Shown: in pieces, positions 1 through 64,000 of the stretch
Layout: the number at the start of each line of letters is the position of its first letter
How positions within the stretch are numbered: position 1 is the stretch's first letter
Source: Xanthobacteraceae bacterium
GTDB lineage: Bacteria; Pseudomonadota; Alphaproteobacteria; Rhizobiales; Xanthobacteraceae
Assembly (NCBI GenBank): GCA_019746355.1
Contig: JAIESC010000096.1
Location: 1 to 64,000, forward strand
DNA: 64,000 nt
Direction: 5' to 3'
The notes under the pieces: generated by a model
Seen by the model: the letters and a program-made list of their open reading frames with translations, nothing else
What the model was told of the DNA's origin: nothing
Database searches by the model: none
Position numbers and translations under genes: made by a program

Positions 1-137
1 CCGCCCGGCGCGAACGGCACGACGAAGGTCACGGGCTTACTCGGATACTCCTTCGCGGTTTCCTGCGCCTGCGCGAGCTGTGGCGCTCCGAGCACAAGGA
101 CGCAGGCGAGCAGCGCGCCGCATTGGGTCGCCTTCAT
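1..137 (-). CDS. Bug-family (TTT-type) substrate-binding protein, N-terminal part only
   Basis: The gene runs off the left edge; only the first 45 codons are visible, starting at an ATG at 137. The N-terminus is a signal peptide (Lys/Arg-poor start, hydrophobic LLACVLVLG core, AQAQ cleavage region) followed by YPSKPVTFVVPFAPG, the hallmark first strand of Bug / tripartite tricarboxylate transporter periplasmic receptors. It closely resembles the N-termini of the two complete Bug proteins at 5595 and 7401. Family function is periplasmic binding of carboxylates or other small organic molecules. The ligand cannot be read from sequence. Confidence 0.85.
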   Translation of the reverse strand, partial: MKATQCGALLACVLVLGAPQLAQAQETAKEYPSKPVTFVVPFAPG

Positions 138-249
138 GGTGTTCCATCCCGGTTCTGCTTTGTCGTGGAACGCTACCATGCGGGAACCGCAAAGAAATCC
201 GGATTGAAGCCGGGAACGCTGCGCTGCAGCAGGCGTTATCGGGGGCTCA

Positions 250-480
250 ATGGAAACGGAGGCCAGTTCCGAAATGCGGATGTACAGCGCCGATGAGCTC
301 GACGTGATGGCCGAAGCCTATCTCAAAGCCTTGGACAAGCTGCCGGTGGCAACGCCAACCACCGCGCTGACGCAGCGCCTGGTGAAGGAAATCGGTGCCG
401 GCGTCGCGAGCGGCATCCTCGATGAAGACAAACTCGCCGCTGCCGCCATCGCGCGCACCAACCTTTGGCCGGATCTGTAA
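250..480 (+). CDS. hypothetical protein, 76 aa
   Basis: Small, acidic and apparently soluble protein with no signal peptide or membrane segment. It has helix-rich composition (AEAYLKALDKLP, LVKEIGAGVASG, DKLAAAAIAR) and ends LWPDL. ATG start at 250. No domain is recognised. Codon use looks like that of neighbouring real genes, and the frame is not a mirror of a larger gene, so it is kept as a probable gene of unknown function. It is transcribed away from the truncated Bug gene on its left. Confidence 0.55.
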   Translation: METEASSEMRMYSADELDVMAEAYLKALDKLPVATPTTALTQRLVKEIGAGVASGILDEDKLAAAAIARTNLWPDL

Positions 481-508
481 ACAGCCGCTCGCCCACGAAG
501 TCCCGGCT

Positions 509-664
509 TCAATATCTCCTCTCCAGGCGTTCCGCCTCCTGGGCCTGCTTCTCCCAAGCCTCGGCAATCTGCAGCAGCGCTTTCCGGTCGGCCGCCTCCC
601 TCATCGTCTTGGCCATGCGCCGGCATTCGGCGGCGTACTGACGATATGTTTTGGCTTCCTGCAT
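509..664 (-). CDS. small YRxYAxEC-motif protein, 51 aa (copy A)
   Basis: A 51-residue, highly charged, probably helical protein beginning MQEAKTYRQYAAECRRMAK and ending LERRY. It is clearly related to the protein encoded divergently at 821-979: both share TYRxYAxECxxxA, then DRxxLLQxAxxWxxxAxxAE. The two reading frames are conserved as protein but differ in DNA, which supports coding. Small proteins of this pattern are frequent in Bradyrhizobium-like genomes and have no established function. Confidence 0.6.
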   Translation of the reverse strand: MQEAKTYRQYAAECRRMAKTMREAADRKALLQIAEAWEKQAQEAERLERRY

Positions 665-820
665 CAAAGTCCTCAGCAACCCTGTTCAGGAAAATAAACG
701 CAGGGGGCGGAACCTGGGTTTCCGTCCTCAGAACAACGTGAAATTTGGAACCAAACCGGCCGCTTTGCGTTTGCGGAACTCGGGCAGGAGCAGGTTCGGG
801 ATGGGCGGGAGCGCGGCTGC

Positions 821-979
821 ATGAGTCCGGCCGAGACATACCGGCGCTACGCGACCGAGTGCCTGGCGCTGGCGCAGAAAGCCACGACGGCAGAAGACCG
901 CACGCACCTCCTGCAGATGGCGCAGCACTGGCGGCAGCTCGCGGACAAGGCCGAAGCCCAGGGGCAGCCGACCGGCTAA
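821..979 (+). CDS. small YRxYAxEC-motif protein, 52 aa (copy B)
   Basis: A 52-residue protein beginning MSPAETYRRYATECLALAQ, the divergent paralogue of the one at 509-664. Shared positions include TYRxYA, EC, a central DRxxLLQxA and a Trp seven residues before the AE pair. An upstream purine-rich stretch (GGGCGGGAGCG) lies 10-20 bases before the ATG. Soluble and helical; function unknown. The 156-bp gap between the two genes is their only common upstream region. Confidence 0.6.
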   Translation: MSPAETYRRYATECLALAQKATTAEDRTHLLQMAQHWRQLADKAEAQGQPTG

Positions 980-1147
980 GAGGTCCCGGATCGCCCCGTG
1001 TCCTGTGCGCCAGCAAGGCTGCCGCCATTCGGACGTTGAACCGGTTTGCGCCGGCCCCTCCCCTGGCTGGAGTCGCTGCAGCGCGACTTCGGACCGTTCA
1101 AGGAGACGCTTGAGCGCGTCACCGAGGCCATGCTCGAAGACATTTTT

Positions 1148-2113
1148 TCACATCCGTTTCTGGAGTTCCGCATTTGAGCGAACAATGCGGTTCCGCAAAA
1201 TCCCGATGCGCTCAATGTCCAGCTCGACTATGTCGTTTGGCTTCAAAAACCGGTTCAGCTCCAGGCCGCAGCCCGTCGGCACCGTGCCGGACGCGATCAC
1301 TTCTCCCGGATGCAGCGTCTCCTCGCGCGAGACGAAAGCCAGGATGTCATTGAACTTGTGGTGCATGTCCCGCGAATTGCCGCCGCCCCAGCGCTCGCCG
1401 TTCACCCGAACCTGCATGTTCAGGGTGTGCGGGTCGCCGATTTCGTCGCTGGTGACGATCCAGGGGCCGAGAACGTTTCCGGTGTCAAAGTCCTTGCCCT
1501 TCATCGGCCCCATGCTGAGCGGACGCTCCTGCATCTGGGTGTCGCGGGCGGAGAAGTCGTTGAAGATCGTGTAGCCGAAGACGTATTCGAGTGCGTTGGC
1601 TTTGGTCAGATCGCGTCCCTTCTTGCCGATGACGCACGCAAGCTCGAGCTCGAAATCCATCATCTCGGAGTAGCTTGGCCAACTCACGTCGTGCTCGTGC
1701 CCGACAAAGCTGAAGCGGTTGCCCTTGTACCAGGTCGGACGCTCGTACCAGAGCGGCGAGATCGGCGCGGACGGCCGTCCCGTCACCTTCTCCCAGGTCT
1801 TCATCGCATTGACGAGATGCTGCTCGAATACGAGGCAGTCGCGGATCTGCTGCGGCACCGGCAGCGGCGAGAGGAGCCGCGTGCCGGACAGCAGTTGCTC
1901 GCATGCCGCCGGCCAGCGCTCAGCCGCGGTTCGCGCCCGCGCGAGTCCCTGCTCGCCATGCTCAATCAGCGACAGCATGGAGGAAAACGCCGGTTCGGCC
2001 TTGCCGCCGAGCCGCTCGGCCGCGCGAGCGAGATCGAGAATGCGGCCACGCGCGGTGTCGACCGCGCCGACCGCCTGCGTCCCGTCGTTGCGAAGGTACG
2101 TCGCGAGCTTCAT
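1148..2113 (-). CDS. fumarylacetoacetate hydrolase (FAH) family protein
   Basis: A 321-residue FAH-superfamily enzyme. The catalytic domain holds the metal-binding FELELACVIG segment followed by the conserved NALEYVFGYTIFNDFSARDTQ-type region. It continues through a GPWIVTSDEIGDP strand, then RVNGE and PGEVIASGTVPTGCGLE near the C-terminus, all typical of acylpyruvate hydrolase / 2-keto-4-pentenoate hydratase relatives. Family members hydrolyse or hydrate C-C bonds in ring-cleavage products using Mg2+ or Mn2+. It is the last gene of the minus operon with the alpha/beta hydrolase and luciferase-like monooxygenase (7-bp gap, GAGGAA ribosome site). A late step in breaking down a ring-opened substrate is likely; the exact substrate is unknown. 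Confidence 0.88.
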   Translation of the reverse strand: MKLATYLRNDGTQAVGAVDTARGRILDLARAAERLGGKAEPAFSSMLSLIEHGEQGLARARTAAERWPAACEQLLSGTRLLSPLPVPQQIRDCLVFEQHLVNAMKTWEKVTGRPSAPISPLWYERPTWYKGNRFSFVGHEHDVSWPSYSEMMDFELELACVIGKKGRDLTKANALEYVFGYTIFNDFSARDTQMQERPLSMGPMKGKDFDTGNVLGPWIVTSDEIGDPHTLNMQVRVNGERWGGGNSRDMHHKFNDILAFVSREETLHPGEVIASGTVPTGCGLELNRFLKPNDIVELDIERIGILRNRIVRSNAELQKRM

Positions 2114-2120
2114 GGGTTCC

Positions 2121-2903
2121 TCAATGCACGAACGACCGCACCGCTTCGGCGGTTTCCTGCGGGCGATCCAGTTCGACCAGGTGACCGCCGCCGCCGATCA
2201 TGCGGGTTGCAACCTGCGCCGTCATCCCGGCGGCAAATTTCCTGGCGTAGGCCGGCGGCACCACCTTGTCGCCCTCGCCCCACACCAGCAATGTCGCGGC
2301 CTTGATGCGGTGCAGGCGCCCGGACAGCCGCGTATCGCCGAACGGCCACAGGATGCGTGCCGCGGCCTCCTGCGCACGGTTGACCGCAATCGACCACACC
2401 ACCGCCTCTTCGCCGGGCGGCGCCTCCATCTGGCGCGCATAGGCATCCGGGTTCTCACAGAACACGCCGGGCGCTTCCTTGGTCTGGACTGCGAACATGT
2501 CCCGGGTCGGCTGCATGATGTCGTAGAGGCCGAACGGAGCGATCAGCACCAGCCGCTGAACGAGGTCCGGCCACAGCGCCGCCGCGTCGGCGGCGACTGC
2601 GCCGGCAGCGGACGACGCAATCAGCGTATCGCCGGGCTTGAAGCCCGCCCCCAGAAGCAAATCGCGGACGGCCAAGCACCAGCCGAGATGATCGTCGATC
2701 GCATCCTGACCATCGTTGCCGCCGAAACCCGGCAGATGGCAGGCGAGCAGCCGGCCGTGCGCGGCAAGAGCATCGTGAAACGCCGTCCATTTCAACGAAA
2801 GGACGCTGGAGGGCATGTAGTAATAAGGCCTGCCTTGTCCGCACTCGGTCACGCGGCAGGGACGGCCGAACACCTCCACGGCCCGGGTCTGATACGCGCT
2901 CAT
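2121..2903 (-). CDS. alpha/beta-fold hydrolase
   Basis: A 260-residue alpha/beta hydrolase. The start at 2903 (MSAYQTRAVEVFG) is chosen because its ATG overlaps the stop of the upstream monooxygenase gene as ATGA, implying translational coupling; a longer frame upstream lies inside that gene. The nucleophile elbow is a variant, IASSAAGAVAA, in place of GxSxG. The acid region VWGEGDKVVPPAYA and the histidine segment GGGGHLVELDRP are typical. Its position with FAH and a flavin monooxygenase suggests cleavage of an ester, amide or C-C bond in the same pathway; the variant elbow makes activity worth checking. Confidence 0.85.
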   Translation of the reverse strand: MSAYQTRAVEVFGRPCRVTECGQGRPYYYMPSSVLSLKWTAFHDALAAHGRLLACHLPGFGGNDGQDAIDDHLGWCLAVRDLLLGAGFKPGDTLIASSAAGAVAADAAALWPDLVQRLVLIAPFGLYDIMQPTRDMFAVQTKEAPGVFCENPDAYARQMEAPPGEEAVVWSIAVNRAQEAAARILWPFGDTRLSGRLHRIKAATLLVWGEGDKVVPPAYARKFAAGMTAQVATRMIGGGGHLVELDRPQETAEAVRSFVH

Positions 2904-4150
2904 TCGGCGGCCACCGCGACAGGCGCTGCCGACGCCCGTTTGGCCAGCGGCCTCGGCCACCACTTGTGCTCCCACTCGTTCTCGAACAGATCGGCGATCT
3001 GCGGCATCACCCGCTCGGCGAACATGCGCGTGTTGTACATCGTCGTCTGCCTGTCCATGTTGCCGAACTGCAGCAGCAGCAGCATGTTGCCGAAATTAAA
3101 CTCGGTCGCGATCCCGCGAAGCTGATCGGCCACCTCGTCCGGCGAGCCGATCACGACGTAGCCTTCCTTCAGGATGCCGGCCATTTCGTTTTGCAGCGAG
3201 CCGAACAGTTGCGAGCGGTCGGCCGCGATCTTGACCTGCGACGTCAGCTTCATGCGCTGCGTCGCTTCGGTGACATAGCCCGGCGGGGTGGCGTAACGCG
3301 GGTCGACGTGCAGGCTCCGGTTGTAAAAATACTCCGCGGGCTCCCGGTAGAGCTTGATCGCCTCGTCGGTGCTTTCCGCGACGCCAACGAATTGCAGAAA
3401 GCCTGCCCGGAACGGATTGCGGTCCTTCTTCTGCGCCGCCATCTCGTTCCAGTAGCCCTGCATGGTCGCCGCCGCGGAGACGTGGCCGTAGTACGATGTG
3501 TAGCAGTAGACGTAGTCCTGCACGCCGCACCAGTTCCAGGTCTCGACCGAACCGCCGCCCGGCACCCAGATCGGCGGACACGGTTTCTGCACCGGCTTCG
3601 GCCAGGTGTTGACATAGCGCTGCTGGTTGAACCGGCCATTGAACTGGAACACCTCGTCGCGCATCCAGCATTCCTTGATCAGATCATGCGCTTCGAGATA
3701 GCGCTGGCGCAGCATGCTCGGGTTCTGTCCGTAGGCAAAGCACGTGTCCATCGGCGTGCCGACCGGGAAACCGGCGATCAGGCGGCCGCCGGAAATGCAG
3801 TCCACCATCGCAAACTCCTCGGCGATCCGCGTCGGCGGGTTGTAGAGCGCGAGCGAACTGCCGAGCACACAGATCGCCGCGTCAGAGGTGCGCCGCGCCA
3901 GCGACGACGCAATCAGGTTCGGCGACGGCATCAGCCCGTAGCCGTTGGCGTGATGCTCGTTGACGCAGATGGCATCGAAGCCGCATTCGGCCGCGTATTC
4001 CAACTCGTCCATGTACTCGTTGTAGATTCCGTGCGCCCGCACCGGATCGAACAGCTTGGGATCGACGTCGACCCACACGCTGTTGTGCTTCTGCTTGAAG
4101 TCCGACGGAAAATCCGGATAGGGCATCAAATGAAACCAGCAGAAACGCAT
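2900..4150 (-). CDS. LLM-class (luciferase-like) flavin-dependent monooxygenase
   Basis: A 416-residue protein of the bacterial luciferase-like family: N-terminal MRFCWFHLMPYPD, EYAAECGFDAICVNEHH, then SGGRLIAGFPVGTP and a C-terminal EGYVVIGSPDEVADQLR segment, all typical of the TIM-barrel flavin-dependent oxidoreductases. Such enzymes use reduced FMN from a partner reductase; none is encoded nearby. A strong GGGAGGAG ribosome site precedes the ATG at 4150. It is the first gene of a three-gene minus operon, divergent from the IclR regulator across about 500 bp. Probably an oxygen-inserting step on the pathway substrate. Confidence 0.88.
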   Translation of the reverse strand: MRFCWFHLMPYPDFPSDFKQKHNSVWVDVDPKLFDPVRAHGIYNEYMDELEYAAECGFDAICVNEHHANGYGLMPSPNLIASSLARRTSDAAICVLGSSLALYNPPTRIAEEFAMVDCISGGRLIAGFPVGTPMDTCFAYGQNPSMLRQRYLEAHDLIKECWMRDEVFQFNGRFNQQRYVNTWPKPVQKPCPPIWVPGGGSVETWNWCGVQDYVYCYTSYYGHVSAAATMQGYWNEMAAQKKDRNPFRAGFLQFVGVAESTDEAIKLYREPAEYFYNRSLHVDPRYATPPGYVTEATQRMKLTSQVKIAADRSQLFGSLQNEMAGILKEGYVVIGSPDEVADQLRGIATEFNFGNMLLLLQFGNMDRQTTMYNTRMFAERVMPQIADLFENEWEHKWWPRPLAKRASAAPVAVAAE

Positions 4151-4656
4151 TGATCGCTCCTCCCTGCCGGAGTGCGCCGGAAAGCATCGACGGCCGCCCC
4201 GGCGTCATTTCAGCAGTCCCGTTTCGCGGGAATAGCCGGCCGCAGGCACGGTTTGCGCGGCGGTCGGCGGTTGCGCGACGCGCCTGTGCGGCTTGTTGCG
4301 ACGATCATGTGGAGAGGTGCTCGTGTAGTCAATTTCATCACCTGCTAAGCACAATTTATCACATCTGCGATTTCGGCCGTCCCGGACACCAAAAGGCGAG
4401 CAAGTTCGCGAGCGAAACGCAGCGCAAGGGGCATTTATTCGCTGACAGCTCTTCGGACTATTTCCGGGAGCGCCGCGGCAACCGCAATCAAAACATCGGG
4501 CCGGAAAATATTGTCTCTTTGTACTTGCCGATATTTTTGAAACTGTATTGCGGCGTAACTGCAAAATCGCGGCATGCGGCAAAGCTGCGTCAGCCTAGTC
4601 ACGCATTTCCGCTTGTATATACTTCCGGCGTCTGTGATCTCTGGCCCGTAGCCTCC
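4151..4656. promoter_or_regulatory. divergent control region between monooxygenase operon and iclR gene; candidate IclR operator at 4358-4371
   Basis: There is no convincing gene in these 506 bases. They separate two divergent start codons. The stretch at 4358-4371 reads, on the minus strand, ATCGCAGATGTGAT, a one-mismatch inverted repeat of ATCACA-N2-TGTGAT. Related copies lie at 5486-5499 and 19240-19253, each upstream of another unit of the same catabolic island. The local sequence around 4340-4380 is AT-rich relative to the rest, as expected for a promoter. Assignment to the neighbouring IclR protein is inference. Confidence 0.55.
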
Positions 4657-5460
4657 ATGCGCCGTGCGCCCGTCAAATCTGCCGCCCGTGTTCTCGAGAT
4701 CTTCGAGTTCTTCAACGAACGTCGAGGGCCGCTTTCGCTGAAGGAAATCACGCAACGTCTCGGCTACCCGCAGTCGAGCACCACGGTGCTGCTCAAAAGC
4801 ATGATCGTGCTGGGCTACCTCAACTATGACCGCAAGAGCCGCACCTACCTGCCGTCGCTGAAGCTCGCGACGCTCGGATCGTGGATCGCGGAGCACGTCG
4901 TGCCGCGCGGACCGATCCTCGACCTGATGCAGGAGCTCAGCCTGAAGACCGGCGAAACGATCGGCCTCGCCGTCCAGAACGACCTTTACATCCAGTATCT
5001 GCGCGTCATCGATTCCGAGCATCTGATCCGCTTCCATATTCCCGAAGGCAGCATGCGGCCGCTTACCCATTCAAGCTTCGGGCTGCTGTTTCTCAGCCGT
5101 GCCTCCAACGCCACGGCCGAGCGCACGCTGCGATGCATCAACGCGGCCGAGACCGATCCGAAGGCGCGATTGAACATTCCGGCGCTGATAAAGAAGATCG
5201 AGGAAGTCAGGAAGCTCGGCTACTGCTTCATTCCCAACCTGCCGATGGAGGGCGCCGGTACGGTCAGCATGCTGCTGCCGTGGAGCATGTACGGCCGGCC
5301 TCTCGCCGTGGGTGCCGGCGGATATATCGGGCGGATCCAGCCGAACATGCAGTCAATCATCACGATCATCCGCGCCGCTATTGCGAAGCATGGCAAGCGC
5401 AAGAACCCCTGGGCCGAAGAGCTCTCCTCCCCCGGTCCGCTGCGGCAGGCGGCCGAATAG
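4657..5460 (+). CDS. IclR-family transcriptional regulator
   Basis: A 267-residue regulator. The start at 4657 (MRRAPVKSAARVLEIFEFF) is chosen because a long in-frame extension upstream has no family resemblance. Residues 1-70 form the winged helix (LSLKEITQRLGYPQSSTTVLLKSM, then LGYLNYDRKSRTYLPS). The rest is the IclR effector-binding domain (LSLKTGETIGLAVQNDLYIQYLRV, IPALIKKIEEVRKLGY). IclR proteins repress or activate catabolic operons in response to a pathway metabolite. Its central position among three transcription units sharing a palindrome points to it as the pathway regulator. Confidence 0.92.
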   Translation: MRRAPVKSAARVLEIFEFFNERRGPLSLKEITQRLGYPQSSTTVLLKSMIVLGYLNYDRKSRTYLPSLKLATLGSWIAEHVVPRGPILDLMQELSLKTGETIGLAVQNDLYIQYLRVIDSEHLIRFHIPEGSMRPLTHSSFGLLFLSRASNATAERTLRCINAAETDPKARLNIPALIKKIEEVRKLGYCFIPNLPMEGAGTVSMLLPWSMYGRPLAVGAGGYIGRIQPNMQSIITIIRAAIAKHGKRKNPWAEELSSPGPLRQAAE

Positions 5461-5485
5461 CCGGCCCTTTCAGGCATCGCGGAAT

Positions 5486-5499
5486 TTCACATCCGTGAT
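5486..5499. promoter_or_regulatory. candidate operator, ATCACA-N2-TGTGAT type (copy 2)
   Basis: Minus-strand reading ATCACGGATGTGAA, a two-mismatch version of the palindrome found at 4358 and 19240. It lies 96 bp upstream of the Bug gene start at 5595, between the iclR stop and the Bug gene. All three copies also share an AT-rich run directly after the TGTGA half. Confidence 0.5.
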
Positions 5500-5594
5500 T
5501 TGGCGGGCCGGTCCTGCGCTGTAGCCGGATTGAACCTAGAATGCCGCCGAAGCGGGCGCCGTCGCTTGTGCCGCAAAGACCGGGAGGAATTCGG

Positions 5595-6566
5595 ATGCCG
5601 ACCTTCGCTTGGCGTTGGGCCATTGCAGTGCTGACTGCGCTCTGTCCATCGTCGGCGCAGGCACAGAAGTTTCCCGACCGGTCCGTCAAGGTGATCGTGC
5701 CGTATACGCCGGGTGGCGGCACCGACACGGTCGCCCGCGCGCTGTCGCAGAAGCTCTCCGAAGCCTGGGGCCAGCCGGTTGTAGTGGAGAACAAGCCGGG
5801 CGCCGGCACCACGCTGGGTGCGGACGCCGTGGCGAAGTCGCCGCGCGACGGCTACACGCTGCTGTTTTCCGACAGCTCGTCGTTCGTCATCAATCCGCAC
5901 ATGTATCCGAACATGCCGTTCGACCCGCTCAAGGATCTCGAACCGGTGTCGCTGTCGGTGCAACTCGCGCCGGTGCTGGCGATGGCCAACGACGCGCCCG
6001 CAAAGACAATTCCTGACCTTGTCTCCTACGCCAAGGCGAACCCCGGCAAACTCACCTATGCGAGCCCCGGCGTCGGCTCCCACACCCACGTCGCGATGGA
6101 GTACCTGAAGCATCTCGCCGGCATCGACATCCTGCACGTGCCGTATCGCGGCTCGACGCCCGCGATGACCGACCTGCTGGCCGGTCGGGTCAACATGTAC
6201 ATGGTGACCTATTCGGTGTTCGACGCTTACGAAAAGGAGGGCAAGCTGAAGATCGTCGCGACCGCAAACGCTCAGCGGCTTCCGGCGCGGCCGGATCTGC
6301 CCACCATCGGCGAGACCGTGAAGGACTATTCGATCAGCGTGTGGTTCGGCTTCGCGGCCCCGGCCGGCACGCCGCCGGCGATCCTCGACAAGATCCACGA
6401 CGATGCCGCCGCGATCCTGAAAGACCCGCAATTCGAGGACAAGTTCCTGAAGCAGCAGGCCTACATCGCCGGTACGTCGAGTCGCCGGCAGTTCTCGGCC
6501 CAGATCAAGTCCGAATACGGCAAGTGGCAGGAGCTCGTGAAAATCTCCGGCGCCAAGCTGCAATAG
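5595..6566 (+). CDS. Bug-family (TTT-type) periplasmic substrate-binding protein
   Basis: A 323-residue receptor. The ATG at 5595 is preferred over a longer frame because a GGAGGA ribosome site sits 6 bases before it and a signal peptide follows at once (TFAWRWAIAVLTALC, cleavage near AQAQ). Hallmarks are VKVIVPYTPGGGTDTVAR, GQPVVVENKPGAGTTLGAD, the LLAGRVNMYM segment near residue 200 and GTPPAILDKIHDD. The family delivers ligands to TctAB-type membrane proteins; none is in the window, so it is an orphan receptor. It is followed after 33 bases by a cyclase-family hydrolase, probably in one operon. Confidence 0.9.
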   Translation: MPTFAWRWAIAVLTALCPSSAQAQKFPDRSVKVIVPYTPGGGTDTVARALSQKLSEAWGQPVVVENKPGAGTTLGADAVAKSPRDGYTLLFSDSSSFVINPHMYPNMPFDPLKDLEPVSLSVQLAPVLAMANDAPAKTIPDLVSYAKANPGKLTYASPGVGSHTHVAMEYLKHLAGIDILHVPYRGSTPAMTDLLAGRVNMYMVTYSVFDAYEKEGKLKIVATANAQRLPARPDLPTIGETVKDYSISVWFGFAAPAGTPPAILDKIHDDAAAILKDPQFEDKFLKQQAYIAGTSSRRQFSAQIKSEYGKWQELVKISGAKLQ

Positions 6567-6599
6567 CGCGCGGGCATCGCCGCTCAAGGAAACCAAGCC

Positions 6600-7352
6600 A
6601 TGCGATTTGTCGATCTCAGCGTCACCATCCGCAATGAATCGTTCGAACCGGGCGGCCCGGAGATTTCCCGGCTCACCCACGCGGAAGCGGCGAGGCGGCG
6701 CGCCGCCGACTTCAATTTCCTGCCGAGCGGCTATCCGGACGGCATGGCGCTGGCGCATGAGCGGGTGTCGCTTTCGTCGCATGGCGGCACCCACGTCGAC
6801 GCGCCGCTGCATTACGGGCCGCTGTGCGAGGGCAAGCCCTCGAAGAGCATCGAGGAGGTGCCGCTCGAATGGTGCTACGGCCCCGGCGTGGTCATCGACT
6901 GCTCGCACAAGAAGCCGGCTGAATTCATCATGAAGGCCGACCTGATCGCGGCGCTCGACAAGATTCCGCACAAGCTGAAGCCGAACGAGATCGTGCTCTT
7001 GCGCACCGATGCCTCCAAGCATTTCGACAACCCGCAATTCCCGAACCTGCAGCCGGGCCTGCATCCGGAGGGCTGCCACTGGCTGCTCGACCAGGGCATT
7101 CGCATGATCGGCATCGACGCCTGGGGTCTCGACCGCGCGCCGCGCGACATGGCCGCAGACCACAAGTACGGAATTCCGAATTCGCTGTGGCCGACGCACC
7201 TCGTGGGCCGCGACCGCGAATATCTGCAGATCGAACGGCTGGCCAATCTCGAAGCGCTGCCGCCGACCGGCTTCACCGTCGTCGCCTTTCCGGTGAAGAT
7301 CGAGCACGGCACTGCCGGCTGGTCGCGGGTGGTCGCCTTGATTGACGAATAG
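6600..7352 (+). CDS. cyclase-family (kynurenine formamidase / isatin hydrolase-like) amide hydrolase
   Basis: A 250-residue protein of the PF04199 cyclase family. The metal-binding motif HGGTHVDAPLHYG is at residues 61-73, with GVVIDCSHK and the C-terminal FTVVAFPVKIEHGTAGWSRVVALI typical of this fold. Family members are metal-dependent amidohydrolases (arylformamidase, isatin hydrolase) that open lactams or N-formyl amides. A cyclic amide or formamide in the island's pathway is a reasonable substrate. It ends 48 bp before the convergent Bug gene at 7401. Confidence 0.88.
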   Translation: MRFVDLSVTIRNESFEPGGPEISRLTHAEAARRRAADFNFLPSGYPDGMALAHERVSLSSHGGTHVDAPLHYGPLCEGKPSKSIEEVPLEWCYGPGVVIDCSHKKPAEFIMKADLIAALDKIPHKLKPNEIVLLRTDASKHFDNPQFPNLQPGLHPEGCHWLLDQGIRMIGIDAWGLDRAPRDMAADHKYGIPNSLWPTHLVGRDREYLQIERLANLEALPPTGFTVVAFPVKIEHGTAGWSRVVALIDE

Positions 7353-7400
7353 GACGTGCGCGGCTGACAGCCGTCGCCACCGTTCCGGCTATCCGGCCGG

Positions 7401-8363
7401 CTATTTCGCCATCCGCTCGATCACTCGCTTCCACTTCTGCTGCTCGTCGGCGATGCGCCTGGCCAGATCGGCCTGCGTCTCGACGATCGGCATGATGGCG
7501 ATCCCGGTCATCCGCGCGGAAATCGCCGGATCGGAGATCACGGCGTTCATCTCTTTATTCAGCCGGTCGATGATCGGCTGCGGCGTGCCCGCCCGCACCG
7601 AGATGTAATTGATCGAGCTTCCGTCAAAGCCCGGCAACGTGTCGGCGATCGGCGCGAGCTCCGGCATGGCCGGCTGCCGCTCCAGCGTGGCAAAGCCGAG
7701 CGCGCGCAATCCGCCGGACTTGATGTGCGGCAACAACGTGCTGGCAGAGTCGATCGCCATCTGCACATGGCCGGCGAGCAGATCGGCCGTCGACGGTCCG
7801 GTGCCGCGATACGGCACGTGAGTGATCTCGACACCCGCCATCTGCCGGAACAACTCGCCCGCAAGGTGCGAGCTCGCGCCAATGCCCGAGCTCGAATAGT
7901 TGAGCTTGCCGGGATTGGCCCTCGCATGGTCAATCAGCTCGCGCACGGTTTTGGGCGGCAGGCTCGGCGTCACCACCAGCACGTTGACCGACTTGGCCAG
8001 CATCGCGACCGGTGTGAAGTCGTTGAACGGATCGTAGGGCAGCTTCCCCATCAGATAGGGATTGGTGATCTGCGGCCCCGCGGTGGTGAACAGCCACGTG
8101 TAGCCGTCAGGCGCCGACTTCGCGACGAGGTCGGCGCCAAGCGTGGCGCCGCCGCCCGGCTTGTTTTCCACCACCACTGGCTGGCCGAGGCTCTTGCTGA
8201 GCGGCTCGGCGATCATGCGCGCGAGGATGTCCGAGCCGCCGCCGGCGGCGAACGGTACGATCAGCCGGATCTGCTGCGACGGATAGGCTTGGGCCAAAGC
8301 CGCACCCGTCGCGGCGGCGAGACCCGCTACCGCGAGGCTCACAACTGCAAACCAACGGTGCAT
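7401..8363 (-). CDS. Bug-family (TTT-type) periplasmic substrate-binding protein
   Basis: A 320-residue receptor with signal peptide (MHRWFAVVSLAVAGLAAATG, cleavage near ALAQA). Motifs are IRLIVPFAAGGGSDILARM, GQPVVVENKPGGGATLGAD, VPYRGTGPSTADLLAGHVQMA and GTPQPIIDRLNKE. A GGGAGGG ribosome site precedes the ATG. It is the last gene of the long minus-strand unit that begins with livK at 19107. No matching TctA/TctB membrane proteins are present, so its transport or sensing partner must be elsewhere. Confidence 0.9.
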   Translation of the reverse strand: MHRWFAVVSLAVAGLAAATGAALAQAYPSQQIRLIVPFAAGGGSDILARMIAEPLSKSLGQPVVVENKPGGGATLGADLVAKSAPDGYTWLFTTAGPQITNPYLMGKLPYDPFNDFTPVAMLAKSVNVLVVTPSLPPKTVRELIDHARANPGKLNYSSSGIGASSHLAGELFRQMAGVEITHVPYRGTGPSTADLLAGHVQMAIDSASTLLPHIKSGGLRALGFATLERQPAMPELAPIADTLPGFDGSSINYISVRAGTPQPIIDRLNKEMNAVISDPAISARMTGIAIMPIVETQADLARRIADEQQKWKRVIERMAK

Positions 8364-8390
8364 TTTTCCCTCCCGATGCGGTCTGCGCCG

Positions 8391-9203
8391 CTAGCGTTTC
8401 CTTGGATTGAGGTGGTCCGGATAGTAGAAGTCCATCACCTGCGCGACACGGCCGGCCGGCGGCGCCGCGTTGTGCCAGCCGTGCCGGCTGTGGGCGAGAC
8501 CCGACCCGTCGCGAAGATCGACCATGGTCTCGGTCATCTTGATCGTCACGCCGAGGCAGTCGATCACCGGCACGCCGTCGACGCGGTGGATGCCTTCGGA
8601 GGCGAGCAGGACGTTCATCGGGATCTCGCCGGGGATGATGACATCGGCGCCGGCGGCGATCATCGCGCGCGCCGTCTCGCGGAACTTGTCGATCACCGGT
8701 CCAGGATTATCGAAGCCATTGGCGACGTCGCCGAACTGCAACCCGCTCTGGCGGATGCCGGCGCAGCGCCCGGTGAGCCCGGCCCACTCGATGAGCTGCG
8801 CATAGCGCGGGATGACGCGGTCCATGAACAGCATCAGGCCGAAACGCTGGCCGTGCATGGCGGCGACATGAAAGCACACCTCGCCCGCCGCCACCACCGG
8901 AATGTCGACGATGGTTTTGATCTCGCGATACATCGGGTCGATGATCGTGCAGATCGCAAACGCGTCGTACCCCTCGCGCTGCGCGATCAGCGCATTCGCC
9001 GGCCATTGCAGGCTGTGCATCCCGAACAGGAACGAGTAGCCGAGGTCGACGCCGGGATATTCGGTCGAATAGGTGCCAGGGGCTGGGCCATGCAGATCGA
9101 CCACCGTATCGGGGCGCTTGATGCGGTCGATGTGCTGCCGCACCCGCGCGGTGTAGGCTGGGACATCGTCGAGAACGATGAAGCTCTGGTGCCAGATGCG
9201 CAT
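8391..9203 (-). CDS. Asp/Glu/hydantoin racemase-superfamily protein with one predicted catalytic Cys
   Basis: A 270-residue protein of the Asp/Glu racemase superfamily (hydantoin racemase, maleate isomerase, arylmalonate decarboxylase). Cys85 in DAFAICTIIDP fits the first catalytic cysteine. The second conserved Cys position (usually GC in an LGC segment) reads GADVIIPGEIPMN, so Gly192-Glu193 appear instead. Two-Cys racemases need both residues, so this may be an isomerase or decarboxylase variant rather than a racemase. GGAGCAG ribosome site; 15 bp after the hydantoinase-like gene, which suggests a role in handling the same cyclic ureide or its product. Confidence 0.75.
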   Translation of the reverse strand: MRIWHQSFIVLDDVPAYTARVRQHIDRIKRPDTVVDLHGPAPGTYSTEYPGVDLGYSFLFGMHSLQWPANALIAQREGYDAFAICTIIDPMYREIKTIVDIPVVAAGEVCFHVAAMHGQRFGLMLFMDRVIPRYAQLIEWAGLTGRCAGIRQSGLQFGDVANGFDNPGPVIDKFRETARAMIAAGADVIIPGEIPMNVLLASEGIHRVDGVPVIDCLGVTIKMTETMVDLRDGSGLAHSRHGWHNAAPPAGRVAQVMDFYYPDHLNPRKR

Positions 9204-9218
9204 ATTCTGCTCCGATGA

Positions 9219-10607
9219 TCAGGCCGCTGTTCGTGGCACGAACCGGCCTTTTCCGACGGCGTCGGGCACGAGCTCATGGTCGCGCAGCGCAAACCGTCCG
9301 TTTACGAGCGTGTGACGCACGCGGCCGCGCAAGGTGACATCCTCGTAGATCGAATAGCCGGCGCTCGAATGCAGCCGGTCGCGGCGCACGGTGTGCTCGG
9401 CTGCGACATCGACGATTGCCAAGTCAGCGTCGAGTCCAACCGCGACCCGCCCCTTGCGGTGCGCGAGCCCCATCGCTCGTGCCGGCGCATGCGCCACCAT
9501 GTCGGCGATGCGACCGAGCGGGAGCTTGCGCCTGTGATGGCCCTCGCTCAGCAGCACCGGCAGCAGCGTGTCGATGCCTGGGCATCCCGGCGAGGCCTTC
9601 CAGATGCCGCCTTTCTTGGCGGAAAGATCGCGATGGATGTGGTCGGTGCCGACCGTATCGATCACACCCTCGGCGATGCCCGCCCACAGCGCCTCGCAAT
9701 CCGCCCGCTCACGCAGCGGCGGATTGATCTTGCCTATGTCGCCGCGCGGCCAATCGACAGCGTGCGTCAGATAATGCGGGCAGGTTTCGATGGTGATGTC
9801 GGTGCCGGCGTCGCGAGCGCGCTTGGCCTCGTCCAGGGCCAGCCGCGACGACGTATGCACGATATAGAGACGCGCGCCGGTCTGGCGGGCGAACAGGCCG
9901 GCGCGCTGCACCGCGTCGGCTTCGAGGAACGGCGGCCGGCTCGCATTCCACGCGGCGAGCCCGCCTTTGCCTTCGGGATCTTGCGCCATGAGGCGGTCGC
10001 GCAGCACCCAGGCCGCCTCGATGTTCTCCGGGTGCGGGCATACGAGCGCGCCATGCTCCGCCGCCTGCTCGCAAAGCCTGAACAGAAAGCCGTCATCGAT
10101 GTCAGGAAGCCCGAGCCGCTTCCCCTCGCCGCGGCGGTTGTTCATGAAGATCTTGAACGACGGCACACCCATCTCGCGGACATAGCGCGGCACGCCTGCG
10201 AGCTGCGCTTCGGTCGAAATGATGAAGTGATAGCCGAAGTCGATCCGCGATCCGGCTTCGGTCACCGCCCGGACATCGTCGAAGATCACTTCGAACGGCT
10301 CGGTCGCCATCAGGTAGGGAACGAACGCCGTCACGCCACCGACCACGGCCGCGGCGGTTTCGCCGGCCGCATCCTGCGGATCGCGCGGGCGCGCGATATC
10401 CGAACCGTGGCCCAGGTGCAGGTGCACGTCAACTGCGCCGGGAAACACCACAAGCCCGGTTGCGTCGAGCACTTCGCGCGCATCGGCGGCGGCGCCGGGC
10501 GCAAGGACACCCGCGATCCGGCCGCCCTCGACCGCGAGGTCCGCTGCAACGCCGTCGGTACCCGGCAGGATGACGCTGCCGCCGCGGATCAGGAGATCGT
10601 ATGCCAT
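9219..10607 (-). CDS. hydantoinase / dihydropyrimidinase / allantoinase-like cyclic amidohydrolase
   Basis: A 462-residue metal-dependent amidohydrolase. Visible active-site features are the VDVHLHLG motif (His62, His64), the likely carboxylated lysine in PSFKIFM (Lys152), His192 in VCPHPEN, His251 in LYIVHTSS and Asp322 in VGTDHIH. The N-terminal DLLIRGGSVILPG strand is typical of dihydroorotase-like enzymes. Such enzymes hydrolyse cyclic amide bonds of hydantoins, dihydropyrimidines or allantoin. The next gene upstream in the operon is an N-carbamoylsarcosine-amidase-like enzyme and the next downstream is racemase-like, the classic hydantoin-utilisation trio. Confidence 0.88.
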   Translation of the reverse strand: MAYDLLIRGGSVILPGTDGVAADLAVEGGRIAGVLAPGAAADAREVLDATGLVVFPGAVDVHLHLGHGSDIARPRDPQDAAGETAAAVVGGVTAFVPYLMATEPFEVIFDDVRAVTEAGSRIDFGYHFIISTEAQLAGVPRYVREMGVPSFKIFMNNRRGEGKRLGLPDIDDGFLFRLCEQAAEHGALVCPHPENIEAAWVLRDRLMAQDPEGKGGLAAWNASRPPFLEADAVQRAGLFARQTGARLYIVHTSSRLALDEAKRARDAGTDITIETCPHYLTHAVDWPRGDIGKINPPLRERADCEALWAGIAEGVIDTVGTDHIHRDLSAKKGGIWKASPGCPGIDTLLPVLLSEGHHRRKLPLGRIADMVAHAPARAMGLAHRKGRVAVGLDADLAIVDVAAEHTVRRDRLHSSAGYSIYEDVTLRGRVRHTLVNGRFALRDHELVPDAVGKGRFVPRTAA

Positions 10608-10623
10608 GCGCGTCCCTGGCTTG

Positions 10624-11328
10624 TCAGGCGCGCTTTCGCGCCGCGTCGGCCGGCGCGATCGCGCGAAGCCGCTGGATCGCTTCGTCGGAGCTCATCACGT
10701 CGGCATACTTCTCGCTCATATCGAACAGATTGACCGCGTGCGACACGGCGCTGCGGTCATACACGCAGTCGTGCGGAACGATGCAGCGGAAATTGTACGC
10801 AAAGCCGTCCACCACGGTGCCGCGGACGCAGCCGCTGGTGGTGCAGCCGGTGACGATGAGCGTGTCGGCGCCAAGCCCGACGAGATAGCTCGCAAGCGGC
10901 GTGCCGAAAAACGCACTCGGGTGTTTTTTCGGCAGCAGCACGTCGCCCTCGCGCGGGGCGACATCCGCCACAAAATCATAGCCGCGCGCCGCAACACCCA
11001 TGATGCTCGGCACCTTGTCGGAGAGCCTGCCCTGATCGAAGGTCTCCTTCTGCGAAACGTAGGGGTAGAGCACCGGCCAGCCGTTTTCGCGGAACAGCTT
11101 CAGCAGCCGCTCGATGTTCTTTACCGCCGCCCAGCCGACGTCGCCGCATGCGGTGGGGAATTCCTTGATCGCCTCCCAGAACGGCCGCGGCACCGTGCCG
11201 ACGGTGCGATATTGCACGTCGATGATCAGCAGGGCCGGCTGGCGCCCCATGCCGGTCGGGCGGCCGAAACCCACCGCGCGGTAGGCCTCCTGCTCTTCGG
11301 CTGGAATGATTCCGTCCCAGGGCTTCAT
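10624..11328 (-). CDS. isochorismatase-family cysteine hydrolase, N-carbamoylsarcosine amidase-like
   Basis: A 234-residue cysteine hydrolase. The start at 11328 (MKPWDGIIPAEEQ) has a GGAGGA ribosome site 6 bases upstream; a longer frame overlapping the upstream gene is rejected. The triad is visible: Asp37 (LLIIDVQ), Lys134 or Lys135 (PKKHPSAFFGT) and Cys167 in TGCTTSGCVRGTVVD, the exact Cys context of N-carbamoylsarcosine amidase and maleamate amidohydrolase. It probably cleaves the N-carbamoyl or amide product released by the neighbouring hydantoinase-like enzyme, giving ammonia (and CO2 if a carbamoyl group). Confidence 0.88.
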   Translation of the reverse strand: MKPWDGIIPAEEQEAYRAVGFGRPTGMGRQPALLIIDVQYRTVGTVPRPFWEAIKEFPTACGDVGWAAVKNIERLLKLFRENGWPVLYPYVSQKETFDQGRLSDKVPSIMGVAARGYDFVADVAPREGDVLLPKKHPSAFFGTPLASYLVGLGADTLIVTGCTTSGCVRGTVVDGFAYNFRCIVPHDCVYDRSAVSHAVNLFDMSEKYADVMSSDEAIQRLRAIAPADAARKRA

Positions 11329-11362
11329 CGTCGATCCTCCACCGCCGTGATTCAGGACAATC

Positions 11363-11746
11363 TTAGCTCGCTTCACAGAGCTCCGGAATTTCCGCAAGCA
11401 TGCCGATGTGCAGCGCTTCCATACGAAAGGTCCACTGCGTGTCGTCGACCCGGGCCATCCAGCCGAGCCAGTGGCGCAGCAGCGGATGCGGCGCGTACCA
11501 CACCGACAAGGCACCATCCGGCCTGATCGCCGCCGGAACGATCTCCATCGCAAGCCCGCAGGGCGTACGGACATCCAACGTGTCGCTCAACGCGATCGTT
11601 TCACAGGGCTTGTCGAACGTCACCATCATCCCGTCACTGAAGAACTCGCTCCGCACCGAACCGCGGTGCACCTGGCGATACACTTGGCGATACACTTGGC
11701 GATACACTTGGCGATACACTTGGCGCTGCTCCTGGCCGCCACTCAT
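11363..11746 (-). CDS. hypothetical protein with QVYR tandem repeats at the N-terminus
   Basis: A 127-residue protein of unknown function. Residues about 9-28 are four QVYR repeats plus a degenerate QVHR, coded by a 12-bp minisatellite. After that comes an ordinary globular sequence (FFSDGMMVTFDKPCETIAL to WMARVDDTQWTFRMEALHIG). The ATG overlaps the stop of the preceding small gene as ATGA, so it is translationally coupled to the Rieske oxygenase cluster. The repeat unit is a multiple of three, so copy-number change would alter length without a frameshift. It may be an accessory or small subunit for the oxygenase; no known beta subunit is recognised. Confidence 0.7.
   Translation of the reverse strand: MSGGQEQRQVYRQVYRQVYRQVYRQVHRGSVRSEFFSDGMMVTFDKPCETIALSDTLDVRTPCGLAMEIVPAAIRPDGALSVWYAPHPLLRHWLGWMARVDDTQWTFRMEALHIGMLAEIPELCEAS
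11673..11725 (-). repeat. 12-bp tandem repeat (4 perfect copies plus 5 bases)
   Basis: Unit TGGCGATACACT on the plus strand, repeated perfectly at 11673, 11685, 11697 and 11709, then TGGCG. It encodes QVYR units in the minus-strand gene at 11363-11746. The perfection of the copies in an otherwise non-repetitive region suggests recent slippage expansion. Confidence 0.95.
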
Positions 11747-12105
11747 TCACCGGCCCGTTGCGGCGGATACACCTTGAGATCGCGGATCGTCATACGCTCG
11801 AGCGCGAACGCATCGTCGATATCGGTCGTCGCCCATTTCAGCTCGATCGGATGGGCGGTCTCGATGAAGGTGAGCAGCAGATCGAACAGGACCCGTGCGT
11901 CCGCGGGCATGGTGTCGAGCCTGAAATCCGAAAGATAGATCCGCATCTCCTCGGCGCGGCCGAACACCGCGTCATAGAACCTCTGCAATTCGGCAACCGT
12001 CGTGCGCGTCAGCTTGGACAGCCGCTCGGCCTCGTTCGACAGCGCCCATTCGGCAACGAACGGCTCCAGGTCGCGGAATGGCGCAGGAAGCGATCGTTCG
12101 CTCAT
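11743..12105 (-). CDS. hypothetical small protein of the Rieske oxygenase cluster, 120 aa
   Basis: A 120-residue acidic, soluble protein (MSERSLPAPFRDLEPFVAEW). It is much shorter than the usual 160-180-residue SnoaL-like beta subunit of ring-hydroxylating dioxygenases and shows no clear resemblance to one. It overlaps the oxygenase gene upstream and the repeat-bearing gene downstream, both as ATGA, so the three are a coupled unit. Segments such as ELQRFYDAVFGRAEEMRIYLSDFRLDT are predicted helical and strand mixed. A partner or cofactor-loading role is inference from context only. Confidence 0.7.
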   Translation of the reverse strand: MSERSLPAPFRDLEPFVAEWALSNEAERLSKLTRTTVAELQRFYDAVFGRAEEMRIYLSDFRLDTMPADARVLFDLLLTFIETAHPIELKWATTDIDDAFALERMTIRDLKVYPPQRAGE

Positions 12106-13313
12106 GGCCGCACCTGACGAACCATCCTGTCAGCCACGGCATAATGCTGCTGCAGCAGCAACTCCTGCCGCGACAGCACGATGTCCTGCATCGCCGCCGA
12201 CTTCAACGCGCCGGTGATCTGCTCCATGGTCCCGACATCCTCGCGGAACACCTCGCGCAAGCGCGTCCGGAAATAGGCGTGCGCCAGGCAATCGCCAACG
12301 GTTTCAGCCTTGTAGGCGAAGAACTCGACGCGCACGTCGGTCTTGTCCTCGCTGACCGGCCAGAACCAGAGATTGGCGTGCCAGTGCGCGCCGATGATCC
12401 AGATCAGCACCGGAAAGATTTCGACAACGTCGAAGCCCCAGTTTTCGATGCGCGAGGCGTTGACGCCCGGCGGCAACGGCAATCCCTCCTCGCTGAACAG
12501 CGGAAACGAGGGATAGAGCGGACGGCCGTGGCCATAGGCGATCTCCTCGACCGGCGTCACGCGCCGGTTCGGATTGGCCTGGGCCGAATAGCGGCCGTGA
12601 TGCTCGGTGATCTCCAGATAGGCGCGGTGCCGCTGCGGATTCTTCTGGCCGCCCTGATAGTCCGGCACGGTTTTCCGGTGCACGTAGGCCGCGTGATAGC
12701 CCTCGCTGAACGAATTGATCGCAACGTTCCAGTTCGACTCCACCAGGATGCGGTAGCTCGCGATGCGCTGGCGGTTGGAGAAGAAGCCCGGGTATTGATC
12801 GTAGAACTTGCCGAGCCATTGCCGCAGCGACATCGCGGGCCTGGGATCGAAGTTGACGAACACGTAGTCTTCCCAGACTTCCGTGTTGACCGGGATGAGA
12901 CCGTGCTGTTCCGGATCGAGATCGGGAAACTGCGTCTTGTCGGTGACGCCGATCAGGCGGCCGTCAGTGGCATAGGTCCAGCCGTGGAAGCCGCAGGTCA
13001 GGGCCCTGCGGCAGCCGCCTTCGTTCTTCACGAGCTTGGCGCCGCGATGCCGGCACACGTTATAGAACGAACGCACCTCGCCGTCGGGCCCGCGCGCAAT
13101 CAGCAACGATGCCTTCAGCGGCGGCACCTCCGCCACCACGTAGGAGCGGTTCTCCGGCAGATCGGTCGCGCTCGCGACCGGCAGCCAGACGCGGCGGAAA
13201 ATCTGCTCGACTTCCCTGGCGTAGAACTCCGGCTTCAAACGCTCGAGGATATCGACCCGCGATTGCAGCCGGCTGAAGTCGCCGAAAAACTGTGTCTGGG
13301 TGATCTCGTTCAT
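12102..13313 (-). CDS. Rieske non-heme iron oxygenase, alpha (catalytic) subunit
   Basis: A 403-residue ring-hydroxylating oxygenase alpha subunit. The Rieske 2Fe-2S ligands are Cys87-x-His89 and Cys107-x2-His110, spaced 17 as in the family (NVCRHRG and TCGFHGWTY). The mononuclear iron site is visible in SEGYHAAYVH (Glu204, His207, His212). AGGAGGT ribosome site before the ATG. No ferredoxin or reductase is encoded in the window, so electrons must come from elsewhere. It probably adds oxygen to an aromatic or heteroaromatic ring early in the island's pathway. Confidence 0.92.
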   Translation of the reverse strand: MNEITQTQFFGDFSRLQSRVDILERLKPEFYAREVEQIFRRVWLPVASATDLPENRSYVVAEVPPLKASLLIARGPDGEVRSFYNVCRHRGAKLVKNEGGCRRALTCGFHGWTYATDGRLIGVTDKTQFPDLDPEQHGLIPVNTEVWEDYVFVNFDPRPAMSLRQWLGKFYDQYPGFFSNRQRIASYRILVESNWNVAINSFSEGYHAAYVHRKTVPDYQGGQKNPQRHRAYLEITEHHGRYSAQANPNRRVTPVEEIAYGHGRPLYPSFPLFSEEGLPLPPGVNASRIENWGFDVVEIFPVLIWIIGAHWHANLWFWPVSEDKTDVRVEFFAYKAETVGDCLAHAYFRTRLREVFREDVGTMEQITGALKSAAMQDIVLSRQELLLQQHYAVADRMVRQVRP

Positions 13314-13355
13314 GGGAGACCTCCTGAAGCCATTTCTTCTTGAGCCGTGCTACGA

Positions 13356-13667
13356 TCAGAATGGCGGCATCGCCCCGTGCGCCTTGATATAGGCCTCCGC
13401 GCCCGGATGCTGGATGATCGGCGTGACCGAGACCTTCATATAAGGATACATCGGCAGCGAGCCGATGTTGGCGTGAAGCTCCTCGAGCGTGTCGGCCTCC
13501 CAGATGCTGAAATTGGCAACCTGGCCGACGATCCGCCAGATGCGGCGCATCTTGTTGGTTCGGATGAGCTCCATCGCACGGGCGTTCTCGCGAATGCGCA
13601 GGTCGTCCTTCTCCTTCTGCGGCATGTCGGCCGGAATGCTGACTTCGATATTCACCATGAACAGCAT
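13356..13667 (-). CDS. muconolactone delta-isomerase-family protein
   Basis: A 103-residue protein matching the muconolactone isomerase fold: MLFMVNIEVSIPADMP, then RENARAMELIRTNKMRRIWRIVGQ, and SIWEADTLEELHANIGSLPMYPYM. Length is close to the usual 90-107. The family acts in the beta-ketoadipate pathway but many stand-alone relatives have other ring-lactone or unknown roles. AAAGGA ribosome site; it lies between the Rieske oxygenase and an enoyl-CoA hydratase. Confidence 0.87.
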   Translation of the reverse strand: MLFMVNIEVSIPADMPQKEKDDLRIRENARAMELIRTNKMRRIWRIVGQVANFSIWEADTLEELHANIGSLPMYPYMKVSVTPIIQHPGAEAYIKAHGAMPPF

Positions 13668-13694
13668 GACGATGTCCTTTCGATCGGGTCGGGG

Positions 13695-14462
13695 TTAGGC
13701 GCTCGGCCGATCCATCAGCGCGAGCATCTCGGCGTAGAGACCGAAGCCGAGAAGATCCTGCATATGACGCTTGAGATGCTCGGTCAGCACCGCCCGTGTG
13801 GCGCGCACGAGGCTTTTCGGCCGCTTGGCGATCTCCTGCGCCAGCTCCCAGGCACGCGGCATGAGCTTTTCGGGCGGCAGAACCTCGGCCACGAGGCCAA
13901 GCTCGTGGCCCTGTTTCGCCGAGAGCGTCTGGCCGGTCAGCAGGAAATAGCGCGCACGGTTGGCGCCGAGCAGCAGAGGATAGACGACGTGCATGCCGTC
14001 ACCCGGCACAAGCCCGCCGGTGAAATGCGCGGAGTCCTGGAACTGCGCGGTGTCCGATGCCAACACGATGTCGGCAAGGAGCGGCAGCTCGGAATGCCGC
14101 CACGCCGGCCCATTGACGGCGCTGATGATCGGCACCCCAATGTCGAGGAAGTTCAGCAGCCCCTGCCTGCCCTCGGTCAGAATGCGCTCGACGACGTCGA
14201 CCGACGGCCGGGTCGGGAACAGCGGATGCCCCGTATTGGTCACGCGCGGCCCGCTGAACTCAGGCCCGGTGCCGGTGAAAATAACGACCTTGTTCTCATG
14301 ATCGTTGCCGATCTCATAAAACGCCAGCGGCAATTCGCGGTGCGGGCCAAGCCCCCATTGCAGCGATCCGCCGTTGGTGTGCAACGTGACCTGAAGAATG
14401 CCGTCGCGGCGTTCCATCCGGATTGCATCGTATCGGGTGGCGTATTCGGAGAGTTCGCTCAT
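13695..14462 (-). CDS. enoyl-CoA hydratase/isomerase (crotonase) family protein
   Basis: A 255-residue crotonase-fold enzyme. Typical segments are VVIFTGTGPEFSGP (oxyanion-hole region), GVPIISAVNGPAWRHSELPLLADIVLASDTA and the PGDGMHVVYPLLLGANRARYFLLTGQTLSAKQGHELGLVAEVLPPE block. Family reactions include hydration, isomerisation or C-C cleavage of acyl-CoA thioesters. It sits in the long minus operon 11 bp after livF, consistent with a late CoA-dependent step after ring opening. Confidence 0.88.
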   Translation of the reverse strand: MSELSEYATRYDAIRMERRDGILQVTLHTNGGSLQWGLGPHRELPLAFYEIGNDHENKVVIFTGTGPEFSGPRVTNTGHPLFPTRPSVDVVERILTEGRQGLLNFLDIGVPIISAVNGPAWRHSELPLLADIVLASDTAQFQDSAHFTGGLVPGDGMHVVYPLLLGANRARYFLLTGQTLSAKQGHELGLVAEVLPPEKLMPRAWELAQEIAKRPKSLVRATRAVLTEHLKRHMQDLLGFGLYAEMLALMDRPSA

Positions 14463-14473
14463 CGCTGCCTCAT

Positions 14474-15193
14474 TCAGCTCCTTGCAGCCCCGCCGCCGAG
14501 ATAAGCCTCATGCACGCGGGGATTCTGCGCAAGCGTGTCCGCCGGACCGTGCAAAATGACCTCGCCGTTTTCCAGGATATAGCCGTAGGAGCTGACGTTG
14601 AGCGCGATCCGCGCGTTCTGCTCGACCAGCAGGATGGCGATGCCGCTCGCATGAATCGTCTTGATGATGTCGAACACCTGCTGAATCAGGATCGGCGAGA
14701 GGCCGAGGCTCGGCTCGTCAAGCATCAGCAGCTTCGGCTTGGCCATCAGCGCGCGACCGATCATCAGCATCTGCTGCTCGCCTCCAGACAGCGTGCCGGC
14801 AAACTGCGCCTTGCGCTCCCGCAGCCGCGGAAACAGGTCGTAGACGCGGTCAAGCTCCTGGCGGTTGCGCACACGGTCGCGATGCTGCCAGGCGCCGAGC
14901 GTGAGATTGTCCTCGACGCTCATCGCCGCGAAAATCTCCCGGCCCTCGGGGACCTGGACCACGCCGCGCTTGACGATGTCCTCGGCGCGCAGGTTGCCGA
15001 TGTCCTCGCCGCCAAATTCGATGCGGCCCGCGGTCGTCGCGACGAGCCCGGACACGCAATTGAGCGTGGTGGTCTTGCCGGCGCCGTTCGCGCCAAGCAG
15101 GCAGACGATCTGTTTCGCCTCGACCTTCAGCGAGACGTTCTCGAGCGCGGATACCTTGCCGTAGGCGGCGTTGAGCCCGGCGATGCTAAGCAT
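14474..15193 (-). CDS. livF: branched-chain amino acid-type ABC transporter ATP-binding protein LivF
   Basis: A 239-residue ATPase. Walker A GANGAGKTTT is near residue 35, signature LSGGEQQML, Walker B LLMLDEPSLGLSPIL, and the LivF-type QEVFD-like region (QQVFDIIKTIHASG). It overlaps livG by 8 bases. With LivG, LivM, LivH and the LivK-like receptor it completes a HAAT-family importer. In this island the ligand is more likely the catabolic substrate than leucine. Confidence 0.92.
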   Translation of the reverse strand: MLSIAGLNAAYGKVSALENVSLKVEAKQIVCLLGANGAGKTTTLNCVSGLVATTAGRIEFGGEDIGNLRAEDIVKRGVVQVPEGREIFAAMSVEDNLTLGAWQHRDRVRNRQELDRVYDLFPRLRERKAQFAGTLSGGEQQMLMIGRALMAKPKLLMLDEPSLGLSPILIQQVFDIIKTIHASGIAILLVEQNARIALNVSSYGYILENGEVILHGPADTLAQNPRVHEAYLGGGAARS

Positions 15194-15953
15194 GGTCGGA
15201 CCTGCCCAGATAGGCTTCGATGACCCGCGGATCGGTACGGACGTCGTCCGGCCGGCCTTCGGCGATCTTCTGGCCGAAGTTCAGCACGGTGATCCGGTCG
15301 GCGACCGACATCACAAGCTGCATCACGTGCTCGACGAGTACGATCGTGACCTTGCGCTTGCGCGCGAGATCGAGCAGCAGCGAATCGACGAATGAGATCT
15401 CGCGATTGCGCAGGCCCGCCGCCGGCTCGTCGAGCAGAAGAAGGCGCGGCCCGCCGGCCAGCGCCCGCGCCAGATCGAGCAGCTTCTGCCGGCCGAAGTC
15501 GAGCTCGCCCGCCAGCTGATCGCGATAGGAACCGAGCCCGGTCTGATCGAGAACTTCCTCGGCGTCGCGCACTGCCTGCGCCTCGACCCGGCTGCGCCGC
15601 GGGCTCGGCCCGAACGGGATGTAGCCCGGCAGCCGGCCGGTCAGACCGACCAGCACATTCTCCAGCGCCGTCATGCGATGCAGCAGCTCGAGATTCTGGA
15701 ACGTGCGCGCCACCCCTGCCCTGACGATGCCGTGCGACGGCAAGGCGAGGATCGACTGCCCGGCGAACTCGATCGCCCCGCCCGCCGGCTCGCAGAAACG
15801 CGAGATGCAGTTGAACACGGTCGATTTCCCCGCGCCGTTCGGGCCGATCAGCGCATGAATCGAGCCCTCCTCGACGTCCATGGAAAAGCCGTTCAACGCG
15901 CAAAGCCCGCCGAACCGGACCGTGAGATCCCGGATGGACAAAAGCGCGCTCAT
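15186..15953 (-). CDS. livG: branched-chain amino acid-type ABC transporter ATP-binding protein LivG
   Basis: A 255-residue ATPase with Walker A IGPNGAGKST near residue 36, LivG-specific VARTFQNLELLHRMTALENVLVG, Walker B LLLLDEPAAGL and VLNFGQKIAEGRPDDVRTDPRVIEAYLG at the C-terminus. The signature region is degenerate (ELDFGRQKLLDLARAL), as is common in LivG. It overlaps livM by 4 bases (ATGA). Confidence 0.92.
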   Translation of the reverse strand: MSALLSIRDLTVRFGGLCALNGFSMDVEEGSIHALIGPNGAGKSTVFNCISRFCEPAGGAIEFAGQSILALPSHGIVRAGVARTFQNLELLHRMTALENVLVGLTGRLPGYIPFGPSPRRSRVEAQAVRDAEEVLDQTGLGSYRDQLAGELDFGRQKLLDLARALAGGPRLLLLDEPAAGLRNREISFVDSLLLDLARKRKVTIVLVEHVMQLVMSVADRITVLNFGQKIAEGRPDDVRTDPRVIEAYLGRSDHA

Positions 15954-16972
15954 GATGCGGACCGTGTATCGGCCGGCGCGGGACTCGCCGCGGCGGTGTT
16001 CGACACGCTTTTCGCAGCAGGCTGCACGCGGGCGGACCGTGCTTGCAGGATACCCCAGATGCCCCGTGGCATGAACATCACCGCCAGCACCAGGATCAGC
16101 CCGTAGGCGAACTCCTGCCAGACCAGGAGGCCGCGCGGCGCTGCGCGCAGCAGCTCCGGCAGAAGTCCGATCAGGACCACGCCGAGCAGCACACCGGCGA
16201 TGGAACCGGAGCCGCCGACCACCACCATGGTCAGCACCAGGATCAGTTGCGCGAGCCCGACCGAGTCCGGCGTCACATAGGACTGGTAGAGCGTGTAGGC
16301 GCCGCCCGCGAGGCCCGCAAACACCGCGGACAGCACGAAGGCGACGACCTTGGTGCGCTTGACGTCGATGCCGGAGGCCGCGGCCACGTGCTCGCTGTCA
16401 CGGATGGTGCACAGATCGCGGCCGAGCTTGGAGCGGACCAGGTAGCACATCGCCAGCAGCACGGCCGACAGGATGATGACCATCACCGGAAAGGCCCGCC
16501 GGTCGGTGCCGACCACGTAGCCGAAGATGTCGGGAGCGGCGATGCGAAGCCCGTCGGGGCCCTTGGTCACGCTTTCCCAGGTCCGGAACACCCACTGAGC
16601 GAACTCGGCGAAGGCGTAGGTGGCAAGCGCCAGATAGACGGTGCGAAGCCGCGTCGCCGGGATTGCGATCAAGAGTCCCACAAGGCCTGCCAGCGCCGCC
16701 GCGAGCGGCACGCCGACCACGAACGGAACGCCGAGCCGCATCTGCAACAGCGCGCTGGTGTAGATCCCGATGCCGAAGAACGCGATGTGGGCGAAGGCAA
16801 ACTGGCCGGACCAGCCGAGCAGCAGATCGAGGCCCAGCGCCAGGATCGCATACATCATCAGCGTGTTGCCGAGATAAAGAAAATACTCCGGGAGAACGAG
16901 CGGCAGCGCGCAGCCGAGCGCAAGCAGGATCGCGATCCCGCAATACACCTTGAAGTTCGGCGCGCCGTACAT
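15950..16972 (-). CDS. livM: branched-chain amino acid-type ABC transporter permease LivM
   Basis: A 340-residue polytopic membrane protein with the LivM block LGLDLLLGWSGQFAFAHIAFFGIGIY near residue 50. The EAA-like loop region is RDLCTIRDSEHVAAASGIDVKRTKVVAFVLSAVFAGLAGG. The C-terminal tail (KSVSNTAAASPAPADT) is a short disordered extension. It starts 2 bp after livH stops. Confidence 0.92.
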   Translation of the reverse strand: MYGAPNFKVYCGIAILLALGCALPLVLPEYFLYLGNTLMMYAILALGLDLLLGWSGQFAFAHIAFFGIGIYTSALLQMRLGVPFVVGVPLAAALAGLVGLLIAIPATRLRTVYLALATYAFAEFAQWVFRTWESVTKGPDGLRIAAPDIFGYVVGTDRRAFPVMVIILSAVLLAMCYLVRSKLGRDLCTIRDSEHVAAASGIDVKRTKVVAFVLSAVFAGLAGGAYTLYQSYVTPDSVGLAQLILVLTMVVVGGSGSIAGVLLGVVLIGLLPELLRAAPRGLLVWQEFAYGLILVLAVMFMPRGIWGILQARSARVQPAAKSVSNTAAASPAPADTRSAS

Positions 16973-16974
16973 CG

Positions 16975-17877
16975 CTAGACCTTCTTGAACGCGAGTTCGC
17001 CGAACAAGCCCTGCGGCCGCAGCACCAGCACCAGCATGATCACGACGAATGGCGTCACCGACATGGCCTGCGGCGAAATCAGAACGCCGACCAGGTTCTG
17101 CAGCACGCCGAGGAAGATGCCGCCGATCACGCAGCCGGCGAGCGACGAGAAGCCGCCGATGATGGCCGCCGCAAAGGCCAGCATGACGACATTGCCCATG
17201 TCGGGCGTCATCAGGAGCTTGGGAGAAAGGAGAATGCCGCCGACACCGGCGAGCGCCGACGCAAGGCCCCAGGCGATCATCCGCATTCGCTTGACCGGGA
17301 TGCCGATGAGCGCCGCGGCACGCGGATTCTGGCTGGTCGCGCGTAGCGCCTTGCCGGTCGGGGTCCAGCCGAAGAACACGGTGAGCGCCAGCATCACCAG
17401 CATCGTCACGACCATGATGGCGATATCCTGCTGCTGTAGGATGACATCGCCGACGAACACCGGCGCTCCGGACAGCAGCGGCGGCAGGCGGCGCACCTCT
17501 TCGGTGTAAGGCACGACGCGCACGGCGCCCTTGAGCAGGTAGCCGAGCCCGATGGTCGCCACCACCATGGGCACAAGGTCCGCTTCGGCATTCCTGGAAT
17601 AGCGCCGCCCGCTGATGGCGCCGAGCGCAATGCGGTCGAACAGCGCGCCCGCGGCAAACATCACCGCAAGGACGGCGGCGAACATCACGGCGTAGTTGAC
17701 CTCGAAGAACACCAGGGCCAGCAGCGCAAAATAGCCGCCGAGCATCAGCACTTCGCCGCCGGCGAAATTCACCACGTCGGTGGACTTGTAGACGATCACG
17801 AGCGACAGCGCGACGAGCGCATAAACGCAGCCCGTCACGATGCCGCTTGCGGCCGCCTGGAGGAACAGAAACGACAT
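16975..17877 (-). CDS. livH: branched-chain amino acid-type ABC transporter permease LivH
   Basis: A 300-residue polytopic permease: ALVALSLVIVYKSTDVVNFAGGEVLMLGGY near the N-terminus is the LivH signature. GKALRATSQNPRAAALIGIPVKRMRMIAWGLASALAG is the ATPase-contacting loop. About eight hydrophobic segments are visible. Second gene of the operon, 21 bp after the receptor gene. Confidence 0.92.
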   Translation of the reverse strand: MSFLFLQAAASGIVTGCVYALVALSLVIVYKSTDVVNFAGGEVLMLGGYFALLALVFFEVNYAVMFAAVLAVMFAAGALFDRIALGAISGRRYSRNAEADLVPMVVATIGLGYLLKGAVRVVPYTEEVRRLPPLLSGAPVFVGDVILQQQDIAIMVVTMLVMLALTVFFGWTPTGKALRATSQNPRAAALIGIPVKRMRMIAWGLASALAGVGGILLSPKLLMTPDMGNVVMLAFAAAIIGGFSSLAGCVIGGIFLGVLQNLVGVLISPQAMSVTPFVVIMLVLVLRPQGLFGELAFKKV

Positions 17878-17898
17878 GGAGCAGGCTAGCGGTCGAGG

Positions 17899-19107
17899 TT
17901 AGAGCCCATCCTTGCCGTTCCAGGTGTAGACCCCGGGCATCCTCTTCTGCGTCGTTCCGTCGTACTTCACGACGAAGCCGCTACGCATGCCGTCGCGGCG
18001 GTTGGCGCCGAATTGCAGCGGTCCGGCCAAGATCTCCGGCTTGAAGTCGAGCGATTCCATCGCCGCGACAAACGACTCGCGCGTGAGATTGCGCCCGGCC
18101 TTCTCCAGCGCCGCCGCAACCGCCATCGCTGACGGCAGACCGGTGATCATGAAGGGGCCGGCCTCGCGATCCGGATAGTGCGCCTTGTACATGTCGGCGT
18201 ACTTCTTCTTGAGCGCTTCGTCGCCAACGTCGGTGAACGACCAGCCGTGATAGAAGTTCTGCAGGGCCGCGGGATTGCCGACGTTCTTGGCGAACACCGA
18301 CGGAGTCGGGATGCCCTGGACCGCTTGCATCAGCGGGATCGAAGTCATGGCGTATTCGCCGTACTTCTGCGCGATCAGCACCGCCGGCGCCGGATATGCA
18401 CCCGACAGGATCACATCGGGCCGGGCGCTGCGGATCTTCAGGAGCGGAGCGGTCACGTCGGTGATGCGCGGATCGATGCGCTCGGCCGCCACCACCTCTA
18501 CGTTGTTGGCCTTCAGGATCGCCTCGGTGGTCGCGAGGTTTGCCTTGCCGTAGTCGTCATCGTGCACGATCACCGCGGCGCGCTTCACCTTCAGCCCGTT
18601 GATGGCGTAACCGGCCAGCGCCGCCGCATAGGCGCGCTGCGTGCCGTGGAACGCGCCGAACGTGTAGCGCAGCGGCGGAATCACGGCGTTGTCGCCGGCT
18701 GCGTTGAGCATGGAGTACGGCACTTTCTCGCGGTTGATGTATTCCTGCGCCGCCGTGAGCGCTGCAGTGCACGAGCCGCCATGCAGCATGAACACGTTGT
18801 CGACAGTGACGAGCTTCTTGACGACCGCGACCAGATCGTTGGCCGTGCACTTGTCGTCCTCGATCACCAGCTTGATCTTGCGGCCGTGAACCCCGCCCTT
18901 CTTGTTGATGTCGTCGTACCACATCTTGGCGGCGTTCACGGGATCGAGCCCGTAACCCACCAGCGGCCCCGACAGCGGACCGAACAGGCCGACGGTGATT
19001 TCAGTGTCCGTCAGCCCCGGGTCGGCAGCCGACGCCTGGCTCACGGCCAAGCCCAGCGTCGCCGCCACCCCGAGCAGCGTGTGTTTCGTTGCAATCTGCC
19101 ATTTCAT
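17899..19107 (-). CDS. LivK/LivJ-like ABC transporter periplasmic substrate-binding protein
   Basis: A 402-residue receptor. The ATG at 19107 (MKWQIATKHTLLGVAATLG) is chosen because a GGGAG ribosome site precedes it and a signal peptide (cleavage near ASAADP) follows; an upstream in-frame Met is less likely. Features include ITVGLFGPLSGPLVGYG, GVHGRKIKLVIEDDKC, FMLHGGSCTAALTA and AAVIVHDDDYG, typical of type I periplasmic binding proteins of the HAAT family. It is the first gene of the 14-gene minus unit and the candidate receptor for the island's substrate. Confidence 0.92.
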   Translation of the reverse strand: MKWQIATKHTLLGVAATLGLAVSQASAADPGLTDTEITVGLFGPLSGPLVGYGLDPVNAAKMWYDDINKKGGVHGRKIKLVIEDDKCTANDLVAVVKKLVTVDNVFMLHGGSCTAALTAAQEYINREKVPYSMLNAAGDNAVIPPLRYTFGAFHGTQRAYAAALAGYAINGLKVKRAAVIVHDDDYGKANLATTEAILKANNVEVVAAERIDPRITDVTAPLLKIRSARPDVILSGAYPAPAVLIAQKYGEYAMTSIPLMQAVQGIPTPSVFAKNVGNPAALQNFYHGWSFTDVGDEALKKKYADMYKAHYPDREAGPFMITGLPSAMAVAAALEKAGRNLTRESFVAAMESLDFKPEILAGPLQFGANRRDGMRSGFVVKYDGTTQKRMPGVYTWNGKDGL

Positions 19108-19239
19108 GGCGTTCTCCCTGGAATCCATCGTTGGCACGCGACAGTTCTTATTGGCCGGCCGGTTTCGCACCGGTCACGGCAACTGCGGCGATCAGCGCGA
19201 CTGGCCATCCCCGTTCCGCCCAGCATATGGCAAGGGCGC

Positions 19240-19253
19240 ATCACAGATGTGAT
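19240..19253. promoter_or_regulatory. candidate operator, perfect palindrome ATCACA-N2-TGTGAT (copy 3)
   Basis: Sequence ATCACAGATGTGAT, a perfect inverted repeat with a 2-bp centre. It lies 132 bp upstream of the livK start and 113 bp upstream of the divergent aldo/keto reductase, and matches sites at 4358 and 5486. It is the best copy and probably the strongest binding site for the shared regulator. Confidence 0.6.
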
Positions 19254-19366
19254 TTTCCGGAACACATACATCGACGCGCGTGCGTGACGTGGGCAGCCCA
19301 TGACAAAATGCCGCCGGAAAATTTCTCTTTGCTGTTAACGCCGTCGGACAATCGAGACCGGACCGC

Positions 19367-20344
19367 ATGCAATCGCGACAATTGGGATCGCTGCGCGTTT
19401 CAAGCATCGGCCTCGGCTGCATGGGGCTGACGCCCATCTACGGGAACCCCGATCCGGCGCTGGCGATCAAGACGATCCATCGCTGCGCCGAGCTCGGCGT
19501 GACGCTGCTCGACACATCCGACGCCTACGGCAAAGGCGAAAACCAGAAGCTGGTCGGCCGCGCCATCGCCGGACGCCGCGACCGCTATGTCATCTCCACC
19601 AAGTTCGGAAATCTCCGGACACCGGATGGCAAGCCGGCCGTGAACGGAAGACCCGAATATGTCATGCAGGCTTGTGACGAGAGCCTGAAACGGCTCGGCA
19701 TCGACGTCATCGACCTTTATTTTCAGCATCGCGTGGATCCATCGGTGCCGGTCGAAGACACCGTCGGCGCCATGGCGCGGCTGGTGCAGCAGGGCAAGGT
19801 TCGGCATATCGGGCTGTCCGAAGCGGCACCCGCCCGCATCCGCAAGGCTCACGCGACGTTTCCCATCACCGCCCTGCAAACCGAATATTCGCTGGCCACG
19901 CGCGAGGTCGAGCACGAAATCCTCGGCGCCTGCGAAGAACTCGGGATCGGCTTCGTTGCCTACGGCGTCGTCGGACGCGGCCTGCTGACCGGCACCATCC
20001 AGAATGACAGCGCGCTCGACAAGGACGACATCCGGCTCGACATGCCGCGCTTCCGGGGCGCCAACCGCGAGAAAAACCTGGCGCTGGTGGCCCGCCTCAG
20101 GGAACTGGCGAAGGCCGAGGGCTGCACCCCGTCGCAGCTCGCGATCGCCTGGGTGCTGTCGCGCCGTGACTGGATCGTGCCGATCGTCGGCACCAGCAAG
20201 CCGCAGCGCCTGGAGGAGAACGCCGCGACGGTGTCGCTCAAGATTTCGGCTGCGACGCTCAAGGCGCTGGAACAGGCCTTTCCGATCGGCGCGGTGGCCG
20301 GCGCCCGCACGGTTCCCGAATTGCTTCCGCGCCTCGGTCTTTGA
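19367..20344 (+). CDS. aldo/keto reductase
   Basis: A 325-residue NADPH-dependent aldo/keto reductase. The catalytic tetrad is visible: Asp49 and Tyr54 (LLDTSDAYG), Lys79 (ISTKFGN) and His121 (DLYFQHRVD). The cofactor region is WIVPIVGTSKPQRLEENAATV. It is closest to the AKR13/IolS-like group by its N-terminus (LRVSSIGLGCMGLTPIYG). Divergent from livK across a region containing the perfect palindrome, so it may belong to the same regulon; the carbonyl substrate is unknown. Confidence 0.92.
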   Translation: MQSRQLGSLRVSSIGLGCMGLTPIYGNPDPALAIKTIHRCAELGVTLLDTSDAYGKGENQKLVGRAIAGRRDRYVISTKFGNLRTPDGKPAVNGRPEYVMQACDESLKRLGIDVIDLYFQHRVDPSVPVEDTVGAMARLVQQGKVRHIGLSEAAPARIRKAHATFPITALQTEYSLATREVEHEILGACEELGIGFVAYGVVGRGLLTGTIQNDSALDKDDIRLDMPRFRGANREKNLALVARLRELAKAEGCTPSQLAIAWVLSRRDWIVPIVGTSKPQRLEENAATVSLKISAATLKALEQAFPIGAVAGARTVPELLPRLGL

Positions 20345-20456
20345 CCGTCGCCGCAGCGGTGATGAGCGTGCCGAGACATCGTCCTGCTTCCTCCGCAACC
20401 GTCGCCACCCAAATGAGTGACAGTGGCCGACGTCGGCCCCCGCGGCGGCGGCGGGG

Positions 20457-21317
20457 TCATGACTCCACAATCCGGCGATAGAGGTGCCAGGTGGCATGGC
20501 CGAGCACCGGCATCACGACGGCGAGACCGACGAAAAATGGCAGCGAACCGATTGTCAGCGCGACAGCGACAATAAGCCCCCAAAGCGCCATCATGACCGG
20601 ATTGGCAATGACCGCACGGACCGATGTCGCGACCGCCTCAAGCGCTCCGACCGGCCGGTCGAGGAGCATTGGAAAAGAAACGACCGAAATGATCGTCACG
20701 ATGGCGCCGAACAGCACGCCGATGGCACCGCCTATGAAGATCAGCCTGTGACCGGGCGAAGTCGTCAGCACGTCGACGATGAAATGGGCGGGCGATTTCG
20801 GGGGGCCGATCCCGACAAGGTGATAGAGCTGGTGCGCCGCTACAAGCCAGCAAAGGAAAATGCCGATGAGGAGAAGCGCGAGCACTGTGATGGCTCGGAG
20901 CGACGGGGAGTGCAGCACGGCGAAGGCGTGCTTCCAGGAAGCGTCCAAGCCCATCTCGCGTCGTCGGCTCATTTCATAAAGCCCGGTCGCCGCGAACGGC
21001 CCGATGAATGCGAATCCCGCCGTAAGTGGAAAGAGGAGATGTATCAGGCCGCTGCCGAATGTCATACGGGCCAGAAGCAGACCGACGACGGGATAAATGA
21101 GACTCAGAAACACGACGTGGCTGGGCATCGCTATGAAATCGCTGACGCCGTCGGCGAGTGCGCTTTTGAGATCCACGACTCCGATCGTGCGTATTCTGGC
21201 AGGGATCGGACGATCAACTGCACCGGCGCGGCCGCGCAAATTCACCATGGCGACTCCATTCGCGGCGGCGGCGTCCGCCACCGCAGCAACCGATCCATGC
21301 CGGCTCGTACCTTCCAC
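20457..21317 (-). CDS. DUF2189 integral membrane protein
   Basis: A 286-residue membrane protein of the DUF2189 family. Recognisable segments are DLKSALADGVSDFIAMPSHVVFLSLIYPVVGLLL, FAFIGPFAATGLYEMSRRREMG and SFPMLLDRPVGALEAVATSVRAV. About six hydrophobic helices are visible. An internal ATG at 21248 (MVNLRGRAG) could be the true start; the first 23 residues are low-complexity Ala/Gly-rich. Function of the family is unknown; it stands alone between two unrelated genes. Confidence 0.85.
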   Translation of the reverse strand: MEGTSRHGSVAAVADAAAANGVAMVNLRGRAGAVDRPIPARIRTIGVVDLKSALADGVSDFIAMPSHVVFLSLIYPVVGLLLARMTFGSGLIHLLFPLTAGFAFIGPFAATGLYEMSRRREMGLDASWKHAFAVLHSPSLRAITVLALLLIGIFLCWLVAAHQLYHLVGIGPPKSPAHFIVDVLTTSPGHRLIFIGGAIGVLFGAIVTIISVVSFPMLLDRPVGALEAVATSVRAVIANPVMMALWGLIVAVALTIGSLPFFVGLAVVMPVLGHATWHLYRRIVES

Positions 21318-21696
21318 AGCCGAGCTATCCCTGATGAGCCGTTACATCTTCAGTTCTTGTCGAAACCGCTCCACTGACAACATCGCCGGATGGAAGCGTG
21401 ACAGCGGACGCTCCGTCTTTTCTAATTCGGGGTGCCCAGCGCCGGCGTTACATCCACACTGCCAATCGACAACGTATTTTCACTCGCGCCTGTAACCTCC
21501 TGGGGCTTGGCTCGAATTACCAAGCGAGCAGACGGCGTTCCCGTTACCCGGGAGGACGCATCCCGGAGACGGATTCCGCTTCGGTTGCGCCCGCGAAGCT
21601 CGACCGACGGTCATTTCGGTGGCCGGCATTGTCGCGGTCGCGCGCTGGACAAGGGCTTTGTCCGGGTTTGGGGGAATTGCCGCGTTGCCAGACTTC

Positions 21697-22359
21697 ATGT
21701 CCCTGCGGGATATCGGCTTGTTCCTGCGCAGCGCGCGCACTGATGCCGCAATCCGGCGGATGCGGCCAACCCTCGGCGCGGCCGGGGCGCTCGAGGCCGT
21801 CTATGCCGCCGAACCAGACCCTTGGGCATCCGCCTCGCCTCTCTATCGCTACCAGCGCCGCAAGTACGAAGTGCTGGCGTCGCTTTTGCCGCCGCGGCGC
21901 TTCCAGCAAGCCCTCGATCTCGGCTGCGGCCTCGGGCTGCTGTCGCGCCATCTTGCCGCCCGCGCGGAGATGGTGCTGGGAATCGACATCGCTCCCTCCG
22001 CCGTAGCGCGCGCGCACACGCTGCATGCAGATTGGCCGAACCTGCGATTCGAGGCGCACGACCTGCTCGACTTGCCGCAGTCCTTCGCCGGCGGATTCGA
22101 TCTCGTGGCCGTGGCCGACGTCCTCTACTATCTCTCGCCGCTGGATGACGCGCGGCTGACGGCTCTGGCAGCGCGCATCGCCGACCTTCTGGCGCCGGGC
22201 GGCATCTGCCTGTTGGCCAACCACTACTTCTTCGGGATGGACCCCCAATCGCGCCGCTCTCGCCAGATCCACGGTGCGTTTGCCCGCTCGTTGCGCTTCG
22301 CCCTCCTGGCCGAGCACCGGCGCCCGTTCTACCTGGTGGCGCTGCTGCAGCCCACATAG
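21697..22359 (+). CDS. SAM-dependent methyltransferase, NodS-like
   Basis: A 220-residue methyltransferase from the ATG at 21697 (MSLRDIGLFLRSAR); a GTG at 21619 gives a 246-residue form and cannot be excluded, as neither start has a clear ribosome site. The sequence EAVYAAEPDPWASASPLYRYQRRKYEVL followed by SAM motif I ALDLGCGLGLLSRHLA is the pattern of NodS-like N-methyltransferases. Motif IV is DLVAVADVLYYLSP. It acts on an unknown acceptor, perhaps a sugar amine; no nod genes are nearby. Confidence 0.82.
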   Translation: MSLRDIGLFLRSARTDAAIRRMRPTLGAAGALEAVYAAEPDPWASASPLYRYQRRKYEVLASLLPPRRFQQALDLGCGLGLLSRHLAARAEMVLGIDIAPSAVARAHTLHADWPNLRFEAHDLLDLPQSFAGGFDLVAVADVLYYLSPLDDARLTALAARIADLLAPGGICLLANHYFFGMDPQSRRSRQIHGAFARSLRFALLAEHRRPFYLVALLQPT

Positions 22360-22602
22360 CGGGCAGGCGCCAGCGGCTTGGTCGCCGCTCCTCCAATTCC
22401 TCCAACAGCCGCCCCTACCGCGCCTCCAACTGCAAATCCGAGTGCCCACGGACTATCTGCAATTTCACTCCTCACGACATCAGCAATCTTGAGGTCACGT
22501 CCTAAAGCTGAAAAATAGCTTGCGATCGAATTAAGAAGCGGTGCCCGCGCCCCCGGCGGCATAGGCGAGAAAATCAGCATCGAGGCAAACCAACTTGTTC
22601 AT
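22329..22602 (-). pseudogene. frame-shifted small gene, Gly/Ala-rich product (second of a coupled pair)
   Basis: The ATG at 22602 overlaps the stop of the upstream gene as ATGA. It reads MNKLVCLDADFLAYAAGGAG for about 23 codons before a TAA. In the next frame the reading continues as ordinary protein (NSIASYFSALGRDLKIADVV, then a glycine-rich FAVGGAVGAAVGGIGGAA) to a stop at 22329. Removing one base near 22535 would join them into a 90-residue protein. The product would have a short leader ending in GG and a Gly/Ala-rich helix-like core. Function unknown. The 3' end overlaps the convergent methyltransferase by 31 bp. Confidence 0.5.
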
Positions 22603-23053
22603 CGCCAGTCCTTAGCTGATGGAGCAAACCGTTCCGCGACGACATCATTCATCCGAAATCGCAGATCCGTCAGATCATTCAACGTACGTTCTGGAAACAA
22701 TCTGTGCGCCACCTTTTCCATTTCCAACGAAACCTCGTCGGATACCTGGTCTTCCTCAGCGATCGCGCAGACGTACTGCCCCCAAACATCGGGCTGCTCG
22801 GCCTGCAAAACCGCAACTATCTTTTCTGCGTCCGATGTCAACGACAGAAGGCGCGCATGCCATTCGTCGACGCGGCACTCCTCGGCCTCATTGTTTTCTT
22901 CAGATGACATGCTGGAAGCTTTCTCAACCCGCCGTGTTGTTTCCACAAACTGCCGGGCGACGCCTCTGACGATATATTTTGATCAATGTATGACGAGGCC
23001 TTCATCGACAGCATGAGGGCGACGGAAAAATAATTTTGCGTGTGCTGTGACAT
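22599..23053 (-). pseudogene. frame-shifted gene for a 151-aa helical protein (first of a coupled pair)
   Basis: An AAAGGAG ribosome site sits 7 bases before the ATG at 23053 (MSQHTQNYFSVALMLSMKAS). The frame breaks at a run of four A on the minus strand (22977-22980). If that run had five A the reading continues without a stop through SSYIDQKYIVRGVARQFVE and SSEENNEAEE to AERFAPSAKDWR, stopping at 22599, a 151-residue protein. The second part is acidic and helical. No domain is recognised. The break may be real decay, a sequencing error in a homopolymer, or slippage. Confidence 0.55.
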
Positions 23054-23086
23054 TTGCCACTCCTTTTCCGAACGACAGGAGCGAAC

Positions 23087-23218
23087 ATGACAAATGTCTC
23101 GGCTGCGGTCGCCGAGTATATCAAAGCTGCATCAACCGGAGCTGCCAGACACAATGCTAGGCTAGAGAGCCGGTCCCGGAAATTTGGACGGGGCGACAAG
23201 TGTGGAATTTCCGCCTGA
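23087..23218 (+). pseudogene. short ORF cut by an IS3-family end
   Basis: An ATG at 23087 with GACAGGAG upstream begins MTNVSAAVAEYIKAASTGAA and reads about 26 codons to the junction with the IS end at about 23164, then runs through IS sequence to a TGA at 23216. It looks like the 5' end of a gene interrupted by the element; the rest is not found downstream. It is divergent from the frame-shifted gene at 23053. Confidence 0.4.
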
Positions 23219-23220
23219 CG
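23164..23220 (+). mobile_element. solo end of an IS3-family element
   Basis: The 22 bases at 23166-23187 (AGAGCCGGTCCCGG, then AAATTTGG) are identical, in inverted orientation, to 46318-46339, the right end of the IS3 remnant at 45880-46339. Similarity continues inward with small gaps through TGGAATTT(C/T)(C)GCCTGACGGCG. It is therefore a leftover terminus of the same element family; no transposase reading frame remains here. Confidence 0.7.
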
Positions 23221-23587
23221 GCGACGCTATATTCGGCAAACCAGAGGTCGCCGTTGAAGCCTTCGAAGACGCCCGCTCGGCAACGCATGCGCGTGCCGAT
23301 ACCGATGCCTGCAATGACCTACCTGCCATCTCAGCAATCGGCGCACGGGTCCGATGCCAGCCGCCTCGCCAGATTTTCGAACGTCGCCGCGCGCACCGGT
23401 TTCTGCCGGTGCTGAAGAGGTTTCAGTGCGCTCCGCTAACGTGGCGCATTTGGCACATCCGACGCTGCCCAACGGCTGGAGTCGTCCAACAGCGAGCCTG
23501 GACTTGCGCCTCAAGAAAGTCCTATTTGCTTGCGTGTGATGAAAAACGGCGGCCGTTCGGATTGTCGCCGCACGGGGACTGGGATCG
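23219..23587. other. no recognisable gene
   Basis: Between the IS end and the methyltransferase-like membrane protein. Short open frames on both strands exist but none shows family resemblance, ribosome site and sensible composition together. Part may be decayed sequence of the gene interrupted at 23164. Confidence 0.5.
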
Positions 23588-24346
23588 ATGCTGCTGAAGG
23601 ACATGATGAGCAAGCATGGCTCCTTCCTGTTTCGTGGTCGAAGCTATCTGCCGCTCGCCTTGACGCCGCTTCTGGCTGCGGCGGTGTTACAGCCGGCCGC
23701 TCTCGACCACTGGATCAGTCGGCGAGCGGAGCTCATCTGGGAGTTCGGCAGCCTCGCTATCGCTTTCGTTGGCATCCTGGTTCGCGTCTTGACTACAGGT
23801 TTCGTCCCAGCCGGCACATCGGGACGAAACACGAGCAGCCAAATCGCCGAAAGTCTCAACACGACCGGATTTTATTCGGTAACGCGAAACCCTCTATATC
23901 TCGGCAACTTCATGGTGATGCTTGGAATCGCGCTTGCCACAAAAGCGTGGTGCGTGGTCCTCATTGCTGCGATTGCCTTCGCGCTGTATTACGAGCGCAT
24001 CATTTTTGCAGAGGAGTCGTTTCTCGAGGCCAAGTTCGGCGAGGATTACAGAAGATGGGCTGGAAGCACTCCGGTCTTTTTTCCGAATTTCCGGCTGTGG
24101 CAAGCACCACTGCGAACTTTCTCGATCCGCACCGTACTGCGGCGTGAGTTTCACGGCGTTTATCTCGTCGTCGTAATTTTCACATTGGTCGAGCTTGGTC
24201 ACGATCTGACCGAGGGGGCAAGCCTGTCTGGTTGGATCGACGGGGATTTTGCCTGGGCCGCCTTCTTCTGGACGGGGACGCTCTTTTACCTGATCCTGGT
24301 GTTCTTGAAGAAGCGAACAAAGTTGCTCGAAGCGGCCGGCCGCTAG
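23588..24346 (+). CDS. isoprenylcysteine carboxyl methyltransferase-family membrane protein
   Basis: A 252-residue membrane protein. The family core is GFYSVTRNPLYLGNFMVMLGIAL followed by YYERIIFAEESFLEAKFGEDYRRW, the conserved SAM- and membrane-binding block of ICMT/PEMT-like methyltransferases. Hydrophobic segments flank it at residues 20-40, 48-66, 110-135, 190-205 and 222-240. Bacterial members methylate lipids or lipid A phosphates or are uncharacterised. An alternative start at 23603 exists. It stands alone in a gene-poor stretch. Confidence 0.82.
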   Translation: MLLKDMMSKHGSFLFRGRSYLPLALTPLLAAAVLQPAALDHWISRRAELIWEFGSLAIAFVGILVRVLTTGFVPAGTSGRNTSSQIAESLNTTGFYSVTRNPLYLGNFMVMLGIALATKAWCVVLIAAIAFALYYERIIFAEESFLEAKFGEDYRRWAGSTPVFFPNFRLWQAPLRTFSIRTVLRREFHGVYLVVVIFTLVELGHDLTEGASLSGWIDGDFAWAAFFWTGTLFYLILVFLKKRTKLLEAAGR

Positions 24347-25503
24347 CGCCTCCTGGAGCCGGTGACGGCAACGCCATCGAGTTCTCCCGGGACGGAAACG
24401 ACGAAATGGACGACCGCTCGCCCTTGGAAGACTCTTCAACAGCCCGCTAAGGCGTTGTCCCTGAGTGACACGTTTTACGATATTCCAGCGGTCTAACCTG
24501 GCGGCTGCCCTCAAGTATACGCGAATACTTCTCGGCCACCCGCATCATCTTTGCAGTGTTGGGGGTTGCGAAAGGCCGCCGCAAGCGCCCGGCATTCGTC
24601 TGCGCTGCCTCGGCGCGCTTTGTTTTTCGTGATGAATTCCGATGAACTCATGGGACATGACATGCGCACTATAGATTCGCGCGCTTGCCGGGGCATTCTC
24701 GGACCTCGTTCATGCCGTGGCAATTAGAAAAAATTTCGTTTGTGAACACGCCAACCTGTAACCGGCCGGGCTGCTTTTGCGAATGTTGTTGGAAAGCGCA
24801 TTTGTTTGGCCCCAGGGCACGCAGACTGAATCACCCACGGACGGGCCATAACGCCCAAAACGCATGCTCCGCAACCCGATATGGCCCGAGGTCAAGCTCA
24901 ACTCCCGGCGTCTCGCGTCAGTCTTGATGGGTATCAGCCACCTCGTTCACGTTCGGGTGAGAATGCAACCGGCCTGCCCGTTGATCCGAAGAAGTCATGG
25001 TGGGAGGTGCAACCAGATGGTTCTTGAACCCTGCGCGACTGGCAGGACATGACAATGAAAGTTGCGTGACGGTCCAGCCTGCGGACGCCCCTCGGGCATG
25101 GATGGGCACGCGCGATGCGGCCGTCGGGCTGCCCCCCGCACCCGATGGCCGCATCCCTTCGCCTCCGGTATATCCAGGACTTGAGGGCATTTGGCGCAAC
25201 GGGGCGAGGGATCGAACCGGTTACGAGGAGACGGAGCCAGATACTTCCTCACCCAAGCCACCGACACAGATACCGCCATTGAAGCCGTGCGCGGCCGGGT
25301 CGGCTTGGCGGACGCAATCGTTACTCTCGTGGATCCATCCCCATCGAAAACCTTGCATGGCCCCCTTGAGCCGATGGGACGGCCAAGAGCCAAAGCCAAA
25401 CGTGGCCAATTTAGGTGAAGCGCAAGATCGTGCCGAGCATGGCGGCGCGGACTGGAAGGCTATGAAACAGCGGTGACGCCTTACGAGACGCCTTTGAACC
25501 CAA
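24347..25503. other. 1.16-kb stretch without a recognisable gene
   Basis: No open frame here carries a known motif or a good ribosome site. The composition is patchier and locally more AT-rich than in the flanking cores (for example around 24650-24800). A short inverted repeat AAGTAT/ATACTT lies at 24513-24530. A plus-strand frame near 25230-25370 reads like protein (ARYFLTQATDTDTAIEAV) but has no credible start. Best read as decayed or recently rearranged DNA next to the polysaccharide module. Confidence 0.5.
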
Positions 25504-26769
25504 TCAGGCTGTTTGCTCATTGCGCCGGCGGCGCGGCTTGCCGACGCGATCCCGATGTATTTTTTCGCGAATGATCTCGGTCAGCTGCGCGAACTCACTG
25601 AAGGCAGGCCGTAGATCATCCAGAACAAAGCTGTCCGAGCGCTCCGTTCCGGTGGCCCATCGTACAGGCTGAGTGACAAAGCCGCCTGCGGCGCGGAGCC
25701 ATGAACCAAACTCGCCACGGCTTCGGCGCCTCAAGCTTGAGACAAGGTTGAGGGCATCCAGCGTGACGTTCCGGCTCATCACGCCTTCCCGGTACGGCAT
25801 CTGCGGGGGCATTTTCTCATGAACCATGAGGTCGTAGAGATATCGCGGAAAATCGATGCCGAGTGAGATCGGCAAGGGCAACGACCCCCAAAAGCGCGCA
25901 TTCGTCTCAACGAGGATCCAGCGTTTGGTGTCGAGATTGAAGCGAAACTCGAACATGCATACGCCGGTCAAGGCGGTGAAGCTCGCGATTTCCTTACACG
26001 CGTTGAAGAGATCGGGATCGATCGGCTCGCTGATGCGATGCGAGCTTGACCCGCCCCACCCCTCGCGCAGGCGGCGATGCTGAAAGGCGTTCAGTATCCG
26101 TCCTTCATGCGCGAGCACTGAAACTCCAATGCCCACGCCATCGAAATACTGCTCGACGAGGTAGCGTTCGCGCTCCGTGATCTGCGCCAGCACCCGGCCC
26201 AGTTCGGGTTCGGTTTCGACAATGAAGACCTTGCCCCATGCGTCCAGCCGATCGAGCGAATAGGAGCGTGCGGGCTTGATCACGAGCGGCAAGCCATAGC
26301 GCGCGATCAGGTCGGAGGCCGTGTCGGCGGGACCGAGGACCGCACCGGCTGTGATGGGGATGCCAAGCTGTACGCAGAGCGCGCGGGTTTGAGCTTTGTC
26401 GAACAGCAGATCAATTGCGTTCGATGCCGGGATCGCCACCCGAAATTCGGCGAATTCGTCGCGATGCCGGTTGAAGCAAAGGATCGATCTGTCGTCGCAG
26501 CAGGGGACGATCAGATCGAAGCTTTGTCGCCCGAGCAGGCCCCGAACCGCGCCGAGCCACCCTTCTGGATCGTCTGAATAGCGCGGTACCCGATGTATCC
26601 CGGCGATGTAACGCGACTTCAGGGCAGGCGCGCGCCAATTGAACGGGACGGCATGCACCTCCTTGCCGCTGCGCCCCAGTGAACGCACGACCGCGAGAAA
26701 AATTCGCATATCGTCGCCAAACACAAGCACGCGGCCAGGTGATTGGGTTTTCATCTTGTGCTCTGTCAT
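25504..26769 (-). CDS. ATP-grasp domain protein (carboxylate-amine ligase type)
   Basis: A 421-residue ATP-grasp enzyme. The N-terminal pre-ATP-grasp fold begins RVLVFGDDMRIFLAVVRSLG. The grasp contains DKAQTRALCVQLGIPITAG, GLPLVIKPARSYSL (ATP-binding Lys), YLVEQYFDGVGIGVSVLAHEG, and the metal site CMFEFRFNLDTKRWILVETNARFWGS. Such enzymes join a carboxylate to an amine using ATP. In surface-polysaccharide clusters they are usually linked to amino-acid decoration of sugars. Divergent (about 235 bp) from the three-gene plus-strand set that follows. Confidence 0.85.
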   Translation of the reverse strand: MTEHKMKTQSPGRVLVFGDDMRIFLAVVRSLGRSGKEVHAVPFNWRAPALKSRYIAGIHRVPRYSDDPEGWLGAVRGLLGRQSFDLIVPCCDDRSILCFNRHRDEFAEFRVAIPASNAIDLLFDKAQTRALCVQLGIPITAGAVLGPADTASDLIARYGLPLVIKPARSYSLDRLDAWGKVFIVETEPELGRVLAQITERERYLVEQYFDGVGIGVSVLAHEGRILNAFQHRRLREGWGGSSSHRISEPIDPDLFNACKEIASFTALTGVCMFEFRFNLDTKRWILVETNARFWGSLPLPISLGIDFPRYLYDLMVHEKMPPQMPYREGVMSRNVTLDALNLVSSLRRRSRGEFGSWLRAAGGFVTQPVRWATGTERSDSFVLDDLRPAFSEFAQLTEIIREKIHRDRVGKPRRRRNEQTA

Positions 26770-27004
26770 GCGGTCCGAAGTTCCGACCCGTGGCTCATCT
26801 TACGCCGGTGCGGTTAAGCATGGGTGTTGTCGCACGGCACGCAATGCACACAGTTTACGAGAAGCACGACCAGCGTCGAAAATTTGAAGCGACTTCCTAA
26901 CGATTTCTTCACTTTGGTTGCAGCTACCAAAGAACCTTCACGTGTTATGAGGAGGCTTTGCGTAGGCTGGTGAGCGTAAATTGCACTGGGTTGTGTGAAC
27001 TTCG

Positions 27005-28171
27005 ATGTTGCAAGCAAAAAGCCAGACCTTTCTGAGGGGAGAGCTGATCGGTATCGAGGAATTGCGGGGAATCCGCCCGCACTGGGACGACTTGTGCACA
27101 CGCGTTGTTGAGGAGAATGTTTACTACACGCCGCAATACGCGCATGCCCTGCTCGACAACCTGCCACATGAGGACGTTGGGGTTGCCGTGGTCTGGCAAG
27201 GGCAGCGTCTGGTCGCGCTGCTGCCGGGGGTCCTCAGTTCGTTTTCGCTGTCGCCCCTGTCCCCGTCCGAAGCGTGGCGCACTCCTTATACGTTCAGCTG
27301 CACGCCGCTGCTCGACCGTGAGCTGGCTCAGGATGCCGCCGGGGCGCTGCTTGACCTCTTGGCGCGGTCTTGCGGTAGCGAGTGGCACTTTCCAACGCTC
27401 AACATCGACGGTCCGGCGTGTCAGGCCTTGGCGGCGGCTTTACGCGAAGCAGGCATACCCTTTGACTTTTCCGCCGGTTTCGAGCGGGCGGCGTTGACGC
27501 GCGGCCTCAGCTTTGCGGACTACCTTGCCAAGCTTTTTCCAACGCGCCGCCGCAAGGATCTGCAGCGCAACCGCCGGCGTCTTGAGGCGCTGGGCCTCGT
27601 CGCGCACCGGGCTTACTCCGACGGTGAAGGGCTGCACCGGGCGGTTGAAGCGTTTTTGTCCATTGAAGCGAGCGGCTGGAAGGGGGCGCAGGGAACCGCA
27701 CTTGCGAATGAACCGCACACCAAGCGCTTCGCCCAGCAGGCCTTCGTCGAAGGCAATTCGCGCGTGGACTTGCTCACGCTCAACGGCGTGCCCATCGCCG
27801 CGAGCGTGGCGGTGTTTGCCGGACGTGTCGGCTTTACCGTGAAATGCGCCTACGACGAGCGCTACCGCGGCTATAGCGCGGGGTTGTTGCTCGAGCTGGA
27901 GGTCATCCGCAGCTTTTGTGAGGAGGGCTGGGCCGACCGCCTTGATGCCGCAACGGCTGGTGCCCACGTGATCGATGAGTTGTGGACGGACCGCATACGC
28001 GTCGCTGATCTGTTGCTGTCCTTCTCCTCGACGCAGCCTGAGTTACGCGTGGCGGCACTGAAGGGCTGGAACGATATCAAACGCGAGGTCAAGGAGGCGC
28101 TGCGCGACCAGCCCATCAGTGGTTATCTCAAGCGCCTCCAGCCCCGGCTGCGCCGTTTGGGGGGTGGATGA
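27005..28171 (+). CDS. GNAT/FemAB-like acyltransferase (CelD/BcsL family)
   Basis: A 388-residue protein of the Acetyltransf_6 group. The family core lies in residues 180-320: FPTRRRKDLQRNRRRLEALG, AFLSIEASGWKGAQGTAL, FVEGNSRVDLLTLNGVPIAASVAVFAGRVGFTVKCAYDERYRGYSAGLLLELEVI. Members are associated with cellulose and exopolysaccharide biosynthesis and are thought to acylate or aminoacylate sugars. The stop overlaps the flippase start (ATGATG), so the two are coupled. Confidence 0.85.
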   Translation: MLQAKSQTFLRGELIGIEELRGIRPHWDDLCTRVVEENVYYTPQYAHALLDNLPHEDVGVAVVWQGQRLVALLPGVLSSFSLSPLSPSEAWRTPYTFSCTPLLDRELAQDAAGALLDLLARSCGSEWHFPTLNIDGPACQALAAALREAGIPFDFSAGFERAALTRGLSFADYLAKLFPTRRRKDLQRNRRRLEALGLVAHRAYSDGEGLHRAVEAFLSIEASGWKGAQGTALANEPHTKRFAQQAFVEGNSRVDLLTLNGVPIAASVAVFAGRVGFTVKCAYDERYRGYSAGLLLELEVIRSFCEEGWADRLDAATAGAHVIDELWTDRIRVADLLLSFSSTQPELRVAALKGWNDIKREVKEALRDQPISGYLKRLQPRLRRLGGG

Positions 28172-29502
28172 TGCTGACGTCCTCTCCCTCGAACGACGCA
28201 GCGTCGGTTTTTTCCGTCCATTCGCTCCTGGCCCGAGGGAGACGCCTGCTTCGCTCCGCGCAGGCGCTGAGTTGGCTCGACCAGGGGCTGGTCAGTGCGA
28301 CGAGCTTCCTGTGTCTGGTGTTGGTGGCACGGTGGGCCGACTCGGCGGCACTGGGAATCTTTGCATTCGGCCTGTCCCTGGTCGCGATATTGCTGGCCGC
28401 ACTCGAGGCCTTGGTCATAAGGCCATACACCGTTCGATTGCACCGGGCGGACATACCGGCAGCCCAACGGACCTCGCAGGCATTCTGGCTGACGCTGACG
28501 TTGTGTGCTGTTTCGGCAGCGGCTTTCGCGACTGCATTCGCCGTGAGCATCCGGGCGGATGCGCAACCGTATATGCAGCATGTGTTGCTGGCCCTGGCAC
28601 TGACCGGTCCGTGCCTGCTGCTGCGTGAGTTTGCGCGAAAACACGCCTATGCTCATCTGCGTGTTCGCGACGCGCTTCTTGTCAGCGCTCCGGCATGTGT
28701 CCTGACGCTCGGAATGTTGGCGTTGCTGCGATGGAACGATGCGCTGACGGCCGCCAGTGCGATCGCGGCGATCGGAGCTGCGTCAGCGGTTTCGGCGTTG
28801 GTTTGGCTTGCCGGAAATGGATGGTTGCAGAAACCCGATCTTGCCGAGGGGTGGCGGCAGAGCTGGGGGCTCGGCAAATGGTTGCTGGCAGCCCAGGCAG
28901 CAATTCAGGCCCAGGCTTATGCGACGCCCTGGGTCACTCTCGTGATCGGCGGAGCGTCGATGGCTGGCGTTTACGCTGCCCTCGCCAGCATCGTGGGATG
29001 TGCCAACCCGCTGCTGCAAGGCATTTTCAATCTTCTAATTCCGCAATCGTCCCGCGCGCTTCACGAGGGCGGCGTGACAGCGTTGCGGCAAAAGGCCATG
29101 CGCTCGACCCTGCAGCTTGCCGTAGTCATGGGTTTTTTCTGCCTGGCACTTGCCCTGTGCGGTGAATGGCTCATGAGCCTGCTCTACCCTCCCGAGTACC
29201 GGAACCACGGTCAGATTCTCGTCATTCTTGGCCTGGCGGCCTGGGCCGGATCGCTTGGCGTGCCTGCGTCGATCGCGCTCGCGGCGGCCGAACGCGGCAG
29301 CGCTGTGGCCTTCGCGGTGGGCATAACCGCGCTGATCAACCTGGCCTTGATCGTCGTGCTGTTGCCCAAGACAGGTCTTTTCGGAGCGGCTGTGGCGACG
29401 CTGGGCGCTGAGTTGATCGGAAGTCTCGCGCGCTGGACCACGTTTCTCGTGCTGGTGAAGAACGGGTCGCAGGCTCCCGCGCTCAAAGCGGTTTCGCGAT
29501 AA
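28168..29502 (+). CDS. Wzx/MATE-like polysaccharide flippase
   Basis: A 444-residue polytopic membrane protein with about 12 hydrophobic helices, beginning LSWLDQGLVSATSFLCLVLVARWADSAALGIFAFGLSLVAILLA. It has the polysaccharide-biosynthesis layout (GVYAALASIVGCANPLLQGIFNLLIPQSSRALHEGG, LMSLLYPPEYRNHGQILVILG). It would move a lipid-linked sugar unit across the inner membrane. Coupled to the acyltransferase upstream, 18 bp before the kinase-fusion gene. Confidence 0.85.
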   Translation: MMLTSSPSNDAASVFSVHSLLARGRRLLRSAQALSWLDQGLVSATSFLCLVLVARWADSAALGIFAFGLSLVAILLAALEALVIRPYTVRLHRADIPAAQRTSQAFWLTLTLCAVSAAAFATAFAVSIRADAQPYMQHVLLALALTGPCLLLREFARKHAYAHLRVRDALLVSAPACVLTLGMLALLRWNDALTAASAIAAIGAASAVSALVWLAGNGWLQKPDLAEGWRQSWGLGKWLLAAQAAIQAQAYATPWVTLVIGGASMAGVYAALASIVGCANPLLQGIFNLLIPQSSRALHEGGVTALRQKAMRSTLQLAVVMGFFCLALALCGEWLMSLLYPPEYRNHGQILVILGLAAWAGSLGVPASIALAAAERGSAVAFAVGITALINLALIVVLLPKTGLFGAAVATLGAELIGSLARWTTFLVLVKNGSQAPALKAVSR

Positions 29503-29520
29503 CAGGCCATACGGTATGCG

Positions 29521-30933
29521 ATGATGCTCGCTCAAAAAGCTGACGATCTCCGGCGGCACGACCAAGCGGCAGGCGCGATCCTGCAGCGAGTGATTGCGAC
29601 ATTGGAGACGGCTGGGATCCGAACCTGCATTCTTCATGGATACCGGGCATTGCCTGACCACCCGCCGTCGGATGTCGATTGCGTTGTGTCGGCGGACACG
29701 AGCGATGTCGTTCGATTGCTGGACCGCCACCGGAACAGCATCGGTGCGCGGATTGTCCATCGTGATGGCTCGTATGTCGTTCTGGCCGCTCAAGCAGGGG
29801 ATGGCTTGCCCATCTTTCTCTGCCTTGATCTGATGCGCGACTGCGCGGTCGAGGACCTGGTCCTGTATGCCGGAGATGAGGTCCTCGCGTCGCGACGGCG
29901 TTTTGGACAATTCTGGGTCCCCGCAGCCGCCGTTTCATTCACGGCATATCTCGCCCGCTCGGTCTACAAAGGCCGGCTCGATCAGACGCGCATCGAGCAA
30001 ATCGAGGACTTCTACAAGGAGAACCCGCGCGCGGCCGAAGCCGGGCTGACGCATTTCTGGAAGCCGGGCACGTCGAAGCATCTCGCGCGGGCCGCGGGCC
30101 GGGCCGAATGGGAGCGCGTTCGCGCCGATGCCGGAAGGCTGCGGCGAGACCTGATCCTGAACTGCTTGAGGCGCGCGCCCTTGAAATTCTTGCTGGGCCG
30201 GTTGCGCTCCACGATGCGGCGGACGTCGCGGCTGATCAGGCCGACCGGCATCGCCGTGGTGCTGCTTGGTCCCGATGGCGCCGGCAAATCATCCGCCATT
30301 GAAGCCCTCGGCGCCGTCCTCAAGAACGCATTCGTTCGGCAGGAGGTTCGCGGCTTCGCGCCAGCGCTGTCGCGGCTGTGGAACCGGGAGCCCCGCAACA
30401 CCGCAGAGCCGCACGGGCTGCCGGTTCGCTCCTGGCCGCTCTCGCTGCTGCGTGCCGGCTATTGGGTTGCTTACAATTTATGGTCTCATCTGAGCCTGCA
30501 CCTGGCGCGGGCGCGCTCGACGCTGGTGCTTTACGATCGGCACTTCACCGACATTCTGATCGATCCGCGCCGCTATCGTTACGGCGGCCCGCGTTGGGCG
30601 TTGCGCTTGAACACCTGGCTCATGCCGCGATCCGATCTTGTCCTGCTGCTTGATGCTCCTGCGGAAACGCTGCAGGCGCGCAAGCAGGAAGTCCCTTTTG
30701 CCGAGACAGCACGCCAACGCGCGCTATATCGGGAGTTCGTCAGAGGTTTGAGAAACGGCCATGTCATTGATGCCGACCGTTCGCGCGAGCACGTGGCGGC
30801 GCAGGCCGCATCGATTATTCTCAACCGGCAGGCGGAACGCCATAGCCGGTCCTCGAACTCGTTTGGTCTTGTTTTAAGACGGCCCCTTGGCGGTCTGTTA
30901 ACCTCATCACCGCCAGAAAAACCGCAAACGTAG
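29521..30933 (+). CDS. fusion: nucleotidyltransferase-like domain plus thymidylate kinase-like P-loop domain
   Basis: A 470-residue two-domain protein. Residues 25-135 resemble nucleotidyltransferase-fold proteins (ILHGYRALPDHPPSDVDCVV, with Asp51 and Asp53 as the DxD pair). Residues 243-440 are a thymidylate-kinase-like NTPase: Walker A LLGPDGAGKSS (250-258), LVLYDRHFTDILIDPRRYRYGGP, and LVLLLDAPAETLQARKQE. Thymidylate-kinase-like proteins of unknown substrate are common in exopolysaccharide loci. The substrate is probably a sugar nucleotide or polyol, not dTMP. Last gene of the module. Confidence 0.8.
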   Translation: MMLAQKADDLRRHDQAAGAILQRVIATLETAGIRTCILHGYRALPDHPPSDVDCVVSADTSDVVRLLDRHRNSIGARIVHRDGSYVVLAAQAGDGLPIFLCLDLMRDCAVEDLVLYAGDEVLASRRRFGQFWVPAAAVSFTAYLARSVYKGRLDQTRIEQIEDFYKENPRAAEAGLTHFWKPGTSKHLARAAGRAEWERVRADAGRLRRDLILNCLRRAPLKFLLGRLRSTMRRTSRLIRPTGIAVVLLGPDGAGKSSAIEALGAVLKNAFVRQEVRGFAPALSRLWNREPRNTAEPHGLPVRSWPLSLLRAGYWVAYNLWSHLSLHLARARSTLVLYDRHFTDILIDPRRYRYGGPRWALRLNTWLMPRSDLVLLLDAPAETLQARKQEVPFAETARQRALYREFVRGLRNGHVIDADRSREHVAAQAASIILNRQAERHSRSSNSFGLVLRRPLGGLLTSSPPEKPQT

Positions 30934-31136
30934 ATGCCGCGCACCCAAACTCGTCCCGGCGCGGGCTCATAGCCCATTTCGTTCCGACGTAGCAGGACCT
31001 CTCTGCGGACTGAGACGGAGCCCGGCGTCGACTCCAGCGAGGAAAAACTTTTTGAGCTTGGCCTGTGATGAACCCGCCGATCCGATGATCGCGACGATTT
31101 TCGCTCGGCGGCGGCGGCGCATATCGCCCGTGATGA

Positions 31137-32408
31137 TTATGGTGCAGCGATTAGAATTGCGCGAAAGTCGTTGACATTGGTTAGCGTTGGTCCGGTTATG
31201 ACTTGGTCCTTCAGCGCTTCGAAGAAGCTGTGGCCATCATTGTTTGCCAGCATCTCCGCAGGACGCATACCAAGCGCTGCAGCCCGCTGCAATGTGCTGG
31301 GAGCGACAATTGCGCCGGCTATCTCTTCGGCGCCATCGACGCCATCCGTATCTGCCGCAATTCCCCAAATATTGGGCATCCCGCGCAGCGCGAGAGCGAG
31401 GGACAGCTGGAACTCGACGTTGCGACCGCCGCGTCCTCTTCCGCGGACCGTCACCGTCGTCTCTCCCCCGGAAAGCAAGACACATGGTGCCGGCACAGGC
31501 TGCTGATAACGGACGACCTGTTGTGCGATGCCGGCCATGGCACGCGCAACCTCCCGTGCCTCTCCCTCGATCGCGTCGCCAAGGATCACGGGCAGGATGT
31601 TGCACCGCATGGCGACTTCGGCCGCGGCCAGCAATGAGGCCTGCGGCGTCGCGATGATGCGAGCGCCGGTATTTGCCAATCGGGGATCACCCGGCTTCGG
31701 CGTCTCTTCATGGCTTGCCTTGAGTTGCTCCAGCACTACCCTCGGCTTCGAGATGCCGTACTTGGCGAGAATCCGGAGTGCATCAGCGAACGTGGTGGGA
31801 TCGGCAACAGTCGGGCCGGACGCGATCACGGCAGGGTCATCGCCCGGCACGTCCGAGATGACCAATGTGACAAGGCGTGCCGGATGAGCCGCCGCCGCCA
31901 AGCGTCCGCCTTTGATCGCAGAGATATGCTTGCGAACACAATTCACCTCGTCGATGGAGGCGCCCGACGCCAGCAACGCCCGGTTCACAGCTTGCTTGTC
32001 CGCCAGCGTCAAGCCCTCGGCCGGCGCCACCAGCAAGGCCGAGCCGCCGCCCGAGATGAGAGCAACAACCAGATCGTCAGGTCCGAGGCCCTGCACCGCC
32101 TCCAGAATGCGGCGGGCCACTTTTTCACCTGCGGCGTCCGGCACGGGATGGGAAGCCTCCACGATCTCGATACGTCGGCATGGCACTCCATGGCCGTAGC
32201 TCGTGACGACCAGACCTGAAAGCTCCCCGTTCCAGCTTTGCTCGAATGCTCGAGCCATCGCCGCCGACGCCTTGCCGGCCCCGACCACGACAGTTCGCCC
32301 GCGCGGGGGAGCAGGCAGGTTGCAGGGGATGGCCCTGGCCGGGTCCGCCGCCGCGATCGCGGAATCGAACATCCGGCGAAGCAGAGCTCGAGCTTCGTCG
32401 TCGCGCAT
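31137..32408 (-). CDS. ttuD: glycerate 2-kinase / hydroxypyruvate reductase (TtuD, MOFRL family)
   Basis: A 423-residue MOFRL-type glycerate kinase. The ATG at 32408 (MRDDEARALLRRMFDSAIAAADP) has a GAGGAAA ribosome site; an upstream in-frame Met is rejected. Motifs are VVVGAGKASAAMARAFE, LISGGGSALLVAP, NCVRKHISAIKGGRLA, PGDDPAVIASGPTVADPTT and the C-terminal GIAADTDGVDGAEEIAG. It phosphorylates glycerate to 2-phosphoglycerate, ending the glyoxylate assimilation line. Fourth gene of the gcl-hyi-glxR-ttuD set. Confidence 0.9.
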   Translation of the reverse strand: MRDDEARALLRRMFDSAIAAADPARAIPCNLPAPPRGRTVVVGAGKASAAMARAFEQSWNGELSGLVVTSYGHGVPCRRIEIVEASHPVPDAAGEKVARRILEAVQGLGPDDLVVALISGGGSALLVAPAEGLTLADKQAVNRALLASGASIDEVNCVRKHISAIKGGRLAAAAHPARLVTLVISDVPGDDPAVIASGPTVADPTTFADALRILAKYGISKPRVVLEQLKASHEETPKPGDPRLANTGARIIATPQASLLAAAEVAMRCNILPVILGDAIEGEAREVARAMAGIAQQVVRYQQPVPAPCVLLSGGETTVTVRGRGRGGRNVEFQLSLALALRGMPNIWGIAADTDGVDGAEEIAGAIVAPSTLQRAAALGMRPAEMLANNDGHSFFEALKDQVITGPTLTNVNDFRAILIAAP

Positions 32409-32496
32409 GGCGCTGTTTCCTCTCTCACGCACCGGCACATACGGTCAGCAAGCGTCGGCGTTGGCGAGCATGGAGGTCAGGTTTTGCAGTGTGACG

Positions 32497-33390
32497 TCAG
32501 CTCCCGGCCTTGGCGCCGATCTCGTGGTTGGCCATGATTTCCAGCGCTCGCACCATGCCGGAGTGGTCCCACCGGGAGCCGCCGTGTGCTGAGCAGGCGT
32601 TGAAGAGCTCCTGTGCCGTCGCTGTGTTGGGCAGCGACAGGCCGAGCGCGCGAGCGCTGGACAGGGCGAGGTTCAGGTCTTTCTGGTGCAGCTCGATGCG
32701 GAAGCCGGGATCGAACGTGCGCTTGATCATGCGCTCGCCATGCAGCTCCAAGATGCGTGAGGTGGCAAGACCGCCCATCAGGGCTTGACGGACCCGGGCC
32801 GGGTCGGCGCCTGCCCGCGAGGCGAATAGCAGCGCCTCGGCTACGGCCTCGATGGTCAGAGCGACGATAATTTGGTTCGCCACCTTGCAGGTCTGGCCGT
32901 CCCCGTTGCCGCCGACCAGACTGATGTTCTTGCCAAGCGCCTCGAAGATCGGCCTCACCTTGTCGAACGCAGCCTGGCCGCCACCGCACATGATCGAGAG
33001 CGTAGCCTGCTTGGCGCCGACTTCGCCGCCGGAGACCGGTGCGTCGATGTACTCGCAGCCCAGATCATTGACCCGCTGGGCGAACTCCTTGGTCGCAACC
33101 GGCGAGATCGAGCTCATGTCGACCACGATCTTGCCTTTGCTCAGTCCATCGGCGACGCCGCCCTCGCTGAACAGCACCTTCGCGACGTCTGGGGTATCAG
33201 GCACCATCACGATGATGATGTCGGCGCTCCGGGCAACCTCTTTGCCGTTCTTGCAGACCCTGCCGCGCGAAGCCAGGGATGCCGGAACGCTCGGCAGGCT
33301 GAACAGGCTGAGCTCGTGCCCTGCGTCGATGAGATGACTCGCCATGGGCGTGCCCATGATACCCAGACCGATGAAGCCGACCTTTGCCAT
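32497..33390 (-). CDS. glxR: 2-hydroxy-3-oxopropionate (tartronate semialdehyde) reductase
   Basis: A 297-residue beta-hydroxyacid dehydrogenase. The start at 33390 (MAKVGFIGLGIMGTPMASHL) carries the NAD(P)-binding GxGxxG. The substrate-binding signature is YIDAPVSGGEVGAKQATLSIMCGG; Lys in GDGQTCKVANQIIVALTIEAVAEAL is catalytic. It reduces tartronate semialdehyde from Gcl to glycerate. Between hyi and the glycerate kinase, same strand. Confidence 0.92.
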   Translation of the reverse strand: MAKVGFIGLGIMGTPMASHLIDAGHELSLFSLPSVPASLASRGRVCKNGKEVARSADIIIVMVPDTPDVAKVLFSEGGVADGLSKGKIVVDMSSISPVATKEFAQRVNDLGCEYIDAPVSGGEVGAKQATLSIMCGGGQAAFDKVRPIFEALGKNISLVGGNGDGQTCKVANQIIVALTIEAVAEALLFASRAGADPARVRQALMGGLATSRILELHGERMIKRTFDPGFRIELHQKDLNLALSSARALGLSLPNTATAQELFNACSAHGGSRWDHSGMVRALEIMANHEIGAKAGS

Positions 33391-33421
33391 GATTGCTGCC
33401 TCTCGATGAATCGCTGCTTGA

Positions 33422-34207
33422 TCAGGAATTGGTGGCGGCACGCGCCAGCCATCCAAGTCCATCGACGGTTGTCGTCCTGGGCTTGTATTCGCAGCCTATC
33501 CAGCCGCCGTATCCCATCTCGTCGATGCGACGGAACAGGTAGTCGTAGTTGATCTCGCCGATGCCGGGCTCATTGCGGCCCGGGTTGCCCGCGAACTGGA
33601 TGTGGGCGATCCGCGGGAGATGCTTTGCGATCGTAGCCGCCAGCTCTCCCTCCATGCGCTGCATGTGATAGATGTCGTACTGGAGCCAGAGGTTCTTCTC
33701 GCCGATCTCGTCGAACAGCGCCACGGTCTGGTCTGTGCGTGTGAGATAGAAGCCCGGAATATCGAAGCTGTTGACCGCCTCGACGAGCAGCTTGATGCCT
33801 TCGCGGTCGAGCGCGCGGGCAGCAAAGCCAAGGTTGTCGACAAGCACCCTGCGAACCGCGTCTGGCTTCGCCTCGGGCGGAGCGATGCCGACGAGGCAGT
33901 TGAGTTGCTTGCATTGCAGCGCCTTGGCGTACTCGATCGCACTACCGACGCCGTCCTTGAACTCGCCTTCCCGGCCGGGAATGCAGGCGACACCACGTTC
34001 GCCTTTGCTCCAATCGCCGGCCGGGAGATTGTGCAGAACCTGGACCAGCTTGTGCTCGGCCAAAGCCTCGGCGAGCGCGGCCTTGGGGTAGGGATACGGA
34101 AACAGGTATTCGACACCATGGAAGCCCGCCTTTGCAGCGGCGCCGAACCGGTCGAGAAACTCAACCTCGTTGAACAGCATCGTCAGGTTGGCAGCGAACT
34201 TGGGCAT
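33422..34207 (-). CDS. hyi: hydroxypyruvate isomerase
   Basis: A 261-residue TIM-barrel isomerase; the start at 34207 (MPKFAANLTMLFNEVEFLDRF) matches the family length of about 258 and has a GAGGA ribosome site. Features are KAGFHGVEYLFPY, LLVEAVNSFDIPGFYLTRTDQ, LQYDIYHMQRMEG, HIQFAGNPGRNEPGIGEINY and GWIGCEYKP (metal-binding Glu, Asp, His, Glu). It interconverts hydroxypyruvate and tartronate semialdehyde. Confidence 0.92.
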   Translation of the reverse strand: MPKFAANLTMLFNEVEFLDRFGAAAKAGFHGVEYLFPYPYPKAALAEALAEHKLVQVLHNLPAGDWSKGERGVACIPGREGEFKDGVGSAIEYAKALQCKQLNCLVGIAPPEAKPDAVRRVLVDNLGFAARALDREGIKLLVEAVNSFDIPGFYLTRTDQTVALFDEIGEKNLWLQYDIYHMQRMEGELAATIAKHLPRIAHIQFAGNPGRNEPGIGEINYDYLFRRIDEMGYGGWIGCEYKPRTTTVDGLGWLARAATNS

Positions 34208-34283
34208 GGCGATCCTCGTCATCTCCGTGCATTGTGTTCCCGCTTGTCGACGTCCGGCATGCAGGGCGGCGGCTCGCAGGCGC

Positions 34284-36059
34284 TCAATCAACAAGGGCAA
34301 TCGCGGTCGGCGCATCCTCCGCAGACTTGGCGAGGTCCTCGAACTCGAAGATGTTGTCGATCTCGGTGCCCATCGCGATATTGGTCACGCGCTCGAGAAT
34401 AATCTCGACAACCACCGGCACGCGATGTTCGCGCATCAGCTGCCTGGCCTTCTTGAATGCGTCCTGGATCTTGTCGGGGTCGGTGACGCGTAGTGCCTTG
34501 CAGCCCAAGCCCTCGGCGACCTTGATGTGATCGACGCCGACACTTCCCAGCTCGGGCGAGTTGATATTCTCGAAGGACAGTTGCACCGCGTAGTCCATCT
34601 GGAAGCTGCGCTGCGCCTGCCGGATCAGACCCAGGTAGGAGTTGTTCACGACAATCTGCAGGTAAGGCAGCTTGAACTGCGCGCCGACGGCCAGTTCCTC
34701 GACCATGAACTGGAAGTCGTAGTCGCCGGAAATGGCGACGATCTCGCGCTCCGGATCGGCCGCGCGGACACCCAACGCAGCCGGCACTGTCCACCCAAGC
34801 GGGCCAGCCTGGCCGCAATTGATCCAGTGCCGGGGCTTGTAGACGTGCAGGAACTGGGCGGCGGCAATCTGAGACAGGCCGATGGTCGAGACGTAACAGG
34901 TATCTCTGCCGAACGCCTTGTTCATCTCCTCGTAGACGCGTTGCGGCTTGATGGGAGTGTCGTCGAAGTGGGTCCGCCGCAGCATCGTCTTCTTGCGCTC
35001 ACGGCAGTCTGCCACCCAAGCCCTGCGGTCCTTTAGCTTCTTCTCAGCGCGCAACTCCTTGGCAACTTCGACGAACAGCCCAAGCGCGGCGTGCGCGTCG
35101 GAGACGATCCCGAAATCCGGCATGAAAACCCGGCCGATCTGCGTCGGCTCGATGTCGACATGCACGAACTTGCGGCCTTTCGTATAAGTCTCGATCCCCC
35201 CGGTGTGGCGGTTGGCCCAGCGATTGCCGATGCCCAGCACGAAATCCGAGGCCAGCATCGTTGCGTTGCCATAACGGTGCGCGGTCTGAAGCCCAACCAT
35301 GCCCACCATCAGCTTGTGATCGTCTGGGATTGCGCCCCAACCCATCAGAGTCGGCACCACCGGCACACCCGTGATTTCGGCGAACTCGACGAGAAGCTCC
35401 GACGCGTTGGAATTGATAATGCCGCCGCCGGCGACGATAAGCGGACGCTCGGACTCGTTGAGCATCGACAGCGCCTTCTCGACCTGCGCCCGGCTTGCGC
35501 GCGGTTTGTAAATTGGCAGCGGCTCATAGGTGTCGATGTCGAACTCGATCTCAGCCATCTGCACATCGAATGGCAGGTCGATCAGCACGGGTCCGGGCCG
35601 GCCCGAGCGCATCAGATGGAACGCCTGCTGAAACACCCGAGGAACCAGCGCGGGCTCGCGCGCCATCACCGCCCACTTGGCGATCGGCTTGGCGATCTCG
35701 GCGATCTCCACCGCCTGGAAATCCTCCTTATAGAGGCGCGCTCGCGGTGCCTGGCCGGTGATGCAGAGTATGGGGATCGAATCCGCGGTGGCGGAGTAGA
35801 TGCCTGTGATCATGTCTGTTCCGGCCGGACCCGATGTGCCGATGCAGACACCGATGTTGTTGGGGAACGCGCGGGTGTAGCCCTCGGCCATATGCGCGGC
35901 GCCTTCTACATGGCGCGCGAGAAAATGCTTGATCGAGTTGCGGGGCCTCAGTGCCGCATAGAGCGGATTGATCGCGGCTCCCGGCACGCCGAAGGCCGCC
36001 GTGACGCCCTCCTTCTCCATCACCAGAACCGCCGCCTGTGCGGCCGTCATGCGCGCCAT
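34284..36059 (-). CDS. gcl: glyoxylate carboligase (tartronate-semialdehyde synthase)
   Basis: A 591-residue ThDP enzyme; the start at 36059 ([19 protein letters not shown]) has a GAGGA ribosome site. [16 protein letters not shown] carries Val where other ThDP enzymes have the catalytic Glu, the known hallmark of glyoxylate carboligase. The ThDP pyrophosphate/Mg motif is [19 protein letters not shown] with NNSYLGLI. It condenses two glyoxylate to tartronate semialdehyde and CO2. First gene of the gcl-hyi-glxR-ttuD set; glyoxylate comes from the ureide genes to the right. Confidence 0.95.
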
Positions 36060-36586
36060 GGCCTGTCCTCTGATCCCGTTGCTGGAGGACGGTCTACCGA
36101 TCGTGCGCATGACGCGGAACGCCAGGCGCGGCAATACCAACTATTCCGTCCGGGAATGCACGATCGAGCATGCTTTTCCAAACGCACCTCCACCGATCAC
36201 GGTTTGCGCTACATGCGTTCGTCGATGCCGACGGCACTGGCGACCACGTCACCGCGCCGCGGCCATGAACTTGATCATCCGCCCCTCGTCACCTATGGCT
36301 TCGGCGGTTGCCGTGACCCGCAGCCTGCCGGCGTCGCTGGGACGTGCCGCACGTCGAGGTGGGTTCCGAGGGTCTGACGCCCAGGTGATCGGAGTGCCCG
36401 ACGACGGTCAGAGCGGCAGTCTCGATGCCATTGATCATCACTGGCGTCGTCAGCGCTGCGGCCCGGTCCAACACGCGGCGCGTTGTGCTCGGAGCCGACG
36501 GCGATATCAGCCGTGCCCCGCTGCGCCCCGACAGGTGGACGCAAAATCAGGGGATGGCCTGGAGCGATGCTCGCCGTACAATTTCT
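36060..36586. other. no confident gene; possible decayed fragment
   Basis: The gap between gcl start and the LysR gene holds no family-recognisable frame. A minus-strand frame around 36400-36470 reads like protein (RAAALTTPVMINGIETAALT, then VVGHSDHLG) but lacks a start and soon turns into low-quality sequence. It must also carry the gcl promoter, immediately left of about 36200. Confidence 0.45.
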
Positions 36587-37498
36587 TCAGGGTAACGCCT
36601 GCTGCCACCACTCACCTGCGAAACGCCGCTGCAGGTAGGACGCGAACGCGGAAACCTTGCTGGGCACGAACCGAGGCGACGGAAAGACGGCATTTATCTC
36701 CTGTTGCGGCAACACATGGTCGGTCATGATGCGCTTGACCTCGCCCGCCCGGACTGCCGCTGCGGTTGCGTAGTTGGGCACAATCGCGACACCGAGGCCA
36801 GCGCGCACGGCCGTGAGCAGAATCGAGAGATTGTTGGATTTGAGCTTCCCATTGACATGCACGGAGACATGCTCGCCTTGTGGCGTACACATGTGCCAGA
36901 CGTCATCGCCTTGGACCGTGCTGTACACGAGGCATTGATGTGCAGCGAGATCTTCCGGCCGATCAGGCAGGCCGTGCTTCGACAGGTATGAGTCTGCGGC
37001 GACCATGACCCATGGATTGTTGCCAAGATAGCGGCAACCCAGAGCACTGTCGGCCAGCTTGCCGAGCCGGAGCGCCATATCGAGGCCTTGCCCGACTACG
37101 TCGACATAATGGTCGTCGCAGCTCAGATCGACCTTCAGGACCGGGTGCAGCTCGAGAAAGCCTATCAGCATCGGAGCGATCACCTGCCGACCGAATGTCA
37201 TGGAGGTGCCAATCCTGAGCGTTCCTTTGATCTCTCCCTGGCGCTGACCGACGATGTTTTCGGCCGCCTCCAGCTCGCGCAGGACGATCTTGCAGCGCTC
37301 GAAATAGAGTGCGCCAATTTCGGTCAGGCTGATTCCGCGCGAGTTGCGGTTCAGCAGGCGTACGCCGAGCTGGCGCTCAATCGTCGACACATGCTTGGTG
37401 ACGGTCGGCTGGGTCAGCCCGAGGTCGCTGGCAGCCTTGGAGAAGCTGCCAGTCTCGACGACGCGAACGAACAGCTGAAACGTCGTGAAGCGATCCAT
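36587..37498 (-). CDS. LysR-family transcriptional regulator
   Basis: A 303-residue LTTR. The N-terminal helix-turn-helix is FVRVVETGSFSKAASDLGLTQPTVTKHVSTIERQLGVRLLNRN. The effector domain follows (IKGTLRIGTSMTFGRQVIAPMLIGF, LDMALRLGKLADSALGCRYLG), of the CrgA/DsdC-like subclass. It lies between the glyoxylate genes and the ureide genes on the same strand, so it probably controls one or both. Confidence 0.9.
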   Translation of the reverse strand: MDRFTTFQLFVRVVETGSFSKAASDLGLTQPTVTKHVSTIERQLGVRLLNRNSRGISLTEIGALYFERCKIVLRELEAAENIVGQRQGEIKGTLRIGTSMTFGRQVIAPMLIGFLELHPVLKVDLSCDDHYVDVVGQGLDMALRLGKLADSALGCRYLGNNPWVMVAADSYLSKHGLPDRPEDLAAHQCLVYSTVQGDDVWHMCTPQGEHVSVHVNGKLKSNNLSILLTAVRAGLGVAIVPNYATAAAVRAGEVKRIMTDHVLPQQEINAVFPSPRFVPSKVSAFASYLQRRFAGEWWQQALP

Positions 37499-37965
37499 AG
37501 GCTTGGTCCGGCCTCAGCCACCTCTCGCTGCTTCTTGGTGAGCTTCGTCGGGTGTTCGATGACAATTGAACTTCTGACACGCAAGCCGCCGCCCGAATAT
37601 GGCGGTAGGCATAGGTCGCGCGCACGATGTCCGTGGCGACCTCAAGTGCATTGATGACGTTCGACGGCGCGCAGCACGAGCGGACCGGCCCTTGGCCTCC
37701 ACCTCGGGATACGAGCAGCCGTTGAGTGCCGTGACCTCCAGTAGAAAAGCCAGGGCCAATCGCAAGGTCCGGTTTGTGATCTGGCCAGGGACGACCTCGA
37801 CGTTCTGCATGACCTGCCCACGGGATGCGGGCGGTTCCTTGCCGAGCTCCAGTGAATATCCAGCCGTCATTTTTCTGGTCCCTTTTGTTGCTTTACGGCC
37901 CAATTGAACGACGCACCAGAGAGACTGGTCACGGCTTGTCGAACCTTGCGGCCAGGGACCGTTTA
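37499..37965. other. no confident gene; two frames with protein-like stretches
   Basis: A minus-strand frame starting at 37871 (MTAGYSLELGKEPPASRGQV) runs to 37514 but turns unusual after about 60 codons, where another frame takes over with natural-looking sequence (NVINALEVATDIVRATYAYR). This pattern suggests a decayed gene with a frame break. Not assigned. Confidence 0.4.
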
Positions 37966-38802
37966 CTACGCCTGGTGTCGCATCTGAAGCTGGGCGTGCC
38001 GATTGACGTCCTTGTAGAGCAGGTACCGGAAGCGGCCCGGTCCGCCCGCGTAGCAGGCTTGCGGGCAGAAGGCTCTCAGCCACATGAAGTCCCCGCCTTC
38101 AACCTCGACCCAGTCCTTGTTCAACCGATAGACTGCCTTGCCTTCGAGCACGTAGAGACCATGTTCCATCACGTGCGTTTCCTCGAATGGGATCACGCCG
38201 CCGGGCTCCAGCGTCACGATGGTCATGTGCATGTCGTGTCGCAGGTCCTTGGGATCGACGAACCGCGTCGTCGCCCACCGCCCCTCGGTGCCCGGCATCG
38301 GCTCCGGCCTGATGGTCCTCTCGTTGGTGACCAGCACCGGCGGCGCCGAAAGCCCGGCCACGGGCTCGTATTGCTTTCTGATCCAATGGAAGCGCGCGGT
38401 CTCGGCCCGCGCGTTGCGCAGCGACCAGTTGCTGGAGGGCGGCACATAGGCGAAGCCGCCGGGCTCCAAGGTATGCTTGGTCCCACCGACGGTCAGCTCG
38501 ATCTGGCCTTCTGCAACGAAGATCGCGCCCTCGGCGCGCGGATCGGGTTCCGGATTGTCGCTGCCGCCTCGCGGACCGACCTCCATGATGTATTGAGAGA
38601 ACGTCTCGACGAATCCAGACATCGGGCGGGCGATGATCCAGGCTCTGGTCTCCTCCCAGTGCGGCAGGTAGCTCGTCACAATGTCGCGCATCACGCCCCT
38701 GGGAATGACGGCGTAGGCCTCGGTGAATACCGCGCGGCCGGTCAACAGCTCGGTTTGAGCCGGATGGCCGCCATGGGGTGCGAAGTAGTGACGTGCGCTC
38801 AT
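37966..38802 (-). CDS. allE: (S)-ureidoglycine aminohydrolase (bicupin)
   Basis: A 278-residue bicupin; the ATG at 38802 (MSARHYFAPHGGHPAQTELL) has a GGAG ribosome site. Cupin 1 holds SQYIMEVGPRGGSDNPEPD and GTKHTLEPGGFAYVPPSSNW. Cupin 2 holds HDMHMTIVTLEPGGVIPFEETHVMEHGLYVLEGKAVYRLN, with the metal ligands Glu, His, His and the Gln in FCPQACYAGG typical of this enzyme. It releases ammonia from ureidoglycine to give ureidoglycolate. Followed upstream by ureidoglycolate lyase. Confidence 0.9.
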   Translation of the reverse strand: MSARHYFAPHGGHPAQTELLTGRAVFTEAYAVIPRGVMRDIVTSYLPHWEETRAWIIARPMSGFVETFSQYIMEVGPRGGSDNPEPDPRAEGAIFVAEGQIELTVGGTKHTLEPGGFAYVPPSSNWSLRNARAETARFHWIRKQYEPVAGLSAPPVLVTNERTIRPEPMPGTEGRWATTRFVDPKDLRHDMHMTIVTLEPGGVIPFEETHVMEHGLYVLEGKAVYRLNKDWVEVEGGDFMWLRAFCPQACYAGGPGRFRYLLYKDVNRHAQLQMRHQA

Positions 38803-38819
38803 GATTCTTCTCCTGCTGT

Positions 38820-39332
38820 TCAATGATCCGACGCAAGCTGCAGCGCGCGCGTCGCGTCGAGCCAGACTTCCTCGAGATTGCTTCCAGGTCCTGCTCGATC
38901 GACGACGATGAAGCGCTCGTTGCTCTTCAGGACGAGCAGCGGGTGATGCCAGATGTTCCTGGCGTAATTGACACCCTGCCGTCCGGTGGCGCGAAAGGCG
39001 CGGTACGTCCTCCATTGGTGCGGGTTCTCGCAAACGAGAACGAGCCAAGGAGCGTCCTGAAGCGGATAGAAGAGCTGGCTGCCGAGGGGATGGCGCTCCA
39101 TCATCTCTATAGCAATTGGCCCGGATCTCGCCCTGGCCAAAAACAGCGATACGTTGAGCCGCCCTCCTTCAGCAGCGACATCGATCTCGGCCAGACCGTT
39201 GAAGCGCTCGGCAAAGCCCTGATTGATGTCGACACGCTCGGCACCCTGCGTCTCGATGACGTCGCCGAAGGCAGCAAAGCCGGCCTTGGTCAATGGCTCA
39301 ATAGCGATCGATCGCATCAGATCAGAGCTCAT
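38820..39332 (-). CDS. allA: ureidoglycolate lyase
   Basis: A 170-residue AllA-family enzyme; the start at 39332 (MSSDLMRSIAIEPLTKAGFA) overlaps the puuD stop as ATGA. Family landmarks are FAAFGDVIETQGAERVDINQG, LNVSLFLARA, MMERHPLGSQLFYPL, and GVNYARNIWHHPLLVL. It splits ureidoglycolate into glyoxylate and urea. Length fits the usual 160-170. Confidence 0.92.
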   Translation of the reverse strand: MSSDLMRSIAIEPLTKAGFAAFGDVIETQGAERVDINQGFAERFNGLAEIDVAAEGGRLNVSLFLARARSGPIAIEMMERHPLGSQLFYPLQDAPWLVLVCENPHQWRTYRAFRATGRQGVNYARNIWHHPLLVLKSNERFIVVDRAGPGSNLEEVWLDATRALQLASDH

Positions 39333-40543
39333 CGCTTCGCGAGCCAAGCGGCGAGCGCGCGGCGCTCCTCCTGGGTCATCTGCGTGATATTGTTGGGCGG
39401 CATTGCCGTCGTCAGCACGGACTGCACTCTGATCTCGTGCGCTGCCCGGGCGATCTGATCCGGCGTCTCCAGCAGGATGCCTTTTGGCGGCATAACGATG
39501 CCGGCCCAGACGGGCTCCCTCGCGTGGCACATGGAACAGCGGCTCAAAATGATCTCATCGACGTTTTTGGGGATCCTCGCTGCCGATGTCACCTCCACCG
39601 ACTTCAGCGGCATCAGTCCAAGCTTGGTCCGTCCAGCCGGCGAACCCAGCATCGAGATGAAAACAGCCGCGACCACACACGCTGCAGCGACACCCCACGT
39701 CCACCACGGATCACCGCGGCGGGCATGGCGCTCGTTGTAGAAATGGCGCACGACACCGCCAGCCACCAGAACGAGGCCAGCGATTGCCCAGGTGTAAGGC
39801 GTCGAGTAGGTGAGCGGATAATGGCCCGAGATCATCAGAAACAGCACGGGCAAGGTCATGTAGTTGTTGTGGCTCGAGCGCATCTTGGCCTGCTTCCCAT
39901 AGTCTGGGTTCGGCTCCCGCCCGGCGATCAGATCGGCCACCACCTTCTTCTGATTCGGAATGATGTTCATGAACACGTTGCCGGACATGATGGTCGCCAT
40001 CAACGCGCCGATGTGGATGAGCGCGCCACGCCCGCTGAAAACCTGCTGGAACGCCCAGGCCACCAGGATGATGAACGCGAATCCGGCGGCGGCAAGCGCC
40101 ACCTCGTTCTTGGCGAGCCGCGACCTGCACAACTGGTCGTAGACGAACCACCCGAGCGCCAAGCTGCCGATGCCTATGGCAGACGCAACAACTGGCGAGA
40201 TCTGAGCGACCGCCGGGTTGATCAGATAGAGGTCCGCGGAGAAATAATAGACCCAGATCAGCAGGAAGAAGCCGGAGATCCACGTCGTGTAAGCTTCCCA
40301 CTTGTGCCAGATGAGCTCGGGCGGCAGCTTGTCCGGCGCCACCAGGTACTTCTTGACCTGATAGAATCCGCCGCCGTGCACCTCCCACGTGTCGCCGCCC
40401 TTGCCTGCCGGGATGTCGGGCGTCTGCTTGAGGCTGGCATCGATGTGCATGAAGTAGAACGACGACCCGATCCAGCAGATGCCGGCAATGACGTGCAGCC
40501 AGCGCAGCAGCAGACCGCCCCAATCGAGCAGGATGGCGTCCAT
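39329..40543 (-). CDS. puuD: membrane-bound urate oxidase PuuD with C-terminal cytochrome c domain
   Basis: A 404-residue protein; the ATG at 40543 has GGGAGGT upstream. An N-terminal membrane domain of about eight helices (DUF989) starts LLLRWLHVIAGICWIGSSFYFMHIDASL and contains conserved IHIGALMATIMSGNVFMNIIPNQKK. The C-terminal 100 residues form a cytochrome c domain with heme motif CSMCH and an axial Met in the VMPPKG or TTAMPPN region. The enzyme oxidises urate to 5-hydroxyisourate and passes electrons to its own heme. Divergent from the LysR gene at 40654. Confidence 0.92.
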   Translation of the reverse strand: MDAILLDWGGLLLRWLHVIAGICWIGSSFYFMHIDASLKQTPDIPAGKGGDTWEVHGGGFYQVKKYLVAPDKLPPELIWHKWEAYTTWISGFFLLIWVYYFSADLYLINPAVAQISPVVASAIGIGSLALGWFVYDQLCRSRLAKNEVALAAAGFAFIILVAWAFQQVFSGRGALIHIGALMATIMSGNVFMNIIPNQKKVVADLIAGREPNPDYGKQAKMRSSHNNYMTLPVLFLMISGHYPLTYSTPYTWAIAGLVLVAGGVVRHFYNERHARRGDPWWTWGVAAACVVAAVFISMLGSPAGRTKLGLMPLKSVEVTSAARIPKNVDEIILSRCSMCHAREPVWAGIVMPPKGILLETPDQIARAAHEIRVQSVLTTAMPPNNITQMTQEERRALAAWLAKR

Positions 40544-40653
40544 ATCTGACCTCCCAGAGAACGTCCCTCCAGAGCACCCTATGCAAGAGGCAACCGGTTC
40601 AATAGATTCGAAAAACGGATGGATTTTCAAATCCGTTTGTGGAGTGGAGCGCC

Positions 40654-41601
40654 ATGGCGACACTTGAGAACATCGTCGTGTTCATCAGGGTCGTTGAACT
40701 CGGAAGCTTCTCGGCGGCCGGACGCACCCTTCGCCTGTCGCCTGCCGTGGTGAGCTATCGCATCCAATGCCTCGAGCGGCATCTCGGATGTCGGCTGCTC
40801 ATCCGTACCACCCGGAAGCTCCAGCCCACCGAGCAGGGGCGCGCCTTCTACGAGAGCAGCCTGGAAATCCGCGATGCGGTGGAACGGGCGGAGGCGCGTG
40901 TTGCGAGCGGCGGCGCCGCGCCGCCGGGCTCGCTCAAGGTGACGGCACCGCTTGGCCTCGGCCGACGCGTGATTGCGCCATTCGTTCCTCGCTTCCGCGC
41001 CGCACACCCCGAGATCGACGTCCGGCTGCGACTGTCGGACTATCTCGTCGATCTCTTCACGGAAGCGGTCGATGTGGCTGTACGCATGGCCGTATTGACG
41101 GACTCAAGCCTGATCGTGCGTAAGATCATGGACGTAGACCGCGTGCTATGTGCATCGCCCGCCTACCTGAGCCGCCATGGGACTCCGAGATCGATCAAGG
41201 ACCTCGACCGGCATCAGTGCCTGCTTCTTCGCTTTCCCGGATCACAGCAGTACCGCTGGCCCCTGGTTCGCAATGGTCGTCTGGTTTCGGTTCCAGTTGC
41301 CGGCAATATGGATGCCGACGACGGTGATGTGCTCACGGACTGGGCGGTGGCCGGCGAAGGCATCGTCCTGAAGCCGGTGTTCGAGGTCGCCGAGCATCTG
41401 AAGTCCGGCGCACTCGTCCCGGTTCTGCCTGACTGTCCACTGGCGCCTGTGACGCTTGCGGTTCTGCATGCCTACAAGCGAATGGTGCCGGTGAAGGTCA
41501 GGACTTTCGCGGACAGTCTCGTCGAAGACGTCCGCGATCACGTCTCATCATCGCTCGCCGGCCTCAATGGCAAGGTTTCTCGTGACCGGCGAGCGCGATA
41601 A
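40654..41601 (+). CDS. LysR-family transcriptional regulator
   Basis: A 315-residue LTTR; the ATG at 40654 (MATLENIVVFIRVVELGSFS) has GGAG 9 bases upstream and is preferred to an in-frame GTG at 40639. HTH: FSAAGRTLRLSPAVVSYRIQCLERHLGCRLLIRTTRKLQ. It is divergent from puuD with a 110-bp shared promoter region, and convergent with the permease gene, so it is the likely regulator of the urate genes. Confidence 0.9.
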   Translation: MATLENIVVFIRVVELGSFSAAGRTLRLSPAVVSYRIQCLERHLGCRLLIRTTRKLQPTEQGRAFYESSLEIRDAVERAEARVASGGAAPPGSLKVTAPLGLGRRVIAPFVPRFRAAHPEIDVRLRLSDYLVDLFTEAVDVAVRMAVLTDSSLIVRKIMDVDRVLCASPAYLSRHGTPRSIKDLDRHQCLLLRFPGSQQYRWPLVRNGRLVSVPVAGNMDADDGDVLTDWAVAGEGIVLKPVFEVAEHLKSGALVPVLPDCPLAPVTLAVLHAYKRMVPVKVRTFADSLVEDVRDHVSSSLAGLNGKVSRDRRAR

Positions 41602-41616
41602 GTCACAGAGCTACCT

Positions 41617-43038
41617 TCACTCGCTTCCATGCGACGTACGCGCGGCCAGCGCTTCTGCTTCGTCCCTGCTCTTGAGGCCGTTGAAGAAGAGGTTGAGCAC
41701 GACGGCGATGATCGCCGTCAGCAGGATTCCCGAGTGCAGGATTGGACCAAGCCAGGGTACTACAGCCACGACCTTGTTGAAGAATGTCGGGGCTACCAGC
41801 GGGACCAGACCGAAGCCAACCGCCAACGCGACGGTGTAGAGGTTGAACTTGTTGGTCTCGTAGTCGACAGCCGCCAGGATGCGGATGCCCGTGGCCGCCA
41901 CCATGCCGAACATCACGATCCCGGCGCCGCCCAGAACAAACAGCGGGATCGACTCCGCCAGTGCGCCGAGCTTCGGTATCAGTCCCATGACGATCATGAT
42001 CGCCCCGCCGACCACGGTGACCCAGCGCGAGCGCACACCCGTCACACCAACCAGACCGACGTTCTGCGAGAACGACGTGTAGGGGAACGTATTCATGATG
42101 CCGCCGATCAAGGTGCCGAGACCGTCGGTACGCAGGCCGCGGGTCATGTCGTCTCGGTCCAGCTTCTTGCCGGTGATGTCCGACAGCGCAAGGAACATGC
42201 CCGCCGACTCGATCATCACAACGATCATGACGATGCACAGCGTGACGATATGCACCCAATTGAAGATCGGCATGCCGAACTGGAACGGATAGATAGCCGC
42301 GAACCACGACGCTTCTTCGACCTTTTTAAGCGACATGGTGGCAAAGGCAAAGTAGGCGACGAGGCAGCCGAAGATGATCCCGAGCAGCACGGCGATGTTC
42401 CCGAAGAACCCTCGCGCGTAACGCGTGATCAGCAGGATGACCAGCATCACCATGCCTGCCATTCCCAGATTGAACAGATCTCCGTACCCCGGGAGCGTAG
42501 GCACGCTGGCCCCGGCCGCCCAGTTGACGCCAACCCGCATCAGCGAAATGCCGATCATCAAGATGATCGATCCCGTCACGACGGGTGGGAACAAGGGCAG
42601 CAGGTAGCTCAGTGCCGGCGAGATCAGGATCGTGAAGATGCCGGCCGCTATGGCCGAGCCGAAGATCGTCAACAGTCGCGCCGTCGGCTCACCGATCGAG
42701 GCATCGTTGGCGATTGCCAGCATCGGGCCGACGGCAGCGAACGTCACACCCATCATCACTGGCAGACGGATACCGAAGCCCGGAATGCCGAGCGATTGGA
42801 TGATGGTGACGACACCGCATGCGAGCAGGTCGGCGTTGATGAGAATTGCGATCTGCTCAGGCGAGAGCTTCAGGGCCCGGCCTATAATGAGCGGGACCGC
42901 GATTGCGCCTGCGTACATCACCAGCACGTGTTGCAGGCCGAGCGCGCCGAGCTTGTGAGGTGGAAGCACCTCGTCCACCGGATGTACGGCAACTCGGGCG
43001 GGTGCTCGATGCATGCCTTCCGCTGTGGTGTCCGCCAT
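41617..43038 (-). CDS. NCS2-family purine (urate/xanthine) permease
   Basis: A 473-residue nucleobase:cation symporter with about 14 membrane segments. Family landmarks are LGLQHVLVMYAGAIAVPLIIG near the N-terminus, the QSLGIPGFGIRLPVMMGVTF block, and GLVGVTGVRSRWVTVVGGAIMIVMGLIPKLGALAESIP. It probably imports urate or xanthine for the pathway. Divergent from uraH across about 210 bp. Confidence 0.9.
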   Translation of the reverse strand: MADTTAEGMHRAPARVAVHPVDEVLPPHKLGALGLQHVLVMYAGAIAVPLIIGRALKLSPEQIAILINADLLACGVVTIIQSLGIPGFGIRLPVMMGVTFAAVGPMLAIANDASIGEPTARLLTIFGSAIAAGIFTILISPALSYLLPLFPPVVTGSIILMIGISLMRVGVNWAAGASVPTLPGYGDLFNLGMAGMVMLVILLITRYARGFFGNIAVLLGIIFGCLVAYFAFATMSLKKVEEASWFAAIYPFQFGMPIFNWVHIVTLCIVMIVVMIESAGMFLALSDITGKKLDRDDMTRGLRTDGLGTLIGGIMNTFPYTSFSQNVGLVGVTGVRSRWVTVVGGAIMIVMGLIPKLGALAESIPLFVLGGAGIVMFGMVAATGIRILAAVDYETNKFNLYTVALAVGFGLVPLVAPTFFNKVVAVVPWLGPILHSGILLTAIIAVVLNLFFNGLKSRDEAEALAARTSHGSE

Positions 43039-43252
43039 CGTGTATTCTCCCCCTGTGAGCTGACGCGCTTCTATCCGGCGCGATTGAATTGGAACTGCCG
43101 TTGCAGATCGTCCATCGCGACCTTAGCCGCCGGCCGCGTTTCCGGGAGGATTGATAAGATTCGTTTCACTTTGAAAATTTTTCGAATAATCGCGATTGAC
43201 CGGCGACGCTATCTCTTGTGCCAGCTGGCGTGACACACAACGAGGTGAAGTC

Positions 43253-43609
43253 GTGGGAAGGCTATCGACACACGTTCTGGATACGGTGCATGGCACGCCC
43301 GCGAACGATGTCGCGATCGAGCTGCACGCTCTGGAAACCACCGGTTCGTGGCGGCTCGTCAAGCGGACGCGCACCAACGCGGACGGTCGCACCGATCAGC
43401 CGCTGCTGTCCGGGGCGGAGTTCAAGACCGGCACCTATATGCTGAGCTTCCAGATCGGCGAATACTTCGCACGGCGCGGCATGGCGCAGGCCACCCCTGC
43501 GTTCCTTGACACCGTCCCGCTGCGCTTCTCGATCGCCGAGCCGGACGGGCACTACCACGTGCCGCTTCTTGCTTCCACGTGGAGCTACTCAACCTATCGG
43601 GGGAGCTGA
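43253..43609 (+). CDS. uraH: 5-hydroxyisourate hydrolase (transthyretin-like)
   Basis: A 118-residue HIU hydrolase. The GTG start at 43253 follows a GAGGTGA ribosome site and gives the family N-terminus GRLSTHVLDTVHGTPANDVAIELHAL; a longer in-frame form lacks resemblance. It ends HYHVPLLASTWSYSTYRGS, with the diagnostic YRGS C-terminus and the active-site His and Arg residues. It hydrolyses 5-hydroxyisourate to OHCU. The allantoinase fusion begins 5 bp later. Confidence 0.92.
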   Translation: MGRLSTHVLDTVHGTPANDVAIELHALETTGSWRLVKRTRTNADGRTDQPLLSGAEFKTGTYMLSFQIGEYFARRGMAQATPAFLDTVPLRFSIAEPDGHYHVPLLASTWSYSTYRGS

Positions 43610-43614
43610 ACGCC

Positions 43615-45060
43615 GTGACTGGCCAACCCACGACCGCCGACTATCCGCGTGATCTGATCGGATACGGCCGCAACCCGCCCCACGCGCAGTGGCCGAACAA
43701 AGCGCGCATCGCGGTCCAGTTCGTCATCAACTACGAGGAAGGCGGCGAGAACTGCATCCTCCACGGCGACGAGGCGTCCGAGGCGTTCCTATCCGAGGTG
43801 GTCGGCGCACAGCCATGGCCGGGCCAGCGCCACATGAACATGGAGTCGATCTACGAGTACGGCTCCCGTGCCGGCTTCTGGCGTCTGTGGCGGATGTTCA
43901 CCGAACGCAAGCTGCCGGTGACGGTCTTCGCCATCGCCAGCGCCATGGCGCGCCATCCCGACGCCGTCGCCGCCATGAACGAGGCCGGCTGGGAGATCGC
44001 ATCGCACGGCCTCAAATGGATCGAATACCGCAACTTCACCGAGGAGCAGGAGCGCGCGCACGTCGATCAGGCGATCCGTATTCACACCGAATCCGCCGGG
44101 CAGCGGCCACTGGGCTTCTACCAGGGACGAACGTCCGCACATTCACTGGATGTTGTGATGAAGGAGCAGGGCTTTTTATATAGCGCCGACTCCTATGCCG
44201 ACGAGTTGCCTTACTGGGTCGCCGGTCCGCACGGACCCCACTTGATCGTCCCCTACACGCTCGACGCCAACGACATGCGCTTCGTCACGCCGCAAGGCTT
44301 CAACTCGGGCGAACAGTTCTTCGCCTACCTGAAAGACTGCTTCGACGTGCTGTACGCTGAAGGCGCCGATCAACCAAGAATGCTGTCGGTGGGTCTCCAT
44401 TGCCGCCTGGGGGGCAGGCCGGGCAGGGCCGCAGCACTTGGGCGGTTTCTCGATTATGTTCAATCCCATGACAGGGTATGGATCGCCACCCGTCTCGACA
44501 TCGCGCGTCACTGGATCAGGACTCATTCGCCCCCTGGCGGCTACCGCCCATCCCGGCTGCCGCGCGCCCTGTTCGTCGAGCGCTTCGGCGACACCTTCGA
44601 GCACACTCCACAAATCGCCGAGCGGACCCATCGTGCCGGGCTCACGGCCGAGCACGATACAGCGGATGCTCTGCACGACGCGATGATGCGCACGGCCCGG
44701 GCCATGAGCCGGGATGAGAAGCTCGCCCTGGTCAGGGCGCACCCCGAGCTCGCCGGCCGCGAGGCCGCGGCCGGAACGCTCACCGACGACTCGGCCAGCG
44801 AGCAAGGTCGCCTCGGATTCACGCGCCTCACGCGCGCTGAGCTCGATCGCGTCAGCGACATCAACCGGCGGTACCGCGGGAGGCATGGTTTCCCGTGCAT
44901 CGTGGCGCTCGCGCTACACAAAACGCGGGACACGGTCATTGCGGAGATGGATCGCCGGGTGGATGCCGAGCCGCAATCCGAGCTCGACACCGCAATCGAA
45001 CAGATCGGCCATATCACGCGGAGCCGACTCGCCAAGAAGCTGGTTTTGGCATCATCGTGA
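43615..45060 (+). CDS. puuE: fusion of PuuE-type allantoinase and OHCU decarboxylase (UraD)
   Basis: A 481-residue two-domain enzyme; the GTG at 43615 has GGGGGAG upstream. Residues 1-300 are the polysaccharide-deacetylase-like PuuE allantoinase (VQFVINYEEGGENCILHGD, WPGQRHMNMESIYEYGSRAGFWRLW, GWEIASHGLKWIEYRNF, PYTLDANDMRF). Residues about 315-481 are OHCU decarboxylase: FVERFGDTFEHTPQIAERT, AHPELAGREAAAG (catalytic His), TDDSASEQGRLGF (Glu), RYRGRHGFPCIVAL. It converts OHCU to S-allantoin and then to allantoate in one protein. Confidence 0.92.
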   Translation: MTGQPTTADYPRDLIGYGRNPPHAQWPNKARIAVQFVINYEEGGENCILHGDEASEAFLSEVVGAQPWPGQRHMNMESIYEYGSRAGFWRLWRMFTERKLPVTVFAIASAMARHPDAVAAMNEAGWEIASHGLKWIEYRNFTEEQERAHVDQAIRIHTESAGQRPLGFYQGRTSAHSLDVVMKEQGFLYSADSYADELPYWVAGPHGPHLIVPYTLDANDMRFVTPQGFNSGEQFFAYLKDCFDVLYAEGADQPRMLSVGLHCRLGGRPGRAAALGRFLDYVQSHDRVWIATRLDIARHWIRTHSPPGGYRPSRLPRALFVERFGDTFEHTPQIAERTHRAGLTAEHDTADALHDAMMRTARAMSRDEKLALVRAHPELAGREAAAGTLTDDSASEQGRLGFTRLTRAELDRVSDINRRYRGRHGFPCIVALALHKTRDTVIAEMDRRVDAEPQSELDTAIEQIGHITRSRLAKKLVLASS

Positions 45061-45160
45061 TCCGTCGAGCGGCGGTCGGCAAACCAAGCAGACTTTGGTT
45101 GTCCTACGCAGTCTGGACGCCGCAAGCCTCAGGTTGTCGCAACGCGTGAACGTTCCAAGG

Positions 45161-45388
45161 GCGCATTGCTCGGATCCGCGGAGGTCGTCTTGACGATGGA
45201 CGCCGAGAGCTGCCGGGGGCTATCTCTGCGCCATCGACGGGCTGATCAGCGCCGTCGATGAGACCGGACAGATGCCGAGGAGTGCCGAAGTTGCGATCGA
45301 CGCGCGGGACCTCGTCGTGATGTCGGGTTTCGTCAACACTCACCATCACCTCTTCCATTCGCTCACACGTGCGGCACCATCCGCACAG
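45161..45388 (+). pseudogene. N-terminal fragment of an 8-oxoguanine deaminase / TRZ-ATZ-like amidohydrolase
   Basis: The reading EVVLTMDAESC starts in one frame and continues as GYLCAIDGLISAVDETGQMP to VMSGFVNTHHHLFHSLTRA in another; dropping one G from the run at 45215-45219 joins them. The VNTHHHLFHSLTRA segment is the metal-binding start of the 8-oxoguanine deaminase / atrazine chlorohydrolase family. Homology stops at about 45388, roughly residue 75 of 450, so the gene is truncated as well as shifted. A purine deaminase fits this pathway. Confidence 0.75.
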
Positions 45389-45447
45389 GGTGCACGGTTT
45401 GGGCAGGCCAGCCGGGCCAGATCTCGATACGATCCAACCCAGCTCAC

Positions 45448-45849
45448 TTATTCCATTGGCCCCTTGGATGCTGCACATTGCTCCGCAGTGGGTGGCGTTT
45501 TCAACCAAATGGCTTGGGAGTAATGCGCGGGGCCGCTGCCATGGGAAACCGGCTTTCCATCGGCTTGATCGTACCAAGGCTTCCAGCCGGACTCGGTGCC
45601 TGCCTCGAAGATCATTCCAATCAGCTCACCCTTGAACACTCTTAAGATGAGCTTCGGATACGTGGAAGGATGGCCCGGAGCGCTTGCAACAAATGAATAT
45701 CCGCCTCCCGGCCGGCATCCTCCCGAAACCGTATAGTGGGGAGGAATTTTTGTATCAGCGGCTGCACTTGGACTCACAAAGGCATCCGCAATTGGCAGCG
45801 ACAGCCCGATCACAACCAGACGAGCGACAAACCTCTTGTCCATGATCAT
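45448..45849 (-). CDS. hypothetical secreted protein, 133 aa
   Basis: A 133-residue protein with signal peptide (MIMDKRFVARLVVIGLSLPI, cleavage near PSAAADT); GGGGGA lies 7-8 bases upstream of the ATG. The mature part is small, with GGCRPGGGYSFVASAPGHPS and two cysteines. No family recognised. It separates the deaminase fragment from the IS remnant. Confidence 0.65.
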   Translation of the reverse strand: MIMDKRFVARLVVIGLSLPIADAFVSPSAAADTKIPPHYTVSGGCRPGGGYSFVASAPGHPSTYPKLILRVFKGELIGMIFEAGTESGWKPWYDQADGKPVSHGSGPAHYSQAIWLKTPPTAEQCAASKGPME

Positions 45850-45879
45850 CGATATTCCCCCTCTTCGCGTGGAGCCCAC

Positions 45880-46339
45880 TGAAGTGGTCCCGGTTGTCTG
45901 AACAGATTTTCCGCTCGATAAGCGGAGCCTCTGCCGTGGTTAGGCTGCCAAGCGGACGGGCAGCGGGTTGAAGTAGGCTTGATCGGGTGTGATGCCGTCA
46001 AGGCTCGAATGCGGTCTTCGGGCTGTTGTAGAAGTCCAGGTCGCGGCCGATCGAGGCGCGAGCGTCGCTGACGCTGTCACAGGCGCGCAGATACACCTCC
46101 TCATATTTGACGCTGCGCCACAGCCGCTCGACAAAGACGTTGTCGCGCCAGGCGCCCTGGCCATCCATGCTGATCGCAACGCCGGCGCTGGCCCAAGCGC
46201 CACCTTCGCCTTGAAAGCCGGCGTGTGGTTCCGGCGCGGTCGTCTCGACATGTTCTCTCCTGATTCGCAGGCCACAGCGCGCCCGCCGTCAGGCAGAAAT
46301 TCCACTAAGCGCCCTGCCCAAATTTCCGGGACCGGCTCT
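45880..46339 (-). mobile_element. internally deleted IS3-family insertion sequence
   Basis: The minus-strand frame begins with the OrfA start MSRRPRRNHTPAFKAKVAL, jumps after about 20 residues into OrfB, and ends in its integrase C-terminus (AISMDGQGAWRDNVFVERLW, then DFYNS, RRPHSSLDGITPDQAYF). A single-base insertion near 46014 puts the last part in another frame. Terminal inverted repeats sharing GGTCCCGG are visible near 45885-45892 and 46325-46334. Most of the element (the rest of OrfA and the start of OrfB) is missing, so it cannot move by itself. Confidence 0.85.
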
Positions 46340-46518
46340 ACGGGCCGTGGTACCAGTTTTCAGGGGGAGACAGTCGGCTAAGCCAGCAGCGTGGCTTGAA
46401 GAAATTTCGAGGCCAGGGCCGTGGTAGCGGAAGGGCGCTACATCCTACCAGCCCCCCAACGGGGCGATCTTATTTGTCGATTTGGACGGGCTCTAAGACA
46501 CGATTGGGGGGTGATAGG
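46340..46518. other. junction between IS remnant and tRNA-Met
   Basis: No gene. The 10-base string GTGGTAGCGG at 46421-46430 repeats the 3' terminal bases of the tRNA at 46518-46527; too short to call an attachment site, but in the expected position for one. Confidence 0.4.
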
Positions 46519-46595
46519 TGGTAGCGGGGAGAGGACTTGAACCTCCGACCTACGGATTATGATTCCGCCGCTCTAACCAGCTGAGCTACCCCGCC
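46519..46595 (-). tRNA. tRNA-Met (CAT), elongator type
   Basis: A 77-nt cloverleaf on the minus strand with encoded CCA. Acceptor GGCGGGG pairs with CCCCGCT (one G-T), D-arm GCTC/GAGC, anticodon stem GCGGA/TCCGT with loop ATCATAA (anticodon CAT), variable loop AGGTC, T-arm GGAGG-TTCAAGT-CCTCT. The first pair is not the initiator C-A mismatch, so it is elongator Met. Its 3' end faces the accessory region to the left. Confidence 0.95.
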
Positions 46596-46672
46596 ATTCC
46601 AACGCGATTGTGCCGGAATGCCGCGATATAGGAAGCGCTGGGAAAGTCTGTCAAGCACGCCGCAGGTCCGGC

Positions 46673-47014
46673 CTATTTCGGCCGCACGCCGGGGTCGCCG
46701 CCGGGGCTCCCTGGCGGCGGAATCACCGGCGTTTTGCCACCGTTGCGCGGCTGTATGTGCATATCCCGATCGACCTCGGGCGGGCACAGTACGCCTTCGC
46801 CGCGGGTGAGCTTGTCGCTGAGGTTCTCGCCGCTGCCGGTGGTCGTGCCCGGGTCCGCCGTGCCCGGTGGCCCGGTCGGCGGCTGCGGCGACATGGCGCC
46901 GGGCTCGCAGGATTTCGGATCGCGCGGCGGCCCGGCCGCGGTTTGCGCCATCCCATACGCTGAGAAGCCCAGCAGCAGGCAGCCGAGGGCCACGATCTTC
47001 GCGCAACGCATCAT
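46673..47014 (-). CDS. hypothetical secreted Pro-rich protein, 113 aa
   Basis: A 113-residue protein with a signal peptide (MMRCAKIVALGCLLLGFSAY, cleavage near GMAQTA), then a Pro/Gly-rich low-complexity region and a short conserved-looking segment LTRGEGVLCPPEVDRDMHIQ. Adjacent start codons at 47014 and 47011. Function unknown. Confidence 0.65.
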   Translation of the reverse strand: MMRCAKIVALGCLLLGFSAYGMAQTAAGPPRDPKSCEPGAMSPQPPTGPPGTADPGTTTGSGENLSDKLTRGEGVLCPPEVDRDMHIQPRNGGKTPVIPPPGSPGGDPGVRPK

Positions 47015-47102
47015 GCCGTACGTCCCTGGTCTTTCGGCATGATAACGGCCGCGCAGCCGGACCAGTTCCGGGCGCGTCAATTCGCGCGAGTTCGTTTCGC
47101 AA

Positions 47103-47750
47103 CTAATGCTTGCCGAAGCGGATCAGCGAGAAGTGCCCCATCGGCGGCATCGGCCGCCGCTCAATCACGCGGAAGCCCGCGCGCGCCGCCCAGCCGGTCA
47201 GCCGCGCCCAGGGAAACTCCGGGCTCCAGCCGAGCCGGCGCGCGATCGGCGAGAAGCCCTGCTCGAAAACCTTGCGGAAGCCCTCCTCCGCGCCGAGGTG
47301 ATTGACCAGGATGATCTCGCCGCCAGGCTTGAGCACCCGCGCAAAATCGTCGAGCGTCGCCTCCGGGTCGGGCACCGCAGTGATGACATATTGCGCCACC
47401 ACCACGTCGAACGACGCATCGGGCACTGCGAGGTGCTTGGCGTCCATCACGGCGATGGCCTCGACATTGGCGAGGTTGTGCTCGATCACCCGCTGGCGCG
47501 CCTTGCGCAGCATCGGCGCGGAGATGTCGATACCGACGATCCGGTTGACGCGGCTGTAGTCCGGCAGCGAGATGCCGGTGCCGACGCCGACCTCGAGAAT
47601 GCGGCCGCCGCCGGGCCCGCAATGGTTCTCCGCGGCATCGATCGAGGCGCGCCGCCCCTGCTCGAACACCCGTCCGAACACCACGTCGTAGACCGGTGCC
47701 CAGCGCGCATAAGCCTTCGCGATCTGCCCGCGGTCGAGCGCTGCCCCCAT
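47103..47750 (-). CDS. pmtA: PmtA-like phosphatidylethanolamine N-methyltransferase
   Basis: A 215-residue class I methyltransferase. It begins YARWAPVYDVVFGRVFEQGRR, followed by SAM motif I ILEVGVGTGISLPDYSRVNRIVGIDIS and ends HFSLIRFGKH. This pattern matches rhizobial / Rhodobacter-type PmtA enzymes, which make phosphatidylcholine from phosphatidylethanolamine. Assignment to PmtA rests on the pattern and length (about 200-220); another small-lipid acceptor is possible. Confidence 0.78.
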   Translation of the reverse strand: MGAALDRGQIAKAYARWAPVYDVVFGRVFEQGRRASIDAAENHCGPGGGRILEVGVGTGISLPDYSRVNRIVGIDISAPMLRKARQRVIEHNLANVEAIAVMDAKHLAVPDASFDVVVAQYVITAVPDPEATLDDFARVLKPGGEIILVNHLGAEEGFRKVFEQGFSPIARRLGWSPEFPWARLTGWAARAGFRVIERRPMPPMGHFSLIRFGKH

Positions 47751-47770
47751 CTCCCCCTCGTCTTTTCGGA

Positions 47771-48919
47771 TTATGCGGCCCGTGCGGTCGCTGCCGCTGC
47801 GCGAATGAAACCACCGCCCAGCACGCGGGCCTGGCCCTGCGCGCCGTCGTAGAACACGCAGGCCTGGCCGGGCGACACGCCGTCTTCGCCGTCGGCAAGC
47901 TCGATCTCGGTGCCGCTCGCGCTCTGCGACAGCCAGGCCGCCTGCGGCGGCCGCGTCGAGCGCACCTTCACGAACACTTCGAGGCGGCCTCGTTCAAGAA
48001 CCTGGCCAAGCGTGCGGTCGCCGATCCAGTTGACGTCGCGCAGCGCGATCCTTCGCATGGTCAGCGCCTCGCGCGGGCCGACGATGACGCGCTGGGTCGC
48101 CGCGTCGAGCCCCACCACGTAAAGCGGCGCTGGGCCGGGAATCTTCAGGCCCTTCCGCTGGCCGACGGTGAAATGGATGATGCCGTCGTGGCGGCCGAGC
48201 ACATTGCCGTCGAGATCGACGATGTCGCCCGCCGCCGCAGCACCAGGTTTCAGCCTCTCGATCACATCGGTGTAACGGCCGGTCGGCACGAAGCAGATGT
48301 CCTGGCTGTCGTGCTTGTCGGCGACCGCGAGGCCGAAGCGCCGCGCATGCTCGCGCGTCTCCGCCTTGGTCATGTCGCCAAGCGGGAAGCGCAGATGCTC
48401 GAGCTGCTCGTACGTGGTGCCGAACAGGAAGTAGCTCTGGTCGCGCTCCTCCTCGCGGGCGCGATAGAGCGCGCGACCGGAAGCCGTCGCCCGCGACGCC
48501 ACGTAGTGGCCGGTCGCCAGAACCTCCGCGCCAAGCTCGCGGGCGGTGCCGAGCAGGTCCTTGAACTTGATCGCCATGTTGCAGTCGACGCAGGGCACCG
48601 GCGTCTCGCCTGCGACGTAGCTCTCGGCGAAGCGGTCGATCACCGCCTCCTTGAAGCGGCTCTCGTAGTCGAGCACGTAGTGCGGAATGCCGATCCGGTC
48701 GGCGACGTTGCGGGCGTCGTGGATGTCCTGCCCGGCGCAGCAGGCGCCCTTCCGGTGCGTTGCCGCCCCGTGGTCGTAAAGCTGCAGCGTAACGCCGACG
48801 ACGTCGTAGCCCTGTTCCTTCAAAAGCGCGGCCGTCACCGACGAATCGACGCCGCCGGACATGGCGACGACGACGCGGGTGTCCTGCGGGCGCCCTTCGA
48901 GGTCGAGACTGTTACGCAT
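47771..48919 (-). CDS. mnmA: tRNA-specific 2-thiouridylase MnmA
   Basis: A 382-residue enzyme; the start at 48919 ([20 protein letters not shown]) fits family length. PP-loop SGGVDSSV near residue 22, first catalytic Cys in [11 protein letters not shown], second in [15 protein letters not shown], and the C-terminal [18 protein letters not shown] block. It thiolates U34 of Lys, Glu and Gln tRNAs. It starts 276 bp from fliK, divergently. Confidence 0.93.
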
Positions 48920-49033
48920 TGCGGCAGCGGCCCCGGGGCCGCGCTCCTTGCTTTTTTCCGGGATCGGCGACAGGCCCTTACTATAGGGACCGACTTTGGC
49001 CAAGCAATGTGGCGGGCGCCCCAGCCACATCCC

Positions 49034-49046
49034 GGCAGTTCTTGCC
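49034..49046. promoter_or_regulatory. GGCA-N5-TGCC palindrome upstream of fliK (candidate FlbD site)
   Basis: GGCAGTTCTTGCC, with flanking C and G extending the inverted repeat. It differs by one base from the copy upstream of fliF (53246-53258). It sits about 118 bp upstream of the expected start point of the sigma-54 promoter, in enhancer position. Confidence 0.5.
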
Positions 49047-49131
49047 GCATGAGCGCAGGCCCTGCCGATCGATGCGCCCTGCTGGATTTCCTAAACCACT
49101 GAAATTAAACAATAAACAGTCCTGGTTCCGA

Positions 49132-49147
49132 TGGCCCGGCGATTGCA
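49132..49147 (+). promoter_or_regulatory. sigma-54 promoter of fliK-flgD
   Basis: TGGCCCGGCGATTGCA matches TGGCACG-N4-TTGCA with a single change; GG and GC are separated by exactly 10 bases. It lies 48 bases upstream of the fliK GTG start. The sigma-54 activator FlbD is encoded in the same window. Confidence 0.7.
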
Positions 49148-49195
49148 GAAGCCCTTGGCAAGCCATTGCGCCAACTTTGTCGAGCGAGGTCCAAC

Positions 49196-50722
49196 GTGCC
49201 GAGCGTCGCGTCCGAAAACAGCATCGTCCAACACACGCGTCACCAGTCCACCAACCGCTCCCGAAGCGACAGTGCCGACCGGGAACCGTCCTCGCCGTTT
49301 GCCGAACTGCTCGACAGCGCTGCGCCCACAAACGAGCCGCGGCCTACGGCGCGCAACGCCCGCGCCGAGCGAAGCGACACCGCGCGGCCGGCGGAAAACC
49401 GCCGCAAGACCGGCAACGTCGACAAACGCGACGACGCTGAGCCGGCCAAAGCGGCGCGCGACACCCGGGACACCGCCAGCACCGACGAAGCGAAGGCCAG
49501 CGACGAAACCACGAAAACCGCCAAGTCCGGCGAGGGCGCCGCTGCGGCCGCCGATGCCGGCGACAGCACGGCTGCGACCGGCACCGAGGAGAAAGCCAAA
49601 GCGGCCCAGGACGCCGAATTCGCGGCAGCCCTTGCCGCGCTGGTGGACACCGCACAACCGGCCGCTTCCACCGGGGTGGCCGTCGCGGTGACGCCGCCGG
49701 CCACCGATGCGGCCGCCACCGACCTCGCCGCGTCCGCGGAGGCCGCTGCATCCGCCGAGACGCCCGCCATCGATCCGCTCGCTGCCTTGAAGGCTGCCGA
49801 ACAGGCCGCCGCGCCGGGCGGAGCGCCCCAGGCCGCCGAAGATCAGGCCGCCGCAGCGCTCAAAACCGAAGCGAAGGGCGAGGTCAAAGCCGTTAAGGCC
49901 GACGCAAAGGACGACGCCAAGTCGCCGTCGCAGGCCGAGCCTGAGATCCGCGGCGAGGCACAAGTCGCCGCGTCGCAAGAGGACGCAGGCGGTGATGGCG
50001 CACCGGGCCAGAACGGCGACAAGCCGGGCCACGAAGTCCGTTACGCCGCAAAGCCCGACGCCGAGAAATCCGACGTGAAGCCGCAAGCCAATCATGGCAC
50101 CGAGGTTTCGGCCGTGGCCAAGCAGCAGGCAGCCGACGCGCCAGGCGCGATGGCCGCAGCATCTGCGGCGAACGCCGATGCCGGCGCAGCCGCCGCATCG
50201 GCGGCACCGGTCGTCGCCACGGCGCATACCCAGCCTGCGGCGCTGACGTCGACCCAGCTCCAGGCCCGCATCCAGGCGCAGCTCCAGGCCAGCGCCGACG
50301 CCTCCCCGGCCGTGCCGCTCAGCGGCGTCGCGGTCGAGATCGCGAGCCAGGCGCTCGCCGGCAAGAACCGCTTCGAAATCCGCCTCGATCCGCCGGAGCT
50401 CGGCCGTATCGACGTCAAGCTTGATATCGACGGTGACGGCAACGCCACCACCCGCCTCGTGGTCGAGCGCAGCGACACCCTCGACCTGCTCAAGCGCGAC
50501 TCAAGCCAGCTCGAGCGCGCGTTGCAGCAGGCGGGCCTGAAGACCTCCGACAACGCGCTGGAGTTCTCGCTGCGTCAGGAGGCATTCCAGCAGAACGATG
50601 ATCAGGGCGCGTCCCGCGGCGCGCAGCTCGTGCTGCCGGACGAGGACGCCCCGCTGCACGCACAACGCCAAAACTACGGCCGACTGCTCGGCATGGGCGG
50701 CGGTCTCGACATCCGGGTCTAA
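49196..50722 (+). CDS. fliK: flagellar hook-length control protein FliK
   Basis: A 508-residue protein; the GTG at 49196 (PSVASENSIVQHTRHQSTNR) is preceded by CGAGGT. Residues 20-370 are Ala/Glu/Lys-rich low-complexity, as expected for the ruler part of FliK. The C-terminal Flg_hook domain is VAVEIASQALAGKNRFEIRL, DPPELGRIDVKLDIDGDGNA and RALQQAGLKTSDNALEFSLR. It controls hook length and export switching. flgD follows 21 bp later. Its long low-complexity part also produces long mirror frames on the other strand. Confidence 0.85.
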   Translation: MPSVASENSIVQHTRHQSTNRSRSDSADREPSSPFAELLDSAAPTNEPRPTARNARAERSDTARPAENRRKTGNVDKRDDAEPAKAARDTRDTASTDEAKASDETTKTAKSGEGAAAAADAGDSTAATGTEEKAKAAQDAEFAAALAALVDTAQPAASTGVAVAVTPPATDAAATDLAASAEAAASAETPAIDPLAALKAAEQAAAPGGAPQAAEDQAAAALKTEAKGEVKAVKADAKDDAKSPSQAEPEIRGEAQVAASQEDAGGDGAPGQNGDKPGHEVRYAAKPDAEKSDVKPQANHGTEVSAVAKQQAADAPGAMAAASAANADAGAAAASAAPVVATAHTQPAALTSTQLQARIQAQLQASADASPAVPLSGVAVEIASQALAGKNRFEIRLDPPELGRIDVKLDIDGDGNATTRLVVERSDTLDLLKRDSSQLERALQQAGLKTSDNALEFSLRQEAFQQNDDQGASRGAQLVLPDEDAPLHAQRQNYGRLLGMGGGLDIRV

Positions 50723-50743
50723 CGCGACAAGGGCACCACGACC

Positions 50744-51418
50744 ATGACCACTATCCCCGGCGTCACGTCGAACGTGGCCACGAACAACAACTCTTCGTCG
50801 AACGGCTCCGGAGCCGAGGGCACCATCGCCGGCAACTTCCAGACCTTTCTGACGCTGCTCACGACGCAGCTCAAAAACCAGAACCCGCTCGATCCGCTCG
50901 ACACCAACCAATTCACCGCCCAGCTCGTGCAGTTCGCCCAGGTCGAGCAGCAGCTTCGGGCTAACGACCAGCTCACCACGCTGGTGGCGCTGCAGAAGAC
51001 CGCGCAGGCGACCCAGGCGCTCGACTATGTCGGCCAGAAGGTGGTGGTCGACGGCGACACCGCCCCGCTCCAGGGCGGCAGCGCCACCTGGTGGGTCACG
51101 GTGGACAAGCCGGTGACCGCCACCATCACCATCACCAGCTCCACCGGCCAGACGGTCATGACCAGCACCCGTGCGCTCGATGCCGGCAAGAACCAGGCGC
51201 TCGCCTGGGACGGCAAGGACGCGAGCGACAAGCAATGGCCCGACGGCAACTACAAGATCACGATCACCGCGAAGGACGCGAACGGTCAGTCGGTCTCGAT
51301 CCCGACTGAGATCCAGGCGGTGGTCGATTCCGCCGATCTCACGGAGACGCCGCCGCTGCTTTCGATCGCCGGCAAGGACTACACGATCGACAAGCTCAAG
51401 CGGGTCATCCGCAACTGA
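50744..51418 (+). CDS. flgD: flagellar hook assembly protein FlgD
   Basis: A 224-residue protein. The N-terminal FlgD core is NFQTFLTLLTTQLKNQNPLD, PLDTNQFTAQLVQFAQVEQQ. A FlgD Ig-like part with AGKNQALAWDGKDASDKQWPDGNYKITITA follows. It caps the growing hook during assembly. Expressed with fliK. Confidence 0.93.
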   Translation: MTTIPGVTSNVATNNNSSSNGSGAEGTIAGNFQTFLTLLTTQLKNQNPLDPLDTNQFTAQLVQFAQVEQQLRANDQLTTLVALQKTAQATQALDYVGQKVVVDGDTAPLQGGSATWWVTVDKPVTATITITSSTGQTVMTSTRALDAGKNQALAWDGKDASDKQWPDGNYKITITAKDANGQSVSIPTEIQAVVDSADLTETPPLLSIAGKDYTIDKLKRVIRN

Positions 51419-51590
51419 CCTGACGTCCCGGACCTGCGTCACCGGTAACGCTTCGTTCATTTCTGACCGCCGGGCGGGCCGCGCTTCCTATCCCCGCAAA
51501 TCCATATAAAATGCGGCTTTGCGGCGAAACCCACTTGCAGCAAACCCGCTTCAAAACTGGCGGCAATTTTTACCCAATTATCTGGTGCGC

Positions 51591-51605
51591 TTAGCCAAAT
51601 TTTAA
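51591..51605 (+). promoter_or_regulatory. CtrA-like box upstream of sciP
   Basis: TTAG-N7-TTAA, one base from the full CtrA consensus TTAA-N7-TTAA, 54 bp upstream of the sciP ATG at 51659. CtrA control of sciP is known in Caulobacter; the match here is by eye. Confidence 0.5.
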
Positions 51606-51658
51606 GCCGCCGCGGGTATCGTCGCAGCGTCAGTTAGTCAGTAGTCGTGAGTATGTCG

Positions 51659-51934
51659 ATGAACGAACCCCACCGCCCGAGGGTGAAATACGTGATCGGG
51701 CCCGACGGAAGCCCGCTGACGATCGCGGACCTGCCGGCCCCGGGGACCAAGCGCTGGGTTATCCGCCGCAAGGCGGAGGTGGTTGCCGCTGTGCGCGGCG
51801 GACTGCTCTCGCTCGAAGAGGCCTGCGCGCGGTACACGCTGACGGTCGAGGAGTTCCTCGCCTGGCAATATTCCATTGATCAACACGGCCTGGCGGGGCT
51901 GCGCACGACGCGCATCCAGCAGTACCGGCAGTAG
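51659..51934 (+). CDS. sciP: CtrA inhibitor SciP (DUF1153)
   Basis: A 91-residue helix-turn-helix protein. KYVIGPDGSPLTIADLPAPG and RWVIRRKAEVVAAVRGGLLS, then DQHGLAGLRTTRIQQYRQ are the almost invariant features of alphaproteobacterial SciP. In-frame starts at 51647 and 51653 are possible. It binds CtrA and represses CtrA-activated genes at the end of the cell cycle, which fits its place among CtrA-type flagellar promoters. Confidence 0.9.
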   Translation: MNEPHRPRVKYVIGPDGSPLTIADLPAPGTKRWVIRRKAEVVAAVRGGLLSLEEACARYTLTVEEFLAWQYSIDQHGLAGLRTTRIQQYRQ

Positions 51935-51956
51935 CGGCAACTCCTAACCAATTCTT

Positions 51957-51987
51957 AAAACGCCGGTCCCTTGGGATCGGCGTTTTT
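51957..51987 (+). terminator. rho-independent terminator after sciP
   Basis: Stem AAAACGCCGGTCCC / GGGATCGGCGTTTT (one G-T) with a 3-base loop and a T-rich tail (TTTTTCTTTTCC) 20 bp after the sciP stop. Confidence 0.85.
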
Positions 51988-52111
51988 CTTTTCCTGTTCC
52001 TCGATCTCCGTATCGCCAGAGCAAAACCCAAAATGCGGCAGGAACACCGCCTTGCGGGGCGCTGTTCACCTGACGGCTATGGGGCTCTTCTGAAGGCAAG
52101 GAGAACCGATC

Positions 52112-52513
52112 ATGAGGATTGCATTGCTGACGGGCGCGGCCGCCTTGACGTTGGCGGGCGCCGCCGGCGCGCGCGCTGAAACGATCTATGTGACCGAGCC
52201 TGATACGGTGGTTTCGCCGGGCTATGTGTACAACGAGCCGAACTACGTGGTGAGCGACCGCTCCTACATCGTCGCCGAGCCGCGCAGAGTCGTTGTCGCG
52301 CCGCCTGCCGTCGTCGCCCCAAGGCGCGAACGCGTCGTCGTCGTGCCGAGACGCGAGCGCGAGATAGTCGTCGAGCAGCCCGCGTACAGCGCGCCCCGCG
52401 ACAGCTTCGCCTATCGCGGAACCTGGCGTGGCAATGGCGGCTATGTCACCACGTCCTATTCGTCACGCGGCGCGTGCGCAATCGACACCAATGGCTTCGA
52501 GCACTGCTATTAG
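52112..52513 (+). CDS. hypothetical secreted protein rich in Val/Arg repeats, 133 aa
   Basis: A 133-residue protein; AAGGAG upstream of the ATG. Signal peptide MRIALLTGAAALTLAGAAG with cleavage near ARAET. The mature part has VVAPPAVVAPRRERVVVVPR-type low-complexity repeats and ends with two cysteines (GACAIDTNGFEHCY). Probably envelope-associated; unknown function. Confidence 0.7.
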   Translation: MRIALLTGAAALTLAGAAGARAETIYVTEPDTVVSPGYVYNEPNYVVSDRSYIVAEPRRVVVAPPAVVAPRRERVVVVPRREREIVVEQPAYSAPRDSFAYRGTWRGNGGYVTTSYSSRGACAIDTNGFEHCY

Positions 52514-52665
52514 ACGGGACATCGATTAAGCCGGAAAACAAGGCGAAGGGGCGGCGGCAAGCCGCGCCTTCGCAACGCCGATAATTTCGCGGATTCCACC
52601 GCACTTCGGCGGAACCCCGCAGCGCACAAAGCGTTGCATTTGACGTATCTCCGGCGGAGGCCATC

Positions 52666-53085
52666 ATGAACGGAAATCACCGCATTCGCGCGCGCCTGTT
52701 CCTCCTTGCAGCTGCAGCCGCTCTGACGCTGTCGATGCCGGTCATCGCGCAAGTGCCGAGCCCCTCGCCGAGCACGCCGGGTTCCGGTCCCATGTACTCG
52801 CCGTCGCAACCGTCGGCCGAAAGCGTGAACCTGACGATGGAGCAGCGGCATGTGATCAAGGAGCTGATCGTCAAGGATATGAAGATCGCGCCTCCGGCAG
52901 ACCAGGCCGCCAAGGTGCCGACCAGTGTCGGCGCGGTCGTTCCGTCCGGCATTCCGCTTCAGCCTATGCCGGTCGAGGTGACGGCCAAGGTGCCGCAGCT
53001 CAAGGCGCACTCGTTCATCGTGCGCGACGGCAAGGTCGTGATCATCGATCCCAAGGACAACAAGGTCGCGGCGCTGGTCGAGTAG
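52666..53085 (+). CDS. DUF1236 domain-containing secreted protein
   Basis: A 139-residue protein with signal peptide (RARLFLLAAAAALTLSMPVI, cleavage near AQVP), a Pro/Ser linker, and the DUF1236 core GAVVPSGIPLQPMPVEVTAK, VPQLKAHSFIVRDGKVVIID, PKDNKVAALVE. The family is common in Bradyrhizobium and relatives; role unknown. Confidence 0.85.
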   Translation: MNGNHRIRARLFLLAAAAALTLSMPVIAQVPSPSPSTPGSGPMYSPSQPSAESVNLTMEQRHVIKELIVKDMKIAPPADQAAKVPTSVGAVVPSGIPLQPMPVEVTAKVPQLKAHSFIVRDGKVVIIDPKDNKVAALVE

Positions 53086-53220
53086 ACTGTTCGTCGAGCG
53101 CGTTCCCGTCCAAACGCACTGGTTGAGCGGTCGCACCTCTGGATGTGCCGTGAGCGTGGCTTGGCTGAGCGTGGCTTGGCGGTGACACCATAAGCGCGCG
53201 GCACCATCCGATAACCTCCG

Positions 53221-53258
53221 TTAACCGCGCAGTAACCATAAACTGGGCAATTCTTGCC
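53221..53258 (+). promoter_or_regulatory. fliF promoter region: CtrA-like box plus GGCA-N5-TGCC palindrome
   Basis: TTAA-N7-GTAA (TTAACCGCGCAGTAACCAT) at 53221 is followed 7 bases later by GGCAATTCTTGCC at 53246-53258, 38 bp before the fliF GTG. Nearly the same arrangement is found before flhA at 60602-60639. The distances are conserved, so both elements are probably functional. The palindrome is the likely FlbD site near the start point. Confidence 0.6.
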
Positions 53259-53295
53259 GGGTTGGCGCTCGCGCGCGCCGATTCAGAGGAATCCC

Positions 53296-54942
53296 GTGCA
53301 AGCCTTCGTTTCGTTTTTCCGGACCCTTGGCCCGACACGCATTATCGCGATGGGTGCGGTGACCATTGGGCTGATGGCGTTCTTCGCCTTCCTGATCGCC
53401 CGCGCCACCCAACCGCAACTCACGCCGCTGTTCACCGACCTGTCAGTCGACGACTCCTCGGCCATCATCAAGGACCTCGAGCGCCAGGGCATTCCCTATG
53501 ACATCAAGAGCGAGGGCACGATCATCCTGGTGCCGAAGGAGCAGGTGCCGCGGCTGCGGATGAAGCTCGCCGAGGCCGGGCTGCCCAAGGGCGGCGGCGT
53601 CGGCTACGAGATTTTCGACAAGTCCGATGCGCTGGGCGCCACGAGCTTCGTGCAGAACATCAACCATCTGCGCGCGCTGGAAGGCGAGCTGGCCCGCACC
53701 ATCCGCGCCATCGAGCGCGTGCAGCAGGCGCGCGTGCATCTCGTGCTGCCGGAGCGGCCGCTGTTCTCGCGCGACAAGGCCGAGCCCTCGGCCTCGATCG
53801 TGCTCAAGGTGCGCGGCACGCTCGAGGCGCAGCAGGTGCGGGCGATCCGCCATCTGGTGGCGAGCGCGGTGAATGGGCTTAAACCCCAGCGGGTGTCGGT
53901 GGTGGACGAGGCCGGGCGGCTCCTGGCCGACGGCAGCGCCGACGAGACCGGCACCGGCGTCACCGCCGACGAGCGCAAGACCGCGTTCGAGCGGACGCTG
54001 CGCGAGCGCATCGAATCGCTCGTGACCTCGGTGGTCGGCCCGGGCCGCGCCCGCGTGCAGCTCAGCGCCGAGTTCGACTTCAACCGCATCACCCAGACCT
54101 CCGACAAGTTCGATCCCGAAAGCCGCGTGGTGCGTTCGAGCCAGAGCCGCGAGGAGGTGAGCGGCAATGGCGACAACAGCGCCGGCGCGGTGTCGGTCGG
54201 CAACGAGCTGCCGAACAGCAACGTGCGGCCGGAGGGCCAGACGGGCGCGCAGAGCCAGAACCGCAAGACCGAGGAGGTCGTCAACTACGAGATCTCCCGG
54301 ACCACCAAGACCGAGGTGATCGAAGGCGGCCGTATCAACCGCATCTCCGTCGCCGTGGTGGTCGACGGCACCTACACCAAGAACGACAAGGGCGAGACGA
54401 CCTACCAGCCGCGCAGCAAGGACGAGATCGACCGGATCGCAGCCCTCGTCCGCAGCACCATCGGCTTCGACGCCAAGCGCGGCGATCAGGTCGAGGTCGC
54501 CAATCTCCGCCTGGCCGAAACGCCGGTGATTCCGCTGGCCGAGCCGCAGGGCTTCCTCGGCATAATGCAATTCACCAAGGACGACATCATGCGCGGCATC
54601 GAGCTCGGCGTGATGGCGCTGCTCGGTCTCCTTGCAATGCTGCTGATCGTGCGCCCGATGCTCCGGCGCATCATGACGCCGGCGGCCCCGGTCGCGCCGG
54701 CCGCCGTTGCGAATCCTTACGGCTACGCCGTAGCCGTGCCCGGCCCGCCGGCGGTCGCCGCCCCGCCCGAGCAGCCGCCGCTTCCGCCGCCGCCGAGCCG
54801 CACCTCGGCGATGATCGACATCGCCCAGGTGCAGGGCCAGGTGCACGCCCAGTCGGTGCAGAAGGTCGGCGAGCTCGCCGACCGGAACCCGAACGAGACC
54901 GCCTCCATCATCCGCAACTGGCTGCACGAGCAGGCCGCCTGA
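53296..54942 (+). CDS. fliF: flagellar MS-ring protein FliF
   Basis: A 548-residue membrane protein; the GTG at 53296 (QAFVSFFRTLGPTRIIAMGA) has an AGAGGA ribosome site. Two membrane helices (residues about 15-35 and 435-455) flank the periplasmic ring modules (LFTDLSVDDSSAIIKDLERQ, GIPYDIKSEGTIILVP; the RVHLVLPERPLFSRDKAEPSASIVLKV region). The C-terminal FliG-binding tail is SVQKVGELADRNPNETASIIRNWLHEQA. Confidence 0.95.
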   Translation: MQAFVSFFRTLGPTRIIAMGAVTIGLMAFFAFLIARATQPQLTPLFTDLSVDDSSAIIKDLERQGIPYDIKSEGTIILVPKEQVPRLRMKLAEAGLPKGGGVGYEIFDKSDALGATSFVQNINHLRALEGELARTIRAIERVQQARVHLVLPERPLFSRDKAEPSASIVLKVRGTLEAQQVRAIRHLVASAVNGLKPQRVSVVDEAGRLLADGSADETGTGVTADERKTAFERTLRERIESLVTSVVGPGRARVQLSAEFDFNRITQTSDKFDPESRVVRSSQSREEVSGNGDNSAGAVSVGNELPNSNVRPEGQTGAQSQNRKTEEVVNYEISRTTKTEVIEGGRINRISVAVVVDGTYTKNDKGETTYQPRSKDEIDRIAALVRSTIGFDAKRGDQVEVANLRLAETPVIPLAEPQGFLGIMQFTKDDIMRGIELGVMALLGLLAMLLIVRPMLRRIMTPAAPVAPAAVANPYGYAVAVPGPPAVAAPPEQPPLPPPPSRTSAMIDIAQVQGQVHAQSVQKVGELADRNPNETASIIRNWLHEQAA

Positions 54943-54966
54943 TGGAACGCCTGAGAGCGACCAACA

Positions 54967-56037
54967 ATGGCTAGCCAGAAAAAAGAAATCGAGAGCCTGG
55001 TCGCAACGCTGGCCGAGCGCCAGACCGAGGCGCCAAAGGGCGGCAAACAGCTCACCGGACCGGAACGCGCCGCCGTCCTCATGCTCGCGCTCGGCGAGTC
55101 GCACGGCGGCAAGATCTGGGCGCTGCTCGACGACGACGACCTGCGGCGGCTTTCGATCGTGATGTCCACGCTCGGCAACGTGGAGTCCAGTCTCGTCGAA
55201 AATCTGCTGCTGGAGTTCGTCGGCCGCCTGTCGAGCGCGGGCTCGCTGCTCGGCAACTTCGACGCCACCGAACGGCTGCTGCAGCAATACCTGCCGCCGG
55301 AGCGCGTCGGCAACATCATGGAAGAGATCCGCGGACCCGCCGGCCGCAACATGTGGGAGAAGCTCGCCAACGTCCAGGAAGAGGTGCTGGCGAACTATCT
55401 CAAGAACGAGTATCCGCAGACCATCGCCGTGGTGCTGTCCAAGCTCGCCCCCGAGCATGCGGCGCGCGTGCTGGCCATCCTGCCCGAGGAGATCGGGCTC
55501 GACGTCATCAGCCGCATGCTGAAGATGGAGGCGGTGCAGAAGGAGGTGCTGGAGCGCGTCGAGCAGACGCTGCGCACCGAATTCATGTCGAGCCTGTCGC
55601 AGACCCGCCGCCGTGACGCCCACGAGGTGATGGCGGAAATCTTCAACAACTTCGACCGCCAGACCGAAACCCGATTCATGACCTCGCTGGAGGAGACGAG
55701 CCGCGAATCGGCCGAGCGCATCAAGACGCTGATGTTCACCTTCGACGATCTGGTCCGGCTCGACGCAGGCTCGGCGCAGACGCTGCTTCGCAGCGTCGAC
55801 AAGGACAAGCTCGCCATCGCGCTCAAGGGCGCGACCGAGACGGTGCGGCAGTTCTTTGTCGGCAACATGTCGAGCCGCGCCTCCAAGATGCTGCTCGACG
55901 ACATGCAGGCGATGGGACCGGTGCGGCTGCGCGACGTCGACGAGGCGCAGGTCATGCTGGTCAACCTCGCCAAGGACCTCGCCGCCAAGGGCGAGATCGT
56001 CATCTCCAAGACGCGTGACGAAGAGCTGGTCTATTGA
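54967..56037 (+). CDS. fliG: flagellar motor switch protein FliG
   Basis: A 356-residue FliG. The N-terminal part begins LTGPERAAVLMLALGESHG, the middle has EYPQTIAVVLSKLAPEHAARVLAILPEEI, and the C-terminal torque domain has MFTFDDLVRLDAGSAQTLLR and MSSRASKMLLDDMQAMGPVR with the charged residues that contact the stator. It couples MS ring to C ring. Confidence 0.95.
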   Translation: MASQKKEIESLVATLAERQTEAPKGGKQLTGPERAAVLMLALGESHGGKIWALLDDDDLRRLSIVMSTLGNVESSLVENLLLEFVGRLSSAGSLLGNFDATERLLQQYLPPERVGNIMEEIRGPAGRNMWEKLANVQEEVLANYLKNEYPQTIAVVLSKLAPEHAARVLAILPEEIGLDVISRMLKMEAVQKEVLERVEQTLRTEFMSSLSQTRRRDAHEVMAEIFNNFDRQTETRFMTSLEETSRESAERIKTLMFTFDDLVRLDAGSAQTLLRSVDKDKLAIALKGATETVRQFFVGNMSSRASKMLLDDMQAMGPVRLRDVDEAQVMLVNLAKDLAAKGEIVISKTRDEELVY

Positions 56038-56048
56038 GGACGCAAGGC

Positions 56049-56696
56049 GTGGCACCAAAGGCCAAATTCATGTTCGAGCACGACTTCGCCCCGGGCGCGT
56101 CCCAGGCGGAGAAGGCCGTTGCCGCGGCCGAGCACGCGCTCAAGCTTGCCGACGCCGAGCAGCAGGGCTACCGCAACGGCTTCGAGACGGCCGAGCGCGA
56201 AGGTCATTCGGTCGCGGAGCGCCGCACCGCGGCCGCCTTCGAGCAGATGGCCAGCGCGGTCGAGCGCTTTTCCCGCAGCATCGTCGCGGCCGAGCAGCGC
56301 ATCGAGGCGGAAGCCATCGAGCTTGCCGTCGCCATCGCCAAGAAGCTCGTGCCGGAGCTTCTGCAGCGCGAGCCGTTCGGCGAGATCGCCGCGCTCGCCA
56401 CCGAGTGCTTTCGGCAATTGTCTACCGCGCCGCACGTCGTGGTGCGCGTCAACGATACGCTGCACGAGACCGCCAAGAAGGAACTCGAAGAGATCGCCCG
56501 CACGCGCGGCTTCGACGGCCGCCTCGTGGTCGTTGCCGAGCCCGAGATCGCGTTCGGCGACTGCAAGATCGAATGGGCCGACGGCGGCGTCATTCGCGAC
56601 ATGGCCGAGATGGAAAAGACCATCGGCACCACCATCGCACGTTATCTCGGTGCCCGGCCAACGGCCGTGCTGCCTGAGCTTGGAGAGATCGCATGA
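56049..56696 (+). CDS. fliH: flagellar assembly protein FliH
   Basis: A 215-residue FliH-like protein from a GTG at 56049 (APKAKFMFEHDFAPG); an ATG at 56070 is an alternative. Central helix residues (AERRTAAAFEQMASAVERFS) precede the FliH C-terminal domain (AIELAVAIAKKLVPELLQRE, FGDCKIEWADGGVIRD). It regulates the FliI ATPase. Overlaps fliN as ATGA. Confidence 0.88.
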   Translation: MAPKAKFMFEHDFAPGASQAEKAVAAAEHALKLADAEQQGYRNGFETAEREGHSVAERRTAAAFEQMASAVERFSRSIVAAEQRIEAEAIELAVAIAKKLVPELLQREPFGEIAALATECFRQLSTAPHVVVRVNDTLHETAKKELEEIARTRGFDGRLVVVAEPEIAFGDCKIEWADGGVIRDMAEMEKTIGTTIARYLGARPTAVLPELGEIA

Positions 56697-57046
56697 GTGA
56701 AGACAGCAAGGTTCCGCTTCCCGACCTCGACAAATCGGCACCACCGGCCGCCATGGACACGGCAGCGGTCGCCTCCGAGCCCGAAAGCGTCACGCGCGGC
56801 GCGGCCGACCTGGAGGCCGTGTTCGACGTGCCGGTGCAGGTGTCGGCGGTGCTCGGCCGCGCGAAGATGGATGTCGGCCAGCTGCTTCAGCTTGGGCCCG
56901 GCACGGTGCTGGAGCTCGACCGCAAGGTCGGCGAAGCCATCGACATTTACGTCAACAACCGCCTGGTCGCCCGCGGCGAGGTGGTGCTCGTGGAAGAGAA
57001 ACTCGGCGTGACGATGACGGAAGTCATCAAGGCCGAACGGAATTGA
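56693..57046 (+). CDS. fliN: flagellar motor switch protein FliN
   Basis: A 117-residue FliN with a disordered N-terminus and the SpoA domain [72 protein letters not shown]-ring component. Coupled to fliH by an ATGA overlap. Confidence 0.95.
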
Positions 57047-57059
57047 GGGACAATCAGCC

Positions 57060-58427
57060 ATGAGACTCCTGATCGTCGGAACGCTCAAAGGGCAGCTCAC
57101 CACCGCGACCAAGATCGCGATGGATCGCGGCGCCGCGGTCACCCACGCCGAATCCATCGACCAGGCGCTGGCGGTGCTGCGCTCGGGCAAGGGCGCGGAC
57201 CTGCTGATGGTCGACGTCGCGGTCGACATCCGCGACCTGGTCGCCCGCCTCGAGCTCGAGCACATCCACGTGGCGATCGTCGCCTGCGGCGTCGAGAACA
57301 ACGCCCGCGCCGCGGTCGAGGCGATCCACGCCGGCGCGAAGGAGTACATCCCGCTGCCGCCCGATCCGGAGCTGATCGCGGCCGTGCTCGCGGCCGTCAC
57401 CGACGATGCCCGCGATCTGATCTACCGCGACGATGCCACCGCCGCGGTGGTGAAGCTCGCAACGCAAGTGGCCGGCTCCGACGCCTCGGTGCTGATCACC
57501 GGCGAGTCGGGCACCGGCAAGGAAGTTCTGGCGCGCTTCGTCCACACCCGCTCCAACCGCGCGAAGAGGCCTTTCATCTGCGTCAACTGCGCGGCGATCC
57601 CGGAAAACCTGCTCGAGTCCGAGCTGTTCGGCCACGAGAAGGGTGCCTTCACCGGCGCGGTCGCCCGTCGCATCGGCAAGTTCGAGGAGGCATCGGGCGG
57701 CACGCTCTTGCTCGACGAGATTTCCGAAATGGATGTGCGGCTGCAGGCCAAGCTCCTGCGCGCCATCCAGGAGCGGGTCATCGACCGCGTCGGCGGCACG
57801 CGGCCCGTCCCGGTCGATATCCGCATCATCGCCACCTCGAACCGCAACCTCGCCGAGGCCGCGCGCGAGGGAAAATTCCGCGAGGACCTGCTGTTCCGCC
57901 TCAACGTCGTGAATCTGAAGCTGCCGCCGCTGCGCGAGCGCCCGGCCGACGTGCAGGAGCTGGCGCAGTTCTTCGGCAAGAAATACGCCGACGCCAACGG
58001 CGTGCCGATGCGGCCACTCTCGGCCGAGGCGCGCAAGGCGCTGGCGGTGCACCGCTGGCCGGGCAACGTGCGCGAGTTGGAGAACACCATCCATCGCGCC
58101 GTGCTGCTCGCGACCGGACCGGAGATCGGCGTCGATGGCATTCTCACGCCGGACGGCGCGCGGCTCGATCAGGCGCGCTCCGGCCCCGCGGCGCATGCGG
58201 CGCTGGCCGCCGAGCAGGTGACCCGCTCGCTGGTCGGCCGCACCGTCGCCGACGTCGAGCGCGACCTGATCCTGGAGACGCTCAAGCATTGTCTCGGCAA
58301 CCGCACGCACGCGGCGAACATCCTCGGCATCTCGATCCGCACGCTGCGCAACAAGCTCAACGAATACACCGCCGACGGCGTGCCGGTGCCGCCGCCCGGC
58401 GGCGGCGAGATCCGCGGCGCGGCGTAG
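57060..58427 (+). CDS. flbD: sigma-54-dependent flagellar regulator FlbD
   Basis: A 455-residue NtrC-type activator with a degenerate receiver-like N-terminus (residues 1-110, [20 protein letters not shown]). The AAA+ domain has Walker [16 protein letters not shown] and the sigma-54 contact GAFTGA. The C-terminal Fis-type HTH is [17 protein letters not shown]. FlbD activates late flagellar genes and represses fliF in Caulobacter. The sigma-54 promoter of fliK and the GGCA-N5-TGCC sites in this window are its likely targets. Confidence 0.92.
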
Positions 58428-58472
58428 CGAGCGCAAAGCTCGAACTGCCAGCGCGCAACACACTCCGCTGTC

Positions 58473-58510
58473 ATTGCCTGGCCGCCGCGCAAGCGGCCTG
58501 GCCCGGCAAT
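58473..58510. repeat. REP-like palindrome after flbD
   Basis: ATTGCC...GGCAAT outer arms with an inner GGCCGC/GCGGCC stem. Palindromes of the form ATTGCC(n)GGCAAT are scattered in Bradyrhizobium-like genomes. It may also act as a transcription terminator for the fliF-flbD operon. Confidence 0.5.
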
Positions 58511-58719
58511 CCATGAGCGGGGCGGCAAGCTCAAATCGCTGGAGCAGTCTTGTTGAGCGATCGTATGGACCTGCGGGTGACGCTGTGGTTGTGGCAACAC
58601 TATGCTCACACTCACGGGCCTGTGATGCGGCCTGCCGCATCCATCTTCTGGTGCCGCTCCGTATCCCTGTCGCAGCCCCTTCCAGAGGGGACGTCATTGA
58701 GAGTGACAGGAGATTGAAA

Positions 58720-59313
58720 ATGAAACCCGTCCGCTTCACCGCCTTCTCCGCCACCGCGGCCGCAGCGCTCGCGATCGGCTTGGCCGTGCCTTCTTCCGCC
58801 CAGATGGCCGGCATGCAGGCCCGCGCCGAGAAGACCGTCACGGTCGGCGGCGCGCCGATGTATCCGTCGAAGAACATCGTGCAGAACGCCGTCAACTCCA
58901 AGGATCACACCACGCTGGTTGCTGCGGTGAAGGCCGCGGGTCTGGTCGACACGCTGCAGGGGCCCGGTCCGTTCACCGTGTTCGCGCCGACCAACAAGGC
59001 GTTCAACAAGCTGCCAACGGGCACGGTGCCGACGTTGCTCAAGCCCGAAAACAAGAAGATGCTGACCAACGTCCTGACTTACCACGTGGTCGCCGGCCGC
59101 TACAGCGCCAACGATCTGATGCGCGCGGCGGCGCGCGAAGGCGGCCAGACCAAGCTCAAGACCGTCGAAGGCGATGAGCTGACGATCGCCGCGACCGGCA
59201 ACACGCTCACGGTCTGGGACGGCAAAGGCGGCCGCTCCAACATCACGATCCGCAACGTGTTCCAGTCGAACGGCGTGATCCACGTGGTCGACAGCGTGCT
59301 GCTGCCGGGTTGA
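58720..59313 (+). CDS. fasciclin-domain secreted protein
   Basis: A 197-residue protein; the ATG at 58720 has ACAGGAGA upstream, while a longer in-frame form lacks a signal. Signal peptide to about residue 27 (SSAQMAG). Fasciclin FAS1 domain: TTLVAAVKAAGLVDTLQGPG, FTVFAPTNKAFNKLPTGTVP, LTYHVVAGRYSANDL, NVFQSNGVIHVVDSVLLPG. FAS1 proteins are periplasmic or extracellular and often adhesive. Confidence 0.9.
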   Translation: MKPVRFTAFSATAAAALAIGLAVPSSAQMAGMQARAEKTVTVGGAPMYPSKNIVQNAVNSKDHTTLVAAVKAAGLVDTLQGPGPFTVFAPTNKAFNKLPTGTVPTLLKPENKKMLTNVLTYHVVAGRYSANDLMRAAAREGGQTKLKTVEGDELTIAATGNTLTVWDGKGGRSNITIRNVFQSNGVIHVVDSVLLPG

Positions 59314-59362
59314 CAAGATGACGCCACCACCGGTCGGCGTTATCCCCCCATACGCCGATCGC

Positions 59363-59394
59363 TTGGCCCGCTGTGGACATCCGCGGCGGGCCAA
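59363..59394 (+). terminator. possible terminator hairpin after the fasciclin gene
   Basis: Stem TTGGCCCGC / GCGGGCCAA, 14-base loop, 50 bp after the stop; no T-run, so a rho-independent role is uncertain. Confidence 0.5.
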
Positions 59395-59442
59395 AGATTC
59401 CGGCGGCTTGCGCAAGCGCCCGACGCCTGACCTAATCCAGAG

Positions 59443-59787
59443 ATGACAACGATCTACAAAATCTGCACCGCGGCCGAATGGCACGACGCCATGCGCGCGG
59501 GTGCCTATCGCGGCTCGGCGGCGGACCACAAGGACGGATTCATCCATTTCTCGACCGCGCAGCAGGCGCCCGAGACCGCGAGCAAGTGGTTTGCCGGCCA
59601 ACGCGACCTTGTTCTGGTTGCCGTTGATGGCGACGCACTCGGCGCGCGGCTGAAATGGGAGCCCTCGCGGGGCGGCGCGCTGTTTCCGCATCTCTACGGC
59701 GACTTGGAATTGAGTGCCGTATTGCGCATCGATCCGCTGCCGCTCGACGCCGGCGGTCGGCATATGTTTCCCGGATTGATGATTTAA
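59443..59787 (+). CDS. DUF952 domain-containing protein
   Basis: A 114-residue protein matching DUF952: IYKICTAAEWHDAMRAGAYR, DGFIHFSTAQQAPETASKWF, DLVLVAVDGDALGARLKWEP, LFPHLYGDLELSAVLRIDPL. Small soluble protein of unknown biochemical role, similar to ADP-ribosyltransferase-like folds. Confidence 0.88.
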   Translation: MTTIYKICTAAEWHDAMRAGAYRGSAADHKDGFIHFSTAQQAPETASKWFAGQRDLVLVAVDGDALGARLKWEPSRGGALFPHLYGDLELSAVLRIDPLPLDAGGRHMFPGLMI

Positions 59788-59865
59788 CGTCACATTTCCG
59801 TCCTAAAACGCACGACCTGCCGGTTCCTGCCGCGTAAAGTCGTTTGTATCGGACCGTGATGCATC

Positions 59866-60567
59866 ATGGACACGATCGCGCTGACCTTTGCCATCGGCGA
59901 CGTGCACGGCTGTTTCGACAAGCTCGATGAGCTGATGCGCCGATGCATCGAATACGCCGGAACAAGATCATTCCGGTTCGTGATGCTCGGCGACTATATC
60001 GACCGCGGCCCCGACAGCCGACTTGTTATCGATCGGCTCAGAGGACTGTGCGAGCGGCGTCCCAACGCCATGGTCTGCCTCATGGGCAATCATGAGGACC
60101 TGTTTCTGGCAGCCCTTGAGCAGCCTCCCGCGATCGGGAACTGGATCGACAATGGCGGCGACGCAACGCTCGAAAGCTATGACGTCAACACACCTGCCGG
60201 CTTGCCGCACCAGGATATCGAATGGATCCGGAATCTCCCGCTCTCTTTCGATGACGGCTTGAGGTTCTTTGTCCATGCCGGAATCGACCCGGCGGTCCCG
60301 CTCGATCAACAAGACAGAGATACGATGCTGTGGACGCGGAAAAGATATCCCGAAACACTGAATCCCGGGCGTTTCGTGGTTCATGGCCACACGCCGGTTC
60401 GATCCGGTCAGCCGGAACAGCATCCCCACCGGCTGAACCTGGACACCGGTGCGGTCTACGGCGGTCCGCTGTCAGCGGCGGTGTTCACCGCCGACCGCGG
60501 CTCCCCGATCGCGCTTCTGGTCGGCAGCAGGATCATTTGCACTGGAGACGCATCGAAACCGGTGTGA
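59866..60567 (+). CDS. PPP-family metallophosphoesterase (Ser/Thr phosphatase-like)
   Basis: A 233-residue calcineurin-like phosphoesterase with all metal motifs: GDVHG (residue 12), GDYIDRGPD, GNHED, HAGIDP and HGHTPVRSG. The set GDxHG-GDxxDRG-GNHE fits PrpA/ApaH-like PPP enzymes that cleave phosphoproteins or diadenosine tetraphosphate. Single gene between the fasciclin group and flhA. Confidence 0.9.
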   Translation: MDTIALTFAIGDVHGCFDKLDELMRRCIEYAGTRSFRFVMLGDYIDRGPDSRLVIDRLRGLCERRPNAMVCLMGNHEDLFLAALEQPPAIGNWIDNGGDATLESYDVNTPAGLPHQDIEWIRNLPLSFDDGLRFFVHAGIDPAVPLDQQDRDTMLWTRKRYPETLNPGRFVVHGHTPVRSGQPEQHPHRLNLDTGAVYGGPLSAAVFTADRGSPIALLVGSRIICTGDASKPV

Positions 60568-60601
60568 CCGGCGGAGCACGCCGCCGGTGTATCGGTATTC
60601 A

Positions 60602-60639
60602 TTAACCGCGTAGTAACCATGCACTGGGCAGAATCTGCC
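60602..60639 (+). promoter_or_regulatory. flhA promoter region: CtrA-like box plus GGCA-N5-TGCC palindrome
   Basis: TTAACCGCGTAGTAACCAT at 60602, then ACTGGGCA leading into GGCAGAATCTGCC at 60627-60639. Same order and spacing as in front of fliF; here the palindrome ends 133 bp before the flhA ATG. Confidence 0.6.
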
Positions 60640-60772
60640 TACAGGGGCAGTTTCATTGGCGTTCCTTGAGTTGCTCGCCTGCCGTGTCCGGACCGCCAAA
60701 ATCGTCCGAACATCGAGTGCCGTTGCATTGCGTTGCATCGATTTTCAGTTGGACAGGGACTAGACGCCGGCC

Positions 60773-62890
60773 ATGACCGACGTGACCACCACCGGCTCGT
60801 CTGCCGGTGGATTCAAGCTACCGAACTTCGGCGATCTCGGCCGCCTGTTCCAGGGCGGCGACATCGCGCTTGCGCTCGGCGTTCTGACCATTCTGGTGGT
60901 CCTGATCCTGCCGCTGCCGCCGATCCTGCTCGACCTGTTTCTGGCGATCTCGATCATCCTGTCGGTGCTGATCCTGATGACGGCGCTGTTCATCCAGGCG
61001 CCGCTGGAGTTTTCCGCCTTCCCGACGGTGCTGCTGATCTCGACGATGATGCGGCTCTCGCTCAACCTCGCCTCGACCAGGCTGATCCTGTCGCACGGCC
61101 ATGAAGGCACCGCCGCCGCCGGCCATGTCATCGAGGCGTTCGGCAAGTTCGTGATGAGCGGCAACTTCGTGATCGGCATCATCGTGTTCGCGATCCTGGT
61201 GATCGTGAACTTCGTGGTCATCACCAAGGGCTCGGGCCGCATCGCCGAAGTCGCGGCGCGCTTCCATTTGGACGCCATGCCCGGCAAGCAGATGGCGATC
61301 GACGCTGATCTCTCCGCCGGACTGATCGACGAGAAGACCGCACGCAAGCGCCGCACCGATCTCGAGGACGAAAGCGGTTTCTTTGGCGCGATGGACGGCG
61401 CATCCAAGTTCGTGCGCGGCGACGCGATCGCGGGCCTGCTGGTTGTGTTCATCAACATCATCGGCGGCATGATCATCGGCATCATGCAGCAGGGCATGAC
61501 CTTCGCCGATGCCGGCCGCACCTACACGCTGCTGACCGTCGGCGACGGCCTCGTCACGCAGGTGCCGGCGCTCATTGTCTCGACCGCCGCAGGCCTGCTC
61601 GTCTCCAAGGCGGGCATCTCCGGCGCGGCCGACAAGGCGCTGATCGGGCAACTCTCCGGCTATCCGAAGGCCCTGGCCCTGTCTGCCGCGGTCATGCTGG
61701 TCATGGGCCTGCTGCCCGGCATTCCGATGCTGCCGTTCCTGCTGCTCGGCGGCGGCGCAGGGGCCCTGGCCTACATCGCCGACAAGCGGAACAAGGCCAA
61801 CGCCTTGGCCGAGGAAAAAGCTGCAGCTGCGGAAAAAACCGCCGCCGCCCCCGACGAGCCGATCACCGCGGCGCTCAAGATCGACGATCTCAAGATCGAG
61901 CTCGGCTACGCGCTGCTGCCGCTGGTCAATTCGCCGGACGGCGGCGACCGGCTGACCGAGCAGATCAAGGCGCTGCGCCGGTCGCTGGCGATCGAGATGG
62001 GCTTCGTGATGCCCGCCGTGCGCATCCTCGACAATGTGCAGATCGACGCCAACAGCTACATCATAAAGATCAAGGAGGTCGACGCCGGCACCGGCAAGAT
62101 CTGGCCGAACCAGTACATGGTCATGGACCCGACCGGCGCGCAGGTGAAGCTGCCGGGCATCCACACCACCGAGCCCACCTTCGGCCTGCCGGCGACCTGG
62201 GTCGACGTCGCGCAGAAGGAGGAAGCGGCGCTGAAGGGCTACACGGTGGTCGATGCCGCGACCGTGCTGTCCACGCATCTCACCGAGTTGCTCAAGTCCA
62301 ACACCGCGGAGCTCCTGTCCTACGGCGAAGTGCAGAAGCTCATCAAGGAACTGCCGAAGGAGCAGGCCGACCTGGTCAAGGACATCTCGCCTGCGCACAT
62401 CACCGTGTCGGGCATCCAGCGCGTGCTGCAGATCCTGCTCAACGAGCGCGTCTCGGTGCGCGACTTCGGCACCATCCTGGAAGGCGTCGCCGACGCGCTG
62501 TCGTTCACCCGCAATCCGGTGACGATCGCCGAGCACGTGCGCACCCGCCTCGCCCGCCAAATCTGCGCGCAGCACACCACGCCGGCGGGCTACCTGCCGC
62601 TGATCGCGCTGTCGGCACGCTGGGAGCAGTTGTTCGCCGAGTCGATCGTCGGCACCGGCGACGAGCGCAGCCTCGCGATGCAGCCCTCGCGCCTCTCCGA
62701 GTTCATCACCGCGGTTCGCGAGCGGTTCGAGGACGCCGCCCGCGAAGGCGAAGCACCGGTGCTGGTCACGTCGCCTGCGGTGCGGCCGTTCGTGCGCGGC
62801 ATCATCGAGCGCTTCCGCGCCCAGACCAGTGTGATGTCGCAGTCGGAAATCCACCCCCGCGTCCGGCTCAAGACCGTAGGCAGCATCTAG
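60773..62890 (+). CDS. flhA: flagellar export apparatus protein FlhA
   Basis: A 705-residue export gate protein. The N-terminal eight-helix membrane domain contains LILPLPPILLDLFLAISIIL and the highly conserved FPTVLLISTMMRLSLNLAST and KGSGRIAEVAARFHLDAMPGKQMAIDADL segments. The cytoplasmic domain from about residue 360 includes GYTVVDAATVLSTHLTELL and PAHITVSGIQRVLQILLNER. Confidence 0.95.
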   Translation: MTDVTTTGSSAGGFKLPNFGDLGRLFQGGDIALALGVLTILVVLILPLPPILLDLFLAISIILSVLILMTALFIQAPLEFSAFPTVLLISTMMRLSLNLASTRLILSHGHEGTAAAGHVIEAFGKFVMSGNFVIGIIVFAILVIVNFVVITKGSGRIAEVAARFHLDAMPGKQMAIDADLSAGLIDEKTARKRRTDLEDESGFFGAMDGASKFVRGDAIAGLLVVFINIIGGMIIGIMQQGMTFADAGRTYTLLTVGDGLVTQVPALIVSTAAGLLVSKAGISGAADKALIGQLSGYPKALALSAAVMLVMGLLPGIPMLPFLLLGGGAGALAYIADKRNKANALAEEKAAAAEKTAAAPDEPITAALKIDDLKIELGYALLPLVNSPDGGDRLTEQIKALRRSLAIEMGFVMPAVRILDNVQIDANSYIIKIKEVDAGTGKIWPNQYMVMDPTGAQVKLPGIHTTEPTFGLPATWVDVAQKEEAALKGYTVVDAATVLSTHLTELLKSNTAELLSYGEVQKLIKELPKEQADLVKDISPAHITVSGIQRVLQILLNERVSVRDFGTILEGVADALSFTRNPVTIAEHVRTRLARQICAQHTTPAGYLPLIALSARWEQLFAESIVGTGDERSLAMQPSRLSEFITAVRERFEDAAREGEAPVLVTSPAVRPFVRGIIERFRAQTSVMSQSEIHPRVRLKTVGSI

Positions 62891-63206
62891 CTTTTCCGGC
62901 CTTCGGGAACCCGTTCAACGAATTGTGAGCCGAGCTTGGAACTGTGGCAGGTTCTTCCTAGTTGTGGGGACGAAGCCGGAATGGAGGGGACGGCGCACCG
63001 CGCTCCAGTTACATGGGGCAGGAGTGTTGTCCTTTTGCCGCCGACCGACCTTGAGCCGATAGAGTGTTAAGCGCCTGCAACGAAGAGTCCCAAGTGGTTG
63101 CAGTCAGCAGGTAACTGGATTTGTAACAACGCTTAAGGAAGGGCGGACCGGTATTGAACCTTTAAGGGCTGGGGCCCGACAAACGGGGCAAATCCGGAGA
63201 AGCGTC
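62891..63206. other. gap after flhA with no recognisable gene
   Basis: 316 bases without a convincing frame; includes the GGAG ribosome site for the small protein at 63207 and possibly its promoter. No strong hairpin-plus-T-run terminator for flhA was seen. Confidence 0.5.
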
Positions 63207-63419
63207 ATGAACAACTACACTCTCAAGACGGCTGATCGCCTCACCCACATCAAGATCGTGGTTGTGTCGCTGGTTGCCGGCATTGCGGTGGTTGGCGTCG
63301 GCATCGCTGCCCGCCCGGAGCTGCCCGACATGAGCACGCGTCTGGAGGCCCGCGCGCCGGTGCTGAAGCCCGGCAAGGAGGTCATCTGGACCCAGGCGGA
63401 CCAGGTTACGATCCGCTAA
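63207..63419 (+). CDS. small single-pass membrane protein, 70 aa
   Basis: A 70-residue protein with one hydrophobic segment (HIKIVVVSLVAGIAVVGVGI) and a short periplasmic tail ending WTQADQVTIR. GGAG lies 8 bases upstream of the ATG. No family recognised; small proteins of this layout are common near envelope genes. Confidence 0.65.
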   Translation: MNNYTLKTADRLTHIKIVVVSLVAGIAVVGVGIAARPELPDMSTRLEARAPVLKPGKEVIWTQADQVTIR

Positions 63420-63445
63420 CCGTCACGAAATTCCAGCCAACGGCC

Positions 63446-63472
63446 AATCGCGCGTCCTTCGGGCGCGCGATT
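63446..63472 (+). terminator. bidirectional terminator between the 70-aa gene and fliJ
   Basis: Strong hairpin AATCGCGCG / CGCGCGATT with an inner CC-TTCG-GG tetraloop, between convergent genes. Confidence 0.8.
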
Positions 63473-63495
63473 GTCGTTTCAGGACCACAAACGGC

Positions 63496-63522
63496 GATGC
63501 CCGGCCACTCGAGCCGGGCATC
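63496..63522. repeat. REP-like palindrome
   Basis: GATGCCCGGC / GCCGGGCATC separated by 7 bases. Palindromes of this kind are dispersed in Bradyrhizobium-like genomes. Confidence 0.5.
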
Positions 63523-63549
63523 GAAGTCCTTGCAGCCGTTGCGGCGGGA

Positions 63550-63966
63550 TCAGGCCGGCGAGGTGCGGGTCCGCATCAGGCCGATGGCGTCGAGCTCGGA
63601 TTGCTCGAGCGCCGCCTCGGCGGCACGCTCCCGCATCTGGTCGCGCTCGTCGAGCAACTCGACCTTCTTGAGCTCCTCGAACGCCTCGGCCAGGGCATCC
63701 TTGGCGTCGTTGAGCTGGACCTTCAGCTCGTCGGCCGAATGCTTGAGGTTCTCGCGCCGCTGGATCGCGGCCTTGGCATAGGTTGGATAGGCAAAATGCG
63801 CCGGATCGTGGATGTTGGCCCGATCCTGCTCGACCCTGATCTCGCGCTCCAGGTCATTCGCCATGCGCTCGAACTCGGCGATCATGGTTTCGATCTGCAT
63901 GACTTTTCGACGCTTTTCGTCGACCTGGAACTTCTTCAGACGAATGAGCGTATCGCGTGACTTCAT
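63550..63966 (-). CDS. fliJ: flagellar export chaperone FliJ
   Basis: A 138-residue, almost all-helical protein (coiled coil): SRDTLIRLKKFQVDEKRRKV, FERMANDLEREIRVEQDRAN, HSADELKVQLNDAKDALAEA. Fits FliJ length and heptad pattern. It binds FliI and FlhA. It follows a gene that ends at 63973, presumably fliI. Confidence 0.85.
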   Translation of the reverse strand: MKSRDTLIRLKKFQVDEKRRKVMQIETMIAEFERMANDLEREIRVEQDRANIHDPAHFAYPTYAKAAIQRRENLKHSADELKVQLNDAKDALAEAFEELKKVELLDERDQMRERAAEAALEQSELDAIGLMRTRTSPA

Positions 63967-63972
63967 CGACTC

Positions 63973-64000
63973 TTACTCCCCCGAAGCCGCGGGCGTGGCG
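63973..64000 (-). CDS. C-terminal end of the gene upstream of fliJ, probably fliI
   Basis: Only the last eight codons (ATPAASGE, then TAA at 63973-63975) are in the window. The assignment to the FliI ATPase rests on the usual fliI-fliJ order and not on sequence. Confidence 0.35.

Follow-up and report, generated by a model that had tools for sequence, protein, structure and literature searches.

A possible composite catabolic island in a Xanthobacteraceae bacterium, with a putative imide-type hydrolase pair embedded in a conserved Rieske oxygenase operon

The window, the whole 64,000-nucleotide stretch of contig JAIESC010000096.1 that was analysed, contains oxygenase, hydrolase and import genes arranged in three units.

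1148..2113, minus strand: FAH-superfamily hydrolase; PF01557 (FAA_hydrolase), E 5.8e-58
2121..2903, minus strand: alpha/beta hydrolase; 4-bp overlap with the LLM gene
2900..4150, minus strand: luciferase-like (FMN-type) monooxygenase (LLM); PF00296 (Bac_luciferase), E 1e-30
~4657..5460, plus strand: IclR regulator; PF09339/PF01614
5541..6566, plus strand: Bug/TctC solute receptor 1 (Bug1); PF03401, E 1.6e-73
6600..7352, plus strand: cyclase-family metal hydrolase, isatin-hydrolase-like; PF04199
7401..8363, minus strand: Bug/TctC solute receptor 2; PF03401; 77% in the Rhodoplanes core operon
8391..9203, minus strand: Asp/Glu-racemase-superfamily protein without the catalytic cysteine pair; PF01177
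9219..10607, minus strand: cyclic amidohydrolase (proposed imide hydrolase), module B; Amidohydro_1
10624..11328, minus strand: isochorismatase-fold cysteine hydrolase (proposed half-amidase), module B; PF00857
11363..11746, minus strand: 127-aa beta-rich protein; family without Pfam domain above cut-off; 12-bp tandem repeat at the 5' end
11743..12105, minus strand: 120-aa helical protein, Rieske-partner family; no Pfam domain above cut-off
12102..13313, minus strand: Rieske oxygenase alpha subunit; PF00355+PF00848
13356..13667, minus strand: muconolactone-isomerase-like protein; PF02426 (MIase), E 2.6e-29
13695..14462, minus strand: 6-oxocamphor-hydrolase-type beta-diketone hydrolase; ECH_1; PDB 1o8u, E 3.6e-68
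14474..19170, minus strand: LivF, LivG, LivM, LivH, LivK, branched-chain-type ABC importer; five Liv genes
19367..20344, plus strand: aldo/keto reductase, divergent from LivK; PF00248; 81% in the Rhodoplanes MAG

Domain matches were obtained for every gene family that the original prediction had named here. Intergenic gaps inside the three units ranged from -8 to 42 bp, except for the IclR-Bug1 gap of 134 bp, for which the Bug1 start was placed at 5595. The conserved core within the third unit, core A, comprises the LivKHMGF importer, the crotonase-fold enzyme, the muconolactone-isomerase-like protein, the Rieske oxygenase and the 120-aa protein. No CoA ligase or CoA transferase was recognised among the scanned genes, and the window yielded no recognisable reductase to serve either the Rieske enzyme or the LLM. 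The window also has a urate/allantoin cluster of its own, in which positions 43615-45060 encode a fusion of a deacetylase and an OHCU decarboxylase.

The order of core A was kept in a Rhodoplanes MAG, in which 13 window genes occurred in the same order, and in another genome from the same family (G473), in which nine did. This ordered recurrence indicates that the gene set did not come together by chance, and agrees with the expectation that parts of these catabolic units co-occur elsewhere. The Liv importer genes were 82-85% identical in the Rhodoplanes MAG and 61-72% in G473, and the aldo/keto reductase gene lay on the same side of the operon in the MAG as in the window. The LLM (92% identical) and alpha/beta hydrolase genes of the MAG were located inside the core operon, at a different place from that in the window. 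In G473, the LLM was not found at E<=1e-30, nor the 127-aa gene at E<=0.001, and the FAH gene was not found in either genome at E<=1e-60.

Two features of the original prediction were not retained in these relatives. The system had been called IclR-centred, whereas both relatives carry a GntR gene upstream of LivK in its place, and an IclR gene beside the core was seen in the window only. It had also been described as one pathway of fixed content, whereas the hydantoinase-like and amidase genes were absent from the Rhodoplanes core operon and from the 11-kb G473 contig, which stops near the operon end. The proposed co-occurrence thus held in part: the 120-aa and 127-aa genes accompany the Rieske gene in the Rhodoplanes MAG, but the hydantoinase-like gene of that genome is on another contig.

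For the crotonase-fold enzyme, the PDB matches were 1o8u and 2j5g (E 1.4e-62), and the score for 1o8u was 233.3 bits compared to 88.9 for the best enoyl-CoA hydratase. The aligned residues H41, H123, H146, D155 and E245, which we take to be the catalytic His/His/His/Asp/Glu set of 6-oxocamphor hydrolase and beta-diketone hydrolase, were kept in all six sequences (the window and five homologues). Thus, by its closest relatives, the protein appears to be of the beta-diketone hydrolase type and not a CoA enzyme, which makes a CoA step unlikely. CoA-dependent beta-oxidation by the crotonase was therefore rejected, and the CoA-dependent steps of the original prediction found no support, either here or in a CoA ligase or transferase among the scanned genes. 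The likeness to 6-oxocamphor hydrolase and the alr4455 beta-diketone hydrolase, its closest solved relatives, extends over residues 4-251 with all five catalytic columns; the window enzyme differs from both in that its gene sits in a Rieske/MIase/Liv operon. One plasmid homologue had two P450 genes and a GMC oxidoreductase gene as neighbours, and a cyclase gene was present in only two of the eight plasmid beta-diketone-hydrolase neighbourhoods opened. A Neorhizobium enoyl-CoA hydratase gene considered as a beta-diketone hydrolase had no tblastn support and was left out of the evidence.

For the Rieske alpha subunit, the CxH..CxxH cluster motif was found at residues 87-110 and the 2-His mononuclear iron motif at residues 204-212. 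Carnitine and glycine betaine monooxygenases are Rieske oxygenases of an alpha-only build. The window protein is like them in that its best solved relative was 6y9c (over residues 29-213) and in the Glu that starts its iron motif EGYHAAYVH, which presumably resembles that of carnitine oxygenase. It differs from them in scoring below the GbcA (glycine betaine monooxygenase) NCBIfam equivalog cut-off (100.3 versus 670 bits) and in its adjacent 120-aa partner gene. Genes of the 120-aa family were adjacent to a Rieske oxygenase gene at 29 of the 30 loci examined, suggesting that the protein serves as a Rieske partner. The family had neither a Pfam match nor a significant PDB fold match, and the predicted structure of the window protein was all-helical (mean pLDDT 87.4). 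The beta subunit of ring-hydroxylating dioxygenases has a beta-rich NTF2-like fold; that identity was rejected for the 120-aa protein because its model is all-helical and no Pfam family exceeded the cut-off. The muconolactone-isomerase-like protein matched PF02426 with 101.6 bits (cut-off 26.7).

For the cyclase, the sequence HGGTHVDAPLH fits the HxGTHxDxPxH motif of the isatin hydrolase/kynurenine formamidase family, and the best PDB match was isatin hydrolase A (5.5e-21). An alpha/beta hydrolase gene adjoined the LLM gene in each of the three plasmid neighbourhoods opened (Mycobacterium, Neorhizobium and Rhodococcus) of 16 LLM records found. In the racemase-superfamily protein (8391-9203), the two catalytic Cys columns contain Thr/Ala/Thr and Glu/Glu/Glu across the three homologues from the window, Rhodoplanes and Variovorax, and a Cys precedes the first column by one position in two of the three. 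A hydantoin or allantoin racemase function was rejected, since both catalytic cysteines are replaced.

The amidohydrolase and cysteine hydrolase genes constitute a conserved module, module B, which is separate from core A. The amidohydrolase was present at E<=1e-60 in 10 plasmid records, and in every one of them the half-amidase gene was at most about 10 kb away. Isocitrate-lyase (ICL)/PEP-mutase, MmgE/PrpD or aconitase genes were present in all nine neighbourhoods seen holding the pair (eight of these records and Rhodoplanes), which may indicate tricarboxylate-type products. Methylobacterium and Variovorax were among the hosts in which module B occurred without core A; in Rhodoplanes and Methylobacterium, the orthologues were 62-67% identical for the amidohydrolase and 73-77% for the cysteine hydrolase. 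A further amidohydrolase homologue (41%) had neither a half-amidase nor the companion genes nearby, and three half-amidase homologues had no amidohydrolase nearby. In the Rhodoplanes genome module B and core A are on different contigs, whereas in the window module B lies inside the core operon.

For the amidohydrolase, the best curated model families among the matches listed were allantoinase and hydantoinase, but the score was below the curated cut-off in all 25 models listed of the 58 matched. Against the allantoinase/D-hydantoinase NCBIfam equivalog cut-offs, it reached 280 of 631, 262.7 of 357.85 and 256.2 of 393.25 bits. Allantoinase was rejected as its identity, owing to these scores and to the location of the urate/allantoin cluster elsewhere in the window. 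The motifs HLH, FKI, PHPEN, VHT and GTD of the cyclic amidohydrolase superfamily are present; the metal ligands of this superfamily are given as four His, one Asp and one carbamylated Lys (PMC9863593).

For the cysteine hydrolase, the best PDB matches were 3ot4/3uao, with 114.6 bits for 3ot4, compared to 111.6 for 4l07, an unnamed isochorismatase-family hydrolase, and 105 and 91.2 for N-carbamoylsarcosine amidase; in the tree, NicF and N-carbamoylsarcosine amidase were not firmly separated around it. The motifs IDVQY, PKKHPSAF and SGCVR correspond to an Asp/Lys/Cys triad, as described for the NicF maleamate amidohydrolase in PMC5806882. We infer that module B encodes a putative cyclic-imide hydrolase and half-amidase. 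Such an order of imide ring opening and amide hydrolysis would resemble the degradation of cyclic imides by an imidase and a half-amidase, and the HxnM/HxnN pair of Aspergillus nidulans nicotinate catabolism, in which HxnM is related to deacetylase-fold imidases (PMC9304392). The window enzyme differs from HxnM in belonging to the amidohydrolase superfamily, and its imide substrate is putative.

Taken together, it is about an even prospect that the locus is a composite catabolic island from two separately evolved modules, probably acting on a nitrogen-bearing ring compound. In core A, the substrate would be imported by the Liv importer and Bug receptors and oxygenated by the Rieske oxygenase with its 120-aa partner and also by the LLM coupled to the alpha/beta hydrolase. 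The product would be rearranged by the muconolactone-isomerase-like protein, a ring C-C bond would be cut hydrolytically by the 6-oxocamphor-hydrolase-type enzyme, and the cyclase and FAH enzymes would hydrolyse the product further. Module B, inserted in the core operon, may open the ring of a cyclic imide, or of a comparable cyclic amide, and remove the amide nitrogen. Gene identities, their conserved order, the catalytic residues and the two modules, apart in a relative but together in the window, were observed; the sequence of steps, the imide chemistry, the nitrogen in the substrate and the part played by the 120-aa protein are proposed.

Core A has no module B next to it in the Rhodoplanes MAG or, up to the end of the contig, in G473, so that its substrate may contain no nitrogen and module B may act on something else. 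On this account, rather unlikely but the most serious alternative, core A would serve a nitrogen-free alicyclic or aromatic (terpenoid-like) compound, and module B would be an independent imide/amide pathway that landed in the operon. It is consistent with the terpenoid diketone substrate implied by the name of the crotonase's closest solved relative, with the plasmid homologue beside two P450 genes and a GMC oxidoreductase, and with the occurrence of module B alone in other genera. However, module B is embedded between core genes with gaps of only 15-34 bp to them, suggesting joint transcription, and it is reduced here to its two hydrolases, a search of the window for the usual companion genes at E<=1e-5 having given no match.

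The amidohydrolase/half-amidase linkage makes a nitrogen-bearing ring plausible, as does a Variovorax homologue of the cysteine hydrolase, 59% identical, whose cluster includes a xanthine-dehydrogenase-type hydroxylase, an alpha/beta hydrolase and a 2,5-dihydroxypyridine dioxygenase. To this extent the nitrogen-heterocyclic substrate of the original prediction stands, against which the relatives with no module B seen beside core A must be set. The same Variovorax cluster would favour a pyridine-type pathway, in which a hydroxypyridine ring would be opened by the LLM and the Rieske oxygenase, with the alpha/beta hydrolase acting as N-formylmaleamate deformylase and the cysteine hydrolase as maleamate amidase. 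This is improbable: the locus shares with bacterial nicotinate degradation (NicX, NicD, NicF) an alpha/beta hydrolase and a NicF-fold cysteine hydrolase, but no match to 2,5-dihydroxypyridine dioxygenase (NicX) or the query Mo-hydroxylases was found in the window at E<=1e-5, and Rieske and LLM oxygenases are present instead. The originally proposed hydantoin/ureide series of racemase, hydantoinase and N-carbamoyl amidase is very doubtful despite the amidohydrolase's best model families and the closeness of N-carbamoylsarcosine amidase, because the racemase-like protein has other residues at both cysteine sites, the amidohydrolase reaches 256 bits in the hydantoinase model versus a cut-off of 393, the Rhodoplanes operon has the racemase gene without the other two, and the module B neighbours would point to tricarboxylate-type products.

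Extending the composite-island reading, we tentatively consider, as possible but on balance doubtful, that the 120-aa proteins are a new kind of all-helical subunit or assembly factor on which a widespread clade of alpha-only Rieske oxygenases depends. The core would then specify an undescribed aerobic route: oxygenation by the Rieske and flavin enzymes would yield a cyclic 1,3-dicarbonyl, its cleavage would need no CoA, and the captured imidase and half-amidase would open an imide end. Speculatively, substituted maleimides from tetrapyrrole breakdown are a conceivable natural substrate class.

Rieske oxygenases are a major entry point to ring degradation, and their partners decide their capability; the 120-aa family, tied to one large Rieske clade, is thus a candidate new subunit that is directly testable. 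The labels "crotonase" and "racemase" are misleading for pathway prediction at this locus. Overall, the location of two hydrolases from a conserved imide-type module inside another operon may show how catabolic islands form.

All genes of the original prediction were confirmed as present in the window, where they form three units:

Unit 1, minus strand: luciferase-like monooxygenase (LLM), alpha/beta hydrolase, FAH
Unit 2, plus strand: IclR, Bug receptor, cyclase
Unit 3, minus strand: LivK through the second Bug receptor, 14 genes

Gaps within the units range from -8 to 42 bp, except for the 134 bp between the IclR and Bug1 genes (assuming a Bug1 start at 5595), and 4-bp overlaps are seen for the LLM–hydrolase, 127-aa–120-aa, and 120-aa–Rieske gene pairs. 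Neither a Rieske oxygenase reductase nor an LLM flavin reductase was recognised in the vicinity of 1148–19170. The cluster is a real composite catabolic island, and its enzyme families are all known ones.

Elsewhere in the window, 31000–45100 holds a urate/allantoin to glyoxylate cluster, whose members other than the following four were identified by eye:

34284–36059: TPP carboligase-type enzyme
39329–40543: urate oxidase-type
41617–42978: permease
43615–45060: polysaccharide-deacetylase domain–OHCU decarboxylase fusion

A single scan of genomes, using the Rieske protein as the query, kept 80 loci of 264 relatives; 120 of 220 Rieske homologues were listed. The best relative is a Rhodoplanes piscinae MAG (G001), with a Rieske protein 87% identical to that of the window and the gene order aldo/keto reductase (AKR, divergent), LivKHMGF, crotonase, muconolactone-isomerase-like (MIase), Rieske, 120-aa, 127-aa, LLM, alpha/beta hydrolase, racemase, and Bug2. 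The collinear core genes are 65–92% identical to those of the window, and no match to the FAH, IclR, cyclase, amidohydrolase, or isochorismatase-fold genes was found in 21 kb of this locus (E ≤ 1e-5). In this MAG, an integrase-like gene was recognised by eye close to the end of the core operon where AKR lies (L091, 116–1447). A second relative, G473, came from searching the G001 family. It retains LivKHMGF and the genes for crotonase, MIase, Rieske, and the 120-aa protein at 42–72% identity; there, a reductase gene with 2Fe-2S and NAD-binding domains follows the 120-aa gene, and the contig ends soon after.

In both relatives, a GntR gene (mutually 66% alike) lies upstream of LivK; it has no match in the window, where the 238-bp gap upstream of LivK leaves no space for one. 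Therefore, the IclR gene, seen only in the window among these genomes, looks like a local feature, and the earlier description of the system as IclR-centred is not supported.

The core is rare among the genomes searched. The Rieske gene was found in 1/397 genomes of the order draw (E ≤ 1e-80) and 2/391 of the family draw (E ≤ 1e-60), both counts including G001, and in 1/399 genomes of another order (E ≤ 1e-70; 44% identical). Genes for a 120-aa protein and a Bug receptor also occur at this last locus, and the remaining core genes were unmatched within the 28 kb read.

The amidohydrolase (9219–10607, minus strand) and the isochorismatase-fold cysteine hydrolase (10624–11328, minus strand), together termed module B, travel together: all ten plasmid records with the amidohydrolase (E ≤ 1e-60) also contain the cysteine hydrolase, within about 10 kb by coordinates. 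Variovorax PBL-E5 is one of the ten; eight were fetched, and the genes of the unannotated Novosphingobium record were read by tblastn. At least one isocitrate-lyase/PEP-mutase-family, MmgE/PrpD, or aconitase gene occurs in 9/9 neighbourhoods (the eight fetched records and Rhodoplanes contig C68), some of which also contain an FAD dehydrogenase or CobW-type GTPase; these companions have no match in the window (E ≤ 1e-5). A second amidohydrolase homologue on the PBL-E5 plasmid (41%) has a GTPase gene near it, and neither the cysteine hydrolase nor the companion genes, and three opened cysteine hydrolase homologues are without a neighbouring amidohydrolase. On a Variovorax plasmid stretch (L106, 1–9371), cofC, cofD, cofG, cofH, and an F420 reductase gene adjoin genes for an LLM enzyme and for an amidohydrolase with 41% identity to that of the window; F420 synthesis is apparently plasmid-borne here.

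The predicted co-occurrence was borne out in Rhodoplanes for the Rieske, 120-aa, and 127-aa genes, whereas the hydantoinase-like gene (the amidohydrolase; 63% identical) lies there with the cysteine hydrolase (77%) on a contig other than that of the core. Each set lies ≤10 kb from a contig end, so the two may be more loosely linked, but they do not share an operon. In the window, the pair is flanked by the 127-aa and racemase genes, a position taken in Rhodoplanes by the LLM and alpha/beta hydrolase genes, and looks like a capture of two hydrolases into the core operon.

The catalytic motifs are intact in both hydrolases. In a Variovorax cluster, a 59% identical cysteine hydrolase accompanies a protein matching 2,5-dihydroxypyridine 5,6-dioxygenase (1.8e-80), which is the context of maleamate amidase; the stretch opened around another homologue lacks this dioxygenase, and the sequence is nearly as close to N-carbamoylsarcosine amidase. 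Because imidases occur among cyclic amidohydrolases (a passage in PMC9863593) and fungal nicotinate catabolism uses an imidase–amidase pair for ring opening (a passage in PMC9304392), we infer that module B may open an imide. The Variovorax cluster, on an SRS16 plasmid (L154, 2231–11568), also carries IclR, Bug, Mo-hydroxylase, FAD monooxygenase, and alpha/beta hydrolase genes beside that of the half-amidase; its match to 2,5-dihydroxypyridine dioxygenase is annotated as leucyl aminopeptidase, a likely misannotation.

Among solved structures, 6-oxocamphor hydrolase (233 bits) and alr4455 beta-diketone hydrolase (215 bits) come closest to the crotonase-fold enzyme (13695–14462); the best enoyl-CoA hydratase scores 89 bits. 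H41, H123, H146, D155, and E245, conserved in 6/6 aligned sequences (window and five homologues), align to the catalytic residues of 6-oxocamphor hydrolase. Because of these scores and residues, the protein is read as a putative CoA-independent retro-Claisen hydrolase. Among plasmid neighbourhoods of its homologues (8 opened of 25 listed; 39 records in all), a cyclase gene adjoins the homologue in two and a molybdenum-type hydroxylase lies beside it in four; an amidohydrolase (annotated cytosine deaminase) and P450 genes were each found near it in one, and one neighbourhood has none of these. In G473, a further cyclase–diketone hydrolase pair adjoins a Liv set and an amidohydrolase. These neighbourhoods make it plausible that the window cyclase is a partner of the diketone hydrolase, and allow N-heterocycle as well as terpenoid readings.

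The racemase-like protein is unlikely to be a two-cysteine racemase, since the first catalytic Cys column of hydantoin racemase holds Thr, Ala, and Thr (window, Rhodoplanes, and Variovorax, respectively) and the second holds Glu in all three. The window and Rhodoplanes proteins have a Cys one position ahead of the first column, and a shifted alignment could rescue one cysteine, never both.

The 127-aa gene was found in the window and Rhodoplanes and not in G473. Its model is beta-rich (pLDDT 86), with no significant PDB match, and the VWYAPHPLLRHWLG stretch is nearly invariant in the family. At the gene start, a 12-bp tandem repeat (11669–11725, 4.8 copies) encodes RQVY repeats, with fewer copies in the near-identical P0187 and none in the other alignment rows shown.

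We infer the following order for all steps of the mechanism. The substrate would enter through the Liv importer and Bug receptors, and the Rieske enzyme with its 120-aa partner would oxygenate the ring. The LLM–alpha/beta hydrolase pair may perform a second oxygenation and then hydrolysis, followed by isomerisation by the MIase-like protein and hydrolytic C–C cleavage by the diketone hydrolase, with the cyclase and FAH as putative further hydrolases. Module B would release nitrogen, and the electron donors of both oxygenases would have to be encoded at other sites of the genome.

No Pfam entry scores above cut-off for the 120-aa family, and its all-helical model (pLDDT 87) has no significant PDB match. 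The 120-aa gene adjoins the Rieske gene in the 10 best of the 80 Rieske loci by E-value; eight of these ten built the 120-aa profile, so that the evidence here is position, not detection. No 120-aa gene was found at E ≤ 1e-3 in the other 70, which include some short contigs and L011, a full-length but more distant Rieske match. In a family-based search of 385 genomes of the class, the family was found in 18. Of 37 matches, 30 loci were examined, two of them already known from G001 and G002. In 29 of the 30 the 120-aa gene directly adjoins a Rieske gene, and in the last it stands at the end of its contig. Ten copies of the family occur in an alphaproteobacterial genome of 2.5 Mb (G912). This small protein family merits direct study.
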